Shown here piece after piece: positions 1-64,000 of a stretch of DNA of 64,000 nucleotides. The stretch covers positions 22,716,362 through 22,780,361 of the forward strand of contig NC_091142.1 in NCBI RefSeq assembly GCF_041381155.1, given 5' to 3'. Under the pieces are notes generated by a model. It saw only the letters and a list, made by a program, of their open reading frames with translations. It did not search any database and was not told where the DNA came from. A program made the position numbers and the translations under genes. Position 1 is the stretch's first letter, and every line of letters starts with the position of its first letter. This DNA comes from Argopecten irradians (taxonomy: Eukaryota; Mollusca; Bivalvia; Pectinida; Pectinidae).

Positions 1-65
1 TCAAAATCAAAAATGCTGATTTATCGCAAAATGTGGAGTTTTGATCCCCAAAACCATAACTCCAT

Positions 66-150
66 CACACACAAACATACACACCCTTACACACAAGAAA
101 GAGAGAAAGAGAGAGAGAGAGATAGAAAACAAAAACGACGAAAAAGGGAA
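66..150. repeat. Simple-sequence tract (CACA then GAGA)
   Basis: A CACACA-rich stretch runs into GAGAGAGAGAGAGA near the left edge of the window. Confidence 0.8.
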
Positions 151-1783
151 AGAAATAGCCGGCTATATGGTACATTAAAAACTGATAAATTATAATTTTT
201 GGATTCATTAACTGATGATATATTTCAATATTGATGTATGAAATAAGTTCTTAATAAAATATGCTTTACCTCAGTGACGTCACATTTTTGTTATTTCTTC
301 TCAGTGTGGAATGAATCAGTGGTTCTTCAGACTTGGACGGCCAGCGGGCCATGGTGATCTTTTGATTATACTTCTTCTCACTGATAAAATACAAATTAAT
401 AACATTCTAAAAGAATCACAAGAACCCCAGGATAGTTCACATACCATGCTTTATCAGCGAGTTATCTCCCCTCACCATGTACGCCACACGCTTGTCAGTT
501 ACATATGGAGAACGCCTTCTGGAAATGACTATAACTAGTGATGCTGCAGATTTGTTTAATGCCGTGATAAGGAATGTTCGCAATCTCCTCTTCTATACTC
601 ATTCGTAAATTGTGTATAATCTTGGTTTTGTTTATACATAATGACATTAATAACACAGATGTAAATAACACGCACTATAAGAACTAAACGTTGGTTTATC
701 ATTTTATATTGATAAATTGAAATACACGTAATGAAATATATGTTTTAATAGTCTATGCTTCGATTCATTGGTAAAATATTGTTAAAATGAAACATGTTTT
801 CGGAGAAAGATAATAAACAGATTAATCAAATACTTAAGAATCCATCTTTAACCTAGTTCAAATCAAACATCAAGTCTGATTGTCACAACATGTTTGGTAG
901 TTACATGCTCCCTCAATGACATTAAGGCTTAAGTCACACATATAATGATTTAAAATTCAACTTACTTGCACGGCGGTTTACAATTCGGGCAGTGGGTAGA
1001 TAACGATTTTCGGTAAAACTTCTTGCATTGGCCAACATAAAGAGATGTAAATCATCAAATTTACTTTGAATTACATACACATGCAACTGAAATTATTTAA
1101 TTCATTATCAACCTCAAAATCATTATGTGATGTAAAATCATCTAAAAATGTTCTTATCAATATTAGTTGTATCTTCATTCAATTTGGTACATCCAAATTA
1201 TTTGGAAGAAATCGTATCTTATGTGCCAAACTGCTATATTAGCAAAACTGGAAGAGGTTATGATTATTCTAAAACCTTAAATTGGATAAAACGGTTCATG
1301 TTATACACCTTTCAACATGTATCGTAAAGATGTATCGTCAAGTATAATGGAGGATATGGAAATATAACACTTAAGTGTCATGTAAATAATATTGAATATT
1401 TTGGCAAATTATAAGCACTGCCCTACTTTAATAGATGGAATTAAAATCAAGTTAATCAACAATATGATATAATAGTGTGAGTCAGTGTTATAAGAAGCTA
1501 CTTTTGGTAAACGTCAAATAACTGAACCGCTCGAATTTTGAAACAATTGTCATTTATGTTAAAAGCATATGTTTGGCGTTAGTGCAATACAACATACCTC
1601 GAGAAGCGTCACAATTTCCACTACTATCTTCATGTTTACAGTTGTTCTCAACCAGGACGGATAAACAATCCTCCAAACACGCCTAAACAAATAAAGATAA
1701 GTAATAGCATTGTTATTGACTACGCATAGATTATCTATTAATGGAAATCAAAGTTACATTTCAGTTATGTCTTCAAGGCAAAT

Positions 1784-2124
1784 AATTCAATTTTGCTTGT
1801 TACGAGCATTTTCATTGGCTTAAAATTTAATTTATCAGTCCATAAAGGACAAAATGGCGTCGCCGTTTGTAATATCGCATCTGATTGGGTGAGATGACAG
1901 CGCAATGATTTCATAGACAAAAGAGTGATGAATATTGAAGCTATTATCTTTAGTTTATTGAATTATAAGGATTAATTTACATAGGTTTTTTATGTTATGG
2001 ATATATAACACAATTATCTGAGTGTATTCTCATCGTAAACCGCTTTGTGGTATAGTAGAGTACATTGAAATTTTTGTGTTATATCTCCATTTCATAAGAA
2101 ATCTCTTCAAGTTAACCCTTAAAT
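1784..2124. repeat. Interspersed repeat R1, copy 1 (MITE-like)
   Basis: It begins AATTCAATTTTGCTTGTTAC and matches 4576-4843 through TTTCATTGGCTTAAA, ATTTCATAGACAAAAGAG and TATAAGGATTAATTT. The ends are weakly inverted (AAGGATTAATTT against AAGTTAACCCTT). It lies in an intron of DEG/ENaC copy 1. Confidence 0.65.
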
Positions 2125-3723
2125 AATATCAATAAAAAGTGAATAAAAAAATATAGTATTTCCAATATATTTCTATGTTGTTATGAGTCATGAGTTTATA
2201 TTTGAATATTCATTATTAGCAATAAAGTTGGACACTGTTTCGAACTATCACATCTGGCATTGTCTGTTCCTGGTTGTCTGTTATATTCTGTCGGCACAAA
2301 AAAAATAAGATACTCATAAATTTTGTACACTTAAATCTTATATATGTAATAGATATTTGCAAGATGATTTGGACTAGCATTTATCTTGATGTGCCTGACA
2401 CATACAAACTATAAATCATCGTCAAACGTCATAGAAGCTGACTTATATAATCAAGACATAGTGATATTGGTGAGTTTGCAATCATGATAGTCTGACTAAA
2501 TTGCTTTTACGATGCCAGTCAATTGTAACAATTATGATGAAATATTTATGCACATTTTGCTTTAATACCGGGTATTCCATTTTATCACATTTTTTTAGTT
2601 TCCAAAGACTCACGTACAAAACGCCACTTCCAAATTAAAATATGACGGTTCTTAAACGACCATTGCTATTTAGACGTTTGTAATAATATGAAAATAATAC
2701 ATTTAACCTATGATTAGTTTCTCGATTAAAACAAAAACCTCAACTTCAATGAATGTACATGTACTCTCAATGTAACTATTTCAGGTTTATTTACCAGTGT
2801 CAATCCGATATGAATGTCAAAGCCTGCCGATAGTTTGATATCGTCACTGCTCTCCTCCAAGAAGATATTCTGATTGTCGCTGGGATATATTCGCGTGTTA
2901 ATCCCAACAGCCTCCGCAATAAACGGCACGAACTCGCCATGTTCCAAAAAAGCGTCAACTCAATTCCTGAAAAACAAGTTTTTAAGTGTATATGACTGCA
3001 TTGATACAAATAAAGGCATATTACTGATTTTACATCCGAGGGTGTCAATCGTTAATTTCAAAACAATGCAGTAAGTCAGTGCTACAAACATGCTTAATGC
3101 ATGTATGATAACATGTGTTAATTAAAATTCTATCAAAATATAATAGTGTATATACACCTGACAGTAATTGTGATGTACTACCAGTGGCCTATAGAGAGTT
3201 GTCAAATTCATACAATCATTAACTTTATCTGAATACGCTTAAGTATACGTAATGTAGATGATTGTGAATGTGTTTAACATATCTTTCAAGGAACCGTCTT
3301 GAATATCTTTTATATTCATGTTTCGTATGATGTTTCAGGTCCTAATTATAGCCAGTGTCATTTAAAGTCATAATGGGGCAAAGAAGACGGAGACAATTTT
3401 GAATACCAAGAAAAAACCCACCGCCCTACGCACATACATTGTACCTGACAACCGGCCCACGTCAGATTCAAATTAAAAACCCAGTAGTGTATGGGAAGTG
3501 GAAATATATATTTGAGACCTTAACCTCCCAGAACAATAATATTCCTCTCACGAGGATACCTGTCGTTAACATCTTACCTTGGTCTTGCCCTGCTTGGTAA
3601 ACTCGAGCATTTTCAGATTTAACTTCGAAACAGTTGATGTTACATACAATTGATCCTGTTGGGTTATATACTGTAAACTAAAACAAATCACAAAAATTAA
3701 CTGTTATTTATAGACAACATTTT

Positions 3724-3993
3724 AAAGGAGGGGTATCACTTTGGGCTGTTTTACGGCCACTCAGTGATAAGCAAAATATTTTTTGCATGAAAATACATTA
3801 GGGTCAGCTGCATATTGTATACTATTCAGAATATCCGAATATTAGAATAGAGATAACATTTTTTTTGCAGTTTTGCCAGTGAATATTGGGTTTGTGAAGT
3901 TCAGTTCAGAAAAAAATGATGAAAAATTCAAAATATAGGTCACAGTGACCTAGTTAAGCAGCCCAAAACGGCCCAAAGTGATACCAATCCTTT
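3724..3993. mobile_element. MITE with GGTATCACTTTGGGC termini
   Basis: AAAGGAGGGGTATCACTTTG at the left and CAAAGTGATACCAATCCTTT at the right form imperfect TIRs of about 28 bp; the core GGTATCACTTTGGGC is exact on both sides. The element is 270 bp, non-coding, and lies between two exons of DEG/ENaC copy 1. Confidence 0.75.
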
Positions 3994-4257
3994 GTTTTCT
4001 TGATTTGTATATAAATTATGATTTTTGTATTAATAGTTTATGCATAACGTAACTTGCAGCATAAACACAATCATTATTTACCGTTTGCTTTTTTTATATA
4101 TACTTTTGGAATAATTCCTCATACTTTACTTCCGGTTTTTCGCAAACAATGAATTCATATATCAAATTAATGATATGATATTATGTATGTTTCAACTGAT
4201 CATGATTGAATTCAATTTTCGATTATGCATTATATTAATGAGCTGATATAGTGGTGT

Positions 4258-4281
4258 TTTTATATATATATATATATATAA
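4258..4281. repeat. (TA)n microsatellite beside a splice donor
   Basis: A TATATA run abuts the GTACGT donor of the CRFQGEDC exon in DEG/ENaC copy 1. Confidence 0.85.
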
Positions 4282-4512
4282 CGTACCCCATTCGCTGACA
4301 ATCTTCACCCTGAAACCTACATTTTAGTATCATATTGTCGATGGAGTGAGTAAGTGTACTATTATCCGTGCCCCCTTTCCCAGACATCACAGTTTGGAGA
4401 CTCGCTCCGAACACACTTCTGGCGCTCGATAGGTCACCTTGGAATGCCAAAAAGAAAACCAACTATTTATAGGTAGCGATAATGTCCAATATAAGACAAG
4501 AAAAAAAAGGTA

Positions 4513-5040
4513 AGTCGTACATACCTATTTGACAAAATATTTGATTGTATGGGACTTTTGACGTTATGACTATATAATTCAATTTTGCTTGTTACGAGCA
4601 TTTTCATTGGCTTAAACATTTACTTTATCAGTCCATAAAGGGAAAAATGCCGTCGACGTTTGTGACGTTGCTTCTGCTTGGCTGAGATGACTGCGTAATG
4701 ATTTCATAGACAAAAGAGTCCCAAAATGAATTTTGAGTATTGAAGAGATTATCTTAAGTAAATTGAAGTATAAGGATTAATTTGAATAATTGTTTTATGT
4801 TATGGAGATATAACATAAAAAAATATTCAAGTTAATCCTTAGATACGCGAAAGATAGAAGTATTTTTATTATGATGCTGTTTAATATGTAAGAATGCTTA
4901 CAGTATAGCATAAATGTTAAATAGGACTTTTAATTTCCTCAGTATAGCAAAATGTGCTACCCTTATCCCCTTCTGTTTAAGAAAAATACACCATTTTAGG
5001 CGTTTGTGCCATATTCAACGCATTAATGAACATGTACGAG
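4513..5040. repeat. Interspersed repeat R2, interrupted copy
   Basis: Left piece TATTTGACAAAATATTTGAT and right piece TGCTACCCTTATCCCCTTCT align to the continuous copy at 6670-6945 (TAGTTGACAAAATATTGGAT, TGCTACCCCTACCCCTTAAT). R1 copy 2 separates them. Confidence 0.5.
4576..4843. repeat. Interspersed repeat R1, copy 2 (nested in R2)
   Basis: Same family as 1784-2124 but lacking the middle of the right half. It is inserted into an older repeat (R2) whose uninterrupted relative is at 6670-6945. Confidence 0.65.
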
Positions 5041-6669
5041 AATTAAACTGTGTAAATTTTAACATTTTGAGATCCGATCGGCAATATCCTATTTTGATTT
5101 GTCAAAAAGGCGAAAATAATTCCCTGGTGATTTAATTTACAGTCAGATTATCTGATCTGTGCTTTCGATCTCTGAATAGGTGATCATCGCTCTCAAGTTG
5201 ACATAATATCTATCAGGCTTGTCCGCCTTAATTCGACCAAACAGAAATCAGCAAAACAATCACAATCATATACCAAAATGCTATTGCTTTAAAAATAACC
5301 TAACTATATCAGATCATTAGCATACAGTCACTATACAATGCCGAATGCTCTTGACAACAATATCAATCTATATCACACCGACACGTTAGTATAAATACTA
5401 GGTAAGAGAAATATGCAGTGTGGTTGGCAATAGAAATGAAACGCTAAACTCTTAAAATCGATCAAAATTAGCTCTTGCGCTTACTTATGGAGTATGCTTT
5501 AGACGCGTTCCTTACAGCATCTGATATCTGAAATGGTATAATAGGTTGCAAAAAAAAGTTAATAAATTTCAAATAAACTAAATCTTACGTTGATGTGTAT
5601 CAATATTTATTAGAAAAATAGTATCTGAAGAATGAAAAATATCAGTCTAAATTCAATTACAGTAATTATAAAGTACATTTTTATTAGATCTCAGGTAGGT
5701 CTATACAAAATCGCGCCGCTTCGCATTCTACGTAAAAGCTGCGTCGCTTATTTTGAACTCCGGAATAGTTACCTATTTGTTCAACAAATAAAAATTGTCT
5801 ATACATGATAACGAATGCCTTGAATTTTTATATAAATCATACAAAAAAATGAAGTGAAAGTTAGATGATGTATATCTTATGTTTCTGAATGGATTTCAAA
5901 AATCGACAGTAACGTTTGTCACAGGACAAGTAAAGAACTTCTGAAAGGAATCTCCAATATTCCTAACATTACATAATTTTCTTGTTTTGGCGAGCAATCC
6001 CCACAGATGGTATATTTTAAACGCAAATATCTGAAAATATAAAACCAAGCTTATTTTCATTAGAAATTTATGAAACATCTACACACAAAATGCACGACGA
6101 AAACAAGTATAATAAAATGACATGGATTTTCCCAATCGTATGGAGCTACCTTATACATTTAAGTGCTACCTACAATGGTGGGTTTGCCAGGAGGGTCGAA
6201 TTCCGACAGACTGACTCCAACTTTGTTTTGTACAGCAAATAGAATGACCATTAATTCAGTGGTTGATTTTACGGCTGAATACGGAGCTGGGTTTAGATTG
6301 CAGAATCGAATGACGGGGAAAGCTGTTCATTGCGTACTTCCAAAGACGTTGTCATGAGACCTCTGAAAATGAGACAAAGAATACAAAAAAGAACACGAAA
6401 ATGAACAAGTAAAAAAAAAAAACGAAAACAAACATTTTTAGCGTCAGTTTGTTTGGGTTTTTTTTGCGAATTGTTATCAGCTGGAAATACGCGAAATTTA
6501 TTCGCACAAAAATATTAAGGATGTACTCCTCTGAGAAGGCAAAATTTTCTTGTATTAAACTTTTTTTTCTCATATAGATTTTTGGAAATAGGAGTTCATA
6601 CCATAAAAGAAAATGGAAGAAAAACATATGTCCGTTTGCTCGTTTTTGAGCTATTGTCACTCAAAGATA

Positions 6670-6945
6670 CCTAGTTGACAAAATATTGGATTTTACGGGA
6701 ATTTTGCCGTTTTGACCATATTCACACGAGATTAAAGCCACAATTTGTTAATGAGATGTTTGATATTTATGGATGTTTGTAGAATTCATTTTCCAGAAGT
6801 CTTCTTTAAAAATATACCAGTTTTGATTAATAAGACTTATATTTTTTTCTCAGAATGACGACATATGCTACCCCTACCCCTTAATTTTGAGCTACAAAAT
6901 TCACCATTTTCAGTCATTTTTGCCAGATTTAACCATGTATAGGGA
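6670..6945. repeat. Interspersed repeat R2, uninterrupted copy
   Basis: Diverged relative of 4513-5040 without the R1 insertion. It lies in intron 1 of DEG/ENaC copy 1. Classification unknown. Confidence 0.5.
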
Positions 6946-8524
6946 AAGTTTTGATATTAAATTTTTTGTTAATATTTTTCATATCAACAGGGATAGGGTT
7001 GTTCTTTCAAAATCAGACAGAATAATGGGGGGTCCGTGTGCTTACTTTTTTGTCCTATTTGAATATTTGTTACTTTTCAGTGTTTAGAGTAAAAAATTAA
7101 AGTGCTCAATTTACCATTCAATGTAAAAATAAAGTGACAAAAGCGTATCAGGTCACACATTAATGCTCAATATTTTAATTACCACGAACCCAGTAAAGAT
7201 TTACAGCAAAATTAGCTCGAAACAACTAAAAAAACTGACGCAGTGGTGATTTGAGTAAAAACAATTTCAGTAAAAAATGGTAAAACTTGGGCTCACCTCA
7301 AAGCGAAAAAAGACAAATGGGCCATTTCTTAAAATCCCTGTCTAAAAAAATCTACTAAAAATAGAAATGTAATTTTTGACAAAATTTGCAACTGGTACCT
7401 TGCTACAGATTTTATTTGAAAATATCATAAGTTCTTTGATCTATGTCGAAACGAGACTTCAAGGGAATTGAAACCTCAGAGGAATACATGTACATCCTTA
7501 AGTTAAATTGCAATAGACTAGTTGTTGGCGTTGGTTGGTCATTCCGTGTATCCAGGAATTTTTTTGAGGGTATAATTTTGCAGTACAATTATATGATCAC
7601 AGAAATATTATATATTTCATTTTTTTTTCGCCCAAAGTCATATCAATAGATTTTAAATTTGTCAAATTTTATTCTCTGAATATAATCTTTATTTAGAAAT
7701 ACACTGTTTTAATAATCTGTTTATCAACGTAAATAACAATGAACAAACTTTCTGATTTTTTCCCCATTTTATATTTTGATCACTCAGTTTAATTCTATTC
7801 TACCAATATAAAGAACGAAGGCTGGCGTAGTATCTACATTCAAGAACATCAATAATAATACAGTTCTTAAAAACCTTCAAACACAAAGAACAAGAAATTG
7901 TTATGTATCATTCGCATTGTTACTGTGTTTTTTTACACTGTGTCACATCCAAAGAAGTGGTAATATCTACAATTGTTCCCTGTTGTCTATATTTTCTTTA
8001 CTTGTATTTTTTCACATTACTCTGGAAAGGCAACAAACAAAACATAGAAGCATTAAAGAGTCAACATTTGAAGTATTTGAATCCGGCAAAACTGATATCT
8101 TATGTTTCCAAAACACAGCCAAAAGCTGCGTTTAGGACAGTACCCGAGCTATGATATCTTCTTACCCTTCGATTATCCCTGAATATAAAAGCCATTTTTT
8201 TTATATTTTGAAATGAATGTTTTGTAATTTTGATAGACCGTCGTCACGTGAACATGTGCACAATACTTTACATCAAATTACTCTCTTCCGTTTTCATCAC
8301 TATGGTATTTTTCACGTATATATACCGTGTACATCGGCGCGACTGAGTGTTTTTGAGTTTGTATACGCACGTGTGTGACCCTGATAGTGACATACTTCCG
8401 GCATATGTACATGTGTACATCGTTTCCCTTTCTGACATGAGAATTACACAGAAGATATGTTACTTGTATTTTATTTTATTCTTTTTGTTTTGTTTTTTGT
8501 GTTGTTTCGAATTCATATGCAGTC

Positions 8525-9075
8525 ATGGGTGTTATTAAAGCAGGGGTTCCTCAGGGTTCAGTACTTGGTCCTTTACTGTTTTTTTTTTATTTATATAAAC
8601 GATGTTTTTGACTATCTAAGTTCAGCTTTTTTGTCTTTTTGCTGACGATACATCACTTATGAGAGTATCGTCTTCTTGTATCGATGGAGAAACTACCTTT
8701 AACCATGACTTGGAATCGTTAAATACTTGATGTAAAATGTGGCTGGTAAATTTAAATCATGGCAAAACAGATTTTTTTTTCAAGTTCAAATGAGCTTGAC
8801 GGGATTCTGGAATTGAAGTAATTGTCATAGACATCTGGGGGCTACGTTCAATCCCAAAGGAAAATGGGTGACCATATAGAAAATTTAAAATATCTGTTTT
8901 GAAAAAGGTTAACGCTCTCCGAAAATCGAAATACTTGCTGAAACGAGATACACTGTTAAACATTCATAAAGCTTTCACTCTACCAGTATTGAAATATGCT
9001 TGTAAACTATGGGGTGGTTGCAGTGTGTTTGAATCCAATTTGTTAGAAAAAGCCCAATGGGCCATCTTCAGCATT
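8525..9075 (+). mobile_element. Non-LTR retrotransposon (LINE) reverse-transcriptase fragment, CR1/Jockey-like
   Basis: The plus strand reads VIKAGVPQGSVLGPLLF, INDVF, then ADDTSLMRV (the A-D-D catalytic motif), a WLVNLNHGKT block, and after frame changes the thumb region NALRKSKYLLKRDTLLNIHK followed by FTLPVLKYACKLWGG. This is the palm-to-thumb part of a LINE reverse transcriptase, truncated at both ends and broken by several stops and shifts. It sits antisense in intron 1 of DEG/ENaC copy 1. The clade is tentative. Confidence 0.82.
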
Positions 9076-9458
9076 CCAAATCACTATACATGAAATAAAA
9101 GTTACATATAAAGCGCCATCTGAAATTGTTAGCAATAATTGATATGGAAATAATCATCTCTAAAATATGTTTATATATAGTGTAAGATGTTACATGGCAA
9201 TATAAATATAAATATATGTAATAAATACATGTACAACATACAATACTCACGCGGTGTACTGACGATACAGAGTGTAAATCTGGTAACTAGTTATCCCGAT
9301 GCTGCCCAAAGTTGCAAAACACCAGAAAAGTTTCAGCATAACATATTTGGAATCTCCTAGCCGACCACACTCGTGTATGGTAGTGTAGCCGGCAAAATCT
9401 TTTATTGCCTCACTCACCATCATGTCCAGGTTTGATACGAATTCAAAAGCAATGTGAG

Positions 9459-12400
9459 CTGTTAGGAAGTATAATCCAAGATTGAGGTTGAAATTTCAGG
9501 TATATTGTTAACATTAACTTTACTTTACACTTAATCCAGCTCAAGTTTAAATTACAGTATGATTTCGTGTTACACTATTGTTTCATGTCACCAGTTCAAC
9601 TGTTTTTCACCTTCTGTCCGAGTCAATTGGATATCGACTACTGCAATGGATGCCTGTCTACGAAGATATCGATAAATCATTAAAATTTCTGAATAATGAA
9701 TATCTCATGAAAATAAGTTTTTGATGGATTCTAAGGCAAACTTTGACATGGGACATTTGCAATTGCCTGGTTCAATGGGCTAGCGCATACAATTGTGTTG
9801 TTGTATTTCCAATCAAGTGGAACGGAATATATTACGAAAAAGGAAAAAAGTTTGGTTTTCTTGTTTTGGTGTGCATTTCGAGGAATAGACATTTGTAAAA
9901 AGTGGTTAATACATGTGTAAGGAGCTAAATACTCCTAAACTTTTTATTGATGGCACTGCATTTCCTCTTGTATGAAATATGTTTTTAAGAACTGCTGTGA
10001 AAACCAGCAGACAGCATGCCTCTTTTCAAAATTTCTCCCGAAATTAATGATTTTTGGGATCAATCCCAAAATGTATATGGGTGTTTCTGCCAAAACCATT
10101 TTCGGGATCGATGCAAAAAATGTTTTCAGGGTCCAAATGTATTGCTGACAAAATGATTTTTGGGGATAATTGGAAAGTACAAGAATGAAAGGAATAGTAT
10201 CGAGAAGTTCAAGCACACAGAAATGCTTAATAGATTAGAAAGGAATGTGTCAAATAAAAAAGCACAACAAAACAAAAACAACAATTGCAAAAATGAATTT
10301 TCCTCGGGTATATAGAAATATTCAATTCCTCTGATTAGAGACGGTAAGCGTAAAATCCCCGGGAACGTAAAACTGTTTTGTTGGTGTTAAAATGACTATA
10401 CGCTATACATGTTTCTACCGCAATACGTCGTGTTATTCCACTCTCAGGCCATTATATATTTGTGTTGTGTGTTGGATAAACACTATTTTTTTCATTGTCA
10501 CGTCATTCAATATTGATAATTGTCTTTTGTTTAGTAGTATTATTTGCCATACGAGAACCCTGGGGTGGTCTCAGTAGAATCAATCCACCTAGACCGGACT
10601 TGAACTTGGTTACAATTGTTTAATGATAATTTAGGGGGAGGTATAAATATGTCCGAAGGTTCAAAGACCTATTGCAATCTAGATTAAAAAGACGTTCGGT
10701 GAATAGGTATGCATGGATTAGTTGTTAATAATTAAAATGATTTGTTATTTATACATTGTTTAAGCAATTTAAATATTTGAATAATAATTCATTTGTTTAT
10801 GGTGATATACCTATGCCTTATTAGCATACAATTTGTATGTCCGCAAAAAATAATATCTTATTTTGGCCTTCTTGTAGGTGATATCATTGTGGTAGAAACA
10901 GATTACACAACTTATTGGACTTGGAATTTGTTTCACACTCATAAGATATTTTTTAAAAGCTCGTGTAATTTGTTATTTAAAAATAAATAACTCACTCCTA
11001 TGAAATAAGTTCCATATCCAACAACCACTCGTTGTGTAACCACTAAATATATGACAGACTGGTGGTATATTTATCAATCATGGATCTAACTGAAGTCAAT
11101 GTGTTGTTATACTGCCCTAGTAGACTGCTTTGCAATATCGACTGAAGTGTGACATCAGAACAGGAATGCTGTCTCAGTGTTTCTATAAAAGGAAATTCCA
11201 AGTCAATATGCTTAATATATATATATCGCCCTGCACGCGACAATGTATTAGCCATTGGTAATAATGGATAATCCGAGCATATCTAATATAATATAATGAT
11301 GAATGTCATTTTCACAAACAAAAATTGCATGTTTACGGTTAAGTAAGATGCATTCAAGCCAACGCCACATGTCAAATAATCAAATAGATCTTTGCTTTAA
11401 ATTTGGTCACCATCCATAAGAAAGACAATCGATGTTAATACTGTTAAGTTCACCGTCAATTTGTCCATCTTAAGTAATACAGGACATTATTTTAATGGTT
11501 CCTCTACATACCATCTGTGTAATGTATTAAATGTCTTCAGGTGTACGAGTATCGATTTACACTTAATTGGTAGTAAATTTATGATTCGTCGTATGATTCG
11601 TGATTGTTCACACTGTAATTATTCCTTGATATATCGATTGTATGGTAAGACATCAAATAAACCCATAATTATTGTTTTATTTTAGTCTCTTATCAGTTAT
11701 CGTGATCAAAATTAAGACAACATTCTGAAAAAAAATATTTCTCATAATGTAACACATTTTTGTAAGCAATTATAATTGTTTGATTATCAAATACACTTTA
11801 ACATTTTTAAACACTCTTGTGTATAATATATATGAATATTTTTTTAATTTTCCTTATGGTTCTAGTGCTTCACCTTGCTATGCACACTTCATTCCATATA
11901 GATAGTTTGTAACTTTGAAGATGCTTATCCAAAGGAGTTTTATTACAATAGCTGATAACATTTCAATAGAGATCAATGATTGACACAGACTTTCTGACAG
12001 CCATGCTATATTTCGATAGTTTACACATTTAAATGAATCCAAGAATACGGATTCCGTTGGTGTCAATAACTAACATGCCATTCGATCATGGTTTTGTGTC
12101 CCACCGTGGCCAGTGATTGTTTATATATCCCGTTGATGTTTGTGTTGCTTCGTCAAATAATTTTGATCTAAATCTTTATATTTTATGAATTCCTTATAGT
12201 AAAACCAAGAATCAATGATTATTTAATGATTCATCATCAGGTATAGCCAATACGCCGCCTGTGAGCGTAGATAAATTGGCTACGGCTGAGCGACAAACAA
12301 ATCGTGTAGATATAAAAAAACCCATAATTTTAGTATTCTTTGAACCTTGTGTCCAAAAATTCATTTTTGTCAATATCAAATTATATCAAATGAGAGTATT

Positions 12401-15400
12401 AAGTCAAGTGTAACGTTTATGACCTAATAAATTTCCTATGTATTGATCAGTATATACATATTTCGCCATTTCATATATTTGTTTAGAGACCCCTGGTATG
12501 TAAAATCGGGGACTGTCATAACAATAAAATATGATTTCATACTTTTTATAGTTCTGGGTCTTCATAGGTGATCGAATTATTTCTAACAGATAAACGAAAA
12601 TATGGCACAATCCTAAGGTGTGTATTCTCGTGTGTTTTCACTCAGAGTTCTTTAGCAACATTAGATAGATATTTCGTCGAATTCAGACTTTTAATCTTAA
12701 TTAATTTCTTGAACTTTAAACATAATGCATCATTGATGAGCTGTTCTGACTAATTCTCCATTAGATTTATGTAAAGAAAATATAAACAATATTCGAAATA
12801 ACTGTTGGATGAGATAGAAAAACAGAACAAGATCATCTCGAAAGGAACAACAAAATGTAATCCGATGTCGTTTGTTTAATACGAACAGTATTCAGCCATT
12901 TCTTTCGGGGAACCCTTTCTCCTAGGATATGTTCTCGTAATTGTATGCACAAGTATATATCAAATAGGCCTCTGTTTTTTTATTGTTTGTATGTTGAAAT
13001 CACGGAATACATCCAACGTACATCCACTCAAATCTTTGAATAAAATAATAAATCCTGCATAGTTCATTAATAAGATCATCATAATTATAACTTTCGAAAC
13101 TATATTGTAATATTTTCATTATGAAAATCATGATAATATTAATGGCTAACAAGGGGTTTCTTATTGAATCTTATATTAAATGCGACGGTATATTAATTTG
13201 TAATTGTAAGGATTAATTTTAAGACTATTTTTTAAACAGCCTCCACAAGTGACTAAAAAGTAAAGTATATAAAGTTTAATACTTATTTGGAACAAGTGTT
13301 TTCCTTACACTGACACATTTGATATTGATACCTTGAAATTATGCATTAATGTTAAAACTTAATCGAAGTATGGTTTATCCCAAAAGATGACGTGACATTT
13401 GACTACATAAAAAGTACTATCACGAAATAACAAAGACAAACATATCTCTCTATCATCGGCTCGGTGCAGAAAAAGAGCTTCAACTTTTATAATTAAAATG
13501 TTATTCTCAAATAATGTATTTTGCCTGACAAAAGGTTATCCGACGGTCACTTCCTATGCTTGGATGATTGACTACAAAACTCCAAATGACCACAAGTCAT
13601 AGAATAAAAACATGCAATACCATCAATACTTTTGGATCGATATATGAGTCCAAAAGCTAGTTCACGAATGGCACATGCCCATTGGACATCTTTAAAAATT
13701 GAAGAATCGGTTTGTTTTATTGACATGATCTTCAGGGATGTCTTGGAGACATAAATTGCTGCCCATGTGTGTCCGTCCCGTCGCAATTTGATATTCGGAG
13801 GAGACGACATTAATGTTGTATAGATATGTCTATGTTTGTGTGTATGAATTTGTGTCTTATTGATTTATTGACTTCCAGTATAAGCCTGTCGATCGATAAC
13901 CCAATGATCTATATGGATAAGATGAATTTTTAACATAACCAGCTTGTTCAACCATGTTATGCAACCACGATTGTTATAAAGATGTGAACTAAGAGGATGC
14001 GACAAATGATTGAAATGTATGCAAGCGCAAATTCTTAATACATCTGTTATTAGGTAAGAGAGAAGAGTGAGGTAAACTTGAACTAAAATATAACAAATAT
14101 GGAAATTGAATGAGAGCCCTAGATATGCGAATGGGAAATGTATTGTTATTTATATGTATTACTGAATAAAATAATATTAACAAAAAAAAAAAAAAAAAAA
14201 AGATGTGAACCAACAATAGTAATATTAATGATATTGAACGTTTAACCTATAACTATCTTGATAATAGCCATGTACATTCAAATGCTACTCTTGTGGTTGT
14301 TCCATTAAACAAATATACGTACCGGGCCAACTATACCTTTCATCTAAAGACGACACCATGCTCTACCTATAAGTTTATAAATCGACAATCATCTAAAGGC
14401 TGTTGTTATTTAAAATAAATTATTCACTTATTGAATACAGTTCATAATTTCCATGTGAAATAACCACTTCTGTAAGATCTTTTGAAATACATGTACAGCT
14501 TGATTCAAAGACATACATTGTAACACTATAAATGTAGATAATAACTGGGTTGAAAAAGAAAACTAAAACTCACATGACATACTATAAAGGTTGTTATTGT
14601 TGTAAGGCCCAATTTTAGCAGGATCTTGTACTCCTAATGATGGATTCGGGTTATCATCATAATGGCTATATACATGTAAACGGCATACAGAAAATCAAAT
14701 TAGCGCGATCTTATATCAGTACAGCAGATACCGTTAAAACTAAGTACGATTATACATAAATTTGGAATATCAATTAACGATCATTCACACGTGGCGGGTG
14801 AACATGAATGATTAGAACAAATATGTTTTAAATTGTTTTGTTGTATTTTTTACTGATTTTGTTATTCACCATTATATGTGAAGTACCCTAGACCAGCATT
14901 TCGGAAACAAATACAAAAACAAAACGATAGCCTGTAAAAGATACTACAAATGTAGAAGATATGATTCAATATCAATTTTAAACAACAGATTTACCCTAAT
15001 CTACCTTTTTAAACTGCATGCGTTAGCTCACCTTTTCCGTTTTTTGTTTTTGTTCATTTTACTCGAAAAAGTAATTAACTCTGATAGTCCTAAATATATA
15101 AGTAATTACTTCGATACCATCTGCGAAACATCAATATTTGATAAATCTTTATTTGAATGAGCAAATTATCAAAGGTTAACAAACCGAAGCACAATATAAA
15201 TCTGCAGTTAAAGGGACATAACTCGCATTGCACTGGGTGATCATAGCAATCAATATATATGCTCTCCATCAATACTATGTAAGACGTATAGAAATTGATG
15301 TTATTTCCAATATTATCTATGTGCACCTCACTTAAAATTACACATGTATGTTTATACTCACAAATTAAATACAGCTTTTCATATGCTATTCACCATCAAA

Positions 15401-16647
15401 AGCTACCAAAATTATGAAAATTAAAATAAAACAAGTACAATTCATATCTTTTACAAAAAAACTAAACATGATTTTGGTCAAATCATTACAATTATATCTA
15501 CAGTGGAGCGAAGTGAATACATACGGTCAGGCCATGATGCCAATGTATTGTTTACAATTTCATTTTAATCTTTTTACAGTGTGTTATAAGTAATTCATAT
15601 GGAAGAAATAAAACAAAATGTTCGCCCGGTTATGTGACATATAATTTTATTATTAGTTTTAAAATGTACAACATGAACATAGACTTTTAAATCTTATTTC
15701 TACACTGATTTTAAATAGGTTAGCATTCTATTAACTACTTATAATACATAATTGCATAGCGGGATATCTGATACATTATGATGTATGCATTTATTGAAAA
15801 ACACCATAACATCACTTTCCCAAGAAGCGATAAAATATTTAAATATGTTGTCCATACACACTCTCTTAATTGAAACAATGAACTATATACATAACGAGAT
15901 CCTCTATCTACTTGCCAGCGCAATGCTACATCGACTTCACATACAGTTTATTACGTTTACCTGATATACATGTATATGTCCAGTCAACCGATTATGCTAT
16001 TACACCTATCATGGAGACAATATATAGGACAGTGACAATCGAAACATACACACAAGGGGTTAAACTATCTAAAAGGCAAATGCATAATATGTATTCTTAA
16101 ATTCTTAAAAAAACATATTCAGTTCATAAAGGCAAACGGTAATCGCCATGATTAGAACGGCTATATCATTAGATGTAAATAATTATGTGAAGAAGACGAT
16201 TTAGAAAGAATTTAGGAATATATATCAAAATATAAATACCATCACCAGATGCCTGTACAGATGAAAATACGTCTGGATATTCTTTGTACTTCAGCATGTA
16301 CTCCTTCATTAATATTAGACGAAAAGTTCCTGTTTATCAAATATGAGCTTGTTCCAACAAAATCAATTCGTCATCATCTACCTTTTTGTAATTATGAAAT
16401 AAAACTACTGTCATTGATTTATTTTGGAGGTAAATAAATATCGCATTGTCATGTTTAGAATTTAAGGAATAGGTTTTACTGCTAAAAATGTGTTTTAAAT
16501 GCACTTGATAACACCAATTCAGAAAATGACATGGTTTATGACCATAGTTTGATGTGTGTTTACTGTGTGTTAATAACGCGATAGTCGCACAATGTATCGT
16601 TATTTGATATTAAACTTTAGCCAGTGACACGGCCGAACCTTGCTGGT
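9459..16647. other. Interval between the two DEG/ENaC copies; no supported gene
   Basis: AT-rich with short runs of A or T. The region near 10030-10130 has small self-complementary words such as TTTTGGGATCAATCCCAAAA. A minus-strand open frame of 87 codons at 13547-13810 has no splice support or recognisable domain. This interval should hold the promoter of copy 1 if it was ever independently expressed. Confidence 0.5.
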
Positions 16648-17170
16648 TTAACGTGACAGGAACGACTGGTGTTGTTTCCCTTTTCCGTTTTTCACATAAT
16701 CTAACATGAGGATGCCTAGCTCGACTATTTCCCCCAGAGTTAGTACCGACATGCCAATCCAAAGTCCAAGCTGACCTCCAATGTCACTGACAAAACTTTC
16801 CTCCTGTCAAAGAAAAATGAATGAAAAAACGTGAAAGCCTTACGTTTCGTGAACAACTGATAAACAGGTTCTTACTTGGTCATACTATCATTCTGGTAGT
16901 GAAGAAACATGTTATGTTTTACAATTTATGGTCCCGGTCACAATTTCATAAAAACTTGAGGCGACTGGTTATTACATATATGCGCACATGGAGAATAGGC
17001 GTATGAAGATCATGCAGAGTGTTTGACCGAGCAAAGAGTCCGACCTTTTCATCTACTAATAGCCAAAATAAGACGGCCTCCCTTTATATTGCATACGAGC
17101 TAAAGAGAGTTCTTTCATAATGATACTTACGGTTGAAACAATGTTAAACAAGATTAATCAGGAAATAATT

Positions 17171-17289
17171 TTAACCATAATGCTGTTTGAGAGGCCACTA
17201 TTGCCTCATAGTATTGTCAAGGGATGAAACAGTCACGAGACAATACAATGAGGCAATAGTGCCCTCTTAAACAGGCCATAATGGGTTAA
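17171..17289. repeat. Long imperfect hairpin / MITE-like inverted repeat
   Basis: Arms 17171-17218 and 17239-17289 are inverted copies (GAGAGGCCACTATTGCCTCA against TGAGGCAATAGTGCCCTCTT) with a 20-nt centre. It lies in the last intron region of DEG/ENaC copy 2. Confidence 0.75.
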
Positions 17290-17642
17290 GTACATCACCC
17301 TCAGATGGGACTTGTTTTTATGTCATCGTAACAGAAGCACGTCAAAGTGACACCTCGCAATGCTATCTTCATTTCCAAACCATATTATTACGTTAAAAGT
17401 ACAACATATGAATTGCCGCGGAAATCTGTGTTTCTATAAAACGGGATTCAGCTTCTTGAAGATTAAAAGTATATCAATATAGAGCATGAGTGAACTTTCT
17501 TCTGTAGAACAGCAACATTTGCTTCCATCCCCGCACACAACAGCCTGTCCGCCATCTTGACGTCTTGGTCGAAGCGCAACGTAATAATGACGTCATGTAA
17601 TGGTGACGTCACAATACATTCACGTTCAATTTCGCGCCACTT

Positions 17643-17672
17643 CAATAGTGCCCGCTTGCCCGGGCACTATTG
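17643..17672. repeat. Perfect 12-bp inverted repeat
   Basis: CAATAGTGCCCG, six bases, CGGGCACTATTG. It shares the CACTATTG core with the hairpin 350 bp to the left and may be a related element end. Confidence 0.7.
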
Positions 17673-19149
17673 CAAATAGTAGCCATGTGTGTAGCCAATC
17701 CGAATCCAGTAGTCTGTCGCGTGATGTACTAATGATGGATATTGGATAGTCTGCGTGCTAACGTTGTAGTTATAGCAGTTATAGCATTACAATTTGTTTT
17801 TGTGTCTAAACATGTGTAGCTTACACCAAAACAAAAAGAAGGCATGTGTTATTCGTTTCATGTTTAAGCTACAATCGTCAATTACACAAGACGAAATATT
17901 TCGAATTTTCTATCTACAAAAAAGAAGGTGGCAAGCTGAGTTTGTGTCACATGACCATTTACGTGGATACTAACCGTGTATGCCACCTCTTCATTATATG
18001 TCTGTATGGTGAGTGTTGAGAAATGAACATTCACCATCATTACATTATCACTGAAACACAATTTCATATATCGTTTAAAGAAAACAAATCGATAAAAATG
18101 AATTGAAAGTATCGAACGATTTTACACAATTCGTTAAGATTCATCTCTGGTGAGAAATCGAAATTCAACCCAGACTAACTTTTTCTAAAATATACCTTTG
18201 GTAATAGGAGTTCGAAGTATGGTTCAAAAAGGAAGAATAATGATATATTGTTGAGCTGGATTTTGGATTGCGCTCTGAATAGTAGCAAAGGTTACTCATA
18301 CCCCCTAAATTTTGGAAACACTATTTTTTTTCCTTTTTTGTTTACAAATATTTAATATTTTACAACTATAACAAGTATAATATTGGCAAAAACAATAAGT
18401 CAGACTTGTGTTCTTGATTTTCGCTTAGTTCAAGTTCAGCATTTCTTGTGACAAAACAGCAAACAAAACATATTAATAATAAAAAAAAATGAAAAATTTT
18501 AAACATCAGTTAAATGTTAAACAAAAAAACAACAGGTTATAATGTCACATTTAAATGCTCGGTATAGATTTAGAGTGAATGTTATACAGATACACAGCAT
18601 CGATGCATTGAATATAGCTAAAATACCGTCAAACTAGTGATTTAATTTGTAAGTTAAAAGTTAAAAGAAAAACAAAGACAAATCGTAGATACGGTTCACA
18701 AGCCGGCCAAAAAGTCAAAACAAATTTTGACCTTTTGTGGCAAGCAAAGTATTTGATTAACGACAATGGGATAAAACATTGCAATACTCTTAACGATAAT
18801 TTAGTATTTTTCTGTTTAAAGTTTATGGGTGACATATTGGATAAATGGAGTTTACCTCAGTGTTGTGGTTGGTATCATTAAGCATTTTGTGGATCATGGG
18901 TACTGTGGACCGTGATGGCCAGCGGGTCATTGTAATCCTCTGTTCATATACCTTCTCACTGGTAAAATATCATACAAAATAAACAAAACCATTACCAAGT
19001 CTAAGGATATCAGCATGTTTAAATCAAATCCATTGGTGTTAATAACGATATAAGTTCTAAGTTATATGACAATGTTAATATTAATGAAGACTGATCTTTA
19101 TTCAATTATTCAATTTATGAATTTACTGAAAAGGAATATCAAAGGAATG

Positions 19150-19484
19150 TTAAAGATGTTCGGTCACCGACAGATCCAAAATAATACCATTCATTTGAAC
19201 AATAATTGATGTTTAATCTTTTAATTAACCCAAAAAATATATATGAATTAATTCATTTTGCTTTTGGTGTATGCGCAATCAGCACGTCATTCCATATAGG
19301 GTATAGTGACTTAGAGCTTTTTCCGGGAAGCAATTACAACACCATGTATATTTGTTTCTACAAATTTTATCCTGAAGTTACAGGATGATGTAAAGTAAGT
19401 AACATTTTAAACTGAAGAAAAGTACTAATTCGTCCTGTTTTTGATAGAGAAAAAGTACCATTCGTCAGCGGTGTGGCATTTTTA
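19150..19484. mobile_element. TTAA-targeted MITE (piggyBac-like), copy A
   Basis: The left end is TTAA followed by AGATGTTCGGTCACCGACAG. The right end is CGTCAGCGGTGTGGCATT. Inside it shares TTTGCTTTTGGTGTATGCGC and CCTGTTTTTGATAGAGAAAA with the copies at 28999 and 59380. It lies in an intron of DEG/ENaC copy 2 and has decayed ends. Confidence 0.75.
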
Positions 19485-20509
19485 GATATAACAAATTGAA
19501 AAATTGCAGACATAACTTGATTTGTTAGCCAAACATAGATATGATGAGGAATATTTAATACACTATGTAGGATTTTGTTTCCTAACCAATCATTGAACAA
19601 ATTTGCACTGGATCCTCATAATATCTATTTTTTAAGTATTCCAACTTGTTTTCTTTGAATACAGAGGTTAAATCATTATAATACTAAATGCGATACAGGA
19701 CAAATGCGTAACGTCATGCACATAAAAAATTATAAAGAACAAATAACAACTTAAGAACCCCTTTTTACATACGTAAAAACTAACAATTTTTACCCCGGTG
19801 GACAAGAACCACAACACCAGACCGTATTAAACTTACTGGCATGGTTGTTTACATTCAGGACATCTTGAATGAATAGATTCCCGTAAACGCATCTTACATT
19901 CGAAATCTACAAAATACAGAGTCATACATACATTGGCCTTTAATCAAATTTTAGGGCGCGCCATACATTGGCTTTAAGCAAATGATAGGTGGCACTATAC
20001 TGTACGCGGCGGTATAATCTCGCAAATCATGCCTAACGAAAAGTTGATGATAAATTACACCGATAAAGATATATCGAACTTGTAATTGAAACATATTTAA
20101 CGTGGACCTGTTCACCGAAGAGAAAAGTATTCAACAAGGTATCAGCTGTGTGCCATCACAAATAGGAGATTCTAAGTTTTGAATTACAACTCAAATGATA
20201 AGTTCATGAGTAATAATAGAAAGCTCATACCATCAGACGGCGTGCATTCCTCGTCGTTTTGATGACTTGTACACTCGGTAATGAGGAGTAAAGCCAGGCA
20301 CTGATCATGACACGCCTGTAACGAAATAAGTGGAAGGATCAAATAAATGAATAAATTTGATAGCCGCACGTGGATTATTGTTGTGTTTAATGTTTAAATA
20401 AAAGAAGATCACTATTTTGCAACTAAATGCAGTGTTCAGTGGTCGAATTGACCAATCTGCCCGATTTCACACACGGACACTATTGAAGATGGTTTTAGTT
20501 TTTGTACTA

Positions 20510-20846
20510 GAATGCTTATTTTAATGTTTAATGTTTTAATGTTTTATGTCCTCAGCTTGTATAGACATCTGTTGTCTGAAACTTGCCTTTTTATAACACC
20601 CGTGATACTTTTTCTCTTAGATGGTATAGTTTTTTACACTCGTAGTCATGCATATGTCTAGTTTTTATCTCTGCTTACTGCTTAGTGTTTATTATTTGTG
20701 TTTTAAATGTTTTGCATGCTGTGCTTTACCTTCCTTATGTTTTCCTTTCTACTCTTGTTAGATAGTCGGTTGTAAAAGCCCACATGGGCTTGTGTTGTCG
20801 TGTTTTAACTATGTACCGACTTTAAATAAGATTGACTTGACTTGTA
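20510..20846 (+). mobile_element. Probable LINE 3'-end fragment with TTGAC-type tail
   Basis: A T-rich non-coding stretch ends with AAAGCCCACATGGGCTTGTG (a small hairpin) and TAAATAAGATTGACTTGACT. Short tandem TTGAC repeats after such a segment are typical of CR1/L2-like 3' ends. No coding part is attached and the left edge is approximate. Confidence 0.45.
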
Positions 20847-21163
20847 GATGTTCATGTTTCTCACGTGATCACGTGACCGCCGAGAACGACCCCATTAGCA
20901 CTTCATCAGTAAATACGCCCGCAGTACCCAGTTATCGTATTTATTTCCTGATGCACATACATCTTATGTACTTGTTCACTATACGTGATTATTATAGAAA
21001 TGTGCGTATCAAACTTTTTATAAGAAGTTTATACTGCTTAAATTGATTAAAAGATGCATGTTCTGGAAAATGTACACCAATTTCCGTGATTTCATTTTTA
21101 CACTTATATTTGTTTCTTTAATATTGGGTTTGAGTAACAGGTGATTTTACAGAGCATATATGT

Positions 21164-22881
21164 CTTTTTTTAATTTATTTTTTATTCATTTTCAAAAGTT
21201 TTGTACATACAAATACAATACAACATATATGAAAGATGTATGTTGGAGTTAATTAATTTAAAACAAAAGTAGTCATGTATACTCATAATATACATCAATC
21301 AATGGACAACACATTTACACTAACAAACTCACTGATAATTTATAGAGGATAAGTTCACAAACTGTTAAGTATCAGAGAGATGCAGGACACACATACATAC
21401 ATACAAGGTACCTCTGTCGAACCTAGGTCAAATATTTATTTTACAAGTTTTTATTGGTTTTTGTATATGTTTTTAATGTTTTAAAATTTAAAATTGGAGC
21501 TAAAGTTGTATTTCTGTTAAGACCTGTTGTTTATTTTTTAAGTTACTATTGGTTTTTAAAATTTTATGAGCTTTCAGTTCAAATTTGATGTGGTTTTTTA
21601 AACCAATTAGGCAAAGATCTGCTTCAAGACATTTACAGTTATTAATATATTGTTTGGTTAAAAGTAACATTAAGTTGTCTAAATTAAAATGTGAATGTTT
21701 ATTGTTAACTTTCTTGCCAAATATAAATTCTTGTTTACTGAATCTAAGTCCTAGATTTTTTGTAATAATTGTTATTCTCAGTTGTTCTATCAGATTTGAT
21801 GTTTTATCACAGTCCCATAGTATGTGTGTTATGGTTTCGGGAGAAGTTTAACAAAATATACATATGTTATTTTCCGCATTACCTATTCTTAGTAAAAATG
21901 TCTTAGTAGTCAGGATTCTATGATTTATTCTATATTGTAGCCACTGAAGTTTTGAACTTGTACATGTGTTAAAAGGGTGTTTATAAATCTTTTCCCAATC
22001 TTCTTCATTTATATTAAAAGTTTGATTCCATTTATTTTGAGCTGTAGGTTTAACTTGGTTTTGAATTAAAATATTATATATGTATTGAGCTCCTTTTTTA
22101 GAATTTAGAATAATTTTGAGATTTATAGGTATATTGGGTAATATTACATTCTTTTCTGTGTCGTAATTTTGATCATTGTTTCTAACAAAATGTTGAATGG
22201 CATTTTTCAAGCTTTGGTATTTTAAAAAGTTAGTCCGAATATTATATTTATCACAGAATTCTTCAAAATTGAGAAATGATTTATCTGGTTTTGTAATGTT
22301 ATAAATAAAAAGAACTCCCTTTTAATACCATGCATTATTAAAAATTTCTTTTCTATCTATTTTGATGTAATTATTAAACCATATTGGGTTTTCAAGAATG
22401 TTTGTTTTATATATTTCACTTAAATTCAGAGTTTTACACCAGGCATTTAAAACATCTCGCCAAAAACTATTAGTACAATTATTAGCTTTTTGTTTTAAAT
22501 GTTCAATTCCTGTATTTGCCAATTTATGTTTGTCTAATAAAGTTTTTAAAATGATGTCCCAATTTCCAGCCTTAGTATAGATTCTTCGTATCCAAGTTGC
22601 TTTAAGAGCCATTATAAACGACTTCAGATGTTTCATTTTTTGACCCCCTTCTTCATAACGTTTGATGATTATGTCCCTTTTCACTTGATCAGGTTTACAT
22701 TCCTCAAAAAGTCGTAACAAATATTGTTGATTACATTTATATATCGATCGTCTGGATTGGGAAGTGAGATAAATAAATGGTTAAACTGTGATATAAGTAA
22801 AGATTTAATAACAACTATCTTACCTATTGGTGTAAGGATTCTTTTTTTTTTCCAGGCTGAAATCAATGATTTGAGTTTTAC
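21164..22881 (-). mobile_element. 5'-truncated LINE insertion (L1/Tx1-like RT C-terminus), with target-site duplication
   Basis: The minus strand encodes the region after the RT core: SLISAWKKKRILTPIGKIVV, FNHLFISLPNPDD, then EGGQKMKHLKSFIMALKATW, WRDVLNAW, and a terminal zinc-knuckle-like block (LRIGNAENNICIFC, then SPETITHILWDCD). The latter is the zf-RVT type found at the end of L1/Tx1-like ORF2. One in-frame TAA separates IFC from TSPET, and another break lies near 22.3 kb. The 3' end is on the left with a T-rich tract (poly-A tail). A perfect 15-bp repeat, ACAGAGCATATATGT, flanks it at 21149-21163 and 22882-22896, so this is a single truncated insertion into an intron of DEG/ENaC copy 2. 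Confidence 0.88.
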
Positions 22882-25835
22882 ACAGAGCATATATGTTAAT
22901 ACTCGTGTCTCGATAGTGAAACTCTTCACCTTTTTGGTATATGAGTAGTAAAACAGAACAATGAACATATAATAGGAATACTGCTTTCGCGTAATATCTT
23001 TAATTGTCGGACTTTTGGATGTTAATCTTATGATTCTGTCAATTAAAACGTATGAGAGACAACATAAATAACCATCTTCGTGTCAAAAACCGTTAACAAT
23101 CTGACGTCGACAGCATTGTGAATTTTTGTTGCAGAATAGAAATGTATGTAAGTGACAAAATCGCCTTTGAACATATAATTTATTTAGTATGAACACTGAT
23201 TCACAGGTGACTCATTCCTTACATATTTAACAAAAATCATGCAATGAAAAAAATGTGTAATAATGATGACAAATGAGTATTAAAAGCAATCTCTGAGAAT
23301 AACAAAAAGCTAACGTTGAGACTTGGATACTCCATTGAACTGTCACATCTACTATTATCCGTGCCTGGTTGTCTATTGTGTTCTGTCTGCAGAATAATAA
23401 AAAAAACTACATAAAAATACTTATTAACTTTCACTGGCATGTCATTTTGTCAAACTAAGGTTCTTGTAGAAACCTGCAATGTTCGTAAATCTCTACAATA
23501 ACGAATGCAATGATGTAATACATACACCCCTGAAATGATTTCGAGTTACGGTCACATTGATAGTGAGATGGGGTTTAAGATTCAAATACAGCTCGAATAT
23601 CTAGATTGATGTACTGAATCCAAACTAGTTGGAATATCACCGCGTTCATCATATACAAAGATACTATAAATATCTATATTTCAGTCCATTGAAATTCTGA
23701 TACCAAGAAACTAAAGTCTCACGTACATGCGATCATTCATTTGGTTATAGGATATTTTGGACCTATTTGAGTTTGAAATAAAAAAATCTTAGAGACATAT
23801 CTTCCACCCTTTTGTTTACTGCGTGTCATTGTATAACGTACGTATGTTATCGGATATGCAAAAACCTGTAAAATATCACCGCCGATATATATATTTTGTA
23901 GTTCATTATCGGAATACAATTTTAATAAAATTCAATGGTTTACACGAATAAGGGCTTCAAAGACAGCGAAAAACGTGCTAGAATAAAACTACCGCTAAAG
24001 TGAGTACATCTACAGTACATTATCAATTTAATATCTAAAATAAAAAAATAAAAATAAAATACTCATTATAATCTGACTCTTTCATACAGAGAGGACGTAA
24101 ACCGCAACCTTTGCTAGAGAAAACCTAAATAAAGTGAATATGGAACTTTATTTTTTTTAATTTAAAGGTTTTTAAAAAGTGTTATTACCAATGTCAAGCC
24201 GACGTGAGTATCAAATCCCGTAGACAATTGGACACCGGCTGTGCTCTCATCAAACACACGGTCACTTCTATAGTCTTCATGGATCCACATACTGATGCCA
24301 ATCGCTTCCGCAATGAATGGTATGAATTCTGCATGGTCCAGATACAGCATTAATTTCAACCCTATATGTAACAATGGAATACTGGTCTAGTTTGAAATTA
24401 CTAAAATGTAGAATTGAACTTTGTTAGCTCGTATTTGTATATTCACTAAAAGACACTGTTTAAGTTTAAGTTTCTGTGTTCTCCCTTGCTATATTCAAGC
24501 CAAATACTCGTATTCCGTCTTTCCATATCATAGAGTTATCACTTTCCGTTACCCTCTGAAACACATGACGTCACAATCAATACCTACCCGCAAGGGGAGA
24601 CAAATCGGTAAAATACAAATAATCGTATATCTAAATGTGATTTCCTGCTTATCATCAAGGTTACGGGATTTTTACTTTAAATTATTCAAGACATCTGTTA
24701 AAATGAACGTTTGTTAGCTTTTGAAAATTGCATATGAAGTTTTTATCAAGCACTACATTTTTAATTCTAGATATCCAATAGGCAATTACTATATTTTTAT
24801 AATGCATACATTTATGAAGATTAATGGGTTTTTTCAACTTATGTACATGTCAATATTTTAAATTCACATTCATTAAATTGGTGTAAAAGGAAACAGTATA
24901 GGAATTAATATATTTGAAACAAAAACTACATTAAATATGAAATAAGTTAACTAAAGTTTTCAAGCAAAATATTAATTAAGTCTTCTTCATCAGTGTATCT
25001 TTGGTCTAAATATGTGTGTAGAAGCACACATACACTAAATATTTGTACATCAGATTTATCATGAACAATCCAATTGCTAATTTGTTAAATAATAACCATA
25101 TCGGAGTTGTCTCCCTCATGTTCAGTACATTGCACCTTCGAATTTTGTCGGGATTCCGAATCGTATCGCGTGACTGACGTCGACACGACCTGCACGTGGT
25201 GAGCCAGGTGACTAGCGTAGGCGAACATGTGTTTTTCATGTTTTTTAATCATGCTTGTATATGTCCACGGAGTGAGTATTTGAAACATCTTAATCATACC
25301 TTGCCGTAAAATTATATGCGTATTACAAATATTGTAATGTGAGAGTATTATTTTCTTTGTAGATCCAGTCTGCTTAGGTCGTCCACATGTTTTGTTCATG
25401 AAAAATTGTTGCCATTTTCTCTTGGTTTCACAACTCTCGTGTTACTTCGAGGTTGTCGCGATGATATTCGGAATAATTCGGCATCTTTCAAGTCTATTTT
25501 TTACAAGTACGCGTTTAAAAGATTTTTTGTTACTTTTATAATTATAATTATATATATAAGATATTTCCAGTGCTGCAACTTTATAAAAAGTGGTGAAATT
25601 ATAAAGTTTATACCTCAGACAGACGGAAAAAAATGTATATAACACATTAAGTGTTCACTACGTCAAAAAGAGAGAAAGTTGTAGACCACACCACTTTGAT
25701 ATAATTGTTTGGAAAGACTAAACTTACCATGGTCAGGTTCAGCTGTATACACCGGGATATCCTTAGATACAACAGCAAAGCAAGTGCCGTATAACGCAGC
25801 CGTATAACGCATCCTGCTGTTTGATAAACGACACA

Positions 25836-28049
25836 CTGAAAACAAAGCCCAAAAATCTTATTTTCATATCAACAAATATCTGGTTAAAATTGATGTGTTA
25901 GTATAGTTATTGTTTGAGATTCTCATCAGGGTCACGTCCGGTAAGAATAACATTTAGGTCCGCTTTGTTTGACCATGGTTGTGCTCTTTTTGTAAAATGG
26001 GCAAAGACAGCAAAATATCCATATTTTTGAAGTGATTAATGTCGTTTATTATTATGATAGTATAGGTAACGGAAATACAATCAATAATCTTAACTTATTA
26101 CAAGACTTCTTTGTTATAATATAGTAAAGGAGTAAAGACATTTCCTTGTACAGAGATGGAGATCAATCCAGGGACATCGTCCGTGTATTCTCCAGAGCAA
26201 CATACCACATATAGCGAATTCGATTGCTGGCTGTGATGGGCATGTTATTCATCGTGATGTCAATAAAGAAACAATAACGTTTCTTCATCAACAATGACGT
26301 GACGTCAAGATATGACGTCGAGTGACAAAATTACTGCACCGGATGTATTTTACAATACTTTTTCACATTCGTGATCTCACTTGGTCAATGATTAGACTAA
26401 ATAATCCCGTTATCGAATTCATTGGTGCATGCAAGTATTTGTTTATCATACTTTAAAGTTATAGAAAGAAACATTCTAAACAAACATTTCATGATTTGTG
26501 CATAACAATCTAAATGCTTTTGAAATGGGCATTAAGCGATGACATACGAGTATAAATGTACAGCGCTTTTCATGATTCACATGCAAAAACCTTTACACTC
26601 ATAAAAAATCATAATTATTGATTTTGAGTAACGAGGAATACAGGAGTAATTCATAAATCATGTGTTAATGTCATATTTCGGCCAATAAATATGCTTCGTT
26701 ATAAACATAGCTCGTTATATGCATATTACAGCCATCTATGACACTTGACGGGGAATAAACAATACTAATACAAGTAATATCAATCGCGAAATTTAACATC
26801 TGCATCATTTAGTTTGAATTTAATGACCATTCATGTTTATTCTAAATCCGTTTATCTAGGTGAATATGTTCTGATCAGATCGCAAAATTTAGCATTCGCG
26901 AAATAAAGTTGGGTTACAGTATAAGTGATGCTTTGCCATAGTCATTGTGACAGCCATGAAAATGATGGCCTTTCAGTAACACTGTCAAATATGATATAAA
27001 TGGTTTCTATTGGGCCAGTCGATAAACCAAAATCAATTATCATGAAATATACACACAACAATTATTTCTTTTATATAGCTGGATATCACAGCCAAAGGGA
27101 ATAACCCATCCATGCTCTTTTTACAATAAACTCCTATTATAATTATCCTTTATTTAGTTGTATGTTTGATAGATACCATATATCTGTATCATATGTGCTT
27201 CTACAATATCAACTTTATTAAGAATTAATATTATATCACAAATAAATAATTTAGACATTTTACTTTACTATGTACAATGTAGATGATCATCGTTGCGCCG
27301 TCCAATTCGTTTATTGTTTGTGTTTTTTGTAAATATCTAACAATGGAATTATCAGACAAATTAACCAGCATCATCCATGATTGGCATTGCTATCGCACAA
27401 ATTCTAAAGATTCAATATTGTTGATCGACCCAGCATCATAATACTTAACTAACTGACTGTGTTGTTTCCAAATTATTTTGCAATTAGTGTTAAATCATGT
27501 GTATTCATTATAAATAGGACACTTCCATCGTATCAATTTCTGAGTAGTATTATAGTATATCGGATGATAACAATAGATGGTTATATTTTAGGAATACGAT
27601 TGTTAAAGTATTTATAAACGTCTTAGTTTGAGTGGTGAAATATTTCCAATGTATTATCTATCAAGCTATTTTGATCATGGTTTTTGTTCTTTGGCCGTAT
27701 GTTTCAGTGTGATATCGTACTACTAGACATTAGACATTATAATTATCACAAGGAGACATACTATGAATATACCACAGTCTCACAAAACACACAAACACAA
27801 CACCCTACATACAGCGGAAGTAGTCATTATGATACTACCCTATGTTTTTACTATTAATAGGACTTTAATCTCAATCAAATGATAATCTCAAGTCATCAAA
27901 AATGTTACTTTATCGATTATCAAGTCATTTTCGTTTCTAGTATAAAACGGACTAAGATTTAACTAACATCGTATTTGAATGATATACAAATAGTGAATAT
28001 ATGATACAATATAGGTAGCAAATAAAATGCATCTGGAATTTAATTGCGT
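25836..28049. other. Part of a DEG/ENaC copy 2 intron; no feature seen
   Basis: The missing exon homologous to 4287-4441 would be expected between 25836 and 29616; no CxFxGxxC-coding block could be read here on the minus strand. Confidence 0.5.
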
Positions 28050-28831
28050 TTTATCGCACCTCGGACAGAAATGTCCCCAAATGATTGGCAGAGAGCCGTC
28101 ACGTGGTGACCCCCTATCACTTTATAGGGGGTCAGTAAATTTTATTATGGTGCAATATGGCGACTCTCGCCCTCGCTTCAAAATTTAAACACACTATCTT
28201 CAACTAAATATAATGGTTAATTTTTGTGTAAAAATAACTTTAATCGTTTTAATACTTCAAATTACATGAAATACATTTTTTAAATACGAGTTGCTTCCCC
28301 TACGCCAGTTTGAAAGTTGATGACGCGGCGAAAGTCAAACGTAACAATTCAAGCGTTTTCTAGACTGTGATTATAAACAAATGAAGGTGTTCGTACCTAC
28401 AGATCAATTTTCACTCTAAAATCAATTTATCGGCATAACTTTTAAGTGATTAACTCGGCGAAAATGCACAGATGATCAAGGAGATTGTGCTTAAAATGTT
28501 AGATGGATGTTTGTGTCACTCTTGTTTGTGATGCTTTCAATATACAGACGGTCTGGTGTCGTATTGAGGTAGGCCTACTGAAGGAATGTCGAAATTATTG
28601 TTGATTTATGAATTATTCATTATTTTTCTGCAGGTTCCTTATACAGTATATTTGAAAATTCTTGAAAGAAATACACAAATAAATATGTAGCCTAGGCCAA
28701 CTATTTTAAAAGTGGCGATTGTTTGTTATCATTTGCGCCAGTATGATTTAAGTTTGTTTCCAGATTCTTGACCAAACAAATAGGAAACAAAGAATTAATG
28801 AATCAAATAAATGGTCCTCAGTGCGATAAAT
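28050..28831. mobile_element. Candidate TIR element beside the 140-bp palindrome
   Basis: TTTTATCGCACCTCGGAC at 28050 and GTCCTCAGTGCGATAAAT at 28814 are imperfect inverted termini. Inside the left end is a hairpin (GACCCCCTAT, six bases, ATAGGGGGTC at 28108-28133) whose sequence recurs in the palindrome at the right end. No transposase seen. Confidence 0.45.
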
Positions 28832-28833
28832 TC

Positions 28834-28973
28834 GTTATATAGTCAGTTACTGACCCCCTATAAAGGCATAGAGGGTCAGTAAGAAGTATAGGAGACTCGG
28901 GCTACGCCCTCGCCCCTATAAATCTTACTGACCCTCTATGCCTTTATAGGGGGTCAGTAACTGATTATATAAC
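28834..28973. repeat. 140-bp near-perfect palindrome (cruciform-capable)
   Basis: Arms 28834-28884 and 28923-28973 are 51 bp each with one mismatch (GTTATATAGTCAGTTACTGA at the left end). The 38-bp centre also partly pairs (TATAGG with CCTATA). It is non-coding. Confidence 0.9.
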
Positions 28974-28998
28974 TAATAATAAAGATCCGTTTCAGTAG

Positions 28999-29342
28999 AA
29001 GATGCTCCACCGCTGACAGAGCACAAACGATACCCGTCATTTCAACAGAATCTGACGTATAATTGTTTATACGTGTTTAAGTAACATACATTTCCAAATA
29101 AAAAAATGCTTTTGGTGTATGTTCAATCAGTACTTAATTCCAAATAGGGCATCGTGTGATGGATTTTTTTCGGGATGTAATTAATTTATTTTAATATTTT
29201 TATCTTGAATCAAAAAAGGAATAAGCTCAAACCTTTCAACACTGGCAATTGTGTAAAGTAGGTAACTTTTGTAACTGAAGAAAACTACCAATTTGTCTGC
29301 TGATGTTTTGATAAAGAAAAAATGGCGTTGGCGCGTCTTTAA
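28999..29342. mobile_element. TTAA-targeted MITE, copy B
   Basis: Left TIR AGATGCTCCACCGCTGACAG, right end GGCGTTGGCGCGTCTTTAA. The internal segment TGCTTTTGGTGTATGTTCAA is shared with the other two copies. It sits next to the 140-bp palindrome at 28834-28973 in an intron of DEG/ENaC copy 2. Confidence 0.75.
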
Positions 29343-30928
29343 CATTTTGGTGATGAAATTGAAAGTAAACAAAAATCATCATTATAATATACATTTGTAT
29401 TTATTCTGATACCAGAACACTCACCGATAGGGTATTGTGATGATTTGTTTTTCACTTCATCTGATATTTGAAATATAAATTCCAAATCAATCAAAACGAC
29501 TTAATCAAACACATGATGAACTAGCAAAATTAGGTTTTATTTCAATTATTCTGTAGAACAATGCTTTTGGAGTCATTGATTGTTACTGGAGGTTAAACAA
29601 TATAGTATATACTCACTTCTATGATGTCTCCTGGATTGTCAAATTCCGACAGATTTGTTATTCAAATTTTTGTTGTGTTGCATACAGAATAGCCATTAAT
29701 TCTGTTCAGTTTTTCACGGCTGAGTACGGAGCAGGGTTTAGACTGCAGAAACGAAACATAGGAAAAGTAATATTCCTTGATTCGACCTCCAAAGCTGTTG
29801 TCAGATGTTTCCTGAAAATAGACATCCAAATGAGAGTAATTTTATATCTATTAAATTCAAAACATTTTATTCTGCCTTATACAATTTCAAAAAACCGGAT
29901 TTTGGGACTTGTTTGCCATTTTATATGGGCGTTTCACCCATGGCTGAATAAACCTACTAGTTTTGGTTCTGTTCTATTGTTATTATCATTCTGCATCCAA
30001 AGTTGTATACAAAGTATCAATATAAATGGTAAGGTATATGCCGCGAATGTGTCACCATATCGTGGTACATAAATTGAAGGTGTGACAGCAGCACTTGTTT
30101 ATTCACAAATCCAATATGGCCTCACTTCCGGTTTTAAAGTTATATCCATATCTCGGCTGGACGAATTTTGTTTTTGACTGTTCTTATGTTATGTAGAGTC
30201 AAAACCAGAATAACAACCAACATGACACTTTCTGCAAAATGTCAATTTTCAGTTGGAAATGAAGGTAAACGTTCAAGCATTTTTTCGAAAACAAATCACT
30301 TAAAACATAAGTCTAATGTTCTGAAAGGCGTAGAGGCATGTTATTGGGTAAGAAACATGCTGAGATAAATGAGTAGCAAGTTTATTAATATGAATAACAT
30401 TGACCTACAATTTTGACCTATTAAGCATGCGTCCAAGATACGCTTTTCAAGAATTTTCGTGAGCCTTTTACAAAGGTAAATAAGGGGACCGCAATGCCCC
30501 CTGGGAGAGATTGGTTATTTTAATGATATCGGAACCCGCATAGTATCGACTTTTTCTTGGCTGACGGTAAAGGTATGTATCGTACATATCTGTGTTCTTA
30601 ATTTTTAGTATTTCCATGTCTGTTTCATGATAATAATAATAAACGTTAAACTCCAGTATTGTTGTAGAATATAAGACTCTTTCATGTGTGTATATGAATG
30701 ATAGGGGTATTCTACCCGAGGGTCACAAAATGTTGTAAAACTCTGAGGCTTGCCGACGACCTCGACGTTTAAATGGAATTTTACCGCTATGACTTTCCGC
30801 CGTTTTGAAACAAATTCGAAAAAACCGGGACGTTGTTTGTTTCTGTTTAAGAAATCCAGCCTAGTTTCTTAAAAAAAATGTTACATTGTACCTTGAAAGT
30901 AGTAACTTTTTTGAAGCTGTGACGTCAT

Positions 30929-30965
30929 GAGGCTTTATTGCATATATAGTCATGCAATATAGCCT
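30929..30965. repeat. Short hairpin
   Basis: GAGGCTTTATTGCAT pairs with ATGCAATATAGCCTC across a short AT-rich loop. Confidence 0.6.
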
Positions 30966-31306
30966 CAAGTAACATGAGTGTATTGCCTTAGACTAGCAAC
31001 TATTACACGTGTAGGTATGAGAGAAAATGACATATTAACATAACTTATATATGCATGTACCACCAACTAACATTAAGGAAATGATCGTTAATATATACAC
31101 AAGAAATGTAAGCTACATATACGAGGTAATTATATGTATAAAGAAACATAACTACTTGCGCACTGTATTGCTCGTACAGCCTGTAAATCTGGTAAGTTGT
31201 CATTCCAATGCTGGCCAAAGTTGCAAAACACCAGAAAAGTCTCTGTATAATATACTTGGATGGCGGTGTAGCCGTAAAATGCTTTTAATGCCTCCTTCAC
31301 CACCAT

Positions 31307-33213
31307 ATCAATAATGTATATAAAAACTAGAAAAAGCAAATTTTCTTGTCATATGGTCGCTTTTCTTTGGTATAATCTCTCCTCACTTTAGATCCAATGC
31401 ATTATATCCGAACCTCCCACACACACCTTTGGTTGATGGATAAATTCATTGAATATCAAACAGTTCATAATCATGTGTTGAATGTCGGCTGTCTTTATAA
31501 TAGCGTTGTGCAATGCAGAACACATTGCTATTGTTTCATCGGTATCCGTGGTGCCATTACAACTCTATAGTTTGTTAGTTAGGATGACGATCCATTCGGG
31601 GCCGTTATGTAGAATTATTTTCAGGTTAATGATACACACACCATGGCCTTAACTAAATAGCGAATCATGATACCATGAATAACATATCCCTATACAACTA
31701 CACAAAGAGTTAATGTTCCAAAATAAACATTTATTATGTTTTTAATTATTTACACCAGTTGTCTCATAATACAATAAGTAACATTATCACGGGAATACAC
31801 ACATTTGATGGGAAATGAATATCGGTATAAATTTTACGTCGATAAGATATTTGATGACGTGGAATAGATATTTTTAAACACCAACATCGGTAAAATATCA
31901 AAAAACCTTCGTAGAACAGTGACAAGAAAATATTGTATGGCAAATCGCAATATTATAAAGGCTTTGCATCGAAAGTGAAAATAAAGTAATACTTAAAAAA
32001 ACACTGAACGGACTTTCCTGAATTTGCTTGCTTTACAACATATAAAAAATGGAATATTTCATGAATGACAAATTAGTAGGGTAGTGCAATTGACATTTGC
32101 ACCCAAAAAAGGAATGTGTAGTTACATGTATTTATTTATTTTGGAATAAGTTTTATTCGCCTCCGGTCAAATTGCAAAACTAACAATCCTTAATTTACAT
32201 AGGTATAATTTCCAATGATGATGCATCTGATTGCAGCTATTGCATAACCTAAACTTCATCTTCGACATACTGATGTAGTTGTGGATAATTTTCACAAAAT
32301 GGTCCAAAGGGAAATAACATTATGAGAATAATATGCATTTATAACGAAGTTTGCAATAATTAATGCCATGAGGTCAATGTTCACGTGTAATCCTTAAATT
32401 TACTCGGAAAATTATCTATTAATCTGCCGACGTGTTGGTGTAATGTAACATCATGTGTGCCTTAAGGTTCCATGCTATGTCCTAAACTACTCCTTAGTTC
32501 CCTTCTATTTAAAGATTTTCCAGTACTCTATTGCTGTAGGCAATAGTAAAATTTTCATGATTTTTTGTTACATGTACGTCACCGGCTGAATGTGGGCAAC
32601 TTTAGAGTGATATGATGGATATGAAAGTAAATGTGAAGAAGGGTTGCCAGGTCATTTTCACTAACAAGTGTGTCGATTTGATGTTAATCTTACGAATGAA
32701 ACATGCGTGGAAGATCTGGATACATTGTTGACAGCTTTCAAACGACACAAATATAAATTTTAATGTGAAGCCTAGTTAAATACCAGAATCCTAATAATAC
32801 CTTATATAGTAATATAACACTGTCTTCACTTCTTATATGAAACTGTGTAATATTACCAAAGCCGGTGGTGACGGATATATTCAATATGAACTTATATATG
32901 GATTGGGACGTTTTTGAGCTACATGACTTGTATAGTTTTATCGCATTGTTTAACAGTACACAAGTCAACGCCCCTTGCGGCCACTCGAATACATGTATTC
33001 CCTTCACCATTACCCAATGCGTCGAGGAACTATAAATACGGGAAAAATTGTGTAGGTTCCTTAATTTGGGGGAAGCATCCTCATTTCAAATGTTCCGAAC
33101 AATATTATAAAGTAACAACATATTCACATGTGCAGTCTTATCTGTTTTTTTATTCATTAATTTACAATAATTAATTTATCAACTTGACGATACAGGATTA
33201 TTAAATGTTAATG
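31307..33213. other. Gap upstream of DEG/ENaC copy 2; no gene seen
   Basis: AT-rich sequence between copy 2 and the stop of the Kazal gene. Both genes point left, so this is downstream of the Kazal gene and should contain any promoter of copy 2. Confidence 0.5.
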
Positions 33214-34546
33214 TTAAATGGCACATTTGGATGAATCTGTCAAAATCAAAGCCGAGTCGTCGCAAGCAGCTTTGTAAAATTCACACCTGTAAAATATAAC
33301 AAAACTGGTAATAAAAATATTAAAACAAAATGACGTACCGGGTCATGAACTCGTTCTTTTATGTATTCACGTTTTATTGTAATTGTGAAAACTCATCAAC
33401 AGATCAGTAATCGTATTTTTTTTTCTTTCCATAAACCTGTTTTCCGGATCTGACATGTAAATCTGAAGTGCTTGCTTCATAACACTGTTTATTGAAATAT
33501 GAATATCTTGGTGTAATATCGTCGGTTTATGACTGATGCACCGGATCATCTGAAGTAAATGCGTTACGTTGGGTTGCCCCGACCCATATGAATACTCATA
33601 ATCATAATCATCAATCATCATCAATATCATCATTATTTTAAGGGACCCGGATGAAGTTTTTAAACATTTTAACTTACTCATTTGGATAAACCTGTCCATT
33701 TGAACCACATTGCAAGTTTAGGGAGTGATCGCATGTGATACTATCTTTGGTTTCACAAAACACTGAATGGATGATCTGGGCAATAGAGGGAAGTGACGAG
33801 ACAGACGGGGTGGTGCCCTCCATAGTAGTACTTCCGGTTGTTGGAATGGAGGTTAATGAACTGTTTGTACCAACTGGTGTAGTGCTGAGATGACAGGTAC
33901 CTTGGTGAGCTAATCCCAAAGTTGTGTCGACACACGACGTCTGAAGAAAGTGACAGCTGCAACACAATACCATACAGGGAAAATAGGAATATTGTCGCGT
34001 GTATGATAAAACAATTATAGTTAAGACTCTTTGTCACTAACAATATTTCCACTAGCTGTAATATTGTAGCATTTGAGATGTCTAGATAGAATAAAATACA
34101 TGGAATTGTATTGTATATCATGAAAGCCTATAAAAACAATTAGGTAACTGCGGCGGAATTATTATTTTATAAGTAATGACATATTTTGAAAGTCAGTTCA
34201 GACCAGAGTTCTGCTGTAATAATGACTTTTATTTACTGATTTACCGTTTTTGAATTGACCATTGCCACATTATATATATTCTTCAACAAAAACGTATCTT
34301 CTCGAATATTTCAAAAAATGAAATGAAATGAATTATGCCTTTTACATGCAACCTGAAACTATTTTGAAGATAATGATACATACCCTGGTTATTTACTAGA
34401 GGAAACAATCAACCCTGTGACTTACTTGTTATGATATGTGACACCGTCCGTACCGCACACTTCGTAATGTTCGGTCACCTGTGTCTTACAGTCTAGTGAC
34501 ATCACGTACGGACAAAGAGTGGCATCTGGGCCTGGTGTGGAGTCAT
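33214..34546 (-). CDS. Secreted double Kazal-domain protein, last three exons (5' end not found)
   Basis: Three minus-strand exons join in phase: 34546-34426, 33956-33678 and 33286-33214, ending in TAA at 33216-33214. Kazal domain 1 spans the first junction: CPYVMSLDC, then VCGTDGVTYHNNC, then HFLQTSC and HQGTC. A Ser/Thr-rich linker of about 40 residues follows (TTPVGTNSSLTS, GSTTMEGTTPS), which is likely O-glycosylated. Kazal domain 2 spans the second junction: CETKDSITC, QCGSNGQVYPNEC, FYKAAC and a final SSKC three residues from the stop. Each domain has six cysteines and the CGxxGxxYxNxC core. Kazal proteins are usually secreted serine-protease inhibitors. By family position, P1 (second residue after Cys2) would be Thr in domain 1 and His in domain 2, which are unusual; domain 1 also has 10 rather than 7 residues between Cys2 and Cys3. 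All exons are bounded by AG and GTAAGT. The first exon here enters in phase 1, so at least one exon, presumably with a signal peptide, lies upstream. Confidence 0.86.
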
Positions 34547-34806
34547 CTGAAGTCTCACGACTAGATATGACTATCTTGTTCGCATCGGTAGAATGCCCTA
34601 CTAATGCTGAACGATATTATAAAAACGATAGGTATTTGTCACCCACATTATATGTAATCACATTTAGTACATGTATGTTTTTGTTAACATTAACCCCGTT
34701 TATGCAATGGTGCCTGAAATATATTGGAAATATTGTAGGAAAATGCGATATAGCTTATCGTTCTAAAATGTTCTTTGTGAAAAGTTGATATTTCAAAGCT
34801 TAAAAT

Positions 34807-34832
34807 AAAAAAAAAAAAAAAAAAAAAAAAAA
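34807..34832. repeat. Poly-A run of about 26
   Basis: Preceded by AAAATAAA. It could be the tail of an old retro-insertion, but no body was recognised to its left. Confidence 0.6.
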
Positions 34833-36564
34833 CAAGAAAAGACTTATTTTTTCAAAACATACTTTGAACATGTATCGGGGTGTTTTGTAAGAAACATATA
34901 ATTGAATGCAATTTGAAATAATTTAATCCCAAACACAGTTATAAACAAAAACGCTATATTAATGAAAATAAGCAGATATCGGTCTTTGTAGATTCTCTGA
35001 TGTTGAATGAAATTCTAGAGCTACATCGGATGAAAATAATACTATTCTCGTCTTTTGTGTCCAAAAATAAATATTTGTATATTATTCATCAGTCATTCAG
35101 TAATCTCACCTATAACGTAGACGAAAACGACAACGCAGAAATCCATATTCATCATTATAAGCAGTCCAGATATATGCTAATCTTATCTAACGACCATGTT
35201 TGACACATATACCAAACAAGGTCAAAAATATGATTTAAGGTCATCTATGATAGGAACTTATCAACACTTTAAAGCAATATTAAAGGGATAACCATCGATA
35301 ACATGACACTATTATTATTTATGTACTATCATATTTTGATTCTTATATCAAATCGGAGGATTTATCTACCTCCCTTTGTATATTGGTTTGTCCTTCCATC
35401 CAATCGACATCTTCGATTCCTAAGCTGATTGTACCAGTGAGGTAAACCTCGCAATAATTGCGCCACGTCCATTCATCGTGTACCTAACCTTGGTCAGCAT
35501 GAGTATAGAAACAGACAGAAAATACTTTGTAATCTCCATTATTGTTCTGAGTCCACATTAAAATAACAAAGAAAAAGACTAAACAGACATTCAAAATCAA
35601 ATGGTATAAGTCTGTATTTTGTAACCTGGTTTAATTATTCATAGGATATGTATATGTCCGATGGTGCATAAACATTATATATGTGGAATTTTGAAGTAGA
35701 ATGTAATTATGTTTTAACATGAAGCGATATCTAATATTACCACTTAATGCTGAAACTATAACAAGAGAGTATAATGAGCAAGTACGCCCCGCCCTTCATT
35801 AACATCAACTTTGACTACGTGAAGTAAAATAATGTTAACAGGTTGAAATGTTTATTCTAAATTATTATTATTTCTCCACGACGAACCAGTATGCATCACG
35901 TAAGTGCGTTCCGTCCCGATTAGGCGTGGCATTGATGGCTTGCGGACATATATCTCTTATTACTGACTTAAACAGGGATACAATTGTATAAAAACGATTC
36001 TGTCTCAATATACAGTATGTGCTTCCATCTGTTATTGTCAAACCTAAACGGGTTTTCAGTTCGTGACAAAAACAAACATCAATCTAAAGCTTCATAACCT
36101 GATATATATAATTACCTATCTCGTGCTGACACTAACGAACGCCTTCTGACTAATATACATCCTATTATCCTTGCTTGCGGGCTATTATGTGTTTTAATAA
36201 TTTTGAATGTCACAAGGTTCACAATTCTAACCACATATAAGATATAACGTTTATTATATGACGAAATAACACTATTCTATTTACTGGTTTATTTAAATTT
36301 AACGAGACACATCATAGTTTAGAGGAAAATTAGCATCTACATAACACATAGTATAAGGGAGTGGGACGACTAGTTTGCCCATTGTCCGTATAATGTATTG
36401 GGACAGGATAATCATTTATCATATAAACGAGCCTGGCACGACCACCATGAGCAGAGGGGCAACACCAAAACTGAGAGTTTGCTGACATTTTGGTTTTAAA
36501 AGCGTATACTTCTTAATGCTTCAGTGGATTGCAACCATCTTTTATGTGGAACATCATTGGGTGA

Positions 36565-37440
36565 AAGCCGTCATATTTTAGGTCATCTGACCAAATGTCC
36601 TATATACCTGCATTGTGCGTTCGTGTTTCGTCTGTCGTCGTGTGCCATCCGTCGTGTGCAAGACTATTTCATTCAAAACTCTTGTCGCCCAAATACACAT
36701 CAGTATCATTTTTACAGACCAATCGCATTTCAAATAAATGAGTCTGCATCAAACGCAGGTGACAAAGTCCCAAATGGGAAACATTGTTAAAATGTCCTTT
36801 TAAATGGTTCTTCTCCTTAACCCTTGAGTAGATTACAGCCAAAACTTTTGCGTAAGGGGATTGCATTTATATTAATTTAATATCAATGAATTTGTTCAAA
36901 CCACCAGGGACTGAGAAACGGGACATCAAATATAGAATTTTGCTGGTAGTTAAGTTAAAATCATACACTAGTTTAAATCTCAAATGGAATAAAACCAGAT
37001 ATAGTGTGAAGCATTAATGTGTAAAGACAATCATATCACATTTACATGAGCTTGGTCTTACCACCAGGGACTGAGGGGGCGGGCCGCAAAACGTGAACAT
37101 TGCTGAAATCCTACTCCTTCTTAACTATTTGATGGATAACAACTAGATTTAGCAAGAAACATCATTATATGAAGGCATCATATCTTATGTAAATGGGCTC
37201 CTCCGGGAGAGAGAGACAGAACTTCAAAAGAACACTATTTAGTGTTTTCGTTAAATTAAATGGTTGCATGAATAACCACCAAATATGATGTGAAGCATCA
37301 TTGGGCAAGGACAATCAAATTTACATAAATGCGGTAGATTAGACCCTAGGTGACAGGGGGGAAGGGATCTAAATATGTTTGATATATAATCCTGTATGGG
37401 TCTTTTTATCATTTGTAAAATAAAATATATGTGGTCACAT
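36565..37440. repeat. Degenerate interspersed repeat with internal units of about 130-160 bp
   Basis: It opens with TAGGTCATCTGACCAAATGT and a CGTC/GTCGT-rich stretch. Four diverged units follow near 36862, 37011, 37164 and 37290, each with a CATCAT/GAAGCAT start, a TTTACAT run, and CCACCAGGGACTGAG (exact at 36901 and 37061) or a relative. This type recurs in molluscan genomes, from memory. Confidence 0.55.
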
Positions 37441-38279
37441 GACCGTGAAGGCCTCTTGCCAGTTTTTTAAATTTCTGTGCTCTGTTGAAATATATCTGTT
37501 TGGATCCAGTGATTTTTTTTTAAGTTTATTGCACTTGAAAATAAAAACATATAAGATGTAAACGTGCATGCGGTTGATATTAAAAAAGAGAAACCACAAC
37601 GTTCACTCATTTGTTGTTTATAACGCATTGCTGTCACCATTTTTGTAAACAGTTCATTAGATTAATTCTAGGAAATCCGGCTTTGGATTTCTAAGGAAAA
37701 TAGAGACCTAAAGTGATACGGAGGTTCCTGAAAAAATAAATAAATGATTAAATAAATGAATAAATGAATAACATTTGCTTGATTATATTCAATTTATGTT
37801 TTATCAATTATCATTTACATTGAAAAGTGGAGGGTTATTTAAAACTACAAATCTATCATTTCTATTGTCAAAGACATATCTGATTCTATAAATTGCTTAG
37901 GTATCAAGAATATGAAACGTTGTAATATGCAACTGTTCACAATGTCATTATGACAAGTATCACATGAATGGAAATTATTAATTTCAACTATCTGTGAAAA
38001 CAAACCATCGCGTCGCCCTCTGAAAAGGTCATAGTAGCTTTGAAAACCTCGTGCGACTTCATGCTCGTATATATAACCCTTCTTAGGCGACGCAATTTTG
38101 TGATGATCGATAAAGAACGCCCTATATGGAGGAATGCGCTCCAGCAATACTATTTACAACACTGAAACATTTCTATACTGCTCAGAGTATGGGAAGCAGA
38201 GAATAGTTATTTTAATGTTGTGTTATGCATTCAGTATTGTGAAAGGATTGTCAATGAATTACTGGAGAGGACAAATCTG

Positions 38280-38645
38280 CATATTTTGTTTGTTTGTTTG
38301 ATAATTAAAGTCATATTAATATTAATTATATTAATAGCCAGGATCATGTAAGGATGGCATTTCATGTATGCGGTGTGAATCGCGTATATAGTGTATAGTG
38401 CTTGTTTTGTGATATTCGTGTTATGTTTTCTTGTACAGAGGATCTGTTGCCCTTGGCATAGTGCTATATCACTGATGCATGCTGCTGAAGACACCAAGCA
38501 ACACACTCCACCCGGTTACATTATACTGACAACGGGCGAAACTACCACTGTTAAAGACTTTGGTGTGTCTCAGTTAGGGGACAGAACCCAGAGCTTACCT
38601 CAATAGGGCAATCGCTCAACTCCAGGTCAAAAGTGAGGTAATGTC
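38280..38645 (-). mobile_element. Longer tRNA-derived SINE sharing the same 3' tail
   Basis: On the plus strand it starts TTTGTTTGTTTG and then TTAATAGCCAGGATCATGTA, the complement of the 3' tail seen in the SINE at 60.7 kb. It continues through a central body (TATATCACTGATGCATGCTG, TACATTATACTGACAACGGG) and ends near GGGGACAGAACCCAGAGCTT, a decayed B box of a tRNA head read on the minus strand. The body is unlike the 60.7-kb SINE, so this is a different subfamily with a common tail. Confidence 0.7.
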
Positions 38646-39415
38646 AAGGAAGACGTTAGGAAGAAGAGAAAAGATAAGATTTCTTTAGTTGCATTTTACG
38701 ATCATGTATTGGAGACAGCATACTAAATTTTAACGTTTTGTACCCTAAATCAATACTTAAATTCTGGACAACCTGTCATATGGTGTTGCAATTAAGCTTA
38801 ACTATAATTGTAGCAGAATTTATTTCGATAACTATGACGCAAGACAAATTCCATCAATCTCTCTTTATTAAACTACCGTGCCGTTTTGAATGTCAAAACT
38901 GTCTATTAACTAGTCCAGTATAATGTTATGTCATCAAAACTTCACATTCTAAAATATTGTTATTCAAAATTTTTTAATCGAATTAAGCCGACTTCGTATC
39001 CACATACTCTTGATCCTACCAGTAGTGTGGTTTAATGACAACAGTCGGTTGAAAATGAATCGCTCAACATCACAAAAAATATATTTAATAATTTATACGA
39101 TATTATACTAAAACTCATACAGAGATAATTTCGTTCACACATTTTTTAAACACATTTAATTAACGTTTTTGTCCTTCTTTTAAAGATGTCAGTTATTTTA
39201 CTGTAAAGTTTTACTTTCGTTCTCTATCCTTAAGTATATAACCTAACAATACATCTGTACGTAAGCTGAGAAATGATGTCCAAGGTTATACGACGTCTCA
39301 TTATGATGATGATAAATTGTGTGTTTTGTTTACAAAGGACAAGTTATAATTTAATTAATGATCAACCGCCTGAAGCATGTCCTGTTAATTTGCTAACGTC
39401 TTAACCTCCGTAACG

Positions 39416-39422
39416 TATAAAA
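39416..39422 (+). promoter_or_regulatory. TATA box of the MSP130-like gene
   Basis: TATAAAA lies 47 bp before the ATG at 39469. Transcription would start near 39447, giving a very short 5' leader with the start codon in the first exon. The motif is common by chance in AT-rich DNA; its position is what supports it. Confidence 0.5.
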
Positions 39423-39468
39423 CGGTTTCTATTTTTACGGGGAGGCACAGACACGGGAACCAGCAGCC

Positions 39469-42400
39469 ATGACACCAGACAGTAAAGCTTGCAGCTTTGT
39501 GATATATGTTCTTGTTGTCACTGTGCCAGCCTGGGCTGCCATTCAACTGGAGAAACTCAATTCTATCTACCTACCATACACATATGAAAATGGAGAAGGG
39601 AAGTACAGTTATAATAAGGACGCGGCCGAACAGTCGACGTATGACGAAAAAAATTCAATGGTCTACACAGTTGGTATGTTACTTACATTTTGTTTATATA
39701 ACCTATGAATAAATTCATGAAATGTGTCATGTTTTCTGATGTGTATCTATCTTGGAGCCACATCAGAGGGAACTATATTTTTCTGATATATAACAACAAC
39801 CTTTTGGAGTAATGTATACAAGAAATATTGAGTTAAGGTCCAATAGAGATATGGGATTTGAAAAATATATATAATACATATCCAGTGGAACCCGGTCATT
39901 TTACTTTCTTGGGGAACGGCAAAAAAATCTCTTTTTATCAAGATTTCAATATTATCAAGGATAAAAGAAATGGTTATGTATGAACAGATATTATGATTCA
40001 TTTCAGTTTATGCAGTGTTTCCATATAACCGATTTCAAATGAAGCGGATTCCACCCTATCATATCTCGGGATTTTGCATATGTTTATACTGTATATAAGG
40101 GATGGTACGTAGCTATCGCGCATCGTTGAGAGAGATGGATGATGGCTTAGGTTACTTGTTAATTAATCACCTCGGCGCAAGTTGGTTTGCCCTTCGTCAT
40201 TTAATGTGACCGGTCGAGATGTTCTTATCATCACGTCCTTTAAAGGCTGATATCAAAACAATAATGAAACGTATATTGCTAATAATAGCAACGTCAAAAC
40301 ATCTATATCTGTGGTTGGAAATGAAAATGCAGCGCGGAATAAATACCAGTTTTCCAATGCTATACTATAATTATATAAACATTTGGATAATTCCTTTTAG
40401 CTGTTCTGTCGCGTGGCGTGGTGATATATGTCTTAAAGTTGTAATTATGACAAAGCCGGGAAAGATAGGATGACTAGAGTTTTGAGAATGAAATTAATTT
40501 ACATTGTCAATGAGGTGATTATGGTTGCAGTGCTAATTGTAAGTTAATAATGTTGGAGCTCTTTATAAGCCGTTTATATAAATATGTATGATAATAATTA
40601 AAATCAGCGCCATGCTGTTAAGACATGTTAAAAAGAAACATTAATTAGTATGCAAACAACACCTATTAAAATATGTTTTTATGAAATTGCATTGGAGATA
40701 TTGAAACAGGGATTTAATAAATGGAATATAATTATATCTAAATGCGAGCAAATTGACCAGGACATGAACCATTTAAGAAATGTAGAAATCTTATATGTTT
40801 GTGTGACAAACTAAGACTGTTGAAATATCACTCCTTTCAGATTTCGATAGATCATTTCATAATATCTCATACCTGTTCTATTTCACATGAGAATACTGTA
40901 TAACGTAAAATTTTCGTGTGGGGTATTGGTTTAGAGCGTTCAAAGTGTTATTGTGTAGACATATTGTTTGGCCTATAACTATTAATCCAATAATGTATCA
41001 AACAAAATGCATTGCTTTCTTATTCGTGGTTCTACAACATTCAAGAAATTGTCGATACAACGAATGTTTAGCAATAAGAACTGATTTTTTTATAATTTAA
41101 CGCTTATACCACCAAAACATTTCAATTGTAGGTAAACAAATACTCCATGGTATCAATATTTCCAACATCTCAAATCCAATCATCACCATCAACCGAGAGT
41201 ATACGGACGCCCAACTGAGGGCCCTGGGGTTTTGTGATGACTATCTGTTCATTTCAATGGTGAGGAGTGACTTTGGTGGATACGTGGAAGTCCATGAGTT
41301 ACAGCATGGCGGAAACGAAACAAGTCAGCTTGTGCACAACATTTCAGGTAACAATCAAACTGCGTTCTTATGCATAAAACATTATTATATGCATTTACAT
41401 AGAATTGTATTTAGTTAAATAAATCTATATACAATGTATTGTATTTAAGACTTTTGTTGAACCAAACAATTTTTGTCTACAAATTCATTGCAAGTACATA
41501 TATAAATTTCGAATACCGATCAGTTCTGTTCGAGATAACGAGGCTTAATGTATATATCTTATTATTTATTTATAATCAACAAATCTAACGATAAACACTA
41601 TTGCTTGTTGTCGATCGTCGAACTATTGGAATCTGGTTTGCCACCATTTTAATACCGCAATTTATCTCGAAAATAATATTTTAACCAATGACATAACATC
41701 ATAAGACATATGCATGCATAATGTAAACTACTTTTCATTATGTTATAATGCATTGGATATGCATTCTGTGTGCTATTTTTATGATACATTTTCCGTAAAC
41801 ACTTTCGTTACAGTTGGTTTCCGACCAGACATGATCGTGCCTACCAGTGACTGCCGAACGGTTCTTGTTTCGTTGGAAGGCAACCCATACAATAACAGGA
41901 CCCATTTCATCGATCCGGAGGGCGGTATAGGAATTATTAAGTTTACAGAGGCATCCGGAATATCGGGGTCGTACAACTACACACAGATTGGCTTCACTAA
42001 ATTTAACGATCAGTAAGTATATTATTCACCATTGTCATATTAAACAATAGGTACTACTATTTTGTAAGAGTTACCTCCCCTACCGGTAGGTATATGAACA
42101 TATGTATGTAGCAAATACAACATTATGTTGTGAGTGAAGCTGACGACGTTTTCTCAGAAAATATGATGTTACGGTCGCAAATACGTCACAATCAATACCT
42201 AACTGCAAGAACGGATAACTCTGCAAAACAGGAAACGTAGATATATCCTTAGAAAGAAATGCATTGCTTTTATATAATGCAGTGCTTTAATTGTCAAATA
42301 TCCGTAACATATCTTGAGGATGCATATCTCTGGTGGTTAAAGTTATTTTTGAAGTAAAAATGAAATAGTTTTTTTTCCAAAACGCAAACTACATATAATA

Positions 42401-45400
42401 AAATCAAAAAACATGGATGTCTTCTCACTTGACAACTTGCAACATATTTTGATTTGAATTCTTATATGAACCTCAAAATGATCTTTAACCTTACAGCTAC
42501 GATGCCAATGGGACTTAAACGTGAGAAAAGGACATTTTAAAATGGCTTTATTTTCAAAGGATTACTTAATCGTTTGCCTTTCCAATTATAAACCACTGTT
42601 GATATAAATATAACATATGTTTACATAAGAAATATATTTTAGGTGGGAGAGCCTGGTATCTCAGGGAGTGAGATTTGTCTACAGAGAAAACAACAACACC
42701 TTTTCTAATGATTTGGAACCGGAATACATCGAATTCTCGGATGACGAAAGTATCGCTTATGTATCATTGCAGGTAAATGGATGCTGCTAACATATGACGA
42801 TTGGTTGGTTCTGGTGAATTTTTAGTCCAATCACATTCAGTCGTATTTGCCTATAAAGACGCCTAAGGGACCAAAAATGATATTTATGTTAGCCTGTTTA
42901 TAACATTGCATATAGGTTTCCTTTTCTTTTCGTTGAAATGCTGTGTTCTACAATGTTGCAAACAATAATTTTTCCAATTTGTATATTAACAGGAGGCTAA
43001 TGCTGTGGCTGTCATTAACATGTCTGTACCGGAAGTAACGTCCATCCATCCTCTTGGTTACAAAAACTGGACCAATTACAAACTGGACGTCAGTGATAAA
43101 GATGACGGTAAACGCAGCTTTTGTTTAGGTCATACTCTGGAGTTCTGAATAATGTTTTAATTATTTCTTTTACTGCATTTTTCTCGATTAACTCAGTGCA
43201 ATTAGTGAACAATCTGTACATCATTAGTATTGCTTAGAAATAAAAAAACTTTTGACGATTATGCAATATTGATGATAATTTCATTTATTAATCATTTTAA
43301 ACGATCAATCATACCCCGGTGTCACATCAGTAAATAAATCAAATAAATATTCACCGGAGAGTTGACACAACTATTTTAGTAACTTTTGAAAAAGAGCGTG
43401 TACTTAAAATAAGGTAAGACGTAACTGTAATTTGACTAGTTCCTGACAAAGATTGCTTGATTTTATTGACGCGGGATAGGGTTCAGTATACAAGACGTCG
43501 GACAACGAGCAAATTTGTACGTTTTGCACATCGTGGCATTCGTGACATATTAGATTGATGCATACTACTCAAACTTTCATTTTTTTAACTGGTTAGTTTC
43601 TGAGACATACAAATTTCAGTGTTTTTAGACTGAATTGTCCCTCTAACGCTTTTGCTTTTTTCTTAACACATCGTTTTACATGTACAAAACAGGTATAAAC
43701 ATTCGTCCTTGGCCGGTGATGGGTATGTACCAGCCAGATGCTATCAAAGTTGTTAACATCCAAGGAAAGTCCTACCTTGTCACGGCAAATGAGGGAAGTA
43801 CAAAGGACTATTCGGACATTGACGGGTCAGGAGGATTCAATGAGAAATCAAGAGTGGCGGAACTGACCATCGATGGTTTGTAAATCTTAAGGCCACTAGG
43901 TTTGAAATAGGCACATATTTGACACATTTGCACATTGTAGGCATCTTCGACATTTTTGTTAAGTTTCACAATTAATAAGTAACACTTTTTTCATATTGTA
44001 AACTGTTTACGCAGCGAATACCACTACCCTGTTATATATTATTTACTTCTGCTTGGATTATTTAGATATAGCTTATTATCAAAAATTTTATTTTAGATCA
44101 ACCAGATTTCAGAGGCAAAATACATCATAACCTCATTACTCCAAATTATGTGTGAAATCCAACAAGGCCCATGCATTCATACTTTGGCACAAAGTCACTG
44201 AGCCAAAAACGACTAAGATAGTCACCGTAAAGATGTGTAGGTGGCACATTGCAAGGTTTTCGACTATGTCATAATATATACAATATTCACAGTTTGATCC
44301 TATTTGAACTCGTATCTTTATATTAAGTTAATTTATATTTAAGTTAAAAAATCTGTATAGCCATTTTTTGCATAAAATGATCAACAAATAGCAAAGCATT
44401 CTAGGTATTTGCATATTTGTTTGATAGTATAGCACTTATATATAGTTGTTTTGATAGTATAACACTTTATAAAATAGTTGTTTTGATAGTATAGCACTTT
44501 ACAATATAGTTGTTTTGATAGTATAGCACTTTACAATATATTGTTTTGATAGTATACACTTTTAATATATGTTTTGATAGTATACACTTTATAAAATAGT
44601 GTTTTTGATAGTATAGCACTTTACAATATAGTTGTTTTGATAGTATAGCACTTTACAATATAGTTGTTTTGATAGTATAGCACTTTACAATATAGTTGTT
44701 TTGATAGTATAGCACTTTACAATATAATTGTTTTGATAGTATAGCACTTTACAATATAATTGTTTTGATAGAATAGCACTTTACAATATAGTTTGTTTTG
44801 ATAGTATAGCACTTTACAATATAGTTGTTTTGATAGTAAGCACTTTATGATATAGTTGTTTTGATAGTATAGCACTTTATGATATAATTGTTTTGATAGT
44901 TTAGCACTTTACAATATAATTGTTTTGATAGTATAGCACTTTACAATATAATTGTTTTGATAGTATAGCACTTTACAATATAATTGTTTTGATAATATAT
45001 ACCTGTTAACTTTTACTGATTTGTTAATGTTAATATTTATGATTATGGTATTCAGATCACCTTGACATATCGGCCCCAGTAGCCTACTGGGCTAGCAAAA
45101 ACGGATTTCTATTTAACCTCCAAACGGAGAACAACTTAGGTATGTTTTTTATTTGAATATCAATTTTTGGTGGTTTTTTATTAAACATATCTATTCATTC
45201 GCAAATTGTTGAAAACATTATAAGTTCATGCTGCAGGACAAAGATACGTCCGCAAATGATAAATCTAACAAAATGTCTTTCTACCTTACGGGAAATCACT
45301 TTATATATTGTATTTTAGAATGACATCACATTGTAGTTTTTAATTCAATTTGAACCAGACCATTTTCAGTATGATGTCTCGATAGATTATAACTTAATTG

Positions 45401-47237
45401 AATTCATATTCTTCACCCATCTATCCCTCTATTATGTTTGGCTAGGCGACTGAGTCTCGTAGATCGTATTCATAAACTTCCTTTGCCATTTGTGTTTTTA
45501 TATACATCATCAATTTCGAATATACATGTAGATATATATATATATTATGATAATTATTTGAAGGACGACTAGAGGTTAGTAACTTGGAAGGGAAGCATGG
45601 AAACGCATACGATCATTTGTACACGTTCGGTGGAAGAAGCATATCGTTGTATGACCTCAGCAACTTTAGCCAAGTTTACGACAGTGGAAGTGAAATAGAG
45701 GAAAAAATTGCGCAACTTCACCCAGACCTATTTAATGCTAATGGGAAGTCGAAATCGACCATAGTATCTGATTCTGTGGATTCCAGATCCGATGCAAGGG
45801 TATGTCGATAATTGGAAATAATAGTTTAACTCGAACTGTTTCACGTCGAATGCTATCTTAAATTAGTGGACTAATATTAATGGTATTATAATATAACTGC
45901 AAGTTGCTTGTACTGCTTCATATCGTTATAATATACTATTGATTTGTTTTTTGGAAACAGTTTTGTTGTTCAGTGTGTTTTTATTATCATAGGGTCCCGA
46001 GATTGAGAGCCTTGCTGTACTAAAGGACGGAAATACCACGGTGATTTTTGCTGGAGTAGAAAGGCCAGGCTTCATCGCCGTCTACTCCATTCCTGGTGAC
46101 GTCAACTCCATACAGTTTGAGAGTCTTTGGACTGGAATTACAAAAACAGACGAAAAATTCGGGAAGCTTTACGACAAGCGCTTAATCAGTGATATAGGAC
46201 CAGATAATCTCAGGTTAGTGTGTTTCCACTCTTTCATAGGTATTGAAATTGATGATATAAGTCAAAAAGGAATGTTGATAAGATTATAAAAGGTCCACTA
46301 CCTTTCAGAAACAAAAATTGAAACTTTCTTAAAAATAATATCAACATACAAAAAATATAAATACATGGTCTGAAATGAGATTACAATACCAATTAAATAT
46401 TTCTTGTGAAATCTGCGTTAACAGTGAAGATTAACTTAGCTATTTTGCCGTCTGGCATTGATAGTGCGATAAATAGCACGACGGCGGGAAACACAATACG
46501 ACATGCATTATGAAAATTGACTTTTCATTCATTTTAATTCTATTGTTGAGATGATGATGATGAGTGTAGTATTACCGGTAAGTTAATAAATTTTGCGATT
46601 TTTACAAAATTATCAATGACACTATTGACACAACTGCATAATTATAATGGAATTTGAAATGACAGTCAATATTCCTTCTCATATGTGATATACAGATAGC
46701 CAAATCAAATAAATTAGGATCATGGTCATAGATGTAAGTCTCCATGGTAAAAGGAGTACAAATTCACATGAGTTCTTTCAAAGTGATGCTCTTGGTTTAC
46801 TTGCAACGGCAGTAGAGTTGTACTAGTCTTGTAAAAGGTTCTGAATCTTAAATATTTCATCTTCTCTTCTTCGTTGACGTTCTTCCTAAACCTTTTCCTA
46901 GAGCATTCACGCTTGTTCGAAAAGATCTGTGTTCTGCCCTTTGTAGGTGTACACAACAGCCTGATAAATTATCTAGTATATGTGAGACCATTGGTTTGTC
47001 AGTGGTGTAATTTGCTGTTATACGTCTTTAATTGCCTTTACTATACATGATTTGACGGACAAATATGGCAGATTCCATATTTTTAAGAAATATATCGTGT
47101 CGCTAAATAGTACTTTTTGTTCTTTTATCAGATATATTCCAGCATCAGAAAGTCCTAACGACAAGCCGCTTCTGTTGTGCACATCGTCTACAAGTGGAAC
47201 AGTCTCCATACTGGAAATCAAGGGTCTTAGTGCTTGA
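39469..47237 (+). CDS. Choice-of-anchor I / MSP130-like secreted glycoprotein (mesenchyme-specific cell surface glycoprotein family), 10 exons
   Basis: Exons: 39469-39673, 41132-41347, 41814-42012, 42643-42772, 42993-43107, 43693-43875, 45056-45139, 45564-45799, 45993-46213 and 47132-47237 (TGA stop). All junctions have GT/AG and agree in phase. The total is 1695 nt, a 564-residue protein. It starts with a signal peptide (hydrophobic core FVIYVLVVTVPAWA). Family blocks in order: YNKDAAEQSTYDEKNSMVY near residue 45; FRPDMIVPTSDCRTVLVSLE, then DPEGGIGIIKF; PDAIKVV, then YLVTANEGSTKDY; LYTFGGRSISLYD; and SDARGPEIESLAVL, then FAGVERPGFIAVY. These match the beta-propeller-like choice-of-anchor I domain of bacteria and MSP130 of echinoderms and molluscs. 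I count about 11 N-glycosylation sequons (NIS, NET, NRT, NYT, NNT, NMS, NWT, NFS, NTT). There is no hydrophobic GPI tail, so it is probably secreted. MSP130 is tied to biomineralisation in sea urchins; a shell or matrix role here is inference. Confidence 0.93.
44418..44998. repeat. 32-bp minisatellite, about 18 copies
   Basis: The unit is TTTTGATAGTATAGCACTTT followed by ACAATATAGTTG. Most copies are near-identical; a few near 44.55 kb have 1-3 base indels. It lies in intron 6 of the MSP130-like gene (43876-45055). Confidence 0.95.
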
Positions 47238-47597
47238 GGTACCGGCGGCATTGTCTAATTTTACACTGAACTGGTCTTCTTGAATTCATTTTGGATATGT
47301 AAAGGGAGATAACTGTGGTTTATGTTATAACTATAGACGTACTTATTTTAGCGCGGGTATAAATAGGCGCAATTCGGTGGTGCAATACGGAGATTCTGTT
47401 TTACAAGTTCAGTGTTATACATGCATTAGCGCCTATTAGACCTCGCGACAGGGCGAAACAAAACTGCTACTAATACAAGTACGTTTATGGTACGGTGTAT
47501 AATGTGCAATATTTACTACTGCGTGTTCCTCTATGTTTACATCAAAGATGTCCAATTTTTGCTAATCGGCTCATGAAGAATGTATTGCTGTATCGTT

Positions 47598-47603
47598 ATT
47601 AAA
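47598..47603 (+). terminator. Possible polyadenylation signal of the MSP130-like gene
   Basis: ATTAAA about 360 bp after the TGA stop. It is a known polyadenylation variant, but such hexamers are common in this composition, so this is only the nearest plausible candidate. Confidence 0.25.
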
Positions 47604-48049
47604 ATGGTGCTTATCTTTTAAAATGTCTAGGCGTATTATTTGATCAAAGGTTTGAAATGTATAGGCGTAGAATATCACTAGTATACAAAGTTTCATAATT
47701 TATGAAATCTAAAATTGTTTTGAAGATGAAACGGAGGCTGATATTTGATGATATGATATGATATGACATGTTAGTTATATTGTGATAGTAACAGTTATTT
47801 CATATTTAAAACTAAGTGAATGTTCAAAGATGTTGTATCTTTAAAATGTCTCTATACTAATACATGTATATTATATCGAATTGAAGAACATGTAAAACGA
47901 TCGAAATTCTGATTTACAAATGATCTAAATTATTTCAAATATCTATATATAATATATCACTGACTATTACACGATGAATGCGGAGAATGTCTATTAGAAC
48001 TTTGGTGCCGTAGATGTTGCCATGCGCTATCTCGTCATTTTATTATGGT

Positions 48050-48480
48050 AGATTTATGAGTGGAACATTATAGGCCGGGATCTAGGGGGGGGGGGGGGGG
48101 GTCCACATGCACCCCCACAACTTAACGAACTAATGTTTTTCTGAAGCCTTATGACCCACTGATAACGAAATCGAGAGGTAACATTATATAAACTGGGAGG
48201 AACTTCCGATTAAGACGTCATCAAGATGGCTGCCATCTCGAATTTCACTAAAAATTGAAAAATAGTCATTACATTGACATTTCTCAACCGAAGAAGACAA
48301 ACGAGGCATCAAAATGACCACAATAGAACACAAAATACATATCAGGACCAAATAATCCAATATATGTAGTTATTTCTACACAGGAAATGAAAAAATCGGA
48401 TTTTGAGCTCAAAAATGGTAATTTTAAGCAAATTTTTCAAATTTGGCTTGACGCAGCAAAAATGTTTGCCAACAGAACAT
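48050..48480. repeat. Probable interspersed repeat starting with a G17 run
   Basis: A run of 17 G at 48085-48101 precedes AT-rich sequence with AAGACGTCATCAAGATGGCT and GAAGAAGACAAACGAGGCAT, which I recall as a common bivalve repeat. No coding capacity. The assignment rests on memory only. Confidence 0.4.
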
Positions 48481-51400
48481 ATATATAAACAATTACATGA
48501 GTGTTCATTTCATATGGGATTTTATGAAACGAGTCTATTAAGTTTTTATTTTTGCGAGCCTTGGTGAGCCTTGGTCGTCATTTTGTCTCGCCGTCCTCGT
48601 AATCCTTTCGTCATGTCATTTTTCCTGTCCGTATTTTATTGTTTCTGTCTGACGTCACAATGAATATCCAGCCAATGAAAATCGCTCCAGGCCATATAAC
48701 ACTTAGTCTAGTGACATACGCAAAATATTACACGGCCAAAATCACATGATATCAGGCGGCTTATGTGATAAATAACTTTATGTTCAGACAAATCGTACTG
48801 CTGACAACCGTATAAGTGAATAGCAGTAGTGTAGTAGGTGTAAATAAATGTGAGCAGTACTTGTAAAGTTTGATATCAGCCAAAGATTATATCACGATTA
48901 CCATACCATATTATTCATACAGATATAGTATATTACATGTAAATATTGACTGGTAAGCATAGGAGTGGCATTGTGAGATGCCACGATAGTCTCTTTTGTG
49001 GTATACTGTTTAGAATAACAATTAAACATTTCATTAAAATATTTCCAAAGAAGACGGTATGTTAAGAGAAAATTTTTACATTTACATTTATTGCTATTCA
49101 GTCCAATACAAAGAGGATATATAGCCAATGACACAAATTACAAGCTGTGTGAGAATGAGACACTGAACATGAATTATTATTATGCTGCTATATTCGTAAT
49201 TAATAAGCATGCTTAAACAGTAAAAAGTACGGCAAGTGAATTCCAAAAATATCACTAGTAGTTATAGTGTTAAGATACAATAGTATCCTGACATCTTTTA
49301 TTTGGTTCTTGATATTAATGCGATCCATAGAATACATCCGTTGCCAGCTGCGTTCACTACGATGGAGAGCGGGCATGAAATAAATAAAATTATTAATAAT
49401 AATAAGCAATAATATTTCTTTCGAATGAAATGCTTTTATTTATTTCATTTATTCCATGTCCGATCCTAGCCACTGTAGTTCATACTACCGTATAGGCAGC
49501 AACGCGAGGATATATCATTGATTGTTCTAAAAAATAATAGTCAGTGTCATATTATAGTAATTGGTGTTTGTGACGTATACTATAGTATATATGATATAAT
49601 CCTACTTCTGCCAAAATATTTTTTTCTACCAACCTTATATTCGTGTTGACATTAAGTGACGATGACTAAGATAACGTGTATTGTGACGTCAGGTTCATGA
49701 GCTTTGATAATGTAAACAGGTATGGCTGGCAGGTGGTTATTTTCGCGCAGTCAAGAAGGTATAGTGAAGGCAAGAAAAAACTCTTATGAAAGTAGTAATT
49801 AAGTCCGTGATTCCTTCTCTGTTAACTGGTTTTATTAGAATCGTGTAGTTCGATACCAAAGTGGGCGAGACGCTGTCGAATGCAGCATTTTCATGGAAAT
49901 AATACATTTATAAAACATAATGCAGTGTAATCAACAGCATAATGGCAAAATGTGTGTGTCACTTATATTTTATCGTAGATGAGATTGGGTGAAGACTCTG
50001 GCCTCTATCTTTGATAGATAACCTATATTTATATCTGGATCAAAGCTAGCCTACTAGGAAGAAAACAGTGTCATTATTAAAAATCTGAAGTTTTATCGAG
50101 ATGTTGTACGTGTTATGTCTACGGAGCAAACATCGATTTAATCTTAGCTCTTTGCTCACAGCTGATTAAAATGTCAAGCAGTGAGAGAGGTTGTCAAACT
50201 GGGTATCGGCGGTGTTGCTTGATGTACGGTTGCAAGTAATAACACTTCTTGCAATCGACTTTAATGCACCCCTGTTATTGTCATATCAAAAAGACCCGGG
50301 CATTAATAGCTATGATCTCATAAAACAATATTGAATTGCGGGGATTTGAAACCAGCAGGAGGCATTCTGTATACGTAATACGTTAGCACTTGAAATGTTT
50401 ATGCACGAGAGGAATGCTTGTGATATTAAAAAATGAACTCTATATTATCGTTATTACCAAAACACATTTGAAATGTTATCTTTAAAATGACTTAACGAGA
50501 ATCATACGGGAATTAAAAACAATTGTTAAATTGATATTGATCATAATTAATCAAAATGTTTCAGATATACCAAAAATCATTTGAATATGCAAACTGAAAA
50601 AAAAATCGGATGGTCTTGGTGCTGAGTGTAAGGTCAGGGAGTAACATGAATTGACAAGAGTCCTACATTGTGTATTACAAGAAAACACAATACGAAAGCA
50701 GAAGTCCGTATGAACTCGTATACTTATCGCGCTCTTTCTTTCTCACTGCAGTAATTAAACAGGTTAAATATGACTAAATCAAGAAATTCGACAATACGTT
50801 TTTGAAAACCTATGTGATGTAAGTGATAAATCGTTGTTCACGTTATAATCTGCTGGTAACATTAATTGATATCTTGAAACTGGATTACAAATGTACTGCA
50901 CATAAATTTGTAGACAAACACATATTCTCCTACTATGATAAATCAATTCTGATGTTCTAAACGTACACCCATTGGATATAAAATGAATTGGGATCAGTAG
51001 TCAGTTAATGATTCCAATTGAGTGTGCGGTTACCAAGGAAACCACACAAGTATTATAAATATTCACATATCACATAGTCTACGTTCTATAATTACAATGC
51101 AGGCAGATGCGAGTCCATTCTAATGTGAATTATATATGTCCATGAGCAATGAAATGGGTCTGGATTGTATCAACTGGAATGATTTGTAGATGTATGTTTG
51201 ATTCTCATATTATTACCCGTAGTCGTTTGATGGTATAAAGCCAGGTAGTTAAGTGTTCGGTTTTCTTCTGCTCTATATACTGTCTTATTACGAGAATTTA
51301 TCATATATAAATTTAGCTTGGTGAAGAGTTCGAATTGTAGTAAATATAACCTTTGCCCTCGACGACAATGTGTTGTAGTGGAGCAGGTAATCGATTTATA

Positions 51401-53696
51401 ATGGGGGTTATAGCACTTAAATCGACTTCATACATAATGACATGTTTTCTGAATGTCAAGAAATCAATTTACAAAATGTAGTTTTAGTCATACACCCCTC
51501 TGACTGATAATCAGCCACAGTAACGACGAAATTCATGTGATTAATAATCAATTTCATTTAACTCACAAATTCGGGTTGACAATCAAGCGATTGCCAGAAT
51601 AAGCCTTCCTTTTCCTGAATCTTAACAACATCGGCATGTTTAGTGCAGGACGTGCAAAGAGCGAAGGCAAATACAAATGACGTCAAAAGAGTTTATGCAA
51701 TATGTGTGTCAAAATACTGTAAAAAATATAAACAAAGCCAATTGAAATGAATGCATGAATCAAACTACTATAATGTTTAGTGAGCGCGGTAGATACCAGC
51801 TAAGTTCGAGTCAACAAAGAATACATATTACTATGGACATATATATATACGTTAACAAAATTAACAGTACAAGTAAATATGCAAGATCTTGAAAGTGATC
51901 GGCCCCTTATTAAGATCCCCGGCGTTTAATTTCGAAAATAGCTTACCGTTCTGTAATAACCACCTTTCTGTTGATATAAATAACTTTAGGTATGTAACTT
52001 TATCTAAATGAATATTTACAGACTGATATACAGTCGTCTGATTATAGAGACAAAACGTAATTGTATCGTGATACAGCCCAGGGTGGATGTGGAAAACCGT
52101 GACTGTTTCAGGAGTCAACCAAGTACAAAACCCCAGAAGTACAAATATATAAAATATGCAAATATGGCGCATTCGGACCGATATAAATGTTCACATAAAC
52201 CACATTCTTTATGCCATGGTCTGTTGGAGGCAGTGTATGCCGAGACCCACTCAGTTTTATTAAGTTTAGAAAGTTACCTAAATGGCTATAGCGTACATAA
52301 TGTGCAATACCTGTTTTCACAACAAATCCCTTAATACCCTAAATAGGACAGATATACTTTATAATGTGAAGTATTCTAGGGGGGTACTTACTTTTGTGAT
52401 CCGGAAACTCGTTTTTTTTAGGAAGGGGGAGGGGGAGAAATAATCGTGCTTAGTCGTTGTATTCATGCATTTTAGTATTGAACGAGCTATGTTGTTTTGT
52501 GGTTTTATAGCATCAACGAAAACCACACCAGTTTATACACAACTAGTATTTCATGATATATATTAGACAGAGCACGAGAATGCAGTTTAAAAAAAATGGT
52601 TGCTTGTTATAATTACTAGATAAAATTTCAGATTATAATGACTATTTCAGCATTGTTAATATAGTCAATATATATCAACGCAGCAGCACTAATTTGATAA
52701 AAGTACCGCAACACAAGGAGACAAAATGACAGTTTTACAAGCCATAATCATTCGAAATCGACATTGATCGATACAAATTGGTTACATAGCAAAGACAAAT
52801 TAACCTTAAATGCTAACACAACCTAAGAAAATCACCATGAACCGACATTAGATAGATGGTACTGCACACAGGGATATTGTCATTTACAAGTATTTCGTGA
52901 ACGATTTGAATATAGGAAAAATGGAAAATAGATCACCGCGGAAAAGATAAAATTACAAGTACACTGTACACAGAGCGTTTTACCTGTAAATTGTGAAGTT
53001 GAAAAGGCGTGGAAAAAGTATTGGGTATAAAGACGCCAAATTAAATCGGCGCGAAATAAGTTTATTAACAGTAATAAATATCCATTCGCACAGCTCAATG
53101 ATGAGCTTTATAGTTAATGCGATAGATATGTTGGATATCACAAAAAATTCATTTCTTCAATGTCCAAATATGTCGGGGAAATCTTTGACACACTATTCCG
53201 CTCTCCATATGTCCCATCAGAAGGATAACAAAGAAATACTTTTCTTTTAGAGTCTGGTATTGAATAGATAAATACAGTAAAAGGTACGTGGCACTATCAC
53301 CATTGAAAAACTGCACACTTTACAATGGTTAAACGTTCTATTGCTTAAGGTATTAGTTTATTGCATTGTAAAAGTCAGCATTGTATGTATACATGAATAT
53401 ATATAACATGTGTTTATTGGTATGTGGTGTAGGTCAGAGAGAAGAAATGTAAAAGAAAACATTAATTCGTATTGAAATGGAAAAACGTGTGAGCGAATTT
53501 TAATGGTGAAATTAAATTATCTATTCACGATCGCTATTCACTACATGGAAATAAAATATCAGATCAGCAGCGTCGATACATCGCACACATGGTTGACCTT
53601 GGCAGCACGTTGGTATGCTATATTTCAATTTACTGAAGACAATTTAGCTGCTTGCATAATTACTTTTCGTACCTGATTTACCTGTGTTCTTCTTAA
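48481..53696. other. Gene-poor stretch between the MSP130-like gene and the 53.8-kb gene
   Basis: No splice-supported exon was found. One minus-strand open frame at 51861-52172 (103 codons) starts MRHICIFYIFVLLGFCTWLT, a signal-peptide-like N-terminus, but has no recognisable domain and a long overlapping frame on the other strand, so it is left unassigned. A G-rich stretch lies at 52420-52440. Confidence 0.4.
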
Positions 53697-53779
53697 TGCC
53701 AGCGTCCTGCACCAGTAAGCCTCCACCGTGGTGCTACCCGTCTGTCTGAGCTAGCGACCGGGTCATCCTTATCAACAAG
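53697..53779 (+). other. Probable non-coding leader exon of the gene at 53.8 kb
   Basis: A locally GC-richer stretch ends in AACAAG followed by a good donor (GTATGT at 53780). It contains stops in all useful frames and lies just 49 bp before the next acceptor, so it reads as a 5'-UTR exon. Its 5' edge is not defined by sequence. Confidence 0.35.
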
Positions 53780-53828
53780 GTATGTATATAAGCACATGTT
53801 TAAATTCACGCTGTTAGATGTTTGCCAG

Positions 53829-54844
53829 CTGTTCAATATGGTTTCGGTACCATCGATTTGCTCTGCATTTGGACTGCACGTCCTTATACTGTTCTGTTCT
53901 CATTTAGTGGACCCAATATCCGCTGGAGTAGGTAGGTGCTTGATTTAGACATATACATTGTATAACGATATACAAATATGAATATACCTTAATAAGATAT
54001 TTGTAATTTGAGGAAAATCTTGCTGTTCAGTCACTTTAAAATTATAAATGACATAATTTGTTACGATAGTTTATATACATTTTGATAGTATAGTGTATTA
54101 ACGATATAGTAGATAATATTCAATTCTTTGCTGAACAACAACACAATTACTTCTTTAATGCTGTTTTAGTCGGTATAGAAGTGCTGTTCAATCTGACAAC
54201 GGTTATCTATTTAATGTTTATAACGTTCAACTGAAAATATTCTTGAATTTCAATCCTTCCACATAAATTACGTTTGGAATAATATGATTCCGATAGATTA
54301 TTAAAAAAAACCAACAATTGATAAATAATATCATAACTATCAACTGTTATTATACTAGACTCAGAAATACGAAAACATCTTCACATTTCATTTGGGCGTA
54401 TATTGTAGTTAAATACAGTTTGGTCTAATAAGTTCATTTGAAATCCTATCCATGTTCTATATCAGACAATTAACGCATCCATCAATGGAAGTCTTGACAA
54501 CATGTCGGTGATTAGGTGATCTGCAAATAGACTGCCTATTGACTGCATGGTATTTTGTCAAGCGCTTTGTTGTTTACATTGTTGTGGGAAGGCTATAAAT
54601 GCATGCTGAATAGTTAGGTTACGTACCTAATGTTATTTTAATGCCCGTATTGCATCTTTAAATTATTTCGCTTACGTAATATTCGATGATAATGTTTTAT
54701 AATGCTCCCGCATGCGTGAATTTCCAGCTACAGGTGATTTCTCTGCAGTAGATCCATATACAGCTGAAAACTGTTCGTTTATGAATCGCTCGTCTACTGT
54801 CCAGCATCATAAGTTAATTTGCATATCACTTTCATACAGCTTAA
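53829..54844 (+). CDS. First two coding exons of an unidentified secreted or membrane protein (3' part not found)
   Basis: Exon 53829-53931 follows an acceptor (TTTGCCAG) and holds ATG at 53838. The protein begins MVSVPSICSAFGLHVLILFC and continues SHLVDPISAGV, a convincing signal peptide; the donor is GTAGGT and the phase is 1. Exon 54728-54844 follows TTTCCAG, is open in the matching phase, and ends at GTAAGT, again phase 1. It encodes ATGDFSAVDPYTAENCSFMN then RSSTVQHHKLICISLSYSL, with two cysteines and one N-glycosylation sequon (NCS is a candidate; NRS another). Together they give 70 residues. I do not recognise the family. The matched phases and clean splice sites make a real gene likely, but no further exon could be identified downstream to 64 kb. 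It could also be a short receptor ectodomain start. Confidence 0.5.
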
Positions 54845-57470
54845 GTAAGTTGGACACGGACTTTTGATGACGAAAAAACTAAAACGTTTTGGAGAATGTA
54901 TCGTAAATCAATGTAGTCGGGAAAAATCTCACACTGACTTCTATCAAAACATTAACAATAGGGCCTTAATATACAATACGGGACTGCTTCAATGTTTAAC
55001 CAGCACATGCCCTATTGTTCTTTTCACGGAATGGTTTGCTGACGATATAGTAGGTCAATAAGCATCGGAACGGAATTTTATTCATTTATTAGGCAATAAT
55101 CAGAACGGTATATTGTTTATGCATTTACATGTATATTAGGCCAATGATAATCAGAATTAATCAACAATATTTAACGCAGTGGTAGAGGTTGTCAAATTGG
55201 TATAGTAGAATGTTATCGTTAAAGTAATTGCGCTATTAATTGCACCATATCACTCTGAGTGAAAAAAAAAATTATCAGAAACAAAAGGGAGGCCGTCCTT
55301 AAATTAGCATGGTCTTAAGGACGAAAATATCATATGCTTAACCAATGGTTGATCGGTGACTCTATAAAATATAAGGATAAGAGTTTTTACTATATGTGAA
55401 TAATATTCAAAGAAGTGGCGGCTATAAAGCGACCTTTTCCCTATTCCTATGACCCCGAGTTCGAGACCTGAATATCAATATATAGTATATCGACCCCTTC
55501 GACGACCTGATCATTCCCCTCGTCAAACATGTCTTCAAAATAAAACACTTTATTTGATGACCGAGTACCTTCTTAGTCCATAACCGGTCCAACTTGCCGT
55601 AAGTGTGACAATAAAGGCATTCGAACACTCGATAGTAGTGACTTAAATATGCGTATTTGAAGATAAGGTAATTTACAAAAAACTAATGACAAGTATGTCA
55701 AGGTGGCCTTGGCATCTCGACCCAGTGAAAGGGCCACATATCGCCTAGTAGGACGACATAAGTGTGTAACTGCTGGTAATACAATGGTCTACTTTTTCTA
55801 CTTTCGGGTACTATGGTAGCATAGTTCTGTCATCGTGTTATTTTTGGTCGCGTTACGGTAACTCGACTTTGAGGAGATACTTATGTCGATCAATCAAGTT
55901 ATAAGATGACTTGTTGAAATATCTATGTGAGTAGGAAGAATTATAATATACAGTTAAAGTATGGGGTTGAAGGATATAGCAAGCTTCTGGTTACCCGAGA
56001 CTTGTCTATTAAATAGGCAAGTTCGAGGGAAACCGGAAACTTAATAAATCACTCAATCCCATCCTTTAACTGTATTAATATATCGATACATACAAAAGCT
56101 ATGGTTAGACTAAACAAATATATTTCTCTCATACGCTATATTCCTGTCACGTACGGCAATGGTCAGTAGATATTGAGAGAAATCTTATCTTCAAACATAC
56201 AAATTATTCCGAGATGATAATTGTGACTCCGTGTCCATTTTGTTTTGTTTCTATTCAAACCGCAGGTCAAAAGTTGATTCAGCTATGATTTCTCATTATT
56301 TCAAAATTTATACCACTAGGCATAATACTAAATTTATATACATGTATTGTTGGAATTTGGAGACGTTAACCACTTACAGGTAGTCTAAATATATACATAG
56401 CAACTGTACGTACATGTACATATAAAAGGTATTGTCCTCTGACCACATTGTATCGACGTGTTCGGTAACAGTTTCCGATCGATACTAACGTCGTCTGAGT
56501 ATGTCAACGGAGATGGGATAGGAAACAATTCCCGCCCACCTCGAAGAATCTGATTGGATAAACGGAAATCGCAGAGTCCGGGTGTGTGCTAGCTTCCAGG
56601 GGTCTGCTAGTTTGAAGAACACACAGCTGAGCGAGGGTTTTGGAAAAACGGAGGGAGCTAGTCAATTTTACCAAATAACCTTTATATCACGTAAATAAAG
56701 TAGAGATATATTAACACGGTTTAACGTTCTCTTCGTAAAAATGTAAGTTGACTTTTCAGGATATAAGTCGACTTCACATGATGTAAGTCAACTTTCCAAC
56801 ATTAATAATGAAACAATTCGTGTCATCAATTGACTGATTGACATAGTTTTCTTGACAAGTTACTGTAAAACGCGACCTAACATAATACGAAGGCAGAAAA
56901 ATGCCACCATAGAGTACAGTCAGATAAGGTTAAAATGCTTGATGCCTTGTGAGTACGGTGAAGCAACAATGACACGATACTCTATTCAATATGTATTGTG
57001 GCAGAGTTATAACCCTTTACACTTAACAATGCTATATCCTATATCTAAAACATGCAGCCGATACTGCCTTATAAAATACTTCCAGCTTATAAAACGCTTG
57101 CAAATAAAGACCGATGCACTAATAATTGAAAATGAAAAAAATACAATAATTATTATAACAAGTATGGTAATATATAGAGTGCGATTATCGGAGGGCACCT
57201 GTTGAATTGGTATCGTGATACCTTTGAAAATTGTATTAGAATGGCTGACGAGATATTTCCCTTCTTAAATGACGACAATGCGCTACAGCGACAGCTTTGG
57301 TAGATTCTATGTTGGTTAGTGTGGAAAAAATAATTGGTCTGAAGACTCAATTTCTTCAAAATATATTAACCTAATAAATTATCAATATATTCCAGATAAT
57401 TGAGATTTAAGCAATATTAAATTGAGTACACAACCTAAAATACTAAACAGAATGTTTCGTTAATGGGGGT
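54845..57470. other. Downstream of the 53.8-kb exons; no further exon identified
   Basis: The segment 56450-56680 is locally richer in G+C and CpG, with GATTGG (inverted CCAAT) and CGCCCACC motifs. It could be a promoter, but no adjoining exon was found. Confidence 0.3.
56743..56800. repeat. 20-bp tandem repeat, three units
   Basis: GTAAGTTGACTTTTCAGGAT, ATAAGTCGACTTCACATGAT and GTAAGTCAACTTTCCAAC are successive units; the AAGTCGACTT core is palindromic. Confidence 0.75.
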
Positions 57471-57526
57471 GCATTTTAACTTGCAAATTGCGACTTATGC
57501 ATTTTAACTTGCAAATTGCGACTTAC
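57471..57526. repeat. Exact 28-bp tandem duplication
   Basis: GCATTTTAACTTGCAAATTG followed by CGACTTAT occurs twice head to tail. Confidence 0.9.
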
Positions 57527-57549
57527 AGCAAAGTGATGAAACATATTTG

Positions 57550-58465
57550 ATTACATGCGTAAGGTCATTAAATGCATCAGCATACGTGGTATTTACGTCG
57601 CCTTCCCTACGCAAGTACAATATTGTACGAACGATCAGAAGTGCAGCATTCGAAAGATATTGGAAATCATTGTAATCATTAATTTGTCATCAACAACACG
57701 TTCTATGATTGGAGACACATTATAACAAACTCTTTTCAACATTAGATACAGCTATACAGGTACTGAAATATACTTTATACATAGAGGGATCAATCGACCA
57801 AATAAACTGATACGTATATAATCACAAAGCCTATTTGGCATTTCTGTGGAAAATCAAGATATTAAATTATAATAATGATGAAACTGTTGTATCATGGGTT
57901 TTAAATTTCGAAATTGAATTAGCGAGTCAGTGAATGACTAGAAAAGTATCGACGCATATGCTAGTATGTATTCCTATAAATGCCAAGATTACAGATGCTT
58001 AAATACTAAATTGGATGTTTTGTAAAGGGAACTGTTACTCATACAAGTTAACATGTAAACTACTTGAAACAAATTGAACAAATTGAAAGGACCATTTGGT
58101 AATCGATAACACATCAATGATACATGCGTAAGGTCATAAAGGGTATCAACATGGGACAGTCTCTATACATGTAAGAATGATAAGGAAATTAGCATTGGAA
58201 ATATATTGGATTTCTTATCATTACTTCTTCATTTACACTTAGGTGTAAGATGTGAGAAACATTATATCATTCGTAATTTGATTTACCGCCGCTAAATCTT
58301 TCCAATATTAGATAAACTAAATTCTGATATAAAATGTACTTTCATTCATGCGTAGAGGCATTTGTAGACCAAGTAAACTAAATACACATGTATTTACACA
58401 GGTTTTTTTTTTACTATATCTGAACTTGAAAACATCATATTATAATAATAATGAAATCGTCAAAT
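57550..58465. repeat. Old tandem segmental duplication, unit about 570 bp
   Basis: TACATGCGTAAGGTCAT at 57552 and 58121, CCAATATTAGATA-like, ACCAAATAAACTGATAC against ACCAAGTAAACTAAATAC, and ATTATAATAATGATGAAA against ATTATAATAATAATGAAA occur in the same order in both halves, offset by about 569 bp. Diverged; non-coding. Confidence 0.6.
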
Positions 58466-59379
58466 AATTGATTCAAAAATCGGAATGCTATTTCGATGGC
58501 AGTCAATCTCATGACAATGAAGCAATTGTAACATATTGCTTTAGACTTTATATTCATCTTCAATATATTCATCTTCAAATGATTAAACACAGTTACAAAA
58601 ACATCAAGAATGTGGAGGAAACACGAAAACTAAATCATATTAGTATATTTAAATAACAGTTTAAATAAAGAATAATGAAATAAAATAAAATAAAATACAG
58701 ATTGGCGGTTGACATTAATATATGTATATGTTTTTAATTGAACTAAGCTGTAAATTCGGTAACAACGGTTACTTCAAAGGGACATCTTTTCAGGCATATT
58801 TGAACGAGCTTATTTATTAACATATTGTGTATCAGATAAGTCTACGGAAGTATAAAGTGTTAATGGTATAGCTGCAATAACGTTTTTGTCTCTTATACTA
58901 CAAACTACAATCTTTAGTAATTTATTGATGAATCATTCAAAGTCATTGACATACACATTTGATGCTCAATAAGCATCAGTTACAACAAACCAGAGTTTAT
59001 ATAAAGACATATTATTTTAGCTACGCAGCAATGACTCAGAAAGGATGTGCTCAATTTATAAAGAGAGGTTAATAACAACAGAAACCATGAAAGTGAATAA
59101 TGTCATTTATTGGAGTTATGAATAACGACATAGAGTTCAATTTTACTTTTAACACAAGAGTGTAAAGGTTATCTGTTGATATATATATATACATATATAT
59201 GATTACATAAAAATAACTTTCTACAAAGAAATTCATAACTAGAATGTCATTTTAAGTGACTTCTAACACTGTTAAATATGATTATAGACAACTGTTCGAG
59301 CTCTTGGTGTACTTTTTACTGCATAGTAGGCATAAACAGCACTTCTGCTGACAATAATACCAAAATAATGCTGATGTCC
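58466..59379. other. No feature seen
   Basis: AT-rich, with (TA)n near 59180-59200 and no splice-supported exon. Confidence 0.5.
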
Positions 59380-59700
59380 TTAAAGATGCTCTACCGCCGA
59401 CAGACCATAAACGATGTTCATCATTTGAAAAATAATTTGTGTTTAATCGTGTATTTATATGTCTAATTAACACAAAAAGTAAAATGAAATAATTTATTTT
59501 GCTTTTGGTACATGTGCAATCAGTACTTCATTCCATATATGACATAGTGCCACGGAATCTTTTTTTTTAATATTTTTATCTTGAAGTAAAATTAGAAGCT
59601 CAAACTTTTCAAAGGTAGTGATACTGTAAAGTAACTAAATCGTCTGCTCCTGTTTTTGATAGAGAAAAAATACCATTCGTCAGCGGTGGAGCATCTTTAA
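59380..59700. mobile_element. TTAA-targeted MITE, copy C (best preserved ends)
   Basis: TTAA-AGATGCTCTACCGCCGAC at the left and CGTCAGCGGTGGAGCATCT-TTAA at the right form near-perfect TIRs of about 20 bp with a TTAA target duplication. TTAA duplications are the mark of piggyBac-like elements. No transposase is inside. Confidence 0.82.
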
Positions 59701-60730
59701 AATTTAAGACGATAAAATTGAATTTTTATTCATCAGTATAAAATTTACGGCATATATAGTTTTAAAACACAGTGTGGCTGAAATCGACAGGATATGGTAA
59801 TTAGCCGATTACGTGTTTGTTTACCAACACCATGCGAGACATCTAACCGCCGTTTACGACATTACGTATCAGACACCATCTTAACAAGATGTCGATACAG
59901 GTATGTCCATTGAGGGTTAGGTGTATTTAACTAGAATACTTCCTCTATTGTGTACCGTGTTAGTGTCATAGCATGCGAGGCATTTATTACGATGTTGCAC
60001 TTTCATTTAACAGTACATTGTACAAACAATAATTGTTTTTCTTACTGTTTTAAATTTATCTTTTCTGTTATGTTACCTTTATTTTAAAATGTACTGCAAA
60101 GATAACAGAAATATTTGATTTTACTATTTTCATAAAACAGTCGTTGTACTTTATAAACAAAACTCTAGTATATTAAGATTAGACATCCTCTTTAGCTGTT
60201 TTTAGATATATAACAATTGAAAGAGGCAATCGTGAAATGTTATTCCCATAAAATTTAGAGAAAAAAATCAAATATTGTTGCTACTAACACGAGCATGATG
60301 TGTAAATCTATCTAAATTTGATGTCATACGTGACTGTAATTGACGGCGCCAAATAGACCTTGTAGTAATAACGTTAATGGCGTCAGTAGACATGCTTACA
60401 CATACCGTTACTAAAGATTGCCTCCCCTGAAAAACATGGGTTAGGTCAGTGCCGTGTACAACGATACTTAAGATACAATTAATCGGCATCTATTATTCTT
60501 TCATTTACTCTCATAATGCATAAGATAAACTACTTTCCATGCTAAACAACAAACGAATGCGCTGATTCACTACACGGTAGTGACTACATACCAGTTATTA
60601 AAGTAGTATCTGTTTGACGTAAATGTTATCTTTGTGTGGTGCAGGTCACCTCGGCACACGTCTACTTATCCTTCTGGGTCACTAGATTAGACAAGCCGCT
60701 CAATCATCATTTTGTTAAGAAAATACAACT
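59701..60730. other. No firm feature; weak first-exon candidate
   Basis: AAGATGTCGATACAG at about 59888-59902 is followed by a GTATGT donor and could be a short first coding exon (MSIQ) of a plus-strand gene. Nothing downstream supports it. Confidence 0.25.
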
Positions 60731-60951
60731 CTTTGTTTGTTTGTTTAGTTTTACGTCCTATTAACAGCCAGGGTCATGTAACGACGTGCCAGGTTTGTTG
60801 GTGGAGGAAAGCCGGAGTACCCGGAGAAAAACCACCGGTCAGCGGTCATTACCTGGCAAGTGCCCCACATGGGATTCGAACCGGCATCCCAGAGGTGGAG
60901 GGCTTGTGGTAATATGTCGGGACATCTTAACCACTCGGCCACCGCGGCCCC
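60731..60951 (-). mobile_element. tRNA-derived SINE, well preserved (molluscan V-SINE/RUDI-like)
   Basis: On the minus strand the element starts GGGGCCGCGGTGGCCGAGTG. The Pol III A box (TGGCCGAGTGG, 60941-60931) and B box (GGTTCGAATCC, 60882-60872) are both perfect, of tRNA-Leu/Ser character. The body follows, then a tail CATGACCCTGGCTGTTAATA and a (TTTG/CAAA)n end. Short AAAATACA-like repeats flank it. The family name is recalled, not searched. Confidence 0.85.
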
Positions 60952-61273
60952 TAAAAAAATACATTTCAATATGTTTTGTAATACCATTGACTAGGTAACG
61001 ATGAAATTCTCAGCAATATAGGAAGACATTGAAATTTTGCAATTTTTTTTCCTTTACGCCAATGATGCAGGTTATTACCTTTTTTGATCAAAGTGCAACA
61101 ATCACCAAGCATTGAACCATAAACAACAGTAGAATTGTCTGGCAATTACATGAACAAAAGGTATATAATTTAGCGAATTGAATATAATACACGTGGAATC
61201 TCCTGCGGATACTGAATAGTTTATCTTAAATATTAGACATATATATTCTGTTTTATCCTCTGTATGTCCATGT

Positions 61274-62408
61274 CACAGGGACTTGTAACGCAACGTAGGT
61301 TGTGAGAAGTCTGTTGTGTATACATGTGTACTGGGCCTATATACTATATAAAAGGACAAGGGAACCAACGGCTCGCTTGGAAGAGGTACACCTGCCTTTA
61401 CAAAAGTCGCCGGTATTCCGTCAAACATGGATAAATATGTATATATTTAATACCAATACGCTCTTAAATAAATTTTCGACATGGAAAATACAACTTCAAT
61501 CACGATATAATATATTAACATACCTTTATTTCACTATGAACGTGGAAAATGCGGTCAGATTTCCTCACTGTCGTTTTGCTTGTCCACTGAAATCTAGGTT
61601 AAACACGTTTGAGTGGATATTGTGTACCCCATACCCGGACCCGAACTGGAAACCCCATATACACATGTACAGTGCCTGTATACTAACAGCTACAATATTA
61701 ATGTCGTAACGGTAAAGTAAAACATTAGAGTCTCGACTTATGATAGATTCGTCAATTAATGATACGTGTATTTCAAATAAAGGTACTTCTAAGAACCGTA
61801 ACCATGAAACTTAATTTATACAGAGTATGGGTACAGAATTTCAGTGCAGTATCGGGTAAGGGCGGGTACACTAAAAAGGTACCCATCATCAATTACAATA
61901 TGGCGGATTATACGAACAAGAGTCGAGTGCTGGATAAAAAAAAAGTGTGATTCCTCGCTTAGTTGTTGAATTGGATTAATGAAAGCGTTATCGGAGATAG
62001 CCTATTTGTATATGCAATGGCAAATATCACCAGAAAGTGAAATTAATGCATACAAAATTTGTTACAAGGGAATATGAGTGCCTTTGACCTAGATTTCACT
62101 GGACAGGCATAACGACAGTGAGGAAATCTGACTGCATTTTCCGCGTTCATAGTGAAATAAAGGTATGTTAATATATTATTTCGTGTCTGAAGTTGTGCTT
62201 ACCGTATCGAAAATTTATTTAATGATATATTAGTATTAAATATATACATATTTATCCATGTTTGACGGAATACCGGCGACTTTTGTAGAGGCAGGTGTAC
62301 CTCTTCCAAGCGAGCCGTTGGTTCCCTTGTCCTTTTATATAGCATATAGGCCTAGTACACATGTATACACAACAGACTTTCTCACAACCTACGTTTCAAG
62401 TCCCTGTG
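61274..62408. mobile_element. Non-autonomous foldback DNA transposon with about 330-bp TIRs and 8-bp TSD
   Basis: Left arm 61274-61605 and right arm about 62082-62408 are inverted copies, roughly nine bases in ten identical by eye. The termini are CACAGGGACTTG and CAAGTCCCTGTG. The flanks are a perfect 8-bp direct repeat, GTCCATGT, at 61266-61273 and 62409-62416. The centre of about 480 bp shows no transposase. An 8-bp TSD with a CAGGG-containing end suggests hAT; long TIRs would also suit a Mutator-like element. Open frames within the arms are not treated as genes. Confidence 0.88.
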
Positions 62409-62961
62409 GTCCATGTGTTTTCGCCACTTATTCCAGCTTCCATATCCTTAGATAGCCTCAAACATAAAACTTTAACAAACTACCCCATCCAAAAGGACTT
62501 GTTTACGAATATTTGTTTTTATTATACTATCGACGCAATATCACAATAAGAAAATATAGTGTTTCCACCACTTTGTCTAAATAAGTTAATACAGATTGAA
62601 CATGACTCAATTTAGTAGATATTTAGCCATGTGTTATCACTGTGGCCGGCTGTAATGTATTCCACCACCGACAGGTGGAGCTAATGTAGCGTGGAAGTGA
62701 ATGGGCATTGTGTCGTTTTATGGTAAATGTTCCTGTTAGATAGCTCTCGTGGAAACTTTTATACAGTTGTGATCAAACACCATGAATGTTAGGTATTGGT
62801 ACAAAGAATTATAGAAAGGTCAGGTTCTACTAGTGTCCATTAGGTTCGAGAGGTCAATGTTTCCTTGTGCAATTATTACCCCATAAAAATGCTACTACAA
62901 TTTTTTGGATACACATGCTATCCATTTAGTTGGAGAAAGTGATCTGTATTGTTTTTATGAA

Positions 62962-63172
62962 GGGCCATGGTGACTGAGTTGTTTTGATGTCCAGACGAGG
63001 ATATGAGTTATTTCCACCTCTGAGTTTCACGTCCGAATCACATGTGCCAGGTACCGACCAAAGCTGGATATGGTTAGTGTTTTTTCCTGGGTACTTCAGC
63101 GTTCCTTCACTAAAAAACCTGACGCTTTCTTACATAACCTGGCTGTTCATAGGACGTGAAACAATCAAAACC
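62962..63172 (+). mobile_element. Degenerate copy of the same tRNA-derived SINE
   Basis: The plus strand aligns over its whole length to the SINE at 60731-60951 read on the opposite strand: head GGGCCATGGTGACTGAGTT, middle CCACCTCTGAG, a decayed B box (CGTCCGAATCACATGTG), and the tail AACCTGGCTGTTCATAGGAC. It is an older insertion than its neighbour. Confidence 0.72.
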
Positions 63173-64000
63173 AATACAACATATGTTTTGTTTGTCTTCT
63201 CTTTTAAGGTTACTTATTCGACGATCCGTTTTATCTGTTGCCCATATGTACATCTGTAACAGCGGTCGTAAGAGCACTGAGCGCTGTCACGCACCAATGA
63301 TTTCACTCAGCAGTTATATCACGTTATCACATACATTTTATGTTATGGCGAATATACCGTAAACAGCGTATCTTATGATTTCAATTGATTATCAAAACAT
63401 AATGTCTTGTTCAGATTATAATTTCATTAAATGGAAAGTTCTCCATCCGCGGAGTTAAAAGTGACACAACGTGCTATGGACAGCTAAGGTCATTATGACA
63501 TTATCATGTGTATGCGACACGCATGTTTGTGGAGATATAATAAGCTTGTTATGAATCAGGATTATCGTTACTTTATTGTCTTCTTGATACGAGACAGAGA
63601 AAACGCTTTTGTATTCAAAGCGCTATCGTAATGAAAACTACTTGTTACGATATATAGACCAGCTACGTACAATGTACGGACACGTCGCCGCACAACCGTT
63701 ACGCAGAGCACCAGCTACATGTACGTCTTCAGCCCTTTATAACAAAATTTGCCGTACGTCTGTTGAGCGCGGGACGAATGGTTACCATGATGACCTAGGC
63801 GGTGGCAACGGAAACATTATCATGATATAATTCATTTATTTTTTAGAAATTACAAATGTCACATTATAATGCATGTTGAAATGTCGAATATTCTGTATAT
63901 TGTAGGAATGCTAAGTGCACGAAATTAACTCGTAACAGAACTTGTACTTTTAGCTCGAATGATTATCTACCGAAAAGATGTGACGATGAATCATGTCTGA
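63173..64000. other. Right edge; no gene seen
   Basis: No domain or splice-supported exon recognised; short open frames only. Confidence 0.5.

Follow-up and report, generated by a model that had tools for sequence, protein, structure and literature searches.

Two apparently dead DEG/ENaC gene copies in a channel gene array of Argopecten irradians probably shaped by birth and death

Introduction

A stretch of chromosome NC_091142.1 of Argopecten irradians carries two neighbouring gene copies derived from the DEG/ENaC channel family, which raises the question of whether these copies are dead, whether they were lost separately and whether they form a pair at all. An initial annotation, made from the letters alone, had placed two copies at 270..31306 and had described them as a tandem pair from one duplication. 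The copies lie head to tail on the minus strand, and the limits match the end of exon 9 of one copy (D) and the start codon of the other (E). The window analysed here is the whole stretch of 64,000 nucleotides at positions 22716362-22780361, within an assembly of 845.8 Mb and 1508 contigs. The chromosome from 22616001 up to the window was also fetched, and the open frames of the cluster region were compared with each other. Gene models came from a custom program that aligns protein to DNA across introns and tolerates frameshifts and stops, the start codon being assumed to be the exon 1 ATG common to copies A-E.

Results

The array and its gene plan

A whole-genome screen with the PF00858 profile, in which 93 of 115 candidates were scored, gave at least 79 matches at exon level; one fell inside the window and several immediately to its left. 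The array was also found by a whole-genome search with the protein of copy C (90 of 102 candidates scored). The local array contains at least six copies, Z, A and B on the plus strand and C, D and E on the minus strand (Table 1). As an account of the locus the pair was incomplete, two further exons of D lying left of the window along with four further copies. The six-frame open-frame comparison yielded exon matches between different cluster copies with E-values down to 1e-25, those of D-E exon pairs reaching about 60 bits, and the exon likeness among copies exceeds chance. A search of open-access papers found no earlier report of this array.

Table 1. Copies, exons and repeated element of the array, in window coordinates (negative values lie left of the window) unless chromosome positions are given; lesions are relative to C for D and to B for E.
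Feature	Position	Strand	Remarks
Copy Z	about -98.1k to -86.8k	+	spliced gene model
Copy A	-80.5k to -65.8k	+	spliced gene model; exon 2 absent
Copy B	-57.8k to -43.0k	+	spliced gene model; frame open
Copy C	-4.6k to -16.8k	-	spliced gene model; frame open
Copy D (copy 1 of the initial annotation)	9.4k to -1.5k	-	spliced gene model; broken
D exon 1	9251..9423	-	start codon, TM1; conserved HG reads HE
D exon 2	6170..6362	-	4-bp frameshifting deletion at 6321
D exon 3	4287..4437	-	frame intact
D exon 4	3578..3677	-	net 5-bp insertion near 3642
D exon 5	2795..2966	-	1-bp deletion within T-run at 2952
D exon 6	2220..2291	-	both splice sites lost: acceptor AG to CG, donor GT to CT
D exon 7	1598..1682	-	boundaries intact
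D exon 8	966..1035	-	acceptor lost: AG to TG
D exon 9	270..380	-	boundaries intact; 270 is the exon end
D exon 10	chromosome 22715859-22715934	-	left of window
D exon 11	chromosome 22715118 downward	-	left of window; 15-bp in-frame deletion in TM2
Copy E (copy 2 of the initial annotation)	31.3k to 16.6k	-	spliced gene model; broken
E exon 1	31160..31306	-	start codon (31306); 26-bp deletion takes out HG motif; GC donor
E exon 2	29613..29811	-	in-frame TGA at 29708; 2-bp insertion at 29659
E exon 4	25728..25835	-	perfect 13-bp tandem duplication, 25786-25811
E exon 5	24189..24361	-	frame intact
E exon 6	23315..23386	-	frame intact
Broken repeated element, between E exons 6 and 7	21500..23082	-	extent from open-frame list; probable retroelement frames
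E exon 7	20231..20315	-	frame intact
E exon 8	19837..19906	-	frame intact
E exon 9	18856..18958	-	8-bp deletion at 18868
E exon 10	17975..18050	-	frame intact
E exon 11 (TM2)	16596..16803, end approximate	-	4-bp deletion at 16706

Copies B and C share a plan of 11 exons in which every junction has the canonical AG acceptor and GT donor, the intron phases being 2, 1, 2, 1, 0, 0, 1, 2, 2, 0. Their frames are open over 457 aa (B) and 473 aa (C), and to judge by these sequences they probably are expressed and make channel subunits. The likeness to the DEG/ENaC family (PF00858, ASC) lies in profile matches of B and C over positions 1-455 of 455 (218 bits, E 3e-64 and 219.9 bits, E 9e-65, respectively, with a cut-off of 23.6), in the HG motif before TM1 and in GMS within TM2; the difference lies in the lost frame of D and E, which match the profile exon by exon only. 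HG, which we take to be a defining motif of the family, is present as TTIHG in B and C, reads HE in D and is deleted in E, while the G-x-S of TM2, presumably the filter, is GMS in A, B, C, D and E.

Rfam gave no match across the window at the gathering threshold. The element between E exons 6 and 7 is repeated, its piece 21848-22321 having at least 151 matches in the genome, itself included (150 of 2178 candidates scored); a Pfam search with three pieces of it gave no match, and we presume it to be a retroelement.

Concerning the subfamily, C matches ASIC1 best among PDB entries (113 bits, E 1e-31), followed by ENaC alpha (101) and FaNaC1 (81), ASIC1 and ASIC2 being its best solved relatives. 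This best match is not diagnostic for C, because another gene of this genome, FaNaC-like and scoring 644 bits to an FMRFamide-gated channel, outscores it against ASIC1 (up to 133 versus 113 bits). PMC9949801 describes residues H73, D78, K211, E411 and E416 (rat ASIC1a) as fairly conserved among ASICs, and it reports that two molluscs, Crassostrea gigas and Acanthopleura granulata, have no ASIC. Aligned with the ASIC1 chain 6ave, C shows M, a gap, Q, T and Q at these places, hence none of the five is kept. The one-residue offset to the rat numbering is our assumption and agrees with the count along the alignment. An ungapped reading by eye puts a His at the H73 place in B, in E and in a second form of A (on the unplaced contig described below), B having at most one of the five residues. 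An ASIC relic was rejected on the residues of C and on the higher score of the FaNaC-like gene. Were the cluster ASIC-related, it would bear on the mollusc ASIC loss published in PMC9949801; the residue test speaks against this.

Lesions of copies D and E

Both copies had been called apparently dead, and comparison with intact C and B agrees, revealing frameshifts, lost splice sites, a stop and an exon that was not found. Tallied against C, D has three frameshifts, three lost splice sites and one in-frame TM2 deletion, and tallied against B, E has five frameshifts, one stop and one exon not found. This last is exon 3, for which three queries gave a best E of 0.45 between E exons 2 and 4, versus 2.6e-9 or lower in each of A, B, C and D. 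Splicing at the homologous sites gives D a frame of 80 aa before a stop and E one of 98 aa. Each keeps its introns together with disabling lesions (D relative to C, E relative to B), as an unprocessed, i.e. duplicated, pseudogene does; on this sequence evidence both look dead and would yield no protein.

The peptides quoted earlier are real, namely QPGTDNARCDSS (exon 6) and CPNCKPPC (exon 8) in D, and QPGTDNSRCDSS and CPECKQPC in E, and the count of eight exon pairs is exact, since D exons 1-9 and E exons 1, 2 and 4-11 lie in the window and have exons 1, 2 and 4-9 in common. Separate inactivation, also proposed before, holds as well: the alignments place none of the D lesions in C or E (exon 3 without an E row) and none of the E lesions in A, B or D (A without exon 2). 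The lesions of D and E are thus all different, which argues that the two were inactivated separately.

Several further differences were observed and were not counted as lesions: a 2-bp deletion in D past the stop of C, a difference of 5 bp towards the end of exon 11 where A and E agree against B, and in-frame differences of 3 and 6 bp between copies.

Constraint and timing

Changes on each lineage were counted by parsimony, D versus C with B as outgroup, and E versus B with C and D as outgroups. Since the C-D split, D has accumulated 23 synonymous and 39 nonsynonymous changes and C 8 and 17, while the counts are 37 and 61 for E and 39 and 45 for B. The nonsynonymous share is under the neutral one in D (39 of 62; p = 0.004, 0.02 and 0.05 at kappa 1, 2 and 3; without exon 11, p = 0.009, 0.04 and 0.08) and in E (61 of 98; p = 0.0003, 0.003 and 0.01), hence each copy appears to have been constrained for part of its separate history. 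This deficit lends modest support to the earlier suggestion that the loss may be recent.

The dN/dS ratio per copy had been proposed as a check; omega does not separate broken from intact copies. At kappa 2 it is 0.56 for D versus 0.71 for C, whose lineage counts (8 and 17) are small, and 0.55 for E versus 0.38 for B, or 0.53 versus 0.53 without exon 11. There is no sign of relaxed constraint in the dN/dS of D and E, and dN/dS as proof of death was rejected, D and E not being separable from A, B and C. Total changes since the split are in excess in D (62 versus 25 in C, p = 9e-5), and synonymous changes are so too (23 versus 8), so that relaxed selection does not account for the excess. For E the totals are 94 versus 60 in B without exon 11 (p = 0.008), and 98 versus 84 with it (p = 0.34), i.e. 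no difference.

A second haplotype and the standing of the losses

An unplaced contig bears two further array copies, which are probably alleles of Z and A, the contig itself being probably the other haplotype. It suggests a haplotype-specific loss at the neighbour copy A, that of exon 2, and with it variation between individuals, and it suggests that losses in the array may still segregate. Regarding D and E, four DNA queries (window 2150-4500, 28980-31400, 16590-18100 and 4900-9500) found no second haplotype of either, and with the protein of C (90 of 102 candidates scored) only the chromosome copy of each was found. For the last three queries, every listed non-self match lay in repeats (40 scored of 6582, 848 and 3006 candidates, respectively), and because of this a distant second copy could be missed, even the sister C being absent from those matches. 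It is possible, though in our estimate rather unlikely, that the array is a dispensable segregating set in which broken and working alleles, those of D or E included, coexist with gene conversion between copies; individuals would then differ in the channel subunits that they make.

It is very unlikely that D and E remain in use, whether as short proteins with TM1 (80 and 98 aa), as a regulatory RNA or through exon skipping that bypasses the lesions. With 72 nt flanked by phase-0 introns, D exon 6, whose splice sites are both lost, could be skipped without a change of frame, and the nonsynonymous share in D and E is still under neutral; however, this leaves the frameshifts of D (exons 2, 4 and 5) and those of E (exons 1, 2, 4, 9 and 11), and the low share is also explained by the time before loss. 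Still less probable are assembly or consensus errors in two intact genes: the 1-bp T-run deletion in exon 5 of D is a kind of change that can be an error in long-read assemblies, but the other lesions comprise deletions of 26, 15, 8 and 4 bp, a perfect 13-bp duplication, an exon not found, a stop and splice-site substitutions, and B and C, on the same chromosome stretch, show zero such lesions.

Relationships among copies and sequence exchange

Synonymous distances, compared for ten pairs over 317 to 448 codons per pair, are 0.16 for C-D, 0.37 for A-B, 0.60 for A-E, 0.55 for B-E, 1.12 for D-E and 1.02 for B-C, the B-C omega being 0.28 (CI 0.20-0.38). FastTree, run on 455 codon columns, groups C with D (support 1.0) and A with B (0.995), E being the remaining branch; when exons 1 and 11 are left out, A and B are set apart from E at a support of only 0.77. 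On this evidence D arose late, by duplication of C, whereas E branched off earlier and sits on the A/B side. That D and E are twins of one tandem duplication, both lost later, as first described, can hardly be true: they are head-to-tail neighbours with eight exons in common, but D is far closer to C in dS (0.16 versus 1.12), the C+D grouping has a support of 1.0, and C and D match at 77% over 1.0 kb spanning exons 4 and 5 and extending through the intron between them, so that, although adjacent, D and E are not sisters.

Exon 11 of E is a mosaic. Its part at 16735-16815 shows 97.5% identity to D and the remainder is mostly A/B-like; at sites diagnostic of A/B versus C/D, the left side is C/D-like at 9 of 9 and the right side A/B-like at 20 of 26 (Fisher p = 7e-5, with the split point picked by eye and sites where E fits neither group excluded). 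The 24 codons of the left half give a tree in which E joins D, and the 20 codons of the right half one in which the copies split as in the full tree. Overwriting of the first half from the C/D lineage, as a gene-conversion tract, is probably the simplest account.

Discussion

Taken together, D and E are members of an array of at least six DEG/ENaC copies that very probably evolves by birth and death, with D and E lost separately after partial constraint and with sequence exchanged between copies. An 11-exon channel gene would have been duplicated several times, giving Z, A and B on one strand, with C, D and E on the opposite one. Complete reading frames are kept in B and C, which probably make channel subunits, while D and E would have been constrained for some of their history before losing function separately, each through several small indels together with splice-site or stop mutations. 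Exchange between copies would have added to this, C/D-lineage sequence having probably replaced the first half of exon 11 in E.

Birth-and-death tandem families and gene presence-absence variation have been described in bivalves (PMC7653742; PMC8925068 for oyster aquaporins). The likeness lies in duplicates of which some are dead or missing, with a probable haplotype-specific loss in this array, while the gene families there are other than that of this array. The mussel variation of PMC7653742 was demonstrated with many individuals, whereas the array described here comes from one assembly.

Arrays that turn over by gene birth and death are well known, and this one is ordinary among them. About 130 kb hold a well-preserved instance of channel-gene turnover: sister copies that look intact, others that look dead, a tract probably produced by conversion and what is probably a difference between haplotypes. 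Annotators should be wary of entering D or E as genes, and the array offers sites for measuring population variation in this channel family.

Layout of the array locus and associated elements

Copies C, D and E of the DEG/ENaC channel gene array are bracketed by two related genes lying in opposite orientations, and hence the locus looks mirror-like in its layout. For the in-window gene, three pieces resemble choice-of-anchor I (PF22494), all of them scoring under the curated cut-off. The span of these pieces also contains a tandem array whose repeat unit measures 32 bp.

Between copies B and C, at the point where the array changes strand, sits an inverted repeat. Its arms measure 2.25 kb, are spaced by 2.5 kb and share 99.8% identity, differing by 4 mismatches and 1 gap. 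The arms of another inverted repeat, within the window, are 92% complementary and separated by 479 nt, forming a foldback-like element. The introns of copies D and E harbor repeated elements; for every one of them, the matches listed (40 candidates scored per search) include over 30 related places genome-wide, mostly at 76 to 95% identity.

A further open frame displays a Cys pattern (CGSNGQVYPNE) reminiscent of a Kazal domain; a Pfam search at E 0.01 gave no match for this frame. Concerning the wider family, L001, a FaNaC-like gene elsewhere in the genome, consists of one open frame of 664 codons and is intronless over its PF00858 match, whereas the array genes have 11 exons.

Features of the locus and of L001 (window coordinates unless stated; negative values lie left of the window)
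Feature	Position	Strand	Remarks
In-window flanking gene	41705-45808	+	three sub-threshold PF22494 matches
Second flanking gene	-37830..-33957	-	based only on similarity to in-window gene pieces
Tandem array	44413-44999		18.6 copies
B/C inverted repeat arms	-26262..-24013; -21517..-19269		chromosome 22690099-22697092
Foldback-like element arms	61307-61603; 62083-62379		297 nt each
Intronic repeated elements, D and E	3720-3960; 6515-7488; 17170-17737; 28999-29323		
Cys-patterned open frame	33674-34033	-	
L001	G000:C12:27718119-27719645 (contig)	-	PF00858 match, positions 3-455
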